Source: Sclerodactyla briareus (lineage: Eukaryota > Echinodermata > Holothuroidea > Dendrochirotida > Sclerodactylidae). From it: 64,000 bases of DNA. The stretch spans positions 1-64,000 of the forward strand of contig JAODTK010005043.1 in the NCBI GenBank assembly GCA_026419785.1, in the 5' to 3' direction. The first letter of the stretch is position 1; each line of letters begins with the position of its first letter. Below, piece by piece: positions 1 through 64,000 of this stretch. The notes beneath the pieces are model-generated. The model did no database searches. It was not told where the DNA came from and saw nothing but the letters and a program-made list of their open reading frames with translations. The position numbers and the translations under genes were made by a program.

Positions 1-908
1 AACACTATTTTGTCCAGAAATTCCTAAAATGTGATTGATAAAATGCTCAGATATTAGTTCTGGAACATGTGGTTTGTGTTCTAACCACCATTCAACATGT
101 TAATGGTATCTATGTTTAGCATTTGATTTTTGGCTGCCTGCCTTTTCTCACTGGATCCACAAAAATTGCTTGGAATCACTAGTAGAATTAACGTCATCTG
201 CAGCGGATGCCGCGGGGATGCTAGGATGTAGAGCAATTGTGCCTATGAGAGGACCCAATGGGGCATGTGGATAAGGATGGTCATAAAGTGAATGTTGTAG
301 ACCCCTTTTTGCTACCTCGGCGACAAAGTAGGTGTAGGTACGTGGGCTGCATGTTGTAGCTTATAACAAGATCAACAGGATCAAGCTCAGGGCGGGGAAA
401 AATTCAAAGAGTGCATCGTCCTCACACGCGAAATCCTGTCATCGAACGCTGCACCTTCCAAACAAAACCTTTGTGCGTAGCTCCATGTTACATATCAGTG
501 AGTGTTGGACTCCAGTGGAAAGACATAGAGAAGATTGAGGAAAATAAGCATTCCTGCTGAAAGGGTTATGTAGCACTAAAACCAGAGGGACGAGAGAGGG
601 TTTCCGAATGAGAAGGGCATGCAGCGCCAGGGCGTCCCCTAAGCAATTTTCTTTTACCATGTTAGTTGGGAGAAATATCCGCTATACAGTTGCGTAATGA
701 TCGCGGTATTCCAGGGGTTTCCTGTTGGAAATGTTAACATTAAATTATCTGTGTATGCGGGGACACGACTATATTCTTGTGAAATGGACACAAAACTGAC
801 CAATTGTTGAGGAGGGTGTTTCCGTATGAGATTTTGAGGCAATTTGCTACACGACTATTTCTTGGAAAAAGTCACCCAACTGACCAATTGTTGATTCGGA
901 TGATCCGT
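1..908. other. Non-coding stretch, no gene recognised
   Basis: No convincing exon or RNA gene is visible. The only open frames are short, lack splice context and have no recognisable motif. The sole internal structure is a degenerate duplication near 763-894, listed separately. The right edge runs into an interspersed repeat. Confidence 0.5.
763..894. repeat. Degenerate tandem duplication, ~85 bp period
   Basis: ACACGACTAT occurs at 763-772 and 849-858. ACTGACCAATTGTTGA occurs at 795-810 and 879-894. Both pairs are offset by 84-86 bp in the same order, so an ~85 bp segment was duplicated and has since diverged. Confidence 0.7.
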
Positions 909-1672
909 GTTTTGCAGCAGGGGCGTCAGAGCGGTTTGAAAAGTGGGGGACACATCGATTGCAAATAACCATCTAAGCCGAGCGCAACCCATCGGTTGGC
1001 GCGAATCGTACGACGAAAATTTCAGATTTTCATAACCTCAAGATCGACGGAAACGGCATCTGCCAGGCTCAATAGTATCCAGGGGTCTACCGAACGGTCA
1101 CTGGTGGGATCAACAGATCAAAGGGGAAATGCCAAGGCGTACGGGTCCATTCCTATTTAGGGAGCAGAAAAATTGGTGAACCCAAATTTGACAAGTCAGT
1201 AATTAGAAACCACCAGCGCGCGGCGAAGCGCGCGAAAAAAAATGTATGCATGTGTTCCGGGCATTGTATCAAAATAAGTCTGAGCATTCTTTTTACTTGC
1301 CTTTTTCCTTTTCTCCCAAATTTTTCACGATTTCGCCCAAATTTTTAATCTTCAGAGAGATTTGGGGGGGGGGGGGGGCAGCGGGCCCCGAGGCTTCTGG
1401 AAATTAATCGGGTGAACAAAATGATTGAAGCATTATACATCGCAATATTTAGCCTACAAAGCCTGGAAGAAGAACGTCATTGCGCGCGAAACAATTGAAA
1501 AATTATGCACTATTGGCTATTCGGTTTGAATTTCGAAGAACTCGGTATAAAACATGAGTAATCCTTCGGAATTCGGTCCCAGTCGGGTCCAGATCTTCAC
1601 CAGCGGACCACACCGGGCTAGAATTAGTGGATTAGGACATTTCCAACGCGATTATGTTCGGTAGACAAAATG
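909..1672 (+). repeat. Interspersed repeat family C, copy 1
   Basis: This segment aligns over most of its length with 38567-39374 in the same orientation. Landmarks in the same order are: the gggcgtc...gtggggg-acacat start; a unit with GGCGCGA..CGTAC and CGGAAACGGCA; the palindrome-like GCGCG-GCGAA-GCGCGCG; a G tract followed by CCGAGGCTTCTG; and the closing CAACGCGAT...GTTCGGTAGACAA. The early unit resembles the ~197 bp monomer of the inverted arrays at 22.4-24.8 kb, so the family is mosaic. No coding capacity is evident. The 15-base G tract at 1364-1378 may be unreliable in length. Confidence 0.8.
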
Positions 1673-1904
1673 GAATTAGTTAGGTGATACAAAATCAGGC
1701 TGTGCCATATTCATTTCCTTATTCCGGCGGAAAAGTGGGGGGGGGAGGGGAACAAAGATATTATATCCCCCAACTTTTGAAGTGAGTGGCCTCCCCCACC
1801 CCCGACCCCAGTGCCCACACCCCTGTTGACGTCCATAGTATTTTGGATTTTGAAGATTTAGCAATTTGCGGCTTGAAAGTAATATCAGCAATATCTTGAG
1901 TATA

Positions 1905-2627
1905 TCCCCGCGCAGGAGTTGGTCCGGGGAATTATGGTTTGGGGTGTAGCCGCCGCCACCGCGCCGTCCCAGGCTCCGCCGCCGCCGCGGAAAACTTTAG
2001 GTGTAGCGCATAACTCTTAACTTCGTTATCCGGTTGCTCTGAAAACTTGGTACACATGTCCGCCCTAGTAAAATCTCGGATGAGTTCGAACGTGGCCATC
2101 ACTGCAATACTGGGGGACGCTAATTTGCATAAATTATGCGAAATTTTAAGTTAGGCGGTCTGACCAACTTGGTGGTAGGGACTTAGTTAATCTCGAAAAA
2201 TGTGGAGGGCATTCAAGGTCATCGAAGGTCAAAGTTACGGAATTAGCGATTTTTAAAAAAAAAATCAGATTTGACGAACTTGGTGGTAGGGACTAGAGTT
2301 GATCCGGAAAAAATGTGAGGTCATCTTAGGTCATTGAAGGTCAATTTGAAGCGAATTTACGCGAGTTTCCTAACTTTGTTAGATGTGAACGAAACTTGGT
2401 GGTTAGGGACTACATTATTCCTCCAAAGTTCGAAGTCATTACAAAGCCATCTTGAGATAACTTGGCATAATCATGTGCCATTTACTTCATGGATACAAAC
2501 AAAACTTGGTGGAGAAGGTTACTGGTTTCGACCAAAATGGGGGTCTTATGGGTGTTAGATACTTCTGACAATGATTGCTCAAAAGCGGTGATATACAAGT
2601 AGGCGGTTTACACGATACACATTCTAG
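1905..2627 (+). mobile_element. Helitron-like non-autonomous element, copy H1, apparently full length
   Basis: The 5' end is TCCCCGCGCAGG directly after GTATA. A conserved subterminal ATTATGGTTTGGGGTGTAG and a GC-rich block of GCCGCC repeats follow. The interior has ~120 bp sub-repeats, each with an AACTTGGTGG motif, a GTGGAGG-type motif and 'GGTCAtnGAAGGTC'. The 3' end has GGCGG-TTTAC (right hairpin arm decayed), a short spacer, then CTAG at 2624-2627 followed by T. The A|TC start and CTRR|T end with an upstream hairpin are the structural hallmarks of Helitrons. No Rep/helicase frame is present. Confidence 0.78.
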
Positions 2628-3214
2628 TTCCCATGGGTGCGACGATACTACTCAGGTGCGCAGGTAGCCAAACTTCTTCTCAATACAATATTACTATTTC
2701 ACGTGACCCTATCCGAGCTCTATGGTGTCAGGTTCCAACGATATGGAGGATCGTAATTTTACTTTAGTATTTGCCGAAGTTTTCGCGAAATAATTCTGAA
2801 TATGTGGTCTTAGCGTATTCTAATCCTCATGACAAAATTACTATAGTGAAAAGCTTTGGTGTGATACAGTTTGGGGATTCTACAACCCCCCCCCCCCCAC
2901 CCAGATACTTTTTTAATAGGAATCATTAGTTGTTTGAATGATTTAGGATGGAAAAACAGTATAGATTCAAAAAATGTGTATAAACAATCAGCAAAAGATG
3001 GTGAGCTGAATATGGTTAATGTGAGTGACAATGGAAGTGATAAACTACGGGATTAGGGTATAGTGATCAATACGTAATGGAAAACTATTATTTGACTATT
3101 TTCTATAAAAACAAAAATGTCGGTAAGCAATTTCACCAATTTGTATCCGTTGTGAATGTCGAGGGAAGATTTAGTGAAGAAATGAATGTGAATTGAAAGA
3201 ATGAATTTATCATA
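2628..3214. other. Spacer without recognised gene
   Basis: AT-rich sequence between two Helitron-like copies, with a 13-base C run at about 2886-2898. Overlapping short frames on both strands around 2810-3056 have low-complexity content and no domain signature, so none is called. Confidence 0.45.
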
Positions 3215-3490
3215 TCCCCACATGGGGATTTTATCGTTGTATCCGCCAAGCGTTTGCCCGCCGCCGACTGTCTCCGTCTCCGCCGGAAAATATTCGTGTT
3301 AACGCGTACCCTCCACGCAGTGTCGATTGGCTTGAAACTTCGCCACCATGTTATCGCGATAAAAATCTGGGATGAGTGCGAAAGTGGGGCGTTGCCGCAC
3401 CACCACGAGAGGCCGCCATCTTTTTGACGAACAATTCTCCGCTGATTGCGCGTTTAGGAGCATGGCGATCGTTTAAGGGCTTTGTTTATT
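3215..3490 (+). mobile_element. Helitron-like element, 5' fragment H2 (variant interior)
   Basis: It begins TCCCCACATGGGG after a TCATA flank. It then has a degenerate ATCGTTGTA box and the GC-rich CCGCCGCC block seen in H1. After ~200 bp the interior changes to a type shared, in reverse complement, with the copy at 26468-27132: the GCGCGTTT..GAGCATGGCGATCGTT segment. The CTAG-hairpin 3' end is absent, so this is a truncated copy. The right boundary is approximate. Confidence 0.6.
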
Positions 3491-3649
3491 GTTTATCAGG
3501 CTGTCACAGACCACTCCGTATGATGATTCATGCACTATATTCGTTTGTACCAAACTCCCTATCCACCCGAAGCTTAAGGTACTGAAGGATTCCAGTTACC
3601 TGGCGACCGTCGAGCAATGGCCGGAGGAAAAAGGCCTATAGAAATTTAG

Positions 3650-3850
3650 GGGAGGGGGGGGGAGAGAATGAGAAGCAGACCAAACTTTTGATGAATTGCT
3701 GGGGCTACTATCTAAGCGGAGCGCCACCATGTTGGCGCGTAAATAAACGTAAAGTGGTTAAAGGCGTTTTAAAGAGAATTTTGGGTTTTACAAACCCCCG
3801 GATGGCCGGAAACGGCACTTCCTGAGCGTTGTGTGAGCGATATGTTAACC
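3650..3850 (+). repeat. Solo unit related to the ~197 bp monomer
   Basis: It contains TAAGCGGAGCGCCACCATG, TTGGCGCG, AACCCCCGGATGGCCGGAAA and CGGCACTTCCTGAGC in order. The same string of landmarks appears at 38620-38740 and in the units at 23.9-24.8 kb. It is a single dispersed copy, not an array. Both ends are approximate. Confidence 0.6.
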
Positions 3851-6164
3851 AGACATTAAAACTGGGGTCATGTCTTGCATGCAAATCGTTAGTTTATATA
3901 AGAATGTAGTAGTGAAGGATGGATTAATGCATATTCCAAGGTTTGGCAGACAGAAATTCCCGCTGAGAGTGACCAGGAAGAGGAAGAAAGCGGATGACGG
4001 AGAAAGGCGAGGTCACACCTTAGCACCCCCCTCCCCCATCTTAAAAAAAGGGGGGGGGGGGGAAAATCGACTTCGTCTTCATTACGGTGAATTCAAGGGC
4101 CATGATCGAGAATGAGTAATTATGAGCTCACCCAGATAGCCCCTTTCCCGCCCCCAGTTGGCCATCCCACTGTGCGTCACGGGGTTAGCTATCGGATGGC
4201 AGTCTGATATGGTTTAGGTCGACTCCCGTAGGTGGGACGAACCAAACACTGAAAGAATAACATGTTTTAACATTTGGTTTCCTCGCATTATACAATACTT
4301 GACCAACTAAGTGAAAAAATTATTACGTAGTTTGAGAAACACAAACGTGGGAAAATTGGGTCTTTGAAACGTACGGTAACAACTTTTTCACCTGGTGATT
4401 GAAGTGCTGAAAAAACAGGGATCAGATTCCAAAATATGTTATTGTGTTATCGCCCAACATATATGTAAGCGAATTTTATAGTGATTTACAGTATACAGTT
4501 TGATAACTAAATCAGTGTTTTGGGTCTTATTTGTTTGAAAGTACGTAATACCTAAAGCCATTACTGCAAGATGGCTAAATGATAAAGTCATTCACAGGAC
4601 ATGTCATTTGGGGGTATTTCTTCCTGTCCTCATAAGCTGAACAAAAATGCAAGCATCACTTTTATATTTTTAATATAAGGACTAACATTTTCAAATGAGT
4701 CCCACTTGTTGCCGAGTATTGTGGCTTGTGAGATACATACAGTGGTGATTATTGTCCATCTTGAACAATCTAGTAGGCCTAGTCAAGAGACTACATTACC
4801 GGCAGTCGTATCACTTGCATTTGCCAAAAATGTTGACTCGAGTTTCCTTCTTGTTGACGAAGGTTAGCGCGCAGCTCAAGAGTATCTAGTCGATATAGAA
4901 CTGACTGCCTGGTGAACATAGGTAAGTTATACAGATTCGCAACAAGCTGTGAATATCGTAGACCGGGCCGGCAAACGGGTCTTCGGTACGTCACATTTGT
5001 GAACCTTGCGAAAGGATACAGTTTTACATTATTTAGGCCTGTGATAATCTATTGTCTATATTCCATCGTTTTCAGCCAGTTCGATAATTATATTTAATCG
5101 TCAAGGTTGGTGTTAATTTTCACATTTCAAATTTCAAATTGGTCTCAAATTTAGAGTACGGTCCCCCACTTCGTTTTTTTTTGGGGGGGGGAGGAAAGCG
5201 CTCCCCCGTACCCCCCGCTTGCGATGACTATGCCGGTCCAAGGTGTCAAGTTGGAAAATTGGGCTCTCTACTCGCCATTGATCATCAGTACAATATGCTA
5301 CAGTCCTATAACTCAGATAGTTAATGAAGAGAAAGTTGGTCCTAAAGTTTTGTTTATAATGTATTTAACAATAGCAACATCTCGCATGCGCGAACTGCGC
5401 TGGATAATTGGAACGTGTTTCACAAATGGAAACTCTTGATTGGCAGAAGAAAATATCGTGTGCCGTGTGGCACTGTGATAAATAAGTTGAGATACTTCTT
5501 AAGTCCGTTTTTCAGTCAGTCAGTATACGTTTATTCATATAGAATCGTATTCCATTCTTTTATAAGCAGAATGAATATCAACAGCTACCTCGAGTATTTG
5601 CAACCCTTTTGTTTTTGCAGTGGGATTCAGTATCGAAACACTAAAGGCGGCTTGCACACCGGCGCGCGAGCGAATGCGCCGCAATCGACCGCGACGCGAA
5701 GCGTTTTTTCGATTGAAATGATTTCAACTTTTGGTCGCTTGTCGCGAGGTCGCGAGGATTATTTTTCGGTGACCAATCATCGCGCTCTGTAATATAACAT
5801 GGAGGTATTAGGTAAATGCCCATCTATCGTTATAGCAACGTGGATTATTATGGAGGTATTAGAAGGAACCGGGGATGGTATTACCGGTTGGGAATGGACT
5901 GCTCCAGAACAAAATGAGAAATTTATGCGTGATTGTCACTATTAGATAGGAGCGAGAGTGGAAGCCGAAAAGAAGAAAAGAACGAAAAAGTACAATCAAA
6001 ATGAAGTGAGCAGATAGGATAGAGGAAGCGGCGTCACGTGTATTACAGGGGCCTGGGTGCATGTCCTTCCCCCGTCCTTGCCCATCAGCTTCGGCCAGAA
6101 AAAAATGGAAGCAAGTAGTCCCAAACAACACTAAACTCAACTTCGTTTCGGCTCTCTAATACAG
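3851..6164. other. Spacer, no gene recognised
   Basis: No domain-bearing frame is seen. G runs occur at 4050-4062 and about 5183-5191. The 5640-5790 part is locally GC-rich with repeated CGCGA, GCGAAGCG and GTCGCG words. ATGGAGGTATTAG occurs twice (about 5799 and 5849), a short direct repeat. A 125-residue frame at 5415-5792 runs through this GC-rich patch but shows no recognisable motif and no splice support, so it is not called. Confidence 0.4.
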
Positions 6165-6200
6165 ATCAACTTCTATGTTGGATTTATCGATGACATAATG
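6165..6200 (+). CDS. Possible 36-bp micro-exon (hypothetical)
   Basis: A pyrimidine-rich tract ending TAATACAG precedes the segment, and a consensus donor (ATG|GTAAGTGAT) follows immediately. The 36 bases form 12 open codons reading INFYVGFIDDIM. A good acceptor, an open frame divisible by three and a strong donor so close together are suggestive. However, so short a segment can arise by chance, and no partner exon was found nearby. Function unknown. Confidence 0.2.
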
Positions 6201-6268
6201 GTAAGTGATTTAGACAGTGTATAGTTTATTACATATAAATGATATTACCGATAAATGACAAAATATCT

Positions 6269-6890
6269 CATTAGAATATTCAGCCCCTTGAACGGTGGAC
6301 AAGTGAACAGGGCCGATCGGCCGATTCAATGACATAAAAATCAAGACGCTTCTCCCAAGGGGATATCTCTTTGACCCAGACGGAGGTATTTAAGCTTGAA
6401 GTGGTTTTTTCAATTGTACTGGGAAAGGATATTTTTTTGAGCGTGATGAAACTCAAACAGCAACAATTGAGGGGCTAAGAACTGACAAATGAATGTCTTG
6501 AGGAAATAGTATGGGATACATATTTTTTCCCAGGAAACATTCCTCACAGGAAACGTACAAATACGAAGGAGCATCGGCCGCACAGATCCACTGTTCAAAC
6601 TTCGAAACACGGATTTCATATAAACTTTTTTGAGTCCGTCGTTTCTGTCGAAATTGACCATGTTGAACCGATTATGTCGATCATTAAACGTTTATTTCAG
6701 TCTATAATTTGCCAGCGATCCGAATTCGACCTCGGAAATGAGAGAATGCGGATAATTCAATAATTTTTATTTGATTAGTACTAGAAGAATTCTCAGTCAG
6801 TCGTAAGAAACACAACGAATTGGTTACCGGTCGCTAAGGCCGGTGGGTCATTGGCTATGGCATTCGGTTCAAGGGGCTCGTTCTGTAATG
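6269..6890 (+). mobile_element. Non-autonomous TIR element (MITE-like), copy T1
   Basis: The left end reads CATTAGAATATTC then AGCCCCTTGAACGG. The reverse complement of the right end reads CATTACAGAACG then AGCCCCTTGAACCG. These are imperfect terminal inverted repeats of about 27 bp sharing an exact AGCCCCTTGAAC core. The whole ~620 bp segment aligns with 31135-31714, which has the same ends. No transposase frame is visible, so it is probably mobilised in trans. The target-site duplication is unclear (possibly TC-type, 2-3 bp). Confidence 0.75.
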
Positions 6891-7559
6891 TCCTGCGCGC
6901 GCCACGAAACACACATCTGAGCGTTAAAAACATCGCCCGCCGGTGTGAAAGTTCCTGCCACCCTTTTTATGCGCGCGTCGTGTCGTGTCGCGTCGCGTCG
7001 CGCTCGGTGTGATGTGGCTGGTGTTGTGAAAGCGCTTAAGCCGGTGGTTACTAATCTAGTGCACAAGCTCACCCGGCAAAACCTTAGGGGAGAATAGACG
7101 AGATTCGGCCTTGTTCGTCGGATTCCCCCCCATTGAAAATTGAAATGAAACTTATTCATCCCATGTTTTCGGATGTTAATTTTGTTGATAAGTATAGGGA
7201 ATCTGTGTAGTAGTTTGGTGTTGGCAGGAGTCCGTCATTCTTCGGAAGGGGAGTTTCGAAATCGTTCTGCACACTGTACGTTCAACGTTGAACTGTCATT
7301 CCCTATGACCTTTGCCACAAAATATCATGGTCATGTCATTTAAAGGACAAACTGAAGGCCAAATTTAACAGGGGCTTATTCAATTAGCTGGATGATAGAA
7401 AAACTGAATTGCGTCAGTCCAAACCGGAAGTCATAGGAAGTGCCGTTACGAGTAAGTAATAATAATTTGAAGTTTGTGTTTTGTTGAAGCATGTGTTATG
7501 CGCACGACGAAAGCATCCCCATCATGCAATAATTGTGATGTCATAAATGCCACACCATG
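6891..7559. other. Spacer with GTCGC-rich patch
   Basis: Immediately right of the TIR element there is a GC-rich stretch at about 6955-7010 with short GTCGT/GTCGC iterations. The rest is ordinary sequence without an identifiable gene. A 96-residue minus-strand frame across 6869-7159 is a by-product of the iterated words (RRDATRHDAR-like peptide). Confidence 0.4.
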
Positions 7560-7905
7560 TTGAACGGTTTCCGTTTTCTATGAAATTCAACAGTAATTTC
7601 ATTCGGAAAAAATTTATTTATGGGGAGAAGGATTGACTGTAGTGGGTTGGTAGGTGGTGATGGTCGTTACTAATTTAGTGTGAGAAAGTCAACAGAACTT
7701 CTGCCTAAACGAGTGACTTATTCTACGAAATGAAACAATCAATATACATAACATTTAATTCCTGTGTGTCCGTGTGACGTCCTGCGTTATTGCGTAATAG
7801 GGATTCTCCCCAAATTCTCAGCATAATGGACCTAACTTTGGAGGCCATTAACTCCTCATAGGAACATCGAATTGATATGAGGTTTAGACCTATATATAGA
7901 TAGAT
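7560..7905 (+). repeat. Interspersed repeat family B, copy 1
   Basis: It aligns in the same orientation with 16540-16870. Shared strings in order include AACAGAACT-CTGC, GACGTCNTGCGTTATT, TCTCCCCAA-TTCT, GCATAATGG-ACTAA and GAACATCG-ATGA. Identity is moderate with frequent small indels. No terminal inverted repeats or poly(A) were defined, so the element class is undetermined. Confidence 0.65.
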
Positions 7906-7947
7906 AGATTGCCAGGTTAAGAATGAATGCGAATTTACGAAACCCGC

Positions 7948-7955
<8 letters not shown>

Positions 7956-7983
<28 letters not shown>
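7956..7983 (+). repeat. 28-base poly(A) tract
   Basis: An uninterrupted A run. It lies about 50 bp after the family B repeat and could be a retroelement tail, although copy 2 at 16.9 kb has no such tail. It may equally be a simple homopolymer. Confidence 0.7.
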
Positions 7984-7986
<3 letters not shown>

Positions 7987-8311
7987 AAGTTCAGAGAATA
8001 ACCAACGAAGTACAGTGAATTATGGTGGTGATTAAGAGGACTATCGAGTATCTTCAGTTCCTATAATTATACCAGTTATGCAACCTCGTGGGATATTTTT
8101 TTTTTTTCTCATCTACAATCATTCGTAATCTTTCGCGTTTCCGATGTTGTTTGTATGCATGACGCACTACAAGAGGCCAATGACATTTATTTTTTATATT
8201 CAGTATATTATATACTTACTTACTATTAATCACCCTACTACTTACGAATTGTAAAATATGTTTTGCGAATTCCATAGGTTCAATCGTCGCGTGACACCAC
8301 AGGATATAAAA

Positions 8312-8450
8312 CTAGAATGTCGGCGGAGTAAACCGCCAGCGGCTATATCCCCGCATTCTCTTATTCAAGAAATTTGGAATGAACCGGATAATATCGTGGA
8401 AGGAAGAAGACATTATAGACTGTGAACGACAACGTGTACAGGTAATGGGT
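8312..8450 (-). mobile_element. Helitron-like 3' end fragment
   Basis: On the minus strand this reads GGCGGTTTACTCCGCC (hairpin), CGACATT, CTAG, then T, matching the 3' terminus of the family. Only the terminal ~60-140 bp is recognisable. It abuts an oppositely oriented copy starting near 8457, so it may have been disrupted by that insertion or be an independent truncated copy. Confidence 0.6.
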
Positions 8451-8456
8451 TATTAT

Positions 8457-9393
8457 ACCCAATTCGGGGCATTATTATGGTTTTGTTTGGCTTCGCCCGC
8501 CCGCCGGTCCGCGTCCGCGTACGCCGCGTCCGCCGGTGTCCGCGCGTCCGCGTCTCCCGCCGGCGTTTCTTGTTAGCCAATAACTCTCCAACACTCGTGT
8601 CCGTTGAGCCGAAACTTGGCACACATGTCGCCTTAGTAAATCTCGGATAATGAGTCGAAAGTGGCGCGTCGCCACATGAACGGCGTCCGCTAATTTGCAT
8701 CCTTTCCACGTTGGAAAAATTTTCCCGTGAGCGCAATAACTCTTTTTTAAGCTTTATACGATGATCTGAAACTTGATACACTTGTCTTTGCAGGTTCTTG
8801 TAGGGTTGTTGAAAATCTGGAGAGTGTCGGAATGGGGCTCGACTGCAATGTGGGGGCCGCTAATTTGCCAAATTGTCGCGAAATTCTCAAGTTAGTGGGA
8901 TTTGAACGATACTTGGTGGGTAGGGAGTAGGATAGTGATCCCGGAAAATGTGGAGGTATTTCCAAGGTCATCAAAGCGCAAATTTGGCGAAATGTATGAC
9001 GTTTTCCAAACTTTGTCAGATTTTTAAACAAACTGGTGGGAACGAACTATAGTTGAATCCCAAGAATGTGGAGGTCATTTTCAAGGTCCATCGGATGGAG
9101 AAACTTGCAAAATTTATGCGAAGTTCCAAACTTTGTTCAGATTTTGAGCGAAACTTGGTGGATAGGGGGTACATTTGTTAGGAAGTCATTTCAAATCCAT
9201 CATGTGTCAAATTTGCCATAATCATGTGCCTATTAACACCATGGGATTAAACAAAACTTGGTGGATGAAGTTTGAAGTTTGTCTTGGTTTCTGACCAAAA
9301 GGGGTCTTTATGGGGTGTTAGATACTTCTTCCAATGAGTGCTCAAAAGTGGCGGATATACACGGGGGCGGTTTGCCCGCCTACACATGTCTAG
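8457..9393 (+). mobile_element. Helitron-like non-autonomous element, copy H3
   Basis: The 5' end (TTATA|CCC..TTCGGGGC, then ATTATTATGG) has lost the TC dinucleotide but keeps the subterminal box. A long GCC/GTCCGC block follows, then ~110-130 bp sub-repeats with AACTTGGTGG and ATGTGGAGGT motifs. The 3' end is the clearest in the window: GGCGGTTTGCCCGCC, TACACATGT, CTAG at 9390-9393, then T. CpG-rich open frames over 8413-8781 derive from the GCC block and are not genes. Confidence 0.78.
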
Positions 9394-9589
9394 TTCCCAG
9401 AATCACGTAATTGTATGAGGCAACCCTACCGCCCCGGACAAAGTGCGTCCTTAACTAAGCACATTTATTTCACGATTCGAGCTTTTAACACATGACCACC
9501 CGACAGGATGTCAATATTCAGGTCAGAGGTCAAACACATTGCAGTGTGATGTTATGAAAAAAAGATTAAAATCATCATTTGACGGATCA

Positions 9590-10402
9590 GGACAACTAAT
9601 ATGCACCGTAAGTCCCACAAATTACCCTCAGTGATCTTGATGCTGTTGAATACATATAGGGATGGGTAGTAGTAGGTCCTATGCACAAAGTTTCGTCAAA
9701 AATTCCTAAAAGTTTGAGAAAATAATGCAGTACTTATTTAATTATGCTAAGATAGTAATATTAAACACACATAATGATGACATTCAGTGATTTCAACGCA
9801 ATTGAATAAATTTATCGGGACTGTTAGAAGGTCCTATCACCAAGTTTCGTGAGAATTAACAAAAGTTTATAAATTTGCTAATTGCTAAAGGGGCCAACTA
9901 GTATGCCAAATTAGTCATGCAAAGCTGACCTTCATTGACCTCGGCCACATTAGGAAAATTCATCGGCAATGATAGTTTGCCCTATTCACCAAGCTTTCAT
10001 GAATATCCATTGAAGTTTGAATGAAATATCACATACATTATGCTATAATTAGGCTACTGGCCAAAGAAATGCAAACTTGACCTAGAATGGGGACCTTGAA
10101 ATGGTCGCCATGTTTTTCGCTTCCAACAATACCCCACAACACCACCCTTCTGTAAATCGCCCAAAATTGAAAATTTGCCGAAAAACCTGAAAATAGAGGG
10201 CACCAAATATACGATTATAGCCCATTTCGAAATATCGAGTTTTCACTCATACGGACATGTGTACAAGTTTTGGGTCAATCGAGATATAACGTGTTTAAGA
10301 ATGAGAGCGCTAACGCCTAAAGTTTCGGCGCGCGGAGACGGCGGGCAACACGCGCCAAACCATAACAAGTCCCCGACACTTACAGTGGATAGTTGCAGGG
10401 GA
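9590..10402 (-). mobile_element. Helitron-like element, copy H4, 3' truncated
   Basis: On the minus strand the element starts TCCCCTGCAAC after ATTATA, then the TTGTTATGGTTTGG box and a GCGCC-rich block. The part 10085-10402 aligns well with other copies (ACATGTGTACAAGTTT, GCGCTAACGCC). Further left, ~115 bp iterations with 'CACCAAGTTTCGTGAGAA' and 'GGTCCTAT' suggest a divergent interior. No hairpin-CTAG end was found, so the left boundary is uncertain. Confidence 0.6.
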
Positions 10403-11376
10403 TATAATAATGTGTATTGTGACATCTCAGAGGCTCTGGTGTTGGTGGTTTAACGTGTCAAGTCAATCAAGTGTATTCCAGCAAGGAATCACATTATGCA
10501 CATCTATGTGTATACAATTCAACGACAGAGACCCTAAACTGCCAAGACAGAATGCCAACCAACCCATGTTTGCCACAAAAACAAGTGAAACGTCATCGGC
10601 AGGATATTTATTTGATCCCTGGTAGCACGGCAGACAGGACAATTGTTGGATGGCCAAAGGTCGACGTATGGCTTCTCAAGTTTCACCAACCGCAGAGCGA
10701 TTGTCACGGTGCAAGATTCCCAGTACTCAGAAGTTTAGAACCAACAAAAACACTCCCAAATAATGAGATCAAATCCATGCCTTTGTTGGGGGGTTACGGT
10801 GATAATAATTCATTCAAATATACTTTCCATATGAGAATCACTGTGTCATGGGCAAGCAGAGAAGAAACTCTATTTCGAATAAGTAGGAAGTTCCATATAG
10901 TGTCAATCTCAAAGACTTCCTCAAGTGTTTCGCCTTCTCAAATAACGACGCCAGCGCCATACATACCATAACCGCGATTTATAAAGTTGACTCTCTTCCT
11001 GTTGGAAATTTCGAAATACCCTCATGCTCGCGGCAGCTGACAGGAATTGATTCGACCTGAACCTCACTAGGGAAAGCAGGCGAACGAACCAACGCAGGTT
11101 TTTTTTTGTAAAGGGATTTGGTGCATACATTGATCGGACTGCCGCGGGCATTACACTTATCAGAATTTACGGTGAAGTTCACCAAAAGATCTGGGAAACT
11201 TTGTTTTAGCAAGGACACTGATGATTTGTTGAGGCCTGCCGAACCGAAAGTTATTCCACTAATTTGGAACAATTTCGTGTAGCTCCGTAAGCGTTGGTTG
11301 TTTAGGGGAGGCCGTCAAGCAGTATAACAATAATGGCCCCCACCCCCCCCATTCGAGGTGATGTTGAATTGAGTTG
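10403..11376. other. Spacer with a 166-codon plus-strand open frame of unknown status
   Basis: An open frame runs 10471-10971 on the plus strand. Its product has no signal peptide, clear membrane span or recognisable motif, and no donor site follows it. One frame of this length is expected by chance in 64 kb at this base composition, so it is not called as a gene. The minus strand over 10921-11272 has overlapping frames, also unrecognised. Confidence 0.35.
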
Positions 11377-11420
11377 ACCCACCGAACTAAAAATAGAGGT
11401 CTTTTTTTAGTTCGGTGGGT
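11377..11420. repeat. Perfect 17-bp inverted repeat (hairpin)
   Basis: ACCCACCGAACTAAAAA at 11377-11393 is exactly complementary to TTTTTAGTTCGGTGGGT at 11404-11420, with a 10-base loop. It could be a recent palindromic duplication, the tip of a small foldback element, or a transcribed hairpin. A microRNA precursor would normally have a longer stem with mismatches. Confidence 0.8.
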
Positions 11421-12545
11421 TGACCACTCATTTGGGTCTGGTCGAAAGACGAGGGGTTGCCCCTCCCCTTTGGGAAAATTTGAGCTCTTTTTTGGTGATA
11501 TGTTAGCATTATGTGCCTATATTTTCAGAAGCTTAATTTAATAACGTTTTGCTGATTGATTTGTCATAACATGCCAAACAAAAGAGGGACCGCGCCCTCG
11601 TTGCGCGGCGCTCTCGTTGCGCCCCTATGAATACGCCACTGGGTCATTATTATTAGGCTTATCCAGCGAGTGATCATAGTGCTCGCCGTTACATGCGTTT
11701 AAAATGTTTCGCATGTGTTGTTGGAGGACGAGTCAAAAGATCTTGGTCTCAAGACCGGTCTCGAGACCGATGTGAGGTTAATTAAGTTGTCTAAACTCGG
11801 GGCGCGGGCTCTAGACCCAGATTCAGGAACGCGAGCGAAAGGAAAAAAAAATCACGGAAGATCTCGAACTTTGGAGGAAGATATAGCTGACTTTGCCGTT
11901 GATGCAATGCACTACTGCCCCTTGTTTTCTCAATATCATCGGAATCCGCTCATTTCGAATAGCCAACAGCTAGGCCTAGCTAGTGTGTTTAAGATCCTCA
12001 GCTTGTTGAAATTGTGAATGACGGCGGCTGTCAGGAGAGGTGGCATTCCCATCGGGAGACTACACGACACCGTGCACACTTGTCAGCAAAGACCGGTGGA
12101 AATAGTGATTTTCTTGAAATACAACTAACACAAAAAATACCTCAAAGTGCAACTGCTCTCTGGAAAATTATTATAGTGTAAAGTCCTGCAAACAGTGGGA
12201 GTGGGAGGGTGGGGTGATCATCAGCCAGTGGGTACTAATGGGTTGTTCAAGACATTTATTTAATAATTTTGGCACTATCGCAGGGCTGCATTGTAATTTG
12301 TAACTAGGCCTACATTCTATGATATGCCACTTTTTCCCGAGAGTGCTCCAATTCTTACCATTATGATAGATCTGTTTTCGACAGATTATTTACCTGTTAC
12401 ACTTTTTTCATTGTTCGAAACGTTTTATTCGATGGCACTATGGCTCTCGTATACGATGTATACTATACAAGAAGCAGACTCCGCACGTACGGTACTGAAT
12501 AGTATAACTACAGACTAAACTTCCAAGCTTTTTCTACTTCGATAG
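11421..12545. other. Spacer upstream of exon candidate
   Basis: It contains a short palindromic cluster at about 11742-11768 (GGTCTCAAGACC, GGTCTCGAGACC). Otherwise no recognised element is seen. If the 12.5 kb exon is real, this would be its upstream intron. Confidence 0.4.
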
Positions 12546-12872
12546 CTGTCCCTGTTGAACATTAATCCACATTCTCACAAAATCCCCATGGACGTCTTGT
12601 ATTTCACTGCCTTCTGTAGAAAATACAGCATGCAGTCTTCTGCGGCTCAAGTTCAGAAGTCGGTTGCTGCGTTCCTAGCGTGGGTCCCTAATCACATTGG
12701 TTGTCCGCAAATAGTACCAGTAAATGTCGATGAACTATCAGTTTATGGCTTATATATGGAAGGAGTCCTTCATATGAATGTCACTAACCTCCCCGAGTTA
12801 CCGTCCCTTACACCTGTACACATTATGGGGTGGACGTTGCGGGATCCTTTCTCTGAGAACAATGCGCATGAA
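12546..12872 (+). CDS. Candidate exon; possible dynein heavy chain C-terminal fragment
   Basis: This is the best coding candidate in the window. A pyrimidine-rich acceptor (CTTTTTCTACTTCGATAG) precedes 109 uninterrupted codons that end exactly at GAA|GTAAGTAAAA, a consensus donor, so the exon would be phase 0 on both sides. The protein has a balanced composition. Near its C-terminal side is SVYGLYMEGV, then about 20 residues, then HIMGWTLRDP. Dynein heavy chains near their C-terminus carry a GL(F/Y/L)xEG motif followed ~25-30 residues later by a hydrophobic/MGW-like strand, dynein-2 type most closely. The N-terminal half (IPMDVLYFTAFC) does not match that family clearly. No neighbouring dynein exon was found; a microsatellite and a Helitron-like copy follow in the putative intron. 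The exon call is moderately supported and the family assignment is weak. Confidence 0.4.
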
Positions 12873-12971
12873 GTAAGTAAAACTTGGTGGCCGGGAACAA
12901 GAATTCCACTCTGCGTGATTTCATCTTTTTTGCCAAATTTTGTTGATCAGTACCACACTTGAGTAACAGAG

Positions 12972-13003
12972 AATGATAATGAGTAATAATAGTATTAATA
13001 GTA

Positions 13004-13092
<89 letters not shown>

Positions 13093-13103
13093 AATAATAA
13101 TAA

Positions 13104-13145
<42 letters not shown>

Positions 13146-13256
13146 TAATAATTAATAATAATAATAATAATAATATAATAATAATAATAATAAAATAATA
13201 ATAATAATAATAATAATAAAATAATAATAATAATAAAATAATAATAATAATAACAA
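12972..13256. repeat. (TAA)n microsatellite with an (AAC)n core
   Basis: About 285 bp of TAA/AAT triplets, with an AAC block near 13061-13089 and occasional extra-A interruptions (AAAATAATAA). Open frames across it encode poly-N, poly-I or poly-Y and are artefacts. A Helitron-like element lies directly against its right edge, and the triplet tract resumes on the other side. Confidence 0.95.
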
Positions 13257-14049
13257 CAAGACATGTGTAGGCGGGTAAACCGCCCACGTGTATATCCCGC
13301 TTTTGAGCAATCATTGGGAAGAAGTATCTAACACCCCATGAAGACCCCCATTTTGGTCAGAAACCAAGATAACTTCATCCACCAAGTTTGGGTATAATCC
13401 ATGGAAGTTAATCAGTAGCACATGAATTATGCAAATTTGACCCATGGTGGCTCTGACTTCTAACTTGGGTGAGAGGAATGAATGTAGCCCCAATCCACCA
13501 ATTTTGTTCAAATCTGACAAAGTTTGGAAAATCGCATAATTGGTAGCAAATTATGACTGCCGATGAACCTTGAAATGACCTCCACATTTTTCGGGATCAA
13601 CTATAGTCCCTCACATACCCCCTCGCCCTATCCCACCAAGTTTGTTCTCTTCTAATCTGACAAAGTTTGGAAAATCGCATAAATTTTCGAAAATTTGACA
13701 TTCGATGACCTTGAAATGACCTCCACATTTTTCGGGATCAACTATAGTCCCTACCCACCAGGTTTCGGTCAAATCTGACTAACCCTGAAAAATTCCGCGG
13801 GAATTATGCAAAATAGCGGACCCCAAGCATGCAGTGATGCCCACTTTCGATTTCATCCGAGATTCCACTAGGGCGGTCATGTGTACCAAGTTTCAGATCA
13901 ATCGGATAAAGCGTTTAAAGAGTTATTGCGCTAACGCCAAAGTTTCCAGCGGCGGCGGAGCCTGGGACGGCGGCGGCGACGACTGTGGGCGGGGCGGGCG
14001 CTACACTCCCAAAACCATAAAATCCTTGAACACTTCCAGTGTGCGGGGA
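13257..14049 (-). mobile_element. Helitron-like non-autonomous element, copy H5, inside a TAA microsatellite
   Basis: On the minus strand it starts TCCCCGCACACTGGAAGTG after ATTATA. The TTTATGGTTTTGGG box, the CGCCGCCGCC block and ~130 bp sub-repeats (TGACCTCCACATTTTTCGGG on the plus strand at about 13578 and 13707) follow. It ends GGCGGTTTACCCGCC, TACACATGT, CTTG, T. The terminal tetranucleotide is CTTG instead of the CTAG of other copies. TAA triplets flank both ends, consistent with insertion between A and T inside the microsatellite. It is one of the most complete copies. Confidence 0.8.
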
Positions 14050-14125
14050 TATAATAATAATAATGATAATGATAATATTAATAATAATAATAATAAAAAT
14101 AAAAATAAAAATAATAATAATAATA
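14050..14125. repeat. (AAT)n / (AAAAT)n microsatellite
   Basis: Imperfect AAT, GAT and AAAAT iterations. Most simply this is the right-hand remainder of the 12972-13256 tract split by the Helitron-like insertion. Confidence 0.85.
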
Positions 14126-14369
14126 TATTAGCTGCCTGTTTCAATTTCCCTTCGTTCGACATGTACAGCAGCCAACGTAATGAGAAACTGATTACAGGTG
14201 ATGGGAAGATATCCCTTCTGAGAAGGAATGTAAACAAGCTAGAAACTGGAGCGGGAGATGTGTTGGCAGATGAATGGCCTCTGGAATGGTTTACACTGTT
14301 GTTGTTAATAATGGGGTATTACCGGGAGTTAACAACACTCTTCACATTTATTGCAAAAAAAATGTAATC
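14126..14369 (+). other. Unassigned open segment
   Basis: About 78 codons are open on the plus strand after the microsatellite (reading SFDMYSSQRNEKLITG...). No acceptor-donor pair brackets them and no motif is recognised. Possible decayed coding or chance; not called as a gene. Confidence 0.2.
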
Positions 14370-14680
14370 CTCCCGAGCCAGTGGCATGTGACATCCACCC
14401 ACCAAGTTCCAACGTGTGCACGTACAGTTTAGAAGTTATGAGTGAAGGTGACGCAAACAGAAAAACAGACGAACGGAACGAACAAATGATTACACTATGG
14501 CAAAATGAATGTAGCTAAAGCCAAAGATAGTGACATGACTCATCCACCCACCAAGTTTCAAAACCTGATCGCATGTACGGTTTAGAATTCTTGAGTGTGA
14601 ATGCGACGAAACAGACAACAGACAACGAATATTACGACGAAACAAAACGGTTACACTATGCCATATTGTAGCTAGTGGCA
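14370..14680 (+). repeat. Interspersed repeat family G, two tandem units
   Basis: Two ~150 bp units each contain GACATSNACTCATCCACCCACC-like sequence, AAGTT(T)C, GCATGTACGGTTTAGAA, GAGTGNANG and an A/C/G-rich ACAGACGAACGGAAC tail. A reverse-complement copy lies at 20435-20640. The tail resembles a (TTCG)n/(CGAA)n simple repeat. Class unknown. Confidence 0.65.
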
Positions 14681-14689
14681 ACTGAAATG

Positions 14690-15120
14690 TAGTCTATCCT
14701 AGCCTAACGAACTGCACTAGAGCTGCTTTATCCCGCAGCTAACAATATATTGTAAATAGGTTTAACACTTACTAACGAAACATGAACGAACAATGGAATT
14801 ACGAATTTGAAATGCGAAAAAGAGGCGTTTTTCGAAATTTCTTAAAAATTAACGAGAGACCGGATTCCTGATGTTAAGAGGCAAGTCATTCCAAAGTCTT
14901 TGGTGCCGCTACTGAAAAAGCAACATCACCGTAGTAGCGTGTAAGAGATGGATTTTGCATAGAACCTTATTAAACAGAATCTGTGATCCGGAATGGGGCG
15001 AGCGATTGGCAGCGGGTTGTGTATAGACAGTGAGAAGATCTCTTAAGCAGGCAAGTAAGCTGGGGCCAGATCATGAAGACCTATGATAGTACACCTAACA
15101 TTTGAATATTACCTATAAAG
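14690..15120 (+). repeat. Possible non-LTR retroelement 3' region (low confidence)
   Basis: Contains the strings GGCAAGTCATTCCAAAGTCT, TTGGTGCCGCTACTGAAAAA and GCTGGGGCCAGATCATGAAG. These resemble the conserved non-coding tail of repeat families common in marine invertebrates. I recognise the style but cannot name the family, and only one copy is in this window. Confidence 0.3.
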
Positions 15121-16539
15121 ACCTATATGGTAGGCCGACGGACGGGCACACACTGGTACAGTGGTTTTAAGTAAACCAATCTCTCTGGACACCTGTATTT
15201 TCCCCTCCCCATATGCTGGTAATTGAACAATCCCATAGGATATAGGCTTGTATCATTTACAAGTTGGCCAGGGATTAAGAACAGATTGATACAAGTTTGA
15301 CTATTAACTGGTTGATGTAACATCGTTTTGGCGCCTCATATATAGAAGGTTCCTCCAGTTTTATCAGACCTAAATTCTTCCCAAGCAGAAGTATTGAGGT
15401 CATATGGAAATACTAAATGACTTCAATTAAGTTGAGTCAAGTACTCACTATTAAAGTTGCGTTAAACTCCTTCTGAGAAGGGTCTGGTAAGTAATCTCAC
15501 TCACCGACGAGGAGTGATTTTTTTGCATTTCTGTGCGACTCAATTATGTGGACTTCATACGAAGGAGCGGAGTGGGCAACATGCACGAGACGACTTTCTT
15601 CGACGTATACAACCGAAGGTTATTATGTTTAGTTAATACTTTGTAGTCAGGCCACAGGTTTACGGAGGACATTTGAGGATCTAGCAGTTTTCGCAATAAA
15701 AAAATATTCATATGGGGGAAGAAGGGGGCCCGGTCCAAGCAAAGCTTCGAGACCGACATAAAGACTATGTATGCAACCTTTACTATCACCAGGTTTTGTG
15801 ACTAGGAAAACGTCGGAGTTTATTCGCTTGGTTTCAATGGTTCAATTTCAATGTTAAATTTAGAGTGCATAGAACACATGTTGTTTTGCAAATTTGCATA
15901 AACAACAGCTGGAAAACTATAGAGTGCCGCCAGTGGGAAACAAGTGTTTTTGTGTAACAAACAAAATTATTGGTCACACAGTCATGGAGGGTTTTTCTGA
16001 ACCCCCACCCCCTCCCCCCACCGGTGTTGGAATTACGACACTGGTCTTGTTCAGCTCCAGATCGATACAGGTATAGAGCATCGCCACCAAAAGACGGACC
16101 AGTGGAAGAGACCGAGTCAGGAGGCCATGAAGGAACAAGAAAATCATGAGTGCCATGTGAGACGTCAAATGAGCGGGAAAGATGACGTAGACTATAGTGT
16201 GATCAGTTACGCTGTGCATCCAAAGGAACATTCCGGGTTCAGAGTTCCAGCTGCATTGGAACGGTTTTCCTAGGTGACGAACTTGCAGTGCGCGTGATGG
16301 GCGGATGGGCGAGTATTGGTACGTCTTCATTTAATGGTTACACTGTAATGCAGCTTGGTTTGTTTCGGGATATTTGCAGAGCGGAACGTTTGAAGGACAC
16401 TGCAAGGAATAATGATAAAGGGCTTAATACTTAGCTTAGGAGTTACAGTCCTTTGAGCTTTGTGCATGTGATTGCGCAAGATCGGAAAGGCATCCCATAG
16501 TTCAATAATAAATGATGTTATACTTGCACAACCCGGAAC
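15121..16539. other. Spacer with a hydrophobic minus-strand open frame at 15974-16330
   Basis: A 118-codon minus-strand frame encodes a hydrophobic stretch (TIVYVIFPAHLTSHMALMIF then LPLVRLLVAMLYTC) that could form two membrane spans. Its C-terminal part reads a poly-G/C tract as GGGGGG. Good splice sites are lacking at both ends and no receptor or transporter signature was found, so it is left as unassigned. No other gene seen. Confidence 0.25.
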
Positions 16540-16870
16540 CATAATACGTTTTTCACACATCAATTTCACTTTGGAGAAGCATTATTCTATGGGAAAGGTT
16601 TGATGAGTAGGTTAGGTGTGACTGGTGGTTTCTTCGCTAAGAAGGAAACGACAACAGAACTCCTGCGCTTTAATGTTGGGACTTAATCAACAAAAGGAAA
16701 CAATGAAAATTAAACATGAATTTCCACGGTTGTCCAAGTGGTACGTCATGCGTTATTTCACAATTAGGCCTGGATTTTCTCCCCAATTTCTCTGCATAAT
16801 GGGACTAAACTTCGAAAGCCCAGGATAACTCAACTAGAACATCGTATGAAATGGTTTGGCCCTATAGATA
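16540..16870 (+). repeat. Interspersed repeat family B, copy 2
   Basis: Partner of 7560-7905 in the same orientation, with the same ordered landmarks (ACAACAGAACTCCTGCG, TACGTCATGCGTTATT, CTCCCCAATTTCTCTGCATA, ACTAGAACATCGTATGAA). It lacks the downstream poly(A) seen near copy 1. A small piece of the same family (AAATTCTCAGCATAATGG) may also lie at about 63610. Confidence 0.65.
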
Positions 16871-17566
16871 TCGTTTTCCATTCCCCAGCGATATAACATC
16901 TGTTGTATCCAAGCCCTGCAGTTGTCCTTTGATGGACAGGTTGAATCGAGTCAAAAAGTGAGATAAGTGAGAAAATGGGTCAATGGAAGTTGGAGTTGTG
17001 GCAAATTGCATAATACAGTCACATTTTGGTCTCACATCTTACCAAACGTATGCTACGGTAGTAGAAATCGCAGGTCAATGATCAGGCCTTACGAATTTGA
17101 AAATTGGGCAAATGATCAGTAGGCTACGAGCCCCTGCGAGGGGGGGGGGGTGCTGGGGGGCTGCACAACCCAGATTTTATGATGGGGTGCGGAGCACCCC
17201 TACCGATTTCAGGTCATTTGTACGCCCCCTGTCGATTTTGAGCTTAAAGGATGTCATTGGATTCAATATTTGCACGAAAATTTGGTATCCCGGTTTTTCG
17301 AAATCAGCTGGACTGGTAAGTTGTCTTCAGTGTACTTGAGGTCTAACTAATTATTTATTATTTAGAGGGTTTAAAATTTTTGGTGAGAAGGCAGAAAGCC
17401 AAAGAAAAAAAAGAAGAAAAAAAATAGCGCCTGCGCGCGCGGTATCCGATATTTTCCGTTACAGTTTCAGTGGACCCACGGGAAAATAACATTGTCAGAT
17501 TCTGGCAATATATTTTTGTCTCCCTGAACTTTGTTCAAGGAAGACATATGGTACTTTGTTTGTGTT
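16871..17566. other. Spacer, no gene recognised
   Basis: Includes a G-rich patch at 17140-17165 followed by GGGGTGCGGAGCACCCC, a short inverted repeat near 17184, and an A-rich patch around 17400-17425. No supported exon. Confidence 0.4.
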
Positions 17567-17673
17567 GTGTCTGTCTGTCTGTCTGTCTGTCCGTCGTCTG
17601 TCTGTCTGTCCTGTCATGTCTGTCTGTCTGTCTGCCCGTTTGTCTGTCTGTCTTGTCTTCCTGTCTGTCTGTT
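17567..17673. repeat. (TGTC)n microsatellite
   Basis: Imperfect TGTC/TCTG tetranucleotides with interruptions. Cysteine/valine-rich frames across it are artefacts. Confidence 0.9.
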
Positions 17674-17689
17674 CCCTGTTCCGTTATGT

Positions 17690-18900
17690 GCGTTAATATC
17701 TCCTGAACCGTGGAAAGCCATCATGATGGACCTTTTTGTGGAGGTTGCGCGGTGACGAGTTGCCGATTGCTCCACTTTTCGTCCCAAAAGACCATACTCA
17801 TTTGCGCAAATTTGCATATTTAAGGGAAATTGGCCCGAAGCTTGTGTACCAGAAAATATCTCTTGATCGTAATGCATTGGTGATGCGTTTCAGGGTATAT
17901 AACAACTATGAATTGTCGCACGAACGATTAGATTCCTTGGCCATTATATATGCTGAATTAGGTAGTCCAATTTTGCCTAATTTCCTGCGATATTTTTGAA
18001 GTTCGTTGATTTTGACGAACTTGATGTAAATGGTTTATCTATCTCCCAATAACTTTTGACATTAGGGACGAGTCACCAAAGGTCATTTAATGTTACTACA
18101 ATGTGGATTTACCTAGTCAATTTGTCATAATTTATGCAGATTTTAAAGTTAGATGAATCCTCATGAAACGGGTGAATATGGTTGCCTTTGATCCCTGATA
18201 ATTTCACAACAGTGCAAAGGCACTTAGAAGGTCTTTATGTGAATATTTGCATAATTACGGCGCGATTTTTTCGAAGTTTTGTTAGATGGCCAATAAGACA
18301 TTGAAAGGTGCAAGTCAGGTGCTCGTAAGAGATTGTCATGGTAATTTGGTTCAGTGGAATTCAAACAAAACCCAAACCAAATCTAAAAGACAGTCAAAAG
18401 GTCAAAGGTCAAGTTTCAAGAAAAGTGCCTTATTTTGGGCTTACTGGCCAAAGAATAACACTGTCAATTTTGGGTATGTGATCGAGCTCTGTGGCTTCAT
18501 AGAGGAAACCCACTCCCGCTTCGATCGACACTGTTCTTCAGTTACAAGGGGCCAAATGTCGATTTGAATACCTTTTGGGCGATAGCAAGGGGCGTGGGTA
18601 GCTGATTACATACTGTCTTTCGCGGGGCTTGGGTGCATCACATTGAGGCAAGCATTTTTCATAAAATGTCTATGTCATCAAAGGTCATTCAAGGTCAAAC
18701 AAAACAAAAAACCCAAAAAAAAACTGGCCGAATAATAACATTTTTATTTTCTTTCTCTGGCAATAACTTCTAGTGACTGTGTGCGATATGGCGACATTGT
18801 GGGACATGCTGCATATTAGCACGGGTAACTTTCGCATAAAAAAACGTTCTCATTTAAAGGTCATTCAAGGGTCCCTTATGGCCCATAAACTTTCAATAAT
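17690..18900 (+). repeat. Degenerate tandem-structured repeat with AAGGTCATTnAAGGT units
   Basis: After the microsatellite, units of roughly 110-150 bp recur. They carry 'TTTGCATAATT', 'CTTGATG/CTTGGTG' and 'AAAGGTCATTnAAGGTC' motifs (for example at 18075, 18405, 18680 and 18855). The same style of unit occurs at 46640-47170 and inside the Helitron-like elements, suggesting a shared ancestral minisatellite. No coding support. Confidence 0.5.
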
Positions 18901-20434
18901 AACATTTCCTGCAACAGCCTCTAAAGACGGTATCTAACCTATTTAAGAATGGTAATCGTCTTGGGTAACCATACATGACCAGCAGATTCTGACCATCACT
19001 ATTATTATAGCAAGCCTAACTCGATAACAAAATGTGGCAGAACTATCTCTCTTTGAAGTTTCTCATTTCACCCCCAGGTATGTTTGATTTCCATTCATCT
19101 TACCATATTCCTATCTGTAACAGACAGAGATTTTGTCTATTGTCACAACCTTCCTTTTTACCTGAGGTCGCACTTCTGCTTGTTCAAGTACCTCTCATCG
19201 GGAATCCCAAGAGATTTGTTAGTGGCCTTCACCAGGCTTGTTCTACGGGGGGGGGGGGGGCTAGGTGGGGGCTAGGAGGGGGGGGGGCTTCAGCCCCCCC
19301 CCCACTTAAAAATCCTCCCAATCCCCCCAAAATTCCTCGTGTGCGTGAATCTTGCAGACGCAATTGCATATCGGAGGATCGTCAGAAGTTACGGTCAGAG
19401 CATTATTCTTTATTACGCCATGTACTACCTGAACTATAGATTTTTCATCCAGCATATTATTCGTAAGTTGGACATTTTCATCCCAAATGGGAAAAGCTCG
19501 GTCAGGATTATTCAGCATATTATTCGTAGTTGAAGACATTTTCATCATGAAGTCGAGGCATTATTTTCAGCATATTATTCGTAGTTGAAGACATTTTCAT
19601 CATGAAGTCTAGAGGCATTCCTGCACAGAAACTTGCAAGCCTAAATCTTGTACATAACTGGGTCGACCCCATGGGTCACTCCATACAGTGGGTCATCTTT
19701 GTAAATAAAATCTACTAGTGAAATGAATCCCTTTCGAGCTGGAGGTGCTCTTTGGTGCAGTTCGGGGTGTCGTTTGTGGTCCGCAGCCAGGACGTGCAAA
19801 TTTAGCTGCCAATAATGTTGCGAAAATTTGCATAATATCCTTTTCTGTAAAGTCAAAATAAGTTTCAAGCAAACCAAAAATTGAACCGTAGCAGAATGAC
19901 ACTGGACAACAAACAATGTCATGCTACAGAAAACACTTTTAAATTTAATAAGCCCAGCAAACCTACTTCAAGGTACTTCCTCCTCTGCTTTGACCACAGG
20001 CAGACAGCGAGTCCCCAATCATGGATTCCCTTCGATAATGTCGCCCACTCTAAAAACTTTTTGTCAACCAGAACCTGATCATTGCTCTAAATGGGAGGAT
20101 TATCCCACACCCAGAGGAAGCGAGAGAGGCCGTTCCGTGATCTGGCAGTCCCGGATTTTCAAACACTTTCTTGTACGGCCCGCGCCAACCTATGGTGGCG
20201 CTCTGCTTATATAGTCTACAAAACATTACCCCCCAAAAAAAAAAAAAAAAAAATATGTCCTCTAGAAACCGCCGCGCCTCCGTCACCAAAAATCCCTTGC
20301 CTGCTAAGGAATCTGTAAACAATGAATGGGGCTGGCCCAAATGATTGGTGCTTGCAAGCCTTAAAGCCAGCATGGTTAGGAATCAGGCCTCCATTATTTG
20401 ATTTTAGCTGCGGGAGAGCCAGCTCTACTAAAGT
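18901..20434. other. Spacer with simple tracts
   Basis: Contains long G then C runs between about 19247 and 19310 that form a potential G/C hairpin (GGGGGGGCTTCAGCCCCCCC), a short tandem array (listed separately) and an 18-base A tract near 20236. Several frames of 60-107 codons overlap here on both strands, none with a recognisable domain. Confidence 0.4.
19450..19615 (+). repeat. Three-unit tandem repeat, 55-63 bp period
   Basis: CAGCATATTATTCGTA begins units at 19450, 19513 and 19568, each followed by GTTG-GACATTTTCATC. Units 2 and 3 are nearly identical (both contain TTGAAGACATTTTCATCATG), so the last duplication is recent. Confidence 0.88.
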
Positions 20435-20640
20435 CATCTTTCTCCCCGTCTCCGTCCGTTCCGTTTTCGTTCGTTCGTTTCGCTCGTTCGTTCGTCCTTT
20501 CCTTCTTCCGCTCTGCTCGTCACGTTCATTCATAACTTCTAAACTAAACCATACATGCGATTCAGGTTGAAACTTGGTGGGTGGATGTAACTTGCTACTC
20601 GCTAGCCTTAGCTACATTATGTTCGCATAGTGTGAGTAGA
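20435..20640 (-). repeat. Interspersed repeat family G, inverted copy
   Basis: The reverse complement matches one unit of 14370-14680: ACATCCACCCACCAAGTTTC, GCATGTATGGTTTAG and GAAGTTATGAATGAACGTGA. It ends in a (CGAA)n-like tract (TTCG on this strand at 20467-20496). Confidence 0.65.
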
Positions 20641-22439
20641 TTTTAATTTAAATCCAATAATTACCCTAATTTCCAACTTTATTTGAGCTTCTCCTGCTGC
20701 AAACAATTTTGTTTAATTACGTCTACTCCATCCCTGCGAGCAGTGTTTACCTATCTATCGAGGTCCATTCTGCAGATAGGTTTTACAATAAAACCTATTG
20801 TCCAGGGGTGTTGATTTGTCTTTCCTCATCGCATCTCGCCTAGTTTACAGTAGACCCCCTGCCTCCGCAGATTTGCTTACATTAACACTCTCTGTCCAAT
20901 TCCTCAGTGTGGTGACCTAGAATGGGGGGCGTGCGCCCTCCCCCCCCCCCCCCCACCTAAATTCTGTTTGATGGTATTGTGGAGTGGTCAAACTATAACT
21001 ATGAGTGTCAACAATGTTAGATATTCTGTCTGTGGGAAGTGGTGTTTCCTCCCTGTTTCACTGCCACAGGCTTAGGAATGGGCACTGTAGCAAATTATCA
21101 GGCTAATGTGTAGACCTGTTCCAAGTCATTCCAGGTTATGACAGATGTCAGTAGAGGTCAGTTGAATGTGAACAAACAATAATGTTAAATGGCGAAAAAA
21201 TGCAGTGTATTTGCCACGAGAGTTTTTCTGCTGTCCGCAGCTACCAAGACGTCCGACTTGCACTTGTTCAGCGGGATTAGGGGAAGGGGTAGGGGGCTAA
21301 ATAGACTGTGTAGTTATATTGGAGCCATATTGTGCTTTGGTGTACATAAGTCATAGACCTCAACTTCTAACATGATAAACAGACTACGAATGACTAGTTT
21401 TATTGTTTGCTGTATTCTCGTGTGTTGAGAACCGTATTAGTTATCAGTTGTTAAGGAATAATGAATGAATATCACATCTATCTAATTAATTCAACTATAA
21501 AAAAAAAAAATGAACATTGCAATTACCTCCCCCTCCCCCACCCCCCCTCCCTCCCTCAGACAATGATGTATGGCCCAGGTACAACAGTAACCATAATGTG
21601 TGGTTAATGCAAGGTTATTGTGAACCTATTAAATTTAAACTGAAAATACTCTGGTGGGTATGGACCGATGGATACCTTTACTCCTCTCACATTCGTAACA
21701 TAGTACTGGGCAGTCACAGAGGTCAATTCACTGTGTCTATTTGCATAGTTTATTCTATTCAAACTTTTCAAAGTTGTCTATTTTCATGAAGCTTCAATGT
21801 GTATGGTCTGCATGAAGTCCTCTAAATATCACCTACTATTCACTGTGGGTTATTCAATGTGTATATTTACAATCATTCATACAAACATTCAAGCTTGTTG
21901 GAAATTCCCATGAAAAAACCTATTAAGGTGGTGGTCCACTATTTGTCCTGAGAAAAATAGGCTATGGACTTAGCAGTATTGGTGTCCCATTTGCATAATT
22001 TAGACATTTTATTCACATTTCACACAACGTATACTCCTTGGTAGACTGGTCAATAATCAGTTCCTTATGATTTGAACATGGTCACTGTATTAATAGGCCT
22101 TTCCTGTTGAATGTTAATACAACCTTAAAAGCATCAGATAGAATGAATAATATTCGCACGCGTGACTTATGGAGGAAAACACTATCGCGCAACCAGGCGG
22201 ACACTGGGGTGCGATCGCTTGTTGGTCCATACGTGTCATTTTTAAGTTTGGTGAACATATATAGGTAGGCCACGAGGAGAATTTAATCTGCGTTTAGGAT
22301 TGATTCATGCTGCACCACCCCCCCCCTCTCCGCTACAAAGGCCGGAATGCAACTGCGATTTTCAAAACACTGAACACAGTCTAGTCTACTTCTGAACCTG
22401 TTCAGGAATGGACACCATGATGAAGAAATGTAAGATTAA
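20641..22439. other. Spacer, no gene recognised
   Basis: Mostly AT-rich unique-looking sequence with a 15-base C run at about 20940 and C-rich patches at 21525-21556 and 22314-22327. No exon with both splice signals and a meaningful frame was found. Confidence 0.4.
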
Positions 22440-23030
22440 CATCGATCAGTTTTCGGATATTTACTGTCAATTTCAGTGATTGCATACTGCAATAAGTAGC
22501 GGGAAAGTGCCGCTCCCTGCCAATTGATGGGGGGGGGGGTGTCTGTAAGGGACTATTCTTGTCCGGTACGCGTAAACTGATGGTGACGCGAATTGTAATG
22601 AATAAAAAGTAGATCAGTTCCTCAAGAGTGTCTTGAGATATACCGGTACATTCAGAAATTTAATGTCAATTTTGGGGATGTTGCTTACTGCCATAAAACA
22701 TGGGAGCACCGTTTCCGGGCAATCTGGGGGGTTCCTAAGGCTAAAAATTTCCTCGTAACCTATACAGACCACTAAAGCTGGCCCAAATTGTAATGATAAA
22801 ACATCGATTAGTTCCTTCAAGAACGTTCTTGAATACAAATTTCTGAAAGTTATCGCCAATTTTAGAGGACGTTGCTCACTGCTACAGTGCGGGAATGCCG
22901 CGTTCCTGCATCTGCAGGGATATTAAAACGAAAAATTTCCCTTTTGCTACCTACGCGTCCACGATGGTGGCGGCGGGCCCGAAGTGTGAGGCATACCATC
23001 GATCAGTTTCATTAAAGAGCTTAGATTATT
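22440..23030 (-). repeat. Left array of ~197 bp tandem units
   Basis: Three diverged units repeat on a ~190-200 bp period. Each has TTACTGYMATAA, a GGGA-GCCGTTCC-like box, a CnTTTGGGGGG stretch, ACGCGTnnAC-GATGGTGGCG and TCGATYAGTTYC. Read in reverse complement they match the units at 23915-24845, for example GTTACGAGGAAATTTTTAGC against AGTACAAGGAAATTTGAGCC. Confidence 0.75.
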
Positions 23031-23194
23031 TGCTGATGACTGTGTGTTTTACAGAAGAAAGTCATAACAATAGTGATCACATAACCCTCCCAGAGCGATA
23101 TTAACACGCTAGTAATAAGCTGGCCAACATAAATGCTGATGGAGCTTCAATGCTAAAAAGTATTTTTGTTATTGCGTTTTACCCATGCTGAATG

Positions 23195-23830
23195 CCAAGA
23201 TTTGGCTATAAGCTACAGGGCTCCCTTCTGCAAGGACTAAGAGCCACTTCTCTACTTGGGTGTACCCTGACTAGTATCTTCTGCACAAGATCATGTAACC
23301 AAATCGCCCCCACCCACTGCCACGGAGAATCACACTCTTGCTTTTGTTATGAGGAAAATCTCCATCATGCCCAAAAGGCGTCAAGAGGAGTCCGCCTAAA
23401 GACCTTAGTTGCGACCCGACTGAATATCGACGGAGTGTGTGGGACCCTCATATGCTAACTTGATTTAATACCTTGAATCTGTCAACGTAGGTGCCTAGAT
23501 TCTGTTGAGCGACTTCAATCTAGTCTCCCGGGGCCAGTTGCCAATATGATGAAGGAGTTGGTGATGGCAGCCTCTTGCCAACCAGGCGTCGTGTTGGAGG
23601 GCTCACTATTTTTATAAGGCAATCAATTGGTCACCTTTCGATTCCCATAAGTGCCATCACGTCAACCGGTTAATCGCCCTCTCGGCACACCAACACTAGA
23701 GATAGTTCAACACTAGCAGCAAGAAGCCTGCCCCCTATATAAGAGTTTTCCTTCTTCCGAGAAACGTTCAGAGATTGGAACAGTCTACTGAAGCTTAGTG
23801 CACATCAACGATAGAGACGTTCCAGCAGTC
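23195..23830 (+). pseudogene. Decayed non-LTR retrotransposon reverse transcriptase C-terminus
   Basis: Conserved pieces of the C-terminal part of Jockey/CR1-type non-LTR polyproteins appear in the correct order but in shifting plus-strand frames. They are: LGV/CTLTS at about 23255-23275; an NLHH..K segment near 23350-23372; YRRSVWDPH at about 23425-23451; a V-x-R-L-Q-like segment near 23506; WQPL...YFYKAIN at about 23564-23630; and FFRETFRDWNSL at about 23745-23790. The family typically shows LGVTL, LGFLRRNL, EYAxxVWDPH, LVQRRAAR, LGWxxLxxRR...FYK and SFFPRTIRDWNSL in this order. At least four frame changes and a stop make it non-functional. The palm-domain catalytic motif lies outside the fragment. 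It sits wholly between the inverted arrays. Confidence 0.72.
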
Positions 23831-23914
23831 AGAGGTAGGAATTGCCTTGTAATTGTTGCATGGTCAGGTCGGTGATCTGTGTCAAATATTGGTGGGGGGA
23901 CACATATGAGGCTG

Positions 23915-24845
23915 GCACCCATCTGAGCGGGGGGCCACCATTGGGTGGCGGGGGGCGTACAAGCGAATTTTTAGTTTTACAGAGCCCCCAGGGGGGGGAT
24001 TGCAGGAAGGAACGCACTTCCGGGCCATATGGCAGTAAGTAGTAACATCCCTAAAATGGCAAAAATTTTTCCCAAGAATCCATGACTTTTATGACATGTT
24101 CGAAAGAACTGACCGATGTTCATTCGCGTACAAATTCGGGCCATGCACTATCAGTTGTGGACGCGTAGTGTACGAGGAAAATGTTCGTTTCCAGAACTCC
24201 CAGATTCAGAAAAAGGCCATTCCCGATTCGTCTGGAAGTAAGCAACGTCCTAAAAACAACTGGCAATAATCTTCGAAATTTAATATCAAGGACTTCTTGA
24301 AGGACCTGTTCGGAAGTTTATTCCTTTCAATTCGGGCCACCATCACTTGACACGTAGCGTACAAGGAAAATTCTCGTTTTAATTACCCCCCAGATTGCAG
24401 GAGGGAAACGGCACTTCCTGGGCAGTATGGCAATTAGGCAACGTCCCAAAAATTGACAATGAAATGCCAATGTAATTATCTCAAGAGAAACGCTATAGAA
24501 GGACTGATTCTAAGTTCATTTCATACAAATTCGCGCACCATCAGTGGACGCGTAGAGTACAAGGAAATGTTGAGCCTTACGAACCCCAGACAGATTGCGG
24601 CAAATGGGACTTCCCGGGTTTATGACAGTAGCAACCATCCCTGAAATTGACAATAAATTCCCGAACGAAATTTATATCTAAGAAAGAAACGCTTGTGAAG
24701 GACACTGATTTGATGTTATCATACAATTCGCGCCACCATCGATGGACGCGTAGAGTACAAGGAAATTTGAGCCTTTAAGAACCCCCAGACTGCGAAAAAG
24801 GGACTCCGGGTCTTTATGACAGTTTAGCAACATGCCATGCAAAAG
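23915..24845 (+). repeat. Right array of ~197 bp tandem units
   Basis: The GTACAAGGAAA-type box recurs at about 23958, 24169, 24357, 24556 and 24753 (spacings about 211, 188, 199 and 197). Each is followed by CCCCCAGATTGC, GGGACTTCCGGG, TATGGCAGTAnGCAACATCC, AAATTGACAATAAA and CGCGCCACCATC. Units are mutually diverged with many indels. Confidence 0.82.
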
Positions 24846-25054
24846 CCATGGATGGCAGTCTGAACCAAAAAGGATCAGAAGTAGACTAACTCTAGTATTG
24901 GTTGTGGCAGTGTGGAAAACGGCAGTTGATGTCCAGCATTGTTGTAGGGGGAGGGGTTGCAACATGAACCACGTCCCAAGCCAAATTCTCCTTGTGGGCC
25001 TACCCATATGTTCACCCCACTTGAAGAAGGCACGTAGGGAGAAAGTCATATTGA

Positions 25055-25953
25055 CTAGAAATGTGTAGGCGGGTAAACCGCCACGTGTATTTCCCCAATT
25101 TGGCAATCATTGGGAAGAGGTATCTAACAACCCCATAAAGACCCCATTTGGTCAGAGAAACCAAGAGAAACTTCATCCCGAAGGGTGTTATAATCCATGG
25201 GTGTTGATAGGCACATGAAATATGCGATATTATTTGACAATGTGGCTTTGAAAGGACTTTTCACTTGTGAGGAAAAATGTACCCCCCATCCACCAAGTTC
25301 GTTTCGAATCTAAAAAGGTTGGAAAAAATCGCATAAAGTTTGCAAGTTTGAATCCGATGACCCTTGAACTGACCTCCAACTTTTTCGGATTTAAACTATA
25401 GTTCGTTCCCAACCAAGTTTTCGAAGTAAAATGACAAGTTTGAAAATCGCATCAATTTCACAAATTTTGACCTTGATGACCTTGAAATGGACCTCCACAT
25501 TTTCGGGATCAAATATAGTCCCTATACCACCAGTTCGTTCAAATCGATAACTTGAATTATGCGAAAATTATGCAAATAGCGGCCCCCAGCAGTTGCCAGC
25601 GATCTGCCCACTTCCGAACTCAATCCGAGATTTCACTAGGCGGACAATGTACAGTTTCCGATCATCGGATTTAAGCGGTTTTGAAGAGTTATTGCGTAAC
25701 GGGAAAATCTGCCAATCGTGGAAAGTATGCAAATGAGGGATCCGTCATTGTGGCGACGCCCAATTCGAAACTCATCCGAGCATTTCACTAAGGGCTGATA
25801 TGTGTGCCAAGTTTCCGGCTCAAATGGACCAAGTGTTTTGGAACGTTATTGCGCTAACAAGAACGCGGCGGCGGACGCGGACGCGGACGCGGCGGCCGGC
25901 GGCGGCGGAGACGGCGCAGCCAAAACCATAATGTTTCACACACGAAGTGGGGA
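25055..25953 (-). mobile_element. Helitron-like non-autonomous element, copy H6, full length
   Basis: On the minus strand it starts TCCCCACTTCGTGTG after ATTAGA, then ACATTATGGTTTTGGC and a CCGCCGCCG-rich block. It seems to contain the 'ACTTGGCACACATATC...GTTATTGCGCAAT' module twice (about 25600-25700 and 25720-25860), then ~120 bp sub-repeats. It ends GGCGGTTTACCCGCC, TACACATTT, CTAG, T. Both ends are preserved, and internal duplication makes it longer than H5. Confidence 0.8.
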
Positions 25954-26149
25954 TCTAATGAGAGAAGTCTATTGTACTACTGTCTTATACATGTAACGGA
26001 AAGCATAGAGATAGAATGCCAGGCGCGGCAGCGCGAAAATTTTTTGCATTGCGGCCTTCTCAAAATGAAATGTAGGCAACTCTTATAAGAAATATGATTA
26101 GACCATGAGTGTTATGGCTGAGTACGGTACATATGATTAAAGGATTTTT
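25954..26149. other. Short spacer
   Basis: Unremarkable sequence between the H6 copy and a G/C hairpin; contains GCGCGGCAGCGCGAAAATTTTT, which echoes the palindromic core of repeat family C. Confidence 0.4.
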
Positions 26150-26215
26150 TCACCAGTCGAAAAATATTGGGGGGGACATTGGATATATGTCCCCCCCCCC
26201 CCCCACGTGATCGCC
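26150..26215. repeat. GGGGGACAT...ATGTCCCCC hairpin repeat, copy 1
   Basis: A G run, GACATTGGATATATGTC and a 14-base C run (26191-26204) form a stem with a short AT loop. A second copy at 44005-44110 shares GGGGGACATTTGATATATGT and CCCCCC. The pair marks a dispersed short inverted repeat. Confidence 0.7.
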
Positions 26216-26467
26216 GCCCCATGTCATGGTGACTTAAGGAAAACAAATGATCGCTTGCAACCAGGCGAGACATGGAGAGTCCGCCGTGTCAAGTCTGTGA
26301 ACATCTTGGAAAGCTTAGTTCGCGCCAGTCTGTGATGATCCTTGAGGGTGCATGCGTGTACTTAATCTTACCGCGCCGTGGGGCGTTAAACATTACGATT
26401 CGGGGATTTCCATTAAAATACGCCAAACAGTAAAATACTGTTGGTAATGATGACTTCTACATAGAAA

Positions 26468-27132
26468 CTAGACATCGCCTGGCGGGTAAACCGCCAAAAT
26501 TATATCCCCCTTTCCGCTCAATCAGAGGTGACATTGTTCGCCATTGTTTTCCTATCAGAAGGAATTCTGACCCAGGAAAGTGTGTGAGTGGGGGGGGGGG
26601 GGGGTTGATTTGCACAAGCTCATGCCTACACATATACAAATGTCAAATCTGCAGTAAATCCTTTTCGCAAAAATTCAAATGGCTGCCTGGTGAGGTCGTA
26701 TGATGGGGCGGAAAAAAAGGTGGGTCTCCAACGATCGCCATGCTTCAAACGCGCAACTCGGGCGATTAAACTTAGTATTGCCGAAATTCCAAAATGGCCG
26801 CCGTCATAGCTGTTCGGCTCCGCCACTTTTTCGACCCTTCAATATTTTCATTAGCGATCCGTGTGCAAAGTTCATATGGATCCGCACAGGCACTATAGTT
26901 ATTGTACAAACACTATCAATTCAGTTCGTTGAAAATTCAGGTGGCCGCCGCCAGAATGGTCCCGCGACGCCGCCATTCGAACTCATCGAGTTGGAAGGGG
27001 CGAACATGTGGTGCCAGAGTTTCTTCTTGTCAATTCGACATTGTGTTAGAGAGTTTGTGTTAACATGAAAATTTTCCGCGGACCGGCGGCTGCGGCGACG
27101 ACGCTGCCAAACCATAATATCCAGAAGTGGGA
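26468..27132 (-). mobile_element. Helitron-like element, copy H7, variant interior
   Basis: Minus strand: TCCCACTTCTGG after TTTATA, then ATATTATGGTTTGG and a GCCGCAGCCGCCGG block. It ends GGCGGTTTACCCGCC, AGGCGATGT, CTAG, T. The ends are family-typical, but the interior differs from H5/H6 and matches H2 (GGCGATCG..GGAGACCC, CGCCGCCATTCGAACTC-like modules). This looks like a second subfamily with its own interior between the same termini. Confidence 0.72.
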
Positions 27133-27439
27133 TATAAATGATCAATGCACTGCATATCATAGAGAATCTTTTTGCACTTGGGCTAGTAGTTTGGCTATCT
27201 AGTAGAAATGCACTCAAATTAATTGTATATATGCCCACGGATTTGTGAATGTAGGCCACTGATATTCCAGCAAGCCCGTGTGTTTGCGAGGATATGCTGT
27301 ATTCCCCCCCCCCCCCCCCCATTTTCATGAGGGGGTACCCCCATCCCCCAGGATCGGCGCCGCCCCTAGCCTTGCCCCTGATGCCACCATATAAGGTTGT
27401 TGCTTCCCACTCGGTTCCATTATGATTTTCTTTTTGCGA
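27133..27439. other. Spacer with 17-base C run
   Basis: No gene. C17 at 27304-27320, followed by GGGGGTACCCCCATCCCCC, a small inverted repeat. Confidence 0.4.
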
Positions 27440-27495
27440 ACGCAGTTAGAACGCTTGTATTAAGCGCTATATACAAATTCTTATTATTATTATAA
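27440..27495 (+). repeat. Possible SINE/LINE 3' tail
   Basis: GTATTAAGCGCTATATACAA followed by ATTC(TTA)n resembles the conserved AAGCGCTATAnAAAT...(TTA)n tail of tRNA-derived SINEs and their partner LINEs in many aquatic animals. No tRNA-like head was found upstream, so only the tail is suggested. Confidence 0.4.
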
Positions 27496-30400
27496 TCGTT
27501 AGGATGTGCCTCATGCTACTGCGAAAACGGGTCGAGGTCATTATAGGATACCTTATAGCAATTAACACAATGCATGACAGTACATAGAAACTGTACGCGA
27601 CTCGACTACGCGCGTGTATTCATCACTTCCTCTGCTGTTCGACGATTACGCAATATTCACTTAATTTATAATTACTACAGTGACCACTGTAATGTACTGA
27701 CTGACTATACTGTGCGTGCACATGAACTCTACTTCTGCTCAGGTGGGTACGGGTACGGCCTATATTTTCCTGACACGGGCTAAATCCTGAATGAGACGTT
27801 CAATCTGCTGCCGCTGAATTTAAAATCTATATTTGTTTTTCCCTGAGATAGCCTATAAGTAACCACAGAAATAAAATGTTCAAAGATCGGGAACTGAGTG
27901 TCGTGAACAGAAGGTGAACCCAACATTTCATATCTGTTTTTAACCAGTGAATGAAATGCAATTCGAATATGCATATCTTTAAGCGAACTTTGAGTACAAT
28001 TCCCACACTACAGCTTAGGCTTATTAAAATAGTAAGCTTGAACTTGATGTTATGTCCGGAAAGCACAAGCATTCCCAGCGTTTTTCCTGTTAGTTTACTA
28101 ACGTTTATCCTTGGCCGTCAATAGGAAACGAGATACAAATAAAAATATGTAGCGAAACTAACGAATATGCATCGGGTTTTAGACCATTGATCTATAATTA
28201 ACTGGAGTGGGGAGAAAGGCCATTGACTATAGACAAGACCCATATTGGCCTACCGTAGTCCTACTCAATGACCATGCAACCTATGGCCTGGAGAGAAAGG
28301 CAATATGTTAGTTAATTTTTTTTCAGATTGCTGTCCTAACCATTCCACTGAAATGTGAGAAAGTGCTGTAGTGATTAATGCCCTATAGGCAACATGCGGA
28401 ACTTACAACATGCTTAAGCCTAGGGGCACTTTTGTATCAGTCAATGAGCAAGCCAAAAATCACAATATTTCACTCATTTGTGGGTTAAATCCGCCATTAA
28501 ATTCCATGAATCATAACTCGACCCCAAAAAACTGATATAATTGGCTTGATTTGAGTTGGAAAAATCGGATTTCATCAGAAATTTTCAATCAGAATTTCGC
28601 AATTTATGCGGAGTAGAATAACAAGAAAAAAATATCAAGATTTGGTGGCGATACACCCTCTAAGAATTGATATTTTGATTTTTTTTACTTGCTCCATTGA
28701 CTGCTAACATAAACTGCCGCCTATGAGAATGAGTTTTGTCGTTGCTTAATTTCCTATGACAAGCTACGTGCCAGATCCAAGGTTACATTATCATCCGTCG
28801 TTTACTATTACATTCTTTCCTTGAGCAAATACCACCTCAATCATAGGGATAGTAACCGTCACGTAAATCTACGTACATATCCTACTTGATTAAAGTACAC
28901 AGTGCATTTCACGCATTTAATATTTATAATATCATTTACTCCAAGTATGCCATGAAAATCTGTCTAGTGATACCACATCTATACAGTGTCCGCTCTCTTT
29001 TTTGCTCTATAATCTCATATGCAACACAACTATTACATAATTCCATAATCGTAGTGAGTAATACAACACACTAATTAAACAGAAATTTCACCAATGACAT
29101 ATTAACAACGACATAAATTCTCTCATTTCTTTGAGTTCATTTACCTTAATCGTATTTGTTAATGATTAACACATACAACTTGGCAATCATCAAAGAAGTT
29201 TGATTATGCTGAAAACGTCATATTCCTGGGGTCATTTTTATTCGCCGCAAATTTATATGAGTACTCGCTCCTGCATAACATATTGTAAGATTGCGTAGTT
29301 TCTCGCCTTTCCCTGGAGAAACCAAAGCAAACAGTTCTCATATTCTCAACTTACATCTGGATTGCACAGTGTCAATTGCATATTATACTCTTACAATCCG
29401 TGCTACATCTCTGCCCTGCCAGAACAAATATGGGCACCGATTTGACTGACTCGCTACAAATACAAATCGGATCGTCTAACACACTTACAGTAGCTATCTT
29501 ATCTAGAATTTTTTTGTGCAATGACCTATGTAACTGAAGTTATTTGAAAGTATCAAATTTTAACGTCTCTAACACTAAGACAAGTCTAAAAATGTTCACC
29601 TCATCGAATCTTCGTCCGCCGAAATTGTTGTTCTTTTAGAACAACAACGTGGTTTTTAAATTACATGAATTTTTTAAAGTGATCGTAAACATAGTTACAG
29701 ACATTTGTTTTGCTCACCATTGCGCAAGCATCTTTGTTGATGGAATGGATTTATGGACATCTCAGGTAAAACCCTGGATGGCCTCCATGCCTGAGGAATG
29801 GTGTGAATATCCCTTTCAATCCTTGTGACTGGTAAACGCTGACAGGGAATTTACGGAAAACTTCGTATCTTTATTTAATCATCTTTGGTCTGAGCTTCCA
29901 GTGATCCCTTTGTCCCCCATCATGGTCATAGTGTAAGTTTTTTGTCTCGGTTTTTGTCTCACCTAATGAATTCAGGATACTCATCAGCGGTCACTATGCG
30001 TGTGTATGTGTATCAGTGTATGTTTGTGTGTGCGTGTGTGAATTTAAGTGTGTCCTCATGTGAACAAACTTGCCGGAAAAGGACTTTCATTTGTTCCCTG
30101 ACAAGTCAGTTCATATTTGGAGTCACCGAGGATCAAAATTGATACCCTCCCGGCTTTACAAAACCTTGTCAGAATTGGATAATACTGGTGAAATTGGGGT
30201 CATTTGTTCTCCCCGTCTCCACAAAAGTAGTAGAGGAGGAAGTGGAGGGCAGAGAATGGGAAGGATAATATTTGAAAAAAATCCAAGTGGCAACCGATTT
30301 AGAAAAGAATTTCAACAATTAAACGACAAATACTATAGGGGTACTTACAATTTCTGGTTTGGCCTTAGTAGCCACAGCCTGTCAGCTATGGCAGGATTAA

Positions 30401-31080
30401 CGAACCATTCTGTGTCTGTTATTTAAATATACTATGTAGCGTTATCACGTGTCAAATCAAGTGAGGTAATTTGGATCAGACTGGATGACACAGCTTTCTC
30501 AAATAGCCACATATGACTGTCAATGGCGGGGGAACACAGGGCCTGTTGTTGCCCCTCCTTTCCTGCATCCACCCGTTTGTGGCTTACTTTATCAGAGTCT
30601 CAACAACTAGCACTCCCTGTACAAAATAGAGCATACAACTTTCTGTCTGGCATGAATAGCAACTCCCTAAAAGCTTTGCCTATCTCAAGTATGAGCCTGT
30701 CTACCATTCAAGATCGAAAAACATGACTGTTTAAGTAGAGCTTTGCAATGTGCTATCAGAAAGTTTTTCCGGCCAAGTTTTCCCAAATTTGCCCGCTCCT
30801 CTTAGATCTTTCTCCAGTACAACTCTTATGCTCGTCCCCCCTCCCTCCATTGGAAAAATCCTGGATACCTTTAGGTCTACAAGTATATATGCACTCCACC
30901 ATGGACATTTAAGGAGTGGGGAATTGTGGCAGGAGCTCCTGGCCTCCTTCCTTCCTCTGCATAACTGTGCCGAAATAGTCCCCCATAATCTCCGCATAAT
31001 TTGGTGACTCCCTCTCTTCTGTCTACTAGCTAAATTTCTGCAGCAGTTCCCTTTAAGAATCATTCAAAAACAATTACGTA
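27496..31080. other. Long AT-rich stretch without recognised gene
   Basis: Nothing supported over ~3.6 kb. Possible details are a 10-bp-stem hairpin at 29625-29647 (TTGTTGTTCT/AGAACAACAA) and a strong acceptor-like TTAATTTTTTTTCAG at about 28327 followed by 14 codons and a stop (IAVLTIPLKCEKVL). Frames at 30070-30426 (plus) and 30731-31063 (minus) are ~110 codons each, with no motif or clean splice sites. It could be intronic. Confidence 0.4.
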
Positions 31081-32210
31081 CTAGACATCTGTAGGCGTTA
31101 AACCGCCCACGTGTATATCCCCGCTTTTGAGCAACATTAGAATTTCCCAGCCCCTTGAACGGTGGACATGTGAACTGGCCGATCGGCCATCAAGCCGCTT
31201 CTCCCCTAGGGAGCATCTCCTTGGACCAGTTGGTATTTGACCTTGCAAGGTGGTTCATTGTCTGGGAACGGATTTTTGAACGTGAAACTCGAAACATCGA
31301 CGGTGGAGAGGCTAATACTGATAAATTGAAATTGTCTGGAGTAAATAGTATGGGATCATATATTTTTCTCAGAAAAATACACAGGAAACGTAAAATATAC
31401 GAGCATCAGCCGGACAACGAAAATATTTCAACGATCCTGTTAAACTTTGAACGGATTCATATAAACGTGAGTCTGTCGTTTTCAGTCGAAATTGAATCGA
31501 TTTTGATCATTGAAACGTTTTATTTCATTCAGTCTACTATTTTTCAGCGATGCCGAATTCGAAATTGAAATGAGAGAATGCGAAAATTCAATCACTCATT
31601 CAATTTTGATAGAATAACTTCCCAGTCCTCAATAGAAACCACAAGAATGTTGCACCTGTCGTCAAGGAGGGTCATTAGCTATGTCACTCGGTTCGAGGAG
31701 CTAGTTCTGTAATGAATAATCCGGAAGTAAGTATCCAACACCCCATGAAGACTTCATTTTGGTCAGAAAGCAAGATAGCCTCCATCCACAAGTTTTGTTG
31801 TAATCATGGAAGGTACCAGAAAGTGCATAAATTGCAAATTTCAAATTTCAAATCTGACAAAGTTTGGAAAATTGCATAAATCATGCAAATTTGACTCTCG
31901 ATGACCTTGAAATGACCTCCACATTTTTTTGGGACCAACTATATTCCCTACCCACCAAGTTTCGTTCAAATCCGACTACTTGAAAATTTCGCGTAAATTA
32001 TGCAAACTAGCACCCCCCAGCATTGGCAGTGATGCACACTTCTGAGCCCATCCAAGATTTCACTGTGGCGGCCATGTGTACCAGTTTCAGATAATTTGGA
32101 TAAAGCGTTAAAGAGTTATTGTGTTAACGGCGGTAGCGGCGGAGCCTCGGGCGGCTACACACCCAAAACCATAATATCCCCGGACACTCCCAGTGTGGGG
32201 GGGGGGGGGA
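31081..32210 (-). mobile_element. Helitron-like element, copy H8, interrupted by a TIR element
   Basis: Minus strand: TCCCCCCCCC-ACACTGGGAGTG after ATCATA, then ATTATGGTTTTGGGTG and a GCCGCTACCGCC block. Sub-repeats (ATTTTTTTGGGACCAACTAT on the plus strand) follow, then a ~580 bp foreign segment (31135-31714), then GCTCAAAAGCGGGGATATAC, GGCGGTTTAACGCC, TACAGATGT, CTAG (31081-31084) and T. Removing the insertion leaves a normal-length copy. The G run at 32197-32209 has expanded the usual four Gs. Confidence 0.8.
31135..31714 (+). mobile_element. Non-autonomous TIR element, copy T2, nested in H8
   Basis: Left end CATTAGAATTTCCCAGCCCC-TTGAACGG; reverse-complemented right end CATTACAGAACTAGCTCC-TCGAACCG. 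The body aligns with 6269-6890 (GGCCGATCGGCC near the left end, TTGAAACGTTTATTTC-like sequence in the middle, GAGAATGCG and AATTCAATA to the right). It interrupts the 3' part of a Helitron-like copy, so it is younger than that insertion. A 137-codon open frame at 31155-31568 lies inside it but is absent from copy T1, so it is not considered a gene. Confidence 0.78.
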
Positions 32211-32427
32211 TATGATTACCTGTAGACCTCCCAAGTCATCCTTCATGGGCTGCAATTGTTTTTTATTGAGGTTGAGATGATGCCATTTGATCTAGGACAT
32301 TAAACCCACCATTCAAATTGCTGCTAAGATCTTGTAAGTTTTCCATATTATCGCCTCAATTTGCCAATAGGGACATCTGATTGAGTTAACTGACCTTGTT
32401 ATCTCTCCTTCTCTCCACCTAAATTAG
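32211..32427. other. Short spacer upstream of exon candidate
   Basis: Ordinary sequence ending in a pyrimidine-rich tract (TTATCTCTCCTTCTCTCCACC) that would serve as the acceptor of the exon candidate at 32428. Confidence 0.4.
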
Positions 32428-32845
32428 ATTACTGTGGAGGTGAAAAGTTGCTCATTTCTGTTGCCAAAGTATGGGTTCCTCAGAGGTGAGCTGGACCACC
32501 TGGAGGTGCCGAGATCCACTTTCAGCCTGGTAGTGGCGAACCAGCCAATCACAGCGAGAGCAATGGCCACTGCCTGCCTGCCAAGGCCTCTCCATATAGA
32601 CAGCAGAATGGCCCAGAGGCTCTCATTGGAAGAGCTGTCTGACACAGGACACACATACTCGCCGAGAGCTGGGCACAAGTACCTGGCGCTTCCCCATAGC
32701 AGGACCAACGGTTACACCTCCAGGAAGAATCGGGCCTCTCAGATCTGGCCTGTGCGCCCCCGGTGCAGAATGGAGGGGCCAGTCACGAGAAGGAGAAAGA
32801 GGCAGAGCTTGACCAAATCGATGTTGTTAAGGCTCCCAAAGACAA
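32428..32845 (+). CDS. Candidate GC-rich exon, unknown protein
   Basis: A strong polypyrimidine tract and AAATTAG acceptor precede a 418 bp block clearly richer in G+C than its surroundings. The block ends at GACAA|GTGAGT, a consensus donor. One frame is open throughout (ITVEVKSCSFLLPKYGFLRG... to ...TKSMLLRLPKTS). A second frame gives a protein-like end rich in charged residues (SHEKEKEAELDQIDVVKAPK) but has stops upstream. Which frame is real is undecided; an indel could have broken the second. A minus-strand frame of 94 codons overlaps. No domain recognised. Composition and flanking signals favour a real exon more than its sequence does. Confidence 0.35.
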
Positions 32846-35800
32846 GTGAGTTGAATGAAATTCTTGACATAGTGTGTATTCCATTCATCGCTACACCATG
32901 TGGTGAGAAGTCCCACAATGTCAAGACACTGTATAGGCCTAGGGAGGTTGAAACTTAACTGTAAATTGGCACCTGCATATCTGTGTGTGTTATCTAGTGT
33001 TTTGGGGGTCTAATACAGAATAAGTCCTTCACTTCAGTTGATTTCGTATATGAGACTTAGGTGCCTTTTTCTAGTCGTAGGGCACATGCTCATGTCTCAC
33101 ATTGTGGGGCAAGATAAAATTCATTCAAAGAGCCTTTCTTTATGTCACTGTCCCCTTGTCCTCAGCCACGAAGCTACCCATAATGTAGTAATCTATCATT
33201 TTGTCTTATTATAATGTAGAACATAAATTTAGGTTTTTCACATTTAATTATTTCTAATGATTCCTGCATTTCATGGACATCGGTGTGAGATGCATAATCC
33301 ACTTCATTGCCATGGTTTGTGGCTCAGCTGGTTGGGGGCTGATTTTCTGGCCGTGCCTTGTGGGGAGGTGTCCTCAATAGCTTGGGCCTACTGTTTTTTT
33401 TATAATTTTTGTTTTTATGCAATAATCTCTTCACTGACCTCCTTTCAGCCTTGAATATTCAGAAAAATAAGCATCAATTATTTTGAAAATTATTGCCCCA
33501 TCGTTCAATACATCATCTACAAGAACTTCAGTCAAAATTACACAACTCAAATCATTTCTATTTTAAAGAAGTGGGGGGTGATCATCCGCGAATTTCCAAA
33601 ATGCCGGCCGTCAGTGAAAGATATTTGTTCAACATCACCACAGGGACCTATTCCACCACATTAGGTATTTTGAACCTAATACTATCGTTCCTCCGCAGGA
33701 TTTTTTTTCTTCTCATTCCTAGTTTGTCAATTAGTCAATACATGATTGTTGATGTCCTATTGAAAACTGGGAAAGTCCTTTCTTGGGTAATCTGATGGTC
33801 CACTGTAAATTTTTTTCTTTCTGAGATTCCCTCCTGCTTTTGTGCCTGCTCCACCTAGTGAGCCACATCAATATATATAGCCCTCCATATCCCTCCCCCC
33901 AATAATTGCTGTGGAACTGCACCTGTTGAATATGAATGGTAGGAAATAACTGATTATTCGCTACACACTGGTTTTTTCGTATATGATTGAAATTATTCAC
34001 AGCCACTATGAGCGCCGTTTTTTGTGCACGTAACCGCGTGGACCAGATCCTGCGAGAACGAGACGACCGTCCCAATAACCATCACTTTTCCGAGATTGCC
34101 TTCGCGCAGTGCGCCTCTATTAGAATGATACGCTTTTAATGTCAAGGTCATAGGGTACACTGGTCTCTTGACGTTGCCATAACATGTGTGCATACACTCT
34201 GTCAGAACTCCTTACGAAAATTACAACCATCCTCCACCAAAACAGACCCCCCTATACTTATCTATCAACAATACCATTGTAAAAGATCGAATGAATTGGT
34301 TGCGTTTCTCGAAAGTGTGCAGTTGAAAGTAGGCCGTAATGAGAGAGTATGGAGATAATCTTGTGTCTGTACTTTAGACGTTCAGTGGTGAGCATACGCA
34401 CTCAGAACATGGGAATGCTTATACTATTTTGGTTGAATTCCAACTATAGTATATGATGCACACACATTTCAGAGCGAATAATTTGCTACATATTTGAGTC
34501 AGTTGGATGCAATTTTAATGACAACAATTTCCCTGGCTGTGGCAAGTCCACCTTTTACTAATAAAACATAAAAGTGAGACCCCTACTGTAGTATTGCATG
34601 GGCGGGAGGACTCCATAAAACAGCCTTGACCTATTTTTTGCTCTTGGTCCTGATGAGGTTTAAGAGCATACTGATGTAAAATGTTCGCAGGTGTCAGTAC
34701 AGGTATGTTGGAACAGTGAACCTGCTCATCATTCATGGTAATAATTCCACAGGGCTGAATCGTTGCATTAGCTTTGTTTTTTCATGTGAAGTGTTCATTC
34801 GAGTAGGAAGAACAATCGAGCGTCCCCCTCCCGTCCAATCTGCAACAAAAACCAAACATCCCTGCATCTCTGTTGAAACAGGCGGGTTGGGACTTTTGGA
34901 GAAATGGGTCATGTGATCGCTCCTCCTCAAACCCCAAATGTTCTTACTGAATCACCATCCGATGGGAGGCTTACTATGTGGTCTTAGTGGTCAAATGATA
35001 ATCATAATCATCCTGCTAGATTATTGCATCATCGTTATGTGATCTGAATCGACCAAAGGTAAAAAAAAAAAAAACAAGGGTCACGCTAACCCCGATTATC
35101 ACTATTTTGAAAATCCAACAATAATTACAGTAGACACCTTCTTCATGTCTACATTATCTACATATAACAGACAATTCACCATTCAACATAATAATTGGGG
35201 AGTACAAAATCCAGAAGGTGTCAAAATTAAATAGTTGTTCATCATGTTTTGCTATACGTTAAACAAACTAGAAATGAAGTTGAAGGCATTGGAAATAAAA
35301 ATGTGGGAAAAAGCAAGTCACCAGATAGCGGAATCGAATCGGGCAGATTATTAGATTCCTCGGAATCTGTAATAATTGGGATTATACAATATTGACCCTG
35401 TCTGGGTCTCTTTCATCCTATTTCCTTCTGTACATGTTACTGTATGTACGGTTGGCAAAGAAGTATTGCAAAGGGACAGGGATGAATAACACACTTGAAC
35501 TTCATGAAATTGTCTGTCCTTTTATAGTCCAACTCACTGCATGGAATATTCCATTGTTTCCTTCATTTTTGTTTTGCTGTTCATACATTTTTCCACAGAT
35601 TGACATCTTGCTTTCATTATTTTTGCCTCCACGTGTTAGCGACGTTGAATGCCTATGAATTGCTTCATCACACTGAGCCCAGTGAGTTTCATGTCTCTCT
35701 TGATCATTGAATCTGTCAGGGTTGGGGGCCCTTCCTGTGATGCATGCTATTACAACATAGCAGCAACACTGGGTTCTCGCTGTTGGCCACACAGTTTTGA

Positions 35801-38566
35801 ATGATGTGCAGTCTGCTTAAACTTAAATTCCTGCTCCCATTTTCAGAGGCTCCTGTTTATATGTGTTCCCCCCCTAAAAATTGGCAGGGCAGAAAAGTTC
35901 AGGGCAAGAGACAGGGGCATAGCTTCACGGGTTTCATTGGAATCCTTGGGAGGGGGAGGGGGGATGAAGGAACTATCGCCCTGTGAATGTTCATATGCTT
36001 GGTGGATTTGAATTACGCATTTCTTGTCATGTCAGAAATCAGGAAGAGGCGTTACTGCTGACCATTGTGTCATGTGTGTGGTGTGCATGTGCGGCACACA
36101 TTCTCGCGAGCTGGATTCTCTGAAACCGCAGTTACTCAATTTCGAATTAATTTTAGCGGAAAATTGTTAGTGAAGTGCAGTAGTCTAATTTGGGATCATG
36201 GATTATGTGAGCTAGCATTTCAAGAACCATTCTTCCTGGATGGTGATGCTTGGTTGAGGGGGGGGGGGGGGGTGGGTGGCAGGACACAACCGAATTCTAC
36301 GAATTTCCACCTGAAGTGGAACGAAGAAGATTTTTTGGTCTCTCATTGGTCTATTCAGCCTCTATACCATACACTGAAATCACATTAATTCTGAGTTCGA
36401 AGCTGGACATGTTCTTCCCTGCTCCCATCCCCCTCCCCCCCGGAATAGTTGAACGATAATAAAACATGACATATCACTGATCTGAAAGGGTTTTTTGTAT
36501 CCTACACAGGTTGGAGTTTAACAATTTCCCTGACAAGCCTCATCTTCCCCACCACTGAAGTATAAGTGTGTACCCTGTCCATATAGAAAGGTGGAATTTA
36601 CATCAGATGGGTTTGCATTGTTGCAGTTTGAGTTTTTGCCCAAATCTTCTTTACTGATTATGCCCCTTGAATATCCATACTCTTCCAACACTGTGGATTG
36701 CACTGTAATGGGTCCGATGAATGGTTTGTACAGAAAGTCCCTGCTGTTTCCACCTCTGATCTTCCTCTATATGGTAACCTAGTAAACGCATTTTGTCCAG
36801 TGGTCCCAGGTTGCACCATTAATAAGCTACTGGATTGCACATATATTTACATAGTCCTTGGGTCACCAGGTCAAAGTCTGAAAACCTCGTATATGATACC
36901 GTGTGCAACAAAATTATGTAAGATGCTACATATAGCTTCAGTTGGCCGTATGGAGTAGATACTCCAGACTGATTTGGTGCAACGTTCATATGTTCCATTG
37001 AGAGCAGCAAAGATTAGAAGATGTTGAGAGCTGCCCAGGGCTCAGCCACTAGGGGTCAGGGTGGCAGGGGGTCATGACCCCCCAACTTTTGGGAAGGCCT
37101 CCTAATGATTATTTTTTCCACCCACAAAATGCTTCCATCACCTGCTTTGGACCCCCCCCCCCCCAATTGCTCTGACCACCTAACTTCCATACAGTGCTAG
37201 GCCCTTAGAGCTACTCCTTATCTGAGAGTGTATTGGTTGGTCATTTTTATTGGCTGGTTCCTATTATATTTTTGGTTTAATCCGCCGGTCTTTTGAGGTG
37301 AACAGCGTTTGAGTCTGGAACCCTATATTAACAGCCCAGGCCACGAATTTGAGCTTTGTTGGGTAGCTTCTTGTTGGAGGTGTGAATCCCTTATTAAATA
37401 CATGTAAGAACAAAGTGCTATTCTGGGCCTTCTTTTGACGATCGAGTAAGTCCATTAAGGGTTCCGAATGCATTTAAGGGTGGTAGGCCTTCGTAGCCTA
37501 AGTTGATGCTGCATCAGCACATGTGGTATGGTGTCCTCAGTTGGCTAATTCTCCTATACAACTGACACCATAATACCTGGGGATGAAGCCATGGGCTAAT
37601 AAATATCTACTGCCTACTTAGTTACAGCTAAGTAAAAACTAAAGTGCATTTTTTTTTTATGAGTGCCATTTGTAATTTACAAACTTGAATAAAACTTGCA
37701 TCGGTAAATGGAATTAAAATTGGGAAAAGAAGATATTCTCATTTTGGAAGGCTGCACTTTCTTATAGATTGGTTTTATATACACTCTATGCTGCCAGCTG
37801 TGCCCTATTGCTTCCTGTTAGGTTCAATTCCAACCTTTCTCGCTGGAATCAGATTGCGTCACATGACTTCCTCATTGCACTCTTTGTCCATTGTGATGTC
37901 CGGCCTTTTAATAGCCTTTCTTTATACTCATTCAACACTAATGGGTCTGACTGTAAAATGACCACCAATTTTCAGTCAGTGACCCATGGCTATTCAGGGG
38001 CTTATGTAGAGGCAATTAACTTAGTTACCTGTGAACCCTCCTCGCAAAGACTAACAAAAGTTTTATGGCTGGGGGTTCGCTGTATCTGGTGTTTGACTTA
38101 CAGTACCGTCCTGTACAGGACCTGCAATACAGTTTTAGAAGCTACTGTATGCTGGTCATGGAGCCAATGCGCAGGTGGCATAGTGTAATCATCAACTTTC
38201 CATCATTTCCGCCACAGAGCAAGCCCCTTTCTATTGAGGGTCATCTAACTCATTGCAGGCACAGCTGTGGAGAAAAAATTATATATTGATTATTTTTTTT
38301 GGAGATGTAAGCATCTCCTCACCCACTGTCACCAGAAATATTATTTCTCAGTTTTTAGAGCATTGATCATTTCTATGCATTCATGACCAAATTTTAGGGG
38401 TTTAGAAGAATTTGAGGGGAGTGGTGGTTGAAGCCCCCACTAGCCAGGCCACCTGGCCCCACCCACCCCCATACAGTACATGTAGAACCACTATGTAGCA
38501 GAAAACAGTTTGTGGGATGAAATCAATGGTTACACTGTATTTCGGGTTCTGGTGTGCAGTGCATGG
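32846..38566. other. Long stretch without a supported gene
   Basis: Mostly plain AT-rich sequence that could be intron. Good acceptor-like sites occur at about 35600, 35836 and 36510, but no frame with a donor and motif follows. A 139-codon plus-strand frame (37769-38188) and a 69-codon minus-strand frame (37264-37473) are not recognisable. Repetitive traces are a GGGGTCATGACCCCCCAACT segment at about 37063, also near 39915, and G/C runs at 36258-36272 and 37152-37164. Confidence 0.35.
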
Positions 38567-39374
38567 GCGTCGATCTGTTTTTGAAAGTGGGGGGGCACAT
38601 CAATATGCAAATGACCAACTGAGCGGAGCGCCACCATTGTGTTGGCGCGAGCGTACAAGAGGAATCTTTTTTAGCTTTTCATTTCATAATCCCTCCAGAT
38701 CGCCGGAAACGGCACTTGCCAGCTCGAATAGCGCCCATCTACATGTGGATTTGAGTAAAGACAACAAAAAAGTTGTCATTGTGCATACTAAGATGATTTC
38801 CGCATTATCATCACACATGGTATTTTTATTACCTCTTCTACTCTAGCTTCGTTTGCGTGGGATCCTGGGTCTGCCCAACTGTCCCGGGTGGGATTGACGG
38901 GAAAAGACTAGCGTCGGGATCATTCCAATTGGGGGCAGTAAATATTTGGGTCCGAATTTTACAATTCAGTCATCGAAGACATACGCGAGGCGCGCGAAGC
39001 GCGTGGAATTTTGTGCATGTTTTTCACCGGGCATTTATTGACAGACTCACAGAAATTTCCACGAATTTTCGCCCGAATCTTTCATCTCAGACAAATTGGG
39101 GGGGGGAGTCTCCCCCCAGGCTTCTGAAATTTTCGAGTGAACCAATGATTCAAAGCATTCACAGGCATATTCACAACCAGCCTGTGGAAAACGCCATTGA
39201 AAATTTATCTACTTGTTTGGCCATTCAATTTAAAAATTCGCGCGCACTCGGTATGAAACATGGGTAATCCGTCATTTCGTCTAGTGGGGTCCAGATCCGC
39301 TTTCCCCTGGATCCGCACCTGGAATAGTGGACTTACGACAATTTTCCTCCAACGCGATATTGTCTGTTAGACAA
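38567..39374 (+). repeat. Interspersed repeat family C, copy 2
   Basis: Direct partner of 909-1672, with the same landmarks in order: GGGGGGCACATCAATATGCA, a monomer-like unit (GAGCGCCACCAT, GGCGCGAGCGTACAAGAGGA, CCGGAAACGGCACTT), GGCGCGCGAAGCGCGTGG, a G tract with AGTCTCCCCCCAGGCTTCTG, CAAAGCATTCA, CACTCGGTATGAAACATGGG and CAACGCGATATTGTCTGTTA. It is somewhat better preserved than copy 1. A 136-codon frame running through it (38857-39267) is not shared by copy 1. Confidence 0.8.
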
Positions 39375-40177
39375 TAATTGAATCATTTAGTGATTATCAT
39401 CCAAATCATGATTATCACTGTGATCCACCGCACACCCACTATAATAGAATGACCAGGTGCCTAGTAAGCACGTTTCATCAGGTTCAGTAAATTGGGGCAG
39501 AACAACTCACCAGTAAAAAAGGTTAGTGGATTTCATTGTTCATGTTTATATGCACAACTTGTAGCAGTACTGATCGCGCAAAAACTCGGCCACCAAATCC
39601 ATAATTAAAAAAACTTAATTTTTACTACTTTGCTAAAATTTCTTCCCTTAATTTCCGAATTTGGTTATTTTCGTTCGGGTTTTCACTCCTCAAATTATCT
39701 TGCAACCCGGCTCGACCCAGTCTCGTATATTATGACTGATTTGCCTCAACATTTGGTTTTGTACGTATCCGTGATATACTTTACCATCTTACTATACTGA
39801 TGATTTACAATATCCCTACCTTGTGTTGAAAAAATGAATGAAAGAATGTTTTGCCAATTAGCAATATACGGTGTTCTGCTGGACTATTTCAATCCAAGGC
39901 TCAGTCTTGTGGGGCGTGACCCCCAACTTTTGGAAGTCCTCCGTACATTTGTGTTTTTCACTCTTGATACTGGGAACTCCAACTTTCAGCCAGGAGAATT
40001 GCGCCCTTGACTATTAACCATCAATGGTGATGGCAGTGCAAGCTGTTTGAGCACATCAGTGAACAATGTGTCCTCATGCCTTCATGCATTCATAGGCCGC
40101 TGCAGACTAACAATTTTGGAAAGGGGAAAAAGTGCTGATGAGTTGGCCTAGTACGGAACCCTTCTTATCATTTGCAA
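39375..40177. other. Spacer, no gene recognised
   Basis: AT-rich, with GGGGCGTGACCCCCAACTTT near 39912, a small repeat also seen near 37060 and 1770. No exon support. Confidence 0.4.
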
Positions 40178-40420
40178 ACATGTTTTGCCGAAACAACAGA
40201 AAGCAGCCCACGCGCTCGCGAAGCGTGCGAAAAAATGTTGCCATGTTTTTTCGGCGTTTGATCGAAAAATTAAGGCCAGTTCGCAATCATTTTTAGGCAT
40301 TTCCTTTCTCCTTCACTTTTGCCTTTTTCTGTTCAGATTTTCGCCGAATTATTGTCAATTTTTGCCCCCGAAAATTTTTTCAACGCGGATAACCTCGCGC
40401 CCTCAAAGGCTAACGCAATT
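40178..40420 (+). repeat. Partial family C copy (central part)
   Basis: CGCGCTCGCGAAGCGTGCGA-AAAAATG, a T-rich stretch (TTGCCTTTTTC), TTCGCCGAATT and TTTTTGCCCCCGAAAATTTT match the middle of family C (1215-1390) but lack both ends. Open frames of 79-100 codons overlap it. Confidence 0.5.
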
Positions 40421-41204
40421 TTAGTAAGTCTGAGCCAGAAGTCAAGCAGTTGGGATTTACAATTAAGGAATTGTGAACAAAAACTACTGTCAGAGCTTAA
40501 GTACTCTGTCCAGACTGAGCTTAGCTCAACGATTTATGCGGTGAAGCGAACTGGTACGTGCCATGTGATTTCACCTGTTTGCAGAAGAAAGGAAAACTTA
40601 GAATCCGCCACTGAGGTCTAGATTTATGTTTTCACTCTGTCGGCAGCATGGCGTAAGACATTTCTGACTAGGCGATGGGCTACATTTATTATGGCCCTGT
40701 GAGAGGGGTCCCCTTTGAAAAATTTCCCCCCCCCCTTTGAAAAGTCTGGCTTTATGTCAAATTCATGTCTAAAATGTGATTTTTTTTTGGGCGAAAATGT
40801 TCTGTTCACCAAGGGCAGTAAGTAGTTCCTCTTCTTTTTTGTTTATTGGCCTGAATCCTCCCTCCCATGGCCCCCCTTAGTTGGTTCTAGAGAAAGACCT
40901 GAGTCAGACCGGTTAGCCCATTCTAGAGAAACCCAGGTATATTTTTCGGCTTTTGTCCGTAGGCTCGTAACCGTTTCTTTCGACGGAAATGTTTGACTGA
41001 ATATCACAAATTGTCGATTTTTGTTGCAATTCCATGAAGGGTAACCACCAAAGTCACAGGTGCTCATTTTCGCACGGTTTCCCCTCCTGGTATAGTCTAT
41101 GAATTTAAAAAATGCTTCTCATTCTTGCTAAATTATACGTTTCTTGCCTCGGTTTTGTTAAGATAAAAATTTCATCCTATCCCTTCTTCGGAAAAACAGC
41201 CTGA
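40421..41204. other. Spacer, no gene recognised
   Basis: Includes CCCCTTTGAAAAATTTCCCC-type repeated words (CCCTTTGAAAA at about 40710 and 40734). No supported exon. Confidence 0.35.
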
Positions 41205-41560
41205 AAGTTAACGCCTGAAATTGCCCAGTCAGTTTTCGTACCGAATTTGGAACTTTGGACAGGCTTAATTTTCAAGCTGATTTCATGCTTATTTTTCAGG
41301 CTTACAAAAAGCCACACTAAAACTGAACAAGCGGGGAAATTAAGCTTGAAATTTTGGTGGATTTCAGGCTATAAGCCTGAAAAAGTAGGCGATTTCCAGT
41401 CTAAATCGAATCAAGCCTGAAATCCCTTGTCGATTTCAGGCTTAAGCCTGAAATTTGCTGTTATGCAATTTCAAGCTTAAACAAGCCTGAAATCTGGTGA
41501 TTTCATACTTAATTAAGCCCTAACTCATGGTGGTTTCCAGGCTTAATCCAGTTGGGACTC
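41205..41560. repeat. Cluster A of palindromic TTTCAGGCTTAAGCCTGAAA half-sites
   Basis: GCCTGAAA or its complement TTTCAGGC, with variants such as TTTCAAGCTT, recurs about fifteen times in ~350 bp in both orientations. The two halves join as a perfect 22-bp palindrome at 41433-41454, whose central 20 bases are TTTCAGGCTTAAGCCTGAAA. Spacing is irregular, so it is not a simple tandem array. It may be a degraded palindromic satellite or a cluster of protein-binding sites. Confidence 0.7.
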
Positions 41561-42437
41561 ATGGCCAGTTTTTGAACAAAAATGATTGAAAGAAACAGGC
41601 TGCCTGATATTTATTGCTTATAATATATAGGCAGTACAGTTACCAATTTCAGTACCTGTTAAATTCCAGATATGGTAACATATGGTGATAAGATGAAAGG
41701 TGGGTGAAGGAGTGGTGGGTTAAAAGAAGGTGGACTCATATGGTTCAAATTAATTTTGGCTTATTTTCTCATATATTGGTCTTAAAAACATATAGGCCTA
41801 ATCGTATGGTGCTTATACTTATAACCCTGTGCTGTGGAGTCTTAGCATATTTCAATTGATTGGGCTATTATAAGTATGGGCTCACTTGTTCAAGTTATTT
41901 CTGCATATTTTCGCCATATCTTGAGGAAAGATTTACTGTATGCATTTCATCATATGATATATAGAGTTGCCTTGTTTGAAACCTGACCTTGGTCTAGTCT
42001 ACAACACTTCAACTGGTCACTTGCAACCATGGCAATATATGAAACTCTTATTGAGCTATTGATCATTACAAACTAAGCACAACTCCCCATATAATTTACA
42101 TCTTAGCACTTTATTACCAAATTAGCTTAGCTAGAAAGTCAGCTTGGTCTAACTGAGACATTGCATTTTATTTATTAGATGGCATGTACAGTTAGTACAA
42201 GCAATAGCACAATCAGAAAAATTTAGAGGATCTGCATATGGGGCCTATTTGTTGTTTGCAGTTTTGATACCAGCACCATTCAAGCCTAGGTAGACCTGCC
42301 AACTAGAAACCTAATACTCAGGTTTCATATTTCATTACTTAATTTCAGATCATGTGAGAGCTTCTAACTTCATTCTACTTCTGATTCATACCATTCAAAT
42401 CCAATTCTGTATTACGTGATTAGGTATATGTACTCAC
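41561..42437. other. Spacer between motif clusters
   Basis: AT-rich and free of the GCCTGAAA motif over most of its length. No exon with compatible phase to the 42.4 kb candidate was found here, although a donor-like GTGAGC on the minus strand at about 41880 was examined. Confidence 0.35.
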
Positions 42438-42493
42438 CAGTCAGTTTTCCCAATGTGATTCCTTGTTAGATGCCTTCTCTCAATAAATTCACA
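42438..42493 (-). CDS. Candidate 56-bp exon (minus strand), downstream of 42648-42721
   Basis: On the minus strand: an acceptor-like TTTGTCAAGCATACAG, then 56 bases reading CEFIERRHLTRNHIGKTD plus two bases, then TG|GTGAGTACA, a consensus donor. It begins in phase 0, which fits the phase-0 end of the candidate exon at 42648-42721. The hydrophilic protein-like composition is encouraging. No homology is recognised and the next exon was not identified. Confidence 0.3.
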
Positions 42494-42647
42494 CTGTATG
42501 CTTGACAAATAGTTACTTGCAAAGCATTCTGTGTACTACACTACACAGAGACAAAAACAACTGAAATCTACATCTATCCCTGGGAACTGACCCTTTTTCT
42601 CCTGTCTTCCTGCCACATGTATTTGAACTTCCCCCCAAAACATTTAC

Positions 42648-42721
42648 CTTTGAAACTAACCAATCCCAGTGTTTCTGACTGTTGACCCCCTCATCATGTC
42701 CAAATGCCAAGTATAAATAGC
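42648..42721 (-). CDS. Candidate 74-bp exon (minus strand) with a YLAFGHDE motif
   Basis: Minus strand: acceptor AGGAAATTCAG, then two bases and 24 codons reading YLYLAFGHDEGVNSQKHWDW then LVSK, ending AAG|GTAAATG (donor with a weak +5). The YLAFGHDE string resembles the GHDEEVGG region of M20-family zinc peptidases such as PM20D1-type carboxypeptidases, where aspartate and glutamate residues act in metal binding and catalysis. Here the second glutamate is replaced by glycine and the following residues diverge. The acceptor lies at the edge of the GCCTGAAA motif cluster. Exon plausible; family assignment weak. Confidence 0.3.
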
Positions 42722-43100
42722 CTGAATTTCCTGAATAAGCCTGAATTTTGGTCTATGGCATCCCCTACCAACAGTGTGTGTGTTTTATGTATAGAAATAT
42801 CTAAGTCTGATGAATGCTTGTAAACCTAAGTCCGCAAATATCCTATCCCCTTCACTGTGCAGGGATCCCCAATTCCTGAAGAAACAAGTCACTCTCTAGT
42901 CAGTTTGAGGCCTGAACTTTAAGCCTGAAATAATTTTAAATAAGAATGAAAAAGATTCAGATGGGGCCAGAAGTCAGTTTTAAACCTGGTGGGATCCTGG
43001 AATTAGGTTTTTAGCTTGAACTTAGCAGAATAATCACCAGGCTCATTTCAAGCACAAAACAGTCTTAATTCTGACTTATTTTCATACTTATTTCCAGAAG
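42715..43100. repeat. Cluster B of GCCTGAA-type half-sites
   Basis: Looser than cluster A: AGCCTGAATTT, AAGCCTGAATTTT, GGCCTGAACTTTAAGCCTGA and diverged forms (AGCTTGAAC, CAGGCTCATTTCAAGC). Together with cluster A it brackets the two minus-strand exon candidates. Confidence 0.5.
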
Positions 43101-44004
43101 GATATGGCGCATTACAATGAGAATAGCCGACGCGCGCCACAATTGTTTGCTGTGCTCGTTTTCGGACAATGGGCCACGGACTGTTGAAATTGAAGTGCAT
43201 CGATATAGTATTTTTCAAATTGGAGTGCATCGTCTACGTGCATTTCAGCTGGCTAGAATGCGAATTCTGGAAGCAATTTGTACATCGAGTCCAGAAATTA
43301 CAAATTGCACTCAAAATATTTTCTCACGGAATCTCATAGCTTTTGTGCACGTGGTCTACAGTTACTGACAGCGAAACAACCATCATGAAAACCGAAACGG
43401 ACAAAGTTTTTGCATATTTTCGTGGACATCGATAAAATCCAAACGTCCAAACTTGACAAGATTGCCAAATTTTTGCTCAATCATCGGGCTTTTCGACAAG
43501 AGAAATCGGCATCTGATGACATTGTGGGTCATTCATCCACTGTTGGCAAGGTTTGTATGCCTAAATTGTGCCTATCTTTGCAGCGGATTTGCTCCTCGAT
43601 CTGCGAACTTGTTTTTTTTTACTTCCATAATGTGCTGGAGCAGTCTGACTCCTCATCCGCCACTTATGCCAGCGCCCATTCGTGTTATAATCAATGGACT
43701 TTTTATTGTGAATCTACCTTTGTTTAAAAGACAACAAAAACAGTCTCACTTTAGTTTCTGAGTGAGGAAGCTTGCATAAACTCACCCGCCAGAATATGCC
43801 TTCAAAATTCAATCGCTCACGACACTGCAGAAGCAACGGTTACAGGTCTTCTTCCCGCCAATGCGCAGAAATTTTGGGCAATCGGGTTCGGAAAAAAGGC
43901 TACTGGGTCTTTGAGAGCCTGGTGTACTCATGATTTTCAGCCCACACAGACACTTAACGAACACGTGTGTAAACGGACTGTATTTGTCTTCATCGAGGAT
44001 CAAA
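43101..44004. other. Spacer with overlapping unassigned frames
   Basis: Three plus-strand frames of 83-105 codons overlap between 43117 and 43761, and an acceptor-like CCTATCTTTGCAG occurs at 43583. None shows a domain or a matching donor. Left uncalled. Confidence 0.3.
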
Positions 44005-44110
44005 AAATGGGTGGGGGACATTTGATATATGTCCCCCCCCCACTGCGAAAAGTGGGGGACATGTCCACCCTTCCCCCCCCCCCCCCCCCCCCCCAGGATT
44101 CACGCCCATG
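44005..44110. repeat. GGGGGACAT...ATGTCCCCC hairpin repeat, copy 2, with C22 run
   Basis: GTGGGGGACATTTGATATAT-GTCCCCC, then AAGTGGGGGACATGTCC, then 22 consecutive C at 44073-44094 (the longest homopolymer in the window) and CAGGATTCACGCCCATGG. Shares its core with 26150-26215. The adjacent GGGCGTG-like word also begins family C copies. Confidence 0.7.
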
Positions 44111-45044
44111 GTTCAGTGGGACTTCATCCGGTTGATAGTCTGATATGGCAGATAGGCTGTATATCTATGGCTATGCATGGCTTTTAGGATACTTTCACCG
44201 ACCAACATGTATGATTCTGAACAGGGGTCAATATGAATCAGGGAAACTAACTGTAATCAAACCTACCCCAACAGGTATGACACCATCTCATAATACATCC
44301 TCCCACCCCAAGATTGTTGAGTCACATTTCTGTGTCTCATGTCCACTGTACATTATCCAATGTACTGCAGCTCTCAAGTGGTGTCCTTCCACTGGTCTTA
44401 CAGTGTGGGTAATGACAATCTAACTAAACTTTCCGATTTCTGCCCATTGGAATTCCGCAAACGAAATGAAATAGACATCTCACTTGCCGTTGTGAACTTG
44501 TGACACTGTCCTCCTAATTGGAGTCAATAATGCCTGTTTCAGAATAAATGGTGGCCATTGCAATTCAGCTCCCACACCCACCAACGCGGGGCACATCCAT
44601 AATACAGTATTGCATGTTTTGGTTCCATGAAAACAATTTGTAGGCTTCAGCAATGTACCTGTTAGCTTTGGCACAATGACTATTCTGGGTGACAAGGCTC
44701 TTGGAGCCTTGGAATCACTTGAGCTTCTGAAGCGATAGATTTGCATTGTGTAACTTTGTTTCATGCATTCCTAACATCCCATGCATGCAGGGGCTTGCTC
44801 AGCTTTGTGCATAAGTCATAGACAGATAAAAACGTGGTTGTGACAGATAAGTAATTTTATTGCTCCAGTTATCATGCGTATTCCTCAAAGACACTGCACA
44901 ATGTATAACATGTAGCTTTGATGCATTAAATAAAACTAATTATCATTTTTACATACCAGTTTAATATTTGTTTAGTATAAATGTAACTGGAATATATGAT
45001 GGAAGACTCCTAATCATGTCACCCGTTTCACATTTCACTTTCAG
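44111..45044. other. Spacer upstream of exon candidate
   Basis: No recognised element. It ends in a strong pyrimidine tract CCCGTTTCACATTTCACTTT-CAG serving the 45045 exon candidate. Confidence 0.35.
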
Positions 45045-45178
45045 TACTTCCAACTATCAAGTTTTGAAATCTCTCTGATGATGTTGAGTACAAAGACCAT
45101 TTGTCAGTTACTTGGCGTGTGCGGTTTTTCTGCCGACTTGTTTTCTTGGGGGTTGCTTTTATATTCTTTTCCTCCAAA
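45045..45178 (+). CDS. Candidate 134-bp exon, membrane-protein-like
   Basis: A strong acceptor (CACATTTCACTTTCAG) is followed by a single open frame of 44 codons plus two bases and then AAA|GTAAGTAC, a consensus donor. The other two frames hit stops. The product begins YFQLSSFEISLMMLSTKTIC and continues with a hydrophobic LLGVCGFSADLFSWGLLLYS, consistent with a membrane segment. It does not splice in phase directly to the candidate exon at 52683, so an intervening exon would be needed or they belong to different genes. No family recognised. Confidence 0.35.
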
Positions 45179-45741
45179 GTAAGTACTTGTGGACGGTGAA
45201 ATAATTTTAATGCATTCTAGGCACTAATACTGTAGAACTTTAATGGATGAATAGAGTTGTGCACAATTTACCGTATTGGGTGTTTTGTTCGGAGTGTAAT
45301 GAGGAGGGCATGAATGCAATCCAGAGCGGTTGTAACATATTTTCAATCAGGGTTGGGTGGTCTGCATTATTTGTTTCAAACCATATGTGACTCTCATATA
45401 CATTCTAAACTAAAGTGAATGATTTCACAGATTAAAAATTTTGTTTTGTTGCCAAGAACATGGTTACTTTGAATGACATGACCTAACAGGAAATCATAGG
45501 GTCATCCTCACCCAAGTTGCCAACCCAAACTGTAATAATGGAACCTAATAGGAGTTTGCATTCTTTTTTCATATCGTTCTGACAGGAGTTTCTTCCATTT
45601 TTTCCTGAGTGACTGTGACTGATATGATGAAAACACAGGGTATTCTCACATACAGTATGGGATCTCATATACCCTGTGAAACTTGATACATGCTTGCAAC
45701 TTAGATAGCGCAGGACAAAGAAGGGCACCCACATATCTGGC

Positions 45742-45764
45742 CACACACACACACACACACACAC
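45742..45764. repeat. (CA)n microsatellite
   Basis: About eleven uninterrupted CA dinucleotides. Confidence 0.95.
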
Positions 45765-46078
45765 TATGCACGCCTGATTGCAAAGATCTTTGCATTCGGC
45801 TCCTTGGATGTCTCCACAAGATTCACTACTTTGGGCGTTTTTTTGGGTTGAAAAAACAAAAAACTCGTGTTTAGGGGTGACTGAGCAGTTTGGGAGGAAA
45901 TCGGGATATTGTGAAAATTGATATTCCGATCTAAATTTTGCTTCGTTACAAGCCTCATCTCGCAGGTGTGAGGTTCTCCATTATGAGTACTACAATGACT
46001 CCTTTGATAAGATATGGACAATGATTTTAGATTGATCGAGATGTCAGGAATCAGTCAAGGAGATCAGTCCAGAGTTGA

Positions 46079-46190
46079 ACCCGGCCTCGCCCCTGGCCTC
46101 GGCCTCGGTTTTTTCCGAGGCCACCCTACCTACAGTGTACAAGGTGAAAAGCTGAGACCGGCCTCGGCCTCGGTGGTGCCGGCCTCGACT
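46079..46190. repeat. GGCCTC hexamer cluster with inverted half
   Basis: GGCCTCG iterations at 46083-46107 (CCTGGCCTCGGCCTCGG) are followed by CCGAGGCCACC in reverse sense and then GGCCTCGGCCTCGGTGGTGC and GGCCTCG again near 46160-46187. The mixture of direct and inverted hexamers can form hairpins. A similar GGTCTC palindrome cluster occurs at 11742-11768. The 164-codon frame across it is not called. Confidence 0.7.
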
Positions 46191-46639
46191 ACATCCCCTG
46201 TTCGCTACTTTGAAAAAGTAGTAACTGGAGTCATGACTCGTTACACAATGGGAATCACTAGCTTTGGCTTTTTAACTCGCCTGAATGAAATTCAGGATGG
46301 GAGGAGACTTAGTGGCTATGGCATGTGTGCATTGTGTGTGTGTGCATTGTGTGTGTATGTGGTGTGTTTTGTGTACACCTTCTCATTAGAGGATTCTTTT
46401 GAAACGGTAAGTCAATGCGACAAACTTTCCAGGGTAGCATCGTGGTTGGCTGTACTTGATCTGATTAAATTTGGGGAACCATACTCAGTAATTAAGTTGG
46501 TTAATTAGCCCATTTCATGTATTTTATGTTTGGCGCTTATAGCGAAAGATTGTGCACGAACCGTCGGACCTAGGGAATGGTAGCTTAGTATGTAGTACAA
46601 GATAGCCAGTAGATTAAATGATTTGATTGCCAGTCAAAC

Positions 46640-47170
46640 TTTAATGCTAATTAAGTTCCCTTATTTGCATAATTAACTTCAACATTGCCAAAGTTTGTCA
46701 GATTTTCAGAAATTTGGTGGACATGGTCTACCTTTAGGCTGATGTTATGTCAAGGCGTCGGTCCATCAAGGTCATTTGAGGTTTTCCGAATTTGCATAAT
46801 TTATCATTTTTTCCAAGTCTGCTAATTTTTTCATGAAACTTTGGTGGATGTGCTACCATTTGTCCAACAAAATTTGAAGGTCGGGTCAAGGTCCCAGAAG
46901 GTCATTTAAGGTGGGTCTAATTTGCAGTACATTTATGCAAATTTTTGGAATTATCATATTTTCATGAAACTTGGGTGATGTGATACACGTAATGTTCTGA
47001 GATATTTGGGGTAGATTTGGGGTCAGTAGAGGTCAATACTGTGGAACTAATTTGCATAATTTAATGCTACTTTTGAAAGTTAGTCATATTTCACAGGTTT
47101 GTGGCACATGGTCAACATCAGTCTAAAATTTTTTGCTGGAGGCATTTATCCTACCCTGGTTTCAATAATT
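46640..47170 (+). repeat. Tandem-structured repeat, ~115-125 bp units
   Basis: Units carry AATTTGCATAATTTA, CATGAAACTTTGGTGGATGT, CTACCATTTGTC and AAGGTCATTTAAGGT-like boxes in the same order, recurring four times with decay. The boxes match the style of the Helitron-like sub-repeats and of 17690-18900. Confidence 0.6.
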
Positions 47171-47924
47171 TCAAATAACATTACTCTCCTCCCTTGTACA
47201 ATATATATCACACCCATGAACAATACACCAGTTGGTTTCACTGTTACGGCAATCTTCATGAAGCAGCGCATTAAAATATTTGTATGTATGTATTGGTAAC
47301 TTGGTTCTGAAGAGATTCTGACCGCCAAAACCCCCTCCAGCATTCTCACTGGTTTTGAATAATGATGTTATTAGCTTTCTATCACAACAAAATCCCCTGA
47401 GAGTCAACCCTCAGATCAAGGTGGTCAAAACAAAAAAATCTCTGATCGCGCAACTAGCGAGAACCCACTTGTGCTGGTTTGTTTTGTTTTTTCTCTCCCT
47501 TGCTAACAAATCACAACCATTGTCATGAAATGTGAGTTTGTTTCGAGAGCCTCTCCAGGAGGCTTACCCCATTAACTTGTTGTGATGTGTTGACTATTCA
47601 AAGGGCCATCCTAATTAAGCTTCAAATCGAATACGGCTGTCCCATTTATCATATTTTAACAGGTCCAGCACAGTGATGACATTTATCGGCCTTGTGATCA
47701 TTATTCTGCTCTTATACTAACAACAGCCTTGGCTGTGATCGAGAACACTCCGATGGTAGTTTGATTCCATACCCATAATTAAAACTGCGATTCACAGTCG
47801 GGCCCCTTCCTTACAAAATATGTTGCAACTCAGTATCAGCATTTGTAAATCATGTTGTTCGAGTACAAACTACTGATCACTCTCCCAACTGTTTGTAGAT
47901 TTTGCGCACTAGGGCAGCTTGCAT

Positions 47925-48082
47925 GCACCCCTGGAACCCAGTCATTTGCAACCTTGACACAGGTATTTGCAAAACCCTTGACACCAGGTAGTTTCCACCC
48001 TTGAACACCAATTTTGCAACCTGGTGAACACTGTATTTGCAACCCTTGAACAACCATGTATTTGCACCCTTGAACACCAGGT
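47925..48082. repeat. ~24 bp minisatellite
   Basis: About six imperfect units of the type TATTTGCAACCCTTGAACAC plus CAGG, starting near 47943, 47966, 47989, 48011, 48032 and 48058. Not a CRISPR array: there are no unique spacers and the units abut. Confidence 0.85.
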
Positions 48083-48479
48083 TTTTCTGATTCTGTTCAC
48101 TACTGACGATGGTTTTCACGAGGTGGTTTGCGGAGAAGAAATTGTGATAATTAGGGACCAATATAAATAGTCATACAGCATAAGCTTTTTTGAATGGGCG
48201 ATGCATTCCCCTCCTGAAAAAACTGGCTGCAAGAACTGCAGTTGCTGAAATAAGGGCGAACCTTTTTGGACCTTACATGGCTTGGTAAAAATGCGATTGA
48301 ACCTAACATCCCTTCATACTCTGTTTTATTTAGTTTGACTGAAAGTACTGGATTTAAGTCTATTTTAGTGCACCCGTCCAAGTGGCTGGATGAGCTTTGT
48401 TTCCTTGCATGTCGTCTGCCACATTTCATTCAACTTGCACTCCTCCTATTCCTTTGATGGTACTGGAGGATGCTAGGTC

Positions 48480-49330
48480 CCATTGATGTGGTCAGAGGGC
48501 AATATAGGGGTCAATTTGTCAACATGTGAAAATATGCAGAATGCCTCTATAAGATCCTCCATAGAGTTTGAATTGGGATGATCATGAACGTTGGTTGGTA
48601 TAGTAGTAACAAGGTCCACTGCTACTGCGTTAATGGATTTGAGGTCAAAGGTTCCATATGGGGTCATTTTGGCCCTAATGCCCCTCATTTTGAGAGTGAT
48701 ATGAACCAATGCTCTTCTTTGCAGAATATTGGATTAGCTAATCTGTGTCAACATTGACCCATGAGTGAGGTATTCAGGAATTTGAGGTTAAAGGTCATCT
48801 AGCAGTCCGTTGTAGTATTTTGTTCAAAAGGTCAAGCAGCCCCCTACTCCAAACAGAATTATTCGGATGAATCATTAAACTGTTGCGTCAGTATTATCTT
48901 GACCAATGGTAAAACATGGCGTGTTAAGAATTTGAGGTCAAAGGCCATAATAGGGTCAATTTCAGCCATTTTTAGTTCAAACAGTCAGCGAGTTCAACTC
49001 TACAGATTAGAATTGATGGGCCATGAGAGTTTACAGTATTCATTGAACAATGGTACGTATGGGCCGTTGTTCCGAATTGATTTTAAAGGCCATCTAGGGT
49101 CAATTTGGCAATTGTGTTTTCAAACCGGTTTCAAGCAAATAAAACCCCCTACAGGATAAAATTGTTTCATCTATAAGGTTGTCACAGAAAATTATGATGT
49201 TTCTGCACTCAACTGTTGCAAATAGATTGGTGAGATACTGCTTCAAATGTTATTCAAGAAACCTGATAGGATTCAATTTGGACAAATTGACCTTCAAAGC
49301 ACAATCGACCACAAGAATTTACTAGGTGAG
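48480..49330 (+). repeat. Tandem array of diverged ~145 bp units
   Basis: The box TTTGAGGTCAAAGG-CATATAGGG-TCAATTT recurs near 48490 (partial), 48638, 48780, 48931, 49075 and 49265 (partial). Between the boxes are TTCAAA-AGTCAAGCAGCCCCCTAC and ATTGACCAATG-type segments. Five to six units, no coding potential. Confidence 0.75.
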
Positions 49331-51918
49331 CTATCGTGCCATTGGCTCTCTTGTTCCAATAATTATGTCAGTGTACTGAAGCTGGTCGTTGTTTGGATAG
49401 AGAAAAAAAAATCATGAAATTCAGACCGAATGTTTCCAGGATAGTTAGAGCTGCTGAAAACCAGAAGAAGGCTGATTTGTTTCCATGGATTTTTTCCAAT
49501 TTTGATTGAAATTGTTTGGTTAGATTGTTTTGCTGGTTTATTTCCAATTGAAGTGAATTGTGCGGATTAGGTGTGTCAGGCCCTTCCTCCTTACCCAGGT
49601 GGCCGATGCATGGTATTGTGTAGTCTCCCCCTGTGTCCTACGTTACTCCTGCCCCCCTGATCCTTGTGTCCTACTTTCTATTTAGTTTAGTTGAACAGTC
49701 TTCTTAGGTTCAAGTAGCCGGCCCACAATAGCATACAGGGAAAATAAATTTTATTGTGATCGTTGGAGGGGCAAATTGAATTATTGGACATTGGGCAAGA
49801 GGTCTGTGATTGCCTCTGGTGGTTTGGGACTGCTCTATATAGGAAGGTTAGGGAACATTTGAATAGTCATTGTCCGCCCTGATGCGCACTTTGAGGCTTC
49901 CTCATTGGATAGATGAACACCACGTAGAGGCCGCAGACCTTGGGGGCTCATTGCTGGTATTATCAGACACGCACTACCCCGGGGCCACAAAAGCTGCAAA
50001 CATTCATATAAATGCCGATTCGGCCCTTTGCCCCTCTTGGCTATAGGGCTCCCTGAAGCGCTTGGTTGATCCAGAACAGTGGGGGAGTGCAGTAGTGAAC
50101 AAGGAAGCAGTGTTCATAGCTCTGAAAAAATGTCCCAGGTTTCAGTGCATCCTTGTCTGACTATGTGATATCTTTTTTTTAAAGCTCATGACCGAACAGC
50201 TTCAAACAAGCAGTTTCCCAATATTTGCACTTTTGAAATGGCATGTCTCCCATGGCCCCCACTCAAAATGCAGTTGGGTCTTACGATGGGAGGGGGGGGG
50301 GGGAAACACTCCCTGTAAGTGCCCCACACCTGGACAAGACCTCACACATGGCTCGTTTCACTCCAAACTCAAAATCGCTGTTTTTTCAACTGAGATGATC
50401 ACCCGAAGCTCGTTGAACTGGGCACGGGCAACCTGCCCGTATGATACAAAAAATCTGTATAGTTGCCCTGCCTGACCAAAACGTATAAAAAATGAATCCT
50501 ATCAGAGAGATTAGTCATGATCTGACCTATACCTCTATAGTGGTGCACAAAACACGCCCATGCCAACCCTATAAGTTGTCATGAATGGCTGTCCCGGTTC
50601 GAGGCTTCTCCCGGCTTATCTCTCATTAGGGCTGGCCCTGCTAGTGCTGAACTGTCCTCCAATGTCCTTCCAATTTTTTGGAGATGGGCATAAGTACAGT
50701 GCAAAGAGAGTTTGAACTGTCCTTACGCTTTACGACACTGTTTGGCACCCCAATTTAGCAGAGTATCATGGTTGATAGCTATGCCAAGTATTTCATTCGT
50801 GTCAATCCCCCCCCCCCCTTCCCACAAAAGTGGATTTATTTTTTACTAAGGGAAAGCAAAAGTAATGGAAAATGATAGGGTGGGCTACGTAGCCTTTGCC
50901 AATTTATTCATGACCTAATGTCTGTAGTTATCCTGGAGGAGCCATGGTTATGCTGTTACGGCATATCAGAGAATGTCATTGTCTTCCTTGGCAGTGCTAC
51001 CTGATACTTCTTAACGTAATAGAAAAACAAGTTTTGTGTTTCCCTGTATTCAGTTCTGATAGAAGCTGTTATGTCCTGAGCACACCTGTCTGTATAACTC
51101 CACTTCTGAATTCTGCATTCTCTGGAAAGACAATGAGAATCTGACTACGGTTTTTTCATTTCAAAGTTTGTCAAAAACGTGATCTCAGGATGAATGATAC
51201 AACCATGCCTCCTTCAAGAAACCTTGCAGAAATGAGCGTGTGACACATTCTTTGACAGAGGCCGAACCATATTGTCATTGGTCTGCTCATTGAGATGTAT
51301 AATAAACTTATCAGCAAAGATTAAGGTTCAAGAGGTGTAAACACAACCAAACTAATCTGGCTCGTCAAGTAAACCACCACTGTGACCTAGAAGCATATCC
51401 TGATGTCTTTGTTGCTGAAATAGTAATGTAACTATTGTAGAGTAGAGACCTAGAACCCAATTTGGCATTTCTCTGCATCTCATCGGGATGCATTCAGATT
51501 GAAATAAATGAATAGATTTACATTGGGTATTGAAATAATGAATAAACTACACTCCTTATTGAGGTCTGTTTACCGACAGGTCACCCCTGGAATGGATTGT
51601 TATCTGGGTGATGGATGCCAATAATTGGGATCCCCAATGCATTGGTATGCCATAAATGCAGTGGCATCCCTTAAAATTTAGTTTGTACCAGATCCCTAAT
51701 TGCTCAAGAGTGCGGGATGTGGTAATGTGTATCATCTTTCACAGAGTATCCTTGCTTGTCACTCCCAATGTTGAATATTTTCCATTGTGTTTATTATGGA
51801 ATTTTTAGAGTGTGATGTCCTTTCATATTGGCAGTGATGGAATGCTATCATCAGATTTTATTAACAGCATTATTTATCATCATCATCCTCATCATAGTGA
51901 GATCAGGACCTTCATTAT
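49331..51918. other. Spacer, no gene recognised
   Basis: G12 at 50292-50303 and a C run at about 50808. A good acceptor (TTGTGTTTCCCTGTATTCAG, ends about 51054) is followed by about 30 open codons and a stop (VLSTPVCITPLLNSAFSGKT), without a donor. Not called. Confidence 0.35.
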
Positions 51919-52425
51919 AATTGGAAGTGTCCGAGATATTATGGTTTTGGGTTTTAGCCGCCCCGTCCTGGGCTTCGCGCCGGAAACTTCCGGCGTTAGC
52001 GAAATAACTCATTAACGCTTTAGCTATTGTCTAACTTGCTACATATGTCCCACCCATGAAATCTTGAGACTTCGAAAGTGGGCATCACTGCAATGCTGGA
52101 CAGCCGCTAATTCGCATAATCTATGGCATAATTTTATGCAGTTTTCAAACTTCGCAGATAAAAATGAAACTTGGTGGGATGAGGGCTACATTTGTTTCTC
52201 CTGGCAAAGTTAAGGCCGTTCAAGGTCTTGGTGGGTCAATTTGCATATTTTATGCTACTTTTTTTGTGTAACTTCCATGGATTACCACAAAACTTGGTGA
52301 ATGAAGGCTATGCTATCTGGTTTCTGACCAAATGGAGGTCTTTAGGGGTTGTTAGATACTTTCTCTCATTATTCCTCCAAGCGGGGATATACATGTGGGG
52401 GGTTTTACCGCCTTACACAGTCCAT
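51919..52425 (+). mobile_element. Helitron-like element, copy H9, short and end-eroded
   Basis: The first ~11 bases of the element are missing (TTATAA then TTGGAAGTGTCCG). The ATATTATGGTTTTGGG box, a short GC block, AACTTGCTACATATGTCCCA, GGGCATCACTGCAATGCTGG and AAACTTGGTGGGATGA follow in family order. The 3' part keeps GCGGGGATATACATGTGGGG-GGTTTTACCGCC but CTAG is mutated. The interior is shorter than in H5/H6 (fewer sub-repeats). Confidence 0.72.
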
Positions 52426-52682
52426 TTCTTCTCTTGTCTCTGGACAGCCTCATTTCATGTAATTTTCAACTTGTATGAGGGATATGAGTGCAATAGCACA
52501 TCTAAGTGCTTCAGTTCCATGTTAGGTTGAGACAAAACATGCACTCCCTTCAGGTTTTCTCACACCTACATAAACTGGGAAGAATAAACATTTTCCATTG
52601 TTTGTTGTCCGTTGTTTTGCCAGTGATCGAATTGTTATATGCCCGTCAGGGATTAATCACATTGCCTTGCGTTTCCTTTTAG

Positions 52683-52734
52683 GTCCAGGTGCTTTTCTTT
52701 TGCTTTACTATGGCAACTATAGTTATCTTCAATG
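52683..52734 (+). CDS. Candidate 52-bp exon 1 of a putative membrane-protein gene
   Basis: Excellent signals: TTGCGTTTCCTTTTAG acceptor and ATG|GTAAGTGAG donor. In phase 0 it reads VQVLFFCFTMATIVIFN plus one base, a strongly hydrophobic segment. The one-base remainder fits the two-base start of the candidate exon at 60402, giving valine at the junction and continuing RSGLVATGCGG. Family not recognised. The upstream exon is unknown; the hydrophobic candidate at 45045 ends in an incompatible phase. Confidence 0.35.
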
Positions 52735-55700
52735 GTAAGTGAGGATTTTTTTAAATACTCAGGCCATATCCACAAGCCTTCCTAACCTGTTAAAAGTTAA
52801 GATAAAAATATAAATTCCATTCAGCTTGCTACAATCCTAGTTGATTCAAGCAAGAACAAATACATAAAAGACACATGATTGCTGGTTCTGTTGAATTGTA
52901 CCATGAAAACAGAGTCTAATAGGGGATTTCTTTTTTTTCTTTGGCAAACCCACTCTAACGGTTAGTAGGCCAAAATGATTATAGGATTGCTTGGAATTTC
53001 TAATCTCCAATCCCAGCCCAATGCTCAGCTCAGGCTGGTCTGAAAGAGATGCCGTATCTATATTTACAAATGGGCAAAACTTATGGTTGGCATCTTTGAT
53101 GCTTTCTACCGTTTTATCACAAAACCCTATAACAGACTGTTTCTACCTTATAGTCAATTGAAGTACCGTTCAGTACAGGTTTTGAGACTAAATACCAGGT
53201 CAACCTGTCTAAACCCCCAGCCACAAGCAAAAAGCACACCTACAGTATCGGTTCAGGTTTCAGAGTTGTTTCAGCATATCCTAGTTACAACCCAGCCATG
53301 TATGTCCGACAATCACTACTCCCCAGCTTAGTCTCCTGGTCACACAACAAACTTATTATCCATCAGAGAACTCCAAGTTTTTTGTACATGTGATTAAGTG
53401 TGTTCTGATTAGGTCCTTATAGGCCTAACCCATAGGCAATAAATTGTTTTGTACGTACAAATGATTGCCTACAAGTTAAAGGCGCTATAATTTTGAACCA
53501 AAAGAGGTGCTAGTTCTATTTGGTTTTCAAAGGAGAGGATATTGTAGATCCAATGAAATATGTCCACACTATTGATATGTTATGCTTATAGCTTATTTCT
53601 CTAATAATTGACCTAATTTATGCCACCCCCCCCCTTTTGTGTAGCTGGAAATAGCATATCCATAAATTTGAATGTACAAGAGCCAAAGCTAAGGGGGTGG
53701 TATCAAATGGGTACATGATTTTTCAAGATCGAAAAGTCATAAATTTTCTCAGGTCCGATCACAAATGTATTTAACAAAATGATCAGAAATCACTTCATTC
53801 CACCGCTCTGGGAACACGTCATATTACTTCCTTGGAAACTCCCCTCAAATCATCCCCCCATTTCAAATTATATGTCTCCGTTGGGTTTGCTCATACAAGA
53901 TACGGTTTTTTCAGACTCTTTCTTGCGTTTGCAGCTCAATGGGTTCACCATTGGGGGCCAATGGACTAATTTCTACTTTTGCACTTTTCAAATGATAACA
54001 GGAACTGGAAAAACCGTACTGAACTGTCCCGTCGTCACGTTCCCATCCTCACGTTATGTCAGTCACATTTTTATTGGACTGATTAGAGGGGGGGGGGGGA
54101 AGATTTTTCACAATCTTTGATGTTTCGTTGGATAGTGAGCCATTCGATTCTTCATTATCATTTGATTAATACATCATAATGAAAAATTTGATAGTTTAAA
54201 ATTCTAATTAAGGTAAGATAAAAAATGTCCCGTCGTCAGTCCGTTCGTCCCATTTTGGAATCCTCTGGTTGTACAAAGGTGGAGCATTTTTTTTTACTAG
54301 TTTCTTCTATTTTTTGTGATAGTTAATATACCAATAAGTAATTTGCACCAATTGTTTGAAGCAACTTTGAACCAACAACAGATAGCCTTCGAAAATTTAT
54401 GTTTTTTCAGGAAATTTGGTGTTTTTTGGTTTGTACCGTCCGTCACACTGATCCAATTTGAAGCATGAAACCATCTGAATCACCCCTCCTCATTGCTTTT
54501 TTTCTAATTGAATGGTATGTATTTGTTAGGATTCCAGCATGTAAAATTGGTCATTAAACCCTTTTAATAGTTTGAACAGGCCTTTTAAAATAAAAAAAAA
54601 AAGTAGCTCCAAATGTCCGGTCGGTCATGCTGGAGGTTAGCCAATGTATTTGTTTTGCCACAGGGAACTATTCCACGGAATTATAATTTTGACTGATCAG
54701 ATCGTTTTCACCGATTTGTTCTCAATTGTAGTTCTTATGTCACTCAATACAATAGATCACTGCATATGGATAGCTTCATGGTGGAAAGGAGGACATGAAA
54801 TGACGGCCTGAATGAAGCTTTAACCTTCATTTCATAATGTACACAGTAGCTTTTTGGGAAATTGATCTGTCTCTCCAAAATATTTTGACTCTACTCTTAA
54901 ATTACCAAATCATGTGAATGGCTGCCATCTGACCCCTGCTTGTACTGTGCAGTCTCAGCTTGTGCCAAAAGACCCCGTCACACCCTCCTATGCAGAGCAC
55001 GCCAATTACAGGGCATATAACCCCCCCCCCCCCCCACTCGAAGTGTAAACACCAGCGTGGCATCGGTCCCAGAGATTGCCAGCGGGTTGCCCCCCCTATA
55101 AAAAAATCACTGTGCCACTACAGTTGCCCTTCCCATAAATGGAGACTTCAGTGATGCATGCTCCTTACAGTATTGCCCCAGTCTTATTGTGAGGAGATAT
55201 TGACCTCAATGTCTTTGCGTCCATAGGGGCCGCCTACAACAAGATCTATTGATGAAAACTTGATGTTACTTTAGTATTCGGGGGTGTCAACAATGTCTTT
55301 TCATACTGTTCTGTAATCACACGGAGGTCATAAGGGCCAGTGTAACTAGCATTGTGGTTCAGCCGCACATTACAGAGAGGTTATACCATGACACTGAGAG
55401 AGAGTGACTAATTCTAGCCCCGGCAATCCAAGAATAACGCATCTATACTGGATTGACGCTGCTATGTAGAATATTAGAGATAAGCAATACTATGCAACAG
55501 TCATGTTTTTTGGAACTTGGTTATGTCTACATGCGAGGCTTGTAAAACCGACTTCTGGCATCAGTGCCCTACTATAGACTATAGAAGAAAAAGGCCCTCA
55601 AACCCAATGCTGGAAGCAATTTGCACTCCTGCATCGATTTACTACAGGGGAAATAGTGGCAGATTCTGGAATCAGGTTGCTCACCTAGAATTTCATCTCT

Positions 55701-56554
55701 TGCTGCTTTTCTGTAATCTCAAGTTAGAGTAACACAACAACTGTATGGTGCTTTGATTTAAGGTTTCACAAGGCCATTGCTTGTTTTTCAGTGTAGCTTA
55801 CAGGTACATGGGGGAATTTTTTCTCTAATAGGTTACAAGCTTTAGGCTGCCATTGCCTTCCTAGACATATAATAAGCTCATTGGACCACACCTGCACTTG
55901 AACTACTATTGCCCTTTACTTCTCGGCAATAATAAAGTGTTAATTTTACAACCAGCGGCTCATTCATGCACCCTCTGCTACTGGTACAACATGAGTCTGT
56001 CAATGACATTGGCTTTGGTAGACCTTCATGTAAACCATTATACAGATTTTTTGTGTTTTTTTTATTAACGACTACAGTGGTTGGTTCAAACCAGTGTTAG
56101 CGCTAATAAGGAAGAATTTTTTGGGAGGGAATTCCTCAATTTGGGGGGGGAAGGGATTTTCAAAATATAGGAGGGACTTACTTTCGGCCATTTTTCGCAA
56201 AAGTTCCCTCACGTTCCCTCAAGTCTCGGGGCGGCGACAAAAAACGCTTATTAACTAAAAACCTCATGACTGCCCTGTGGTAACAACTTCTACTATCGTC
56301 CCTTACATTTAATACTCATGCACTTTAAAAAGGCCTATATACTGTGTTTGGTCATTGAGAACTAATACCATGGTATCTGAGGACTATTGCAAATCCTACA
56401 ACACCGAAAAAGGTACCATATTCCACCGAGAGGCACATCTCTCATCGGCAATTTTTTTCTGATTTCCTCAGGCATTTTATGTGGTCATATGGCAACATTG
56501 TATTTGGCCGGAAAAATGTACAAAATCTAACTAATAATACCATTTCAATTTCAG
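52735..56554. other. Probable intron or spacer
   Basis: No supported gene. C or G runs near 53626, 54090 and 55020. Repeated CCGTCGTCA-type words (54036, 54232) and TCCGTTCGTCCC, possibly from a weak repeat. Frames of 82 and 113 codons (53083 and 53779) have no splice or domain support. Confidence 0.35.
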
Positions 56555-56617
56555 AGGGTAGGACTATGTGTTGTGACATTTGCTATCATTTTGTTACATG
56601 AGCCCAGATCAGCCTAA
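56555..56617 (+). CDS. Possible short terminal exon (hydrophobic)
   Basis: A strong acceptor (ACCATTTCAATTTCAG) is followed by 20 open codons, RVGLCVVTFAIILLHEPRSA, and TAA. A hydrophobic helix ending in EPR is reminiscent of the end of a mid-protein helix in major facilitator transporters, but a stop immediately after would make it a last exon. It cannot lie between the candidate exons at 52683 and 60402 because the phase fails and no donor exists. It could be an alternative terminal exon or chance. Confidence 0.2.
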   Translation, partial: RVGLCVVTFAIILLHEPRSA

Positions 56618-59039
56618 AAACTAAAATCCACGTCTGAAAGGACACATCATGAAATAAGTGCTTCAGACTTTGAGTGAAAAGTATTGATTGATATTTACCC
56701 AGGTACATGTCGGTTCCACCATGTTGATGTATCTGGGGGGAAAAATCAGCTGCAGTGGTTACCACGTTATGTTTCAGTGATTTGCTTACCAGAGCAGCAT
56801 GGTATAACAAATTGGTACCTGTGCCAGTTCTGGGAAATGTCAACGAGAAGAATTAGTTGCTCAATCATAATACACACATGCTGTGTGATACTGTCGTGAT
56901 TGCTTGTAAACAGTGTTTTCCCATGTACTGCAACGTTGAACGATGTTTGGCATGCCAAACCATCATGCATGTGCTAGGATCGCGATCGACGTCAACATAA
57001 TATGATGGACTATACACTAGGGTAGCGCGGTCACCGGTATGTTATGATTAGCACGTAGTACTGCAGCTGCTGACGGTTAATGCCAACAATTACTTATACG
57101 TACTGGCGGGAGGGGAGGAAAATTACGGTATTGGTTACCAAATACGGGGTCTAATTTGAAAATTACCAGCACCACAGTGCTGGATTTTTTGCCGATCCAA
57201 GCCGACGCGTTAATCGCAAAGTATCTGCGATCTGTTAACTCATAAAAAACGCCCACGTGTGTTGCGAAATGTGGTATTTGCATTTTGCGAATATCACAGC
57301 CGATGCGGACCATCGAGCTTCACCATTGTACTATATAAGGCACATAACAAAGCCTTATGTGCTAGCTCACTCGCGCAATGCTGTCGCCACTTCATAGCCC
57401 ACGCTTGGAACACGTGTGGTCCTAAACCAGGCTGTTCAAGAGCATTCAATGTGCTTCCAATTCCCAATGCAGCGCTACACACCGATATCAAGTCTACGGA
57501 CGGACGGCAAAACGAACTCTCACAAAAACTTACTTCCATGGGATTTTCCCATAGACTCTTGATTAAAGGAGTGGATTTATTTACGATCGTCGATCAGCGA
57601 TACAGCAAGATAGTTCATGTTAGCGGCTAGCCTAACCAATTCCTTGGAATGAACCGGAAGTGATCATTCGACAGTGGTTCTTAAAACATCATAATGAAGG
57701 TTTAGATTGATTTGGTGGTTTTACAAATAATTTTAGATTGTGCCTTTCCTTGCTTCAAATATCACATTTACGTAGTTAGAGCTTACTGGTAATTGCACTA
57801 GCGATCCTGTTGCGTGGGCCGGGGCTGGGATTGTTTCGTATATACGAACGTACGTATGGAAGAATGTAGTAGTTTTAATGTACTTTCTGCTGCGTACTAG
57901 TAACTCGTTACTTACCAGCAGTCACATGCATCTGCTGTGGCAATAAGTACTTGGCAGGATTCTGCTATCGATCGATATAGGGAAAACGGGCAACCCTATT
58001 ATAACACAACTATTTTTGGCCGATCCCTGGTTGGAAAGAAATCTGTGAGGGGAATTTCCCGACGCACATTTTTAGTTCTACCACTGCGGGATTCTGGGCG
58101 TATGAGGGAATCCCACGCTTTAGCGCGAACACTGGTGCAAAACTTTTCCCAACGTCAAATATCTTAATTGTCTCCGATCAGGTGATTTTTGACCTTTTTG
58201 TATTAGTTTGAATATCCATATTGCTCTAACTTTGCTTCCCTCCATAATCCACAAAACAAGGCCCCTTAATAGTTTTTTAAATAGAAATAGCAGTGGTTAC
58301 TAAAAGAGACCAGGCAGCCTAGGGGATTCCCTATAGATTTCCACTATAAATAACCTGAAACGATTACCTAGGAAAAGGAGGGGTGAAAAATTGGATGGGG
58401 AGGGGGGGGAACTCAGGGTCATGGTATCAAGTGAAGGGGGATTAAGGGGGAGGGCCTTTCTCTGCCCCTAAATTGGTGGAATACTGTCCATTGAGATGTG
58501 ACCTTGACATATAAATGGACCCTGCACTTTAGCTACTCTAAAGGTATCATTCTACTGTAGCATACAGTAAAAAAAACATAATTGTTCAATCAAACGTGCC
58601 CATTCCTACTTTCCAGAGAATAGATTATTTATAGGGAGCTGACCTTTTGCTTCCCATAATAAATTCAGGGAATGGGATGTTTCTGGCTGATGTGAACCTT
58701 CTCTGAAAGAGAAGTAAACAACAAACTGCCAATCTGTGGGAGACCAATTGAGTACTTTCATACAGAATTACATGCTATAAGACAGGACAGCTTTTATCTG
58801 ATTCCCTTTTTTGTCTGTTTATGAGAAGTGGTAACTGCCTTGTGGTTAACACACTCATACTAGAGGTGTTTCACAGAGACTTTTTTCAAAATTCAATTGT
58901 TCATATTTTTTGTGTAATGTTTCCAGTGCCTGGAAAGGAATTCTATAGATCAATGGACCCCCAAACCAACTGTGAAAACCTGAAAATTCCCCCAAATTTA
59001 TTAGAGATATCCACTTGATTTTCTACTGAGAGTACAATC
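56618..59039. other. Spacer; GC-richer segment with TATA-like box near 57331
   Basis: Between 57000 and 58150 the sequence is richer in CG-containing words than its surroundings. CTATATAAGGC at about 57330 is a good TATA-box match, followed by an open 123-codon plus-strand frame region (57259-57630) with no recognised domain. A minus-strand frame overlaps. A 76-codon frame (57937-58167) is also unassigned. This could be a promoter/first-exon region, but nothing is decisive. Confidence 0.3.
57330..57340 (+). promoter_or_regulatory. TATA-box-like sequence
   Basis: CTATATAAGGC matches the metazoan TATA consensus and lies in a locally CG-richer segment. No initiator or downstream gene could be assigned, and such matches arise by chance in AT-rich DNA. 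Confidence 0.15.
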
Positions 59040-59765
59040 CTTTCCATGAAGTAAGCCCAGTCAAATTCTTGCAGTTTTTGTGTTGTCATTAAAAATTTGC
59101 CAATTCCTGGCCCAAATCGGCCAAGTCCATTTGCCCTCATCCCATCTTCAAGGGACAAAATTCTTTATTGTGTGGATTGATGTTTCGTTAGCTCCTTTGC
59201 TTTCGGTAACACAGAGGTGAAAGTGGTGGCTGACTAATGAAGGCTGAGGTGTGAAAATGTCATGTAATGTTCGCATTCCTCACATGCAAGAATGAATATC
59301 TTCAGCCTGTAGTAAAGTGGAGATAGCCAATTTTTGTGTTGTCAATAAAAATTTGGCCAACTCATTCCCAAATCGGCCAAGTCATGTGTCCCATCCATCT
59401 CAGGAGATAATCTCTATGTGTGGAATGGGAGTTCTTAGACTCCTCTTCCTATTGCCGGCAACACAGCAGTGAAAGTGGTGGCTGTACTTGTAATGAATGC
59501 CTGTTTTGAATATTCAATGAAATGATGTTGACTCTTTCTCACTTGCAAGAATGGATAAATTCAGCCTGGAGTCTACATGAAGGAGGTTAGCCAATAGCCC
59601 AATCTTACGTGTTTGTATTGTTTCATGAAAAAGAGCCAAGTCATTTTGCCCCATCCCATCCTTGAAGGGACGGAATTTCTATTGCGGGATGTGGATGTTG
59701 TAAGACTCTTTTGCTCTCTTTGCAACACCGTGGGTGGAAGTGGTTGTTTGAACTAATGCAAGCTA
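59040..59765 (+). repeat. Three-unit tandem repeat, ~260 bp period
   Basis: TTTTTGTGTTGTC-ATAAAAATTTG recurs at about 59073 and 59332, with a diverged form at 59612. GCCAAGTCAT/CATTTGCCC-CATCCCATC and AAAGTGGTGGCTG (about 59219, 59473, 59737) follow each. Two units are complete and the third is partial. The similarity includes the CAAGAATGaATa-TTCAGCCTG box. Confidence 0.82.
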
Positions 59766-60401
59766 TCGCGAACTGAAGGTCTGGGTGGGGGAAATTCAGT
59801 GGAATGCTGCTTCTCTGGCCCGGCTCCAGCTGAGTCTAGTCGACATTTGAGAAGACTTGCCTGGTATAGACATGGTTCAACACGGACTATTGTACTTTGT
59901 ACAGACAGGTGATTGCTGATACAGCCCCCCCCCCCCCCATATAAACATAGGCTCAAAATTGGGTAGGATCAACTTCCCCCCAATCAAGGATTGTCCAGGA
60001 AGTTCAATCTGTTAAAGGCATGCTAAAATACTGAAGCTGTTCAAGTTACTCTTTTGAACTGTCCTTGAGACTTCCAGGTCGCATCTCATTTCAATTTGGA
60101 AAGACAAAAGTCAAGGCCATGTTTAACTGTGGGAGTGAATCATTCATTCCAATATGGGTATTTGTACCTGTGTTGGTTTTGGTATCAAGGTTTGTTTTAA
60201 ACCTCTACTTCCACGTTGCCATGGTGATAGTGCGTTCTTGCTGAAGGTGGGGAATCATTGAAATGACCCATTGGTATCCTATCCTAATAAACCAACCCTA
60301 TAAAAACCGACCTTGGAGGATCCACCCCTGGACTCTTCAAAAATAATATGAACAGTACAAGGGGTAAAGAAGAAGTCAGGTGTTTCTCCTTTTTCCTCTA
60401 G
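59766..60401. other. Probable intron or spacer
   Basis: A C run near 59925 and no gene. It ends with TTTCTCCTTTTTCCTCTAG, an excellent acceptor for the next candidate exon. Confidence 0.35.
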
Positions 60402-60463
60402 TTAGATCAGGATTGGTGGCAACAGGGTGTGGGGGAATCCTTCTGACTATAATTGTGACCTGT
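60402..60463 (+). CDS. Candidate 62-bp exon 2 of the putative membrane-protein gene
   Basis: A strong polypyrimidine acceptor is followed by two bases completing a codon and then 20 codons, RSGLVATGCGGILLTIIVTC, ending at TGT|GTAAGC. It is hydrophobic and glycine-rich, compatible with a membrane helix. Its phase fits the 52-bp candidate at 52683 exactly and leaves phase 0 for the next exon. The intron would be 7.7 kb. Function unknown. Confidence 0.33.
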
Positions 60464-62671
60464 GTAAGCTGGTGGCTTTGAGGTGAAACATTCTATCCAC
60501 TTTAATAAGGGCCAATTATAAAACCGATCAAATTCACGCAAATCATGCCATACCCCATCAGCCAAAATGCTAGCTTCCAGTTTCAGGACTAAATCTCATT
60601 AAATGCAGGGAGGATGATCCTAACCTTTTTCCTAAACTGTAACCGGGACTTTCAGATGAAAAAAACTACTGAAAATCTGTTTTCGCCATATATAAATGGG
60701 TAAAAAAGTTAGCTGTTTGAGTGGCCACTATTTCCGGGCTTTTTCCTTCACTGGAGACTTAGAGGGAGGTGAGCAATTGTGCACGACTAGTGACCGCTTA
60801 GGGACAACGCGCTTCATGGAAGCAATTTACTTACTTCAGATAGACACTAACCAAGTCCATCAAAACCTATAGATGTTCTATAGTGTGTCCCTCAAAGACT
60901 ATTTCCAGCAATTGCAAAATTCCCCCCTTTTGAACACTCACCCGGGGGTACCTTCATTCCTTGGGGTCCCCAAGAGAACAAACAAGATCGGGGAGCGGAA
61001 TGACGTCTTCTACAAAATTGTGCAGAAAGATAGGACCTAAGGACAATCTCATTTAGTTCCACTGGTATAACCTCGGTGGGTTGGGAAGGCGCAAAATTGC
61101 GTATTTACTGTGGTAGAGTCTACATGGCGGCCTCTGCATTGTCACATAACACACCCCCCCCATCCCCCCTGTGATGTCCTTTGAACTCGACAAAAATGAC
61201 TCGAACAGGCTACAGCTAGCTAGCATCTCCAAGTTTAGGGTGTGGGGTTCACTTGGTCTCTCATGTACATGTGCCAATTTAAATAAAGGAAGCGGTTTTA
61301 CACGCCAGGGGTACTTTGGAAGGGGATGTCATCTGGTAGCAACTTAAGAACTAACGTCAGCATCTTTATATCATGCCTCGTGTTGACGAAAAAAAAACCG
61401 CGGTGCAAGTTCAATAAAGAAATGTTTATGTCTTCCCTATTCATTTCAGTGATTCTGATATACCGTTAGTGGTATATTCTGCTGTTTTTTAATATGCAAA
61501 TGGAACATCGGTTATTCGCTGAAGGTTGTGGCACGTTATTGCCTGTTTGAGTGTAAATAAACAGAAGTTTTTGGGCAAGTTTGAAACACTAAATTTTGGA
61601 GTACAGGTTTTGTAGAAATGTAAAATTCATACTTTTCATACTTTTCATTCAAAGCATCAGCTGCCTGTTTTGAGAGTTCGTTTGAACTCCTTACTCAACG
61701 AATGTCCCCATCCATTATTACCCGGTGTTTGTGAGACAATCAGACATCCTCTTTGAGACAAGAACAAGTTCTCCTCCCCTTCAGTCCACCCCTCTCACAA
61801 CTGTTTGAGGGGCCTACACTAGACCTTCGCAGCGTGCTAAATTTGGTGCATTGCCACCTAGTGCTGAGCCAGAAGTATGTCTCAGTGCTATGACGTCATC
61901 GGAAATTAGGGGACTCACGAGTGATTGGAGATACTGGAGGTGGAAGCACGATGGCTCGGTTAGTTAATGTCATTAAACGCTAATAAATCAATTTTGCCCA
62001 ATAGAGATAAATGTTAATATCTAGGATTTCGCGCACCGACACAGCTTATTTGTATTCTGAAGAGGTATTGCTTGATAGGATACACATCTCGAGTAGTGAG
62101 TACAGGTAGCTAGTTGCCCTTTGATATCTTAACCTATTGAAAACAATCATTTTGAAGCAGAGAGTTGATACCTGAGCAATGAGTAACTGATATTGTTTAT
62201 CTTATGTTTGATAACGGAGTATGTTATTCATTGGAGTAATATTTTACCCTACGTACCATTCTGAGGGCCAGTGCAAATGGCTGGGAAACAAAGTACATTT
62301 TGATAACCCTGTCTGTACAGGAGTCAACGCTTGTCCATTCATATGGGTGTGAAATGATAGGGAAGGGTTCATATTGTCTCCCATGTGGGGGGGGGGGATT
62401 ATTTTCAAGAGTAACTTATGCTAGGAACAATGGATGGAGAGAAAAAACACACGTAGAAGAGAACACGTATGGTATTCTTGGTATGCATGCTACCCCCTCC
62501 CACACTCCCCCCTGCTTCCTCCGCTCTACCTTCTTCCCATCCCCCATCTCTTCAGATTGTAGAAGGTTAGACATCTTTACATAAAATGTGAGACTTCTCA
62601 TATGATGTTTGATGATTGTATGATCGAGTGGCTGAAGACACTTGTCAATTGTATACACTCTCCTCATATAG
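60464..62671. other. Probable intron or spacer
   Basis: No gene or clear repeat. An acceptor-like CTATTCATTTCAG at 61448 is followed immediately by TGA in the required phase, so it cannot extend the putative gene. G run near 62387. Confidence 0.35.
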
Positions 62672-62687
62672 GACTACCCTGACCATG
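62672..62687 (+). CDS. Possible 16-bp micro-exon 3 (speculative)
   Basis: ACTCTCCTCATATAG acceptor, 16 bases (DYPDH plus one base), then CATG|GTAAGTCAA, a consensus donor. It can follow the 60402 exon in phase 0. Exons this short are rare, so this is weak support on its own. Confidence 0.15.
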
Positions 62688-63639
62688 GTAAGTCAAATGT
62701 GGTGCATTGTCAAATCCAAAGCAAGTCCTGTGCATAAATTACCCTAGATGGTCAGCCCAAAGCTAACTCCAGGGTGTGTTACCCAGGTTTTGTTGGGGAA
62801 TAGACTGGCCTTTGTATTTTCAATTGTTACGTCATTCTGTGTGACTGAGGGGTTTGTCAATATGTAAGAATTGTATGACCCTTCACAATTGACCCCCCTG
62901 TCTGGGGGGGGGGAGGGGAGGGGTATAGTTCCTTTCTTATTCACAAGTGTATGAGCTGTGGAGTCTGGAGTTTTTATTCACTGTCAGGTTATACTTTATT
63001 ACTGTTATACATATGAGTAGCAATACCATTATGCTTGGTGTTACTACCGGACATACAATTGCGGGGGTTGGGATTCGGTCCGGGGTGGCGGGGGGGGGGG
63101 GTTGGTGGTGGGGGACAATTTACTAAATCTAGCCATCCAAGATGGAGAAAAAAAAAATGTGAGTGCTGCGAAAAAGCTACAGAGCGTGCTAGACTATAAT
63201 GCTGCCGCTCAAATACTGTATTAAGCGGATACTGGCCAACACTTTAGTGGGGAGCAAAACAACAACCAAGATGGGTTGGCAGCCAAACGGAGAAGAGATG
63301 TACTATACAGCTTCATTGTAGTGAGGTGAAACCCCTACTAGTGGATAAAAAGCTGAGGCTAGGATATGTTCAATTCTATACTGCTACCTGGTAACTAAAG
63401 CTATGAGCAGCACACACCGCTATACTGTAGTAATGTCTTTGCATACATAGACAAAGCTGCAGATGCATGTTCCTACCAGAGTACTACCTAGCTAACCTGA
63501 GGCCTGCAGGATCGCATCAGTCCTCCGGAAATTTCACTCGTTCAATTTTGCGCCACAATGGCCCAAACAATCAATAGCTGAAAAAAGTTTCTCTCATTTG
63601 TAATTTCAAGAAATTCTCAGCATAATGGGTAAAATCCTA
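62688..63639. other. Spacer, no gene recognised
   Basis: G runs near 62905 and 63090 (GGGGTGGCGGGGGGG). A short AAATTCTCAGCATAATGG near 63610 matches repeat family B. Otherwise unremarkable. Confidence 0.35.
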
Positions 63640-63743
63640 TGTTCTGATACCTAAAGTTCCGCCGGGCGGTGGTGGTGCGTGGAAGATGACGGTGGCTCAG
63701 CCCCAAAACCAGAATAACCTCCAAAATTGAAACGTTGCGGGGA
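63640..63743 (-). mobile_element. Helitron-like element, 5' fragment H10
   Basis: Minus strand: TCCCCGCAACG after ATTATA, then GGTTATTCTGGTTTTGGGG, then a short GC block with GCCACCGTC and CCACCACCGCCCGG. The copy breaks off after ~100 bp into sequence resembling repeat family B. Only the 5' terminus is preserved. Confidence 0.6.
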
Positions 63744-64000
63744 TATAATTACTAAATACTAATTATTCAGCCTTGCTCAGATCGCGTGTTGCTCTGTTTG
63801 GGAAGCTAATCTTAAGTTAGCTATTGCGAAGAGTTCATTTAAAAAAGTGAATAAACTGTGTTAACATTTATATATGAATGATAACCCAAGCCCCACCGTT
63901 CATAGTTTCATCGGCTACATGAAGAATTTTAGAGATTCACAGTAGCTATTTTTGGCATTTCACTGCTGAGTGGCCAAACAGGTGCTATGCTAAATCAGTT
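63744..64000. other. Window edge, nothing recognised
   Basis: Short AT-rich tail with no supported feature. Confidence 0.4.

Follow-up and report, generated by a model that had tools for sequence, protein, structure and literature searches.

In the 64,000-nt stretch of Sclerodactyla briareus DNA that we analysed as a whole (the window), a single interspersed repeat family is represented by about ten copies, some of them fragmentary; we identify this family with high confidence as a non-autonomous rolling-circle transposon family with Helitron2/Helentron-type ends. Its assignment to the Helitron superfamily as a non-autonomous element is supported by a 3' hairpin followed by CTAG, by insertion at A|T, where any duplication is limited to an ambiguous TT, and by the lack of coding capacity. 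The anatomy is that of the published non-autonomous Helitron2/Helentron (HINE) kind, with its TNA|TT target, to which a Helitron1-like CTAG end is added, making this a new family of a known kind. The original prediction had read the repeats as Helitrons with the TC...CTRR signature; the superfamily, the non-autonomous nature and the A|T step hold, whereas the canonical subtype does not.

Copies of the family in the window and in the genome

Genome-wide, the 3' end pattern has 393 matches with up to two mismatches (201 and 192 by strand) and the 5' end pattern 230 matches with up to three (118 and 112), compared with none on either strand for either pattern reversed; the abundance of the repeat family is far beyond chance. 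The family is confirmed at the places where the original prediction had put it. The simplest reading of two of the listed items, at 8312 and 9590-10402, is that they belong together as a single element on the minus strand (8312-10407). This probable single element is divergent, has its 3' end CTAG at 8312 and its 5' end TTATATCCCC at 10407, and is interrupted by another copy. When the sequences on either side of that copy (8309-8452 plus 9394-9544) are joined, they align through the join with C2413:94243-94542, the CTAG end included. Because the stretch 9545-10071 had no match among the family copies compared, we infer the link of the 8312 part to the 5' end at 10407. The nested copy itself (8453-9393, plus strand) is full, with the boundaries A|TTATACCC...CTAG|TT and a paralogous empty site in L032; its 3' inverted repeat (9346-9359, plus strand) has diverged and matches its own 5' end exactly over just 4 nt.

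Further full copies lie on the minus strand at 25055-25958 (full-length match to the family majority sequence at 85%), at 13257-14054 (86% over 13259-13948, with the 3' end CTTG) and at 31081-32212, the last with a 576-bp foreign insert at 31139-31714. Both ends are also present in the copies at 1901-2627 (plus strand; CTAG at 2627, interior tandem repeats, 81% to the majority sequence over 2004-2627) and 26468-27138 (minus strand), the middle of which (~26514-26963) is unrelated or very diverged. A diverged copy at 51919-52425 (plus strand) lacks a clean 5' terminus and has a degenerate 3' end, and 5'-end fragments are found at 3213-3399 (plus strand; TATCCCCACATGGGGAT palindrome, weak match over 3363-3399) and 63640-63748 (minus strand; TTATATCCCC). 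One more piece, short and similar to the central tandem repeat, lies at 46663-46735 (plus strand) and had been absent from the original list.

The elements are mostly 0.8-1.0 kb long, with a G+C-rich repetitive stretch after the 5' end and an interior of non-coding tandem repeats of ~155 and ~117 bp, including central direct repeats. The longest stop-to-stop frame spans 68-153 aa in 33 copies, which leaves no coding capacity; these copies were picked by similarity to one window copy, which biases divergence values drawn from them. Fifty window frames reach 100 aa; Pfam searches with ten of them gave no match, nor did Rfam on the window at the gathering threshold, nor a literature search for three of the family's end sequences as text strings.

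Element boundaries and insertion site

The 5' boundary had been placed at TCCCC after an AT-rich flank, mostly (T)TATA. We find instead that the family starts with TTATATCCCC and that similarity among copies continues into TTATA; the original prediction had named similarity running past TC as evidence against itself, and at the 5' boundary this is what is seen. Of 58 matches to the 5' motif, 20 proved to be the inverted 3' repeat and were dropped, and in the 38 kept the information before ATATCCCC was 0.38-1.48 bits at positions -5 to -1 and 0.01-0.22 at -6 to -16. The arrangement TNA-T(1-3)-ATATCCCC occurs in 33 of these 38 ends compared with a background of 3.7%; two ends (L020:968 and window 8452) are imprecisely anchored, and both are among the five missing the TNA target.

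Paralogous empty sites were available for four independent insertions: L021 (three diverged paralogs), L043, L018 and the window copy at 8453-9393. When the occupied sites are cut at A|TT...CTAG|T, left plus right flank reproduce all four empty sites, mismatches aside, and the empty sites lack the TATA that a TCCCC boundary would leave behind. They give the full boundary model A|TTATATCCCC...CTAG|T, with TNA|TT as the target and insertion at the A|T step. None of the four comparisons revealed a target-site duplication beyond the ambiguous TT.

Terminal structures

The predicted 3' hairpin, CTAG and following T were recovered as a structure, although CTAG is not universal. The end consists of a GGCGG...CCGCC hairpin and ~13 nt up to and including CTAG, followed by T; among 44 collected 3' ends, 33 read CTAG, three TTAG, one (at 13257 in the window) CTTG and seven otherwise. 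The 3' flank starts with T in 43 of the 44 and with TT in 37, two window copies having TC or TA after the 3' end, not TT. The stem is 86.5% paired over 41 alignment rows. Folded by itself, the 3' end has only a modest advantage over shuffled sequences (z -1.78; equalled by 12 of 200). Covariation support for the end structures is weak: changes on both sides occur at four of eight pairs of the 3' stem, a level matched by 9 of 500 shuffles, but sliding the structure by 1-3 columns still gives 2-3 such pairs. One misplaced row (L055) in the 3'-end alignment, A1, slightly lowers the pair counts.

At the other end, TTATATCCCC lies inside the palindrome ATATCCCCacttcGGGGATAT, the short form of which has a DNA fold of -6.7 kcal/mol (z -3.19; equalled by 2 of 200 shuffles). 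In the 31081-32212 copy, the longer 5' stem-loop is no better than shuffles (z +0.37; 127 of 200 do as well), and the covariation check found no compensatory changes in the 5' palindrome.

Terminal inverted repeats had been predicted to be absent, and here the prediction fails: besides the palindrome, the family has an asymmetric inverted repeat of 13 bp. Its 5' copy, TATATCCCCACTT, is set 1 nt in from the 5' terminus, within the palindrome, and its 3' partner, AAGTGGGGATATA, lies at a distance of 34 nt from the 3' end. The order at the 3' end is inverted repeat, GGCGG/CCGCC hairpin and CTAG. Of 36 copies, 14 have an exact repeat of 11-14 nt and the other 22, including all six window copies measured, one of only 4-9 nt.

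Search for an autonomous partner

Profile searches of the genome found no intact Rep/helicase, just decayed fragments, and in the window's contig the Helitron_like_N and PIF1 searches gave no match, in agreement with the original prediction for the window. For the autonomous partner that it expected elsewhere, the searches recovered no intact candidate, and family ends do not enclose the fragments. Pfam Helitron_like_N has three genomic matches at two places, C2413 and C2926; this Pfam family is not known to tell Helitron subtypes apart by itself. PIF1 has one match, with two stops inside, and this search may miss intron-split genes, because the host PIF1 gene was likewise not recognised. DUF6570 had no match in the genome, but its profile is silent everywhere and gives no evidence of absence. 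Used as a query, the first C2413 Rep piece matched itself only.

We scanned ~20 kb around each Rep/helicase remnant for family ends. Near the C2413 remnant lie a decayed family 3' end, at C2413:98014 (upstream of Rep), and a further 3'-end hairpin near C2413:94511; the scan also met a normal-sized family copy near C3088:178.7-179.6 kb. None was found around the C2926 remnant, and in no case did family ends enclose a Rep/helicase remnant.

Comparison with known elements and alternative explanations

A 5' TT terminus, an asymmetric inverted repeat and a 5' palindrome are described as marks of Helitron2/Helentron-type elements (PMC3627910, PMC4067079, PMC5148889), and the same overall anatomy appears in these descriptions and in PMC7492417. 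In descriptions of non-autonomous Helitron2 elements, the asymmetric inverted repeats measure 8-15 bp and the 5' repeat lies 0-2 bp from the end, inside a 5' hairpin; the repeat found here, at 13 bp and 1 nt, falls within these ranges, and the hairpin is represented by a sequence palindrome. The 3' repeat, reported 20-30 nt from the end in Helitron2 (PMC3627910) and ~30-40 nt in Fusarium FoHeli1/2 (PMC5148889), lies upstream of the 3' hairpin in Helitron2 and in our family, here at 34 nt, outside the Helitron2 range. A 5' T is shared with Helitron2, and a TNAT-type target with FoHeli1/2 (PMC3627910, PMC5148889); unlike Helitron2, which is described as ending in ATTTT, the family ends in CTAG, and no coding family copy was found.

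With the non-autonomous Helentrons HINE/DINE-1, as described in PMC4067079 and for oyster Cg_HINE in PMC7492417, the family shares subterminal inverted repeats (one close to the 5' end, the other internal to the 3' end), a palindrome at each end, central tandem repeats, a T-rich target without clear duplication and a non-coding sequence. Where HINEs are reported to carry a microsatellite, it has its G+C-rich stretch; its usual terminus is CTAG next to an A|T step, in contrast to the T runs of HINEs at a TT target, and its 3' repeat lies 34 nt from the end compared with 38-60 nt in mite HINEs. A 5' TT, a 3' CTAG and A-T insertion without duplication also characterise proto-Helentron-Pi of Phytophthora infestans (PMC4067079), which differs in being coding and ~14 kb long and among whose features, as described there, inverted repeats do not figure.

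Several points count against the Helitron2/Helentron reading. No intact autonomous partner was found in the genome searches; such a partner would be expected to carry a Rep/helicase of the Helitron2 clade or, for a Helentron, a C-terminal AP endonuclease. CTAG as the 3' terminus, a hairpin 13 nt from the end and insertion at A|T resemble Helitron1. The 3' repeat, at 34 nt, falls between the ranges given for Helitron2 and mite HINEs, the exact inverted repeat is short in 22 of 36 copies, and the covariation and part of the folding evidence is weak. The whole Helitron2/Helentron end design thus occurs together with the CTAG terminus and AT insertion of Helitron1, which raises the possibility, which we regard as tentative, that the family descends from a lineage between Helitron1 and Helitron2 whose enzyme would have read both signal sets and has since been lost from the genome.

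We consider it unlikely that this is a canonical Helitron1 non-autonomous family, with a TC start after an AT-rich flank, a CTAG end, no inverted repeats and a classical Helitron Rep/helicase. The genome's Rep remnants match Helitron_like_N, which on its own is not known to be subtype-specific, and CTAG at 33 of 44 3' ends, the hairpin and A|T insertion without duplication (the TT ambiguity of the four empty sites remaining) are Helitron1 traits, the spacing of 13 nt being one above the ~10-12 nt range in PMC5148889 for a hairpin upstream of CTRR; however, the 5' terminus is TT, not TC, similarity reaches TTATA, the empty sites carry no extra TATA, the target is TNA|TT, and the asymmetric repeat and 5' palindrome are present. 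The 5' end alignment, the empty sites and the repeat measurements lead us to reject a TC start with absent inverted repeats.

A terminal-inverted-repeat MITE that a cut-and-paste transposase mobilised, duplicating a TT target, is very improbable: the family has an inverted repeat, the TT of the four empty-site comparisons is readable as a 2-bp duplication and DINE-1, of similar anatomy, was formerly called a MITE (PMC2374699), but in place of symmetric terminal repeats and a fixed duplication the repeat is terminal at the 5' end and 34 nt inside the 3' end, with the hairpin and CTAG beyond it, the flanks hold no longer duplication (mean longest match 2.88 vs 2.65 for shuffled partners; reached or exceeded in 15 of 200 shuffles), and no target duplication that would prove cut-and-paste was found beyond the ambiguous TT.

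Proposed mechanism and significance

For a non-autonomous family with Helitron2/Helentron-type ends, kinship suggests that a Rep/helicase supplied in trans would nick the element ends, one strand would be copied by rolling circle, with the 3' hairpin serving as a stop signal, perhaps aided by pairing of the two asymmetric repeats, and the copied strand would be joined into an AT step. The source enzyme may be extinct, or too decayed, divergent or intron-split for recognition in the assembly, for which reason the family is probably inactive. For calling a canonical Helitron, CTAG at the end and an AT target do not suffice; a TC...CTRR detector would set the 5' boundary of the family some five bases inside its true position and place the family in the wrong subgroup. 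With hundreds of well-marked ends genome-wide, the family offers material on the end signals that rolling-circle transposases need.

Extent and boundaries of the family

Checking each listed copy letter by letter and by BLAST within the window bore out a repeated family at the places named in the original prediction. Across the genome (319 Mb, 3171 contigs), the 8457–9393 copy gave 52 match rows, one being the query itself, and its non-self matches showed 71–87% identity (40 of 2022 candidates scored). Pattern searches of the genome recovered 201+192 3' ends (up to two mismatches) and 118+112 5' ends (up to three mismatches), with 0+0 for either reversed control.

From 37 sequences (the window and 36 loci extracted from the genome) we collected 44 3' ends and 58 hits to the conserved 5' motif ATATCCCC; removing the 20 hits that proved to be the inverted 3' repeat left 38 5' ends. 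Positions -5 to -1 before ATATCCCC carry 0.38–1.48 bits of information, compared to 0.01–0.22 bits at -6 to -16, and conservation therefore reaches outward past TCCCC, the start originally proposed. TNA, one to three T and ATATCCCC follow one another in 33/38 5' ends (background 3.7%). The 3' terminus is CTAG in 33/44 cases, TTAG in three, CTTG in one and another sequence in seven; the next base is T in 43/44 and the next two TT in 37/44, with slight conservation beyond.

Uninterrupted paralogs matching the flanks were found for four insertions: the copy in locus L021 (window 7489–7902, window 16439–16932 and locus L023), that in L043 (an inverted paralog nearby), that in L018 and the window copy 8453–9393 (both L032). 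These paralogs are diverged, at about 68–84% in aligned pieces. With the element taken as TTATATCCCC...CTAG, a left flank ending in A and a right flank starting with TT restore the empty site apart from mismatches; among the L021 empty sites, one has TAT and the other two TTT. The target-side TATA predicted by the earlier boundary is absent from the empty sites. The TT could equally be shared between the two sides or be a 2-bp duplication, an ambiguity likewise described for Helentrons (PMC4067079). No target duplication longer than TT was detected: the mean longest flank match was 2.88, versus 2.65 in shuffled partners, and 15/200 shuffles were at least as high. The L021 insertion lies in another dispersed repeat, represented by its three empty sites (L023:1448–1908 in that locus), whose identity to the sequence flanking the L021 copy is 70–74%.

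Terminal structures and interior

A palindrome forms the 5' end, TTATATCCCCACTTCGGGGATAT (folded as DNA, -6.7 kcal/mol, z -3.19). Its first half is found again in inverted orientation (AAGTGGGGATATA) at a distance of 34 nt from the 3' end, contrary to the expectation that inverted repeats are absent. Exact complementarity between the two spans 11–14 nt in 14/36 copies, 9 nt in four and 4–8 nt in 18; the six measured window copies have 4–9 nt. Folded alone, the 3' end gave z -1.78, and for the longer 5' stem-loop of the 31081–32212 copy shuffles fold equally well (z +0.37). In the 5' stem, pairing is 88.8% and both-sided changes are lacking. The 3' stem shows 86.5% pairing across 41 rows. Both-sided changes affect 4/8 of its pairs (9/500 shuffles score as high); slid structures still give 2–3 such pairs, so covariation backing for it is weak.

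The 33 paired copies are mostly 0.8–1.0 kb long (range 503–1033), with longest stop-to-stop frames of 68–153 aa. They lie 2.9–42% from the majority sequence (at most 22% in 31/33), the two most similar copies differing by 4.7%. Direct repeats in the copies measure about 155 bp (two) and about 117 bp (at least three). Ends of the form TGCACATGTCTAG mark a second subfamily, detected in L055 and L056; only in L055 was its 5' end observed, and there it has a longer stem-loop. At around position 3008 of locus L012 (contig C2478), the 5' ends of two family copies abut directly (GGGGATATAA|TTATATCCCC), the copies lying head to head.

Revised copies in the window

The matches at 8312 and 9590–10402, previously separate items, are most simply one minus-strand element (3' end at 8312, 5' end at 10407) split by the plus-strand copy 8453–9393: the joined flanks 8309–8452 and 9394–9544 match contig C2413:94243–94542 across the junction, CTAG end included. 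A family match covers 10072–10364; 9545–10071 has no match among the collected copies, and continuity of the split element there is therefore what we infer. The 31081–32212 copy contains a 576-bp insert (31139–31714), also present at 6269–6890; this element, 576–620 bp long at the two places, has imperfect inverted ends of about 25 bp (CATTA...AGCCCCTTGAAC) and, compared with the 13257–14054 copy, a 7 bp overlap at its insertion point; it looks like a TIR transposon (MITE). AAT/ATA microsatellites at 12972–13253 and 14051–14125 directly adjoin both sides of the 13257–14054 copy, which suggests that it inserted into a microsatellite.

Predicted autonomous partner and classification

The autonomous partner expected elsewhere was sought throughout the genome, where Rep and PIF1 remnants were present and an intact source was not found; the assembly is possibly incomplete, and introns or divergence might conceal one. 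Helitron_like_N (PF14214) matched only at C2413:103101–103575 and contig C2926:127103–127219. The C2413 pieces form a decayed Rep remnant of two overlapping frames, each matching Helitron_like_N (L030:997–1785 and L029:1468–1758; C2413:102597–103668), the first of which retrieved no other relatives as a genome query. PIF1 matched at a single place, with two stops. None of the three remnants was enclosed by family ends in the surrounding sequence examined (roughly 20 kb per remnant).

Helitron2 elements are described with asymmetric terminal repeats, the 5' one lying within a 5' hairpin and the 3' one upstream of the 3' hairpin (PMC3627910), the Fusarium elements FoHeli1/2 with insertion after TNAT (PMC5148889), and HINEs, the non-autonomous Helentrons, with additional central tandem repeats (PMC4067079; PMC7492417). 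The family agrees structurally with these descriptions, save in the distance of its 3' repeat from the 3' end, which lies between published ranges. It departs from canonical Helitron1 in two respects but shares with it, as does proto-Helentron-Pi, the CTAG end and insertion at an A|T step. Judged by published descriptions, the family is filed as an apparently new non-autonomous member of the Helitron2/Helentron kind; by this kinship, its copies would arise through rolling-circle steps.
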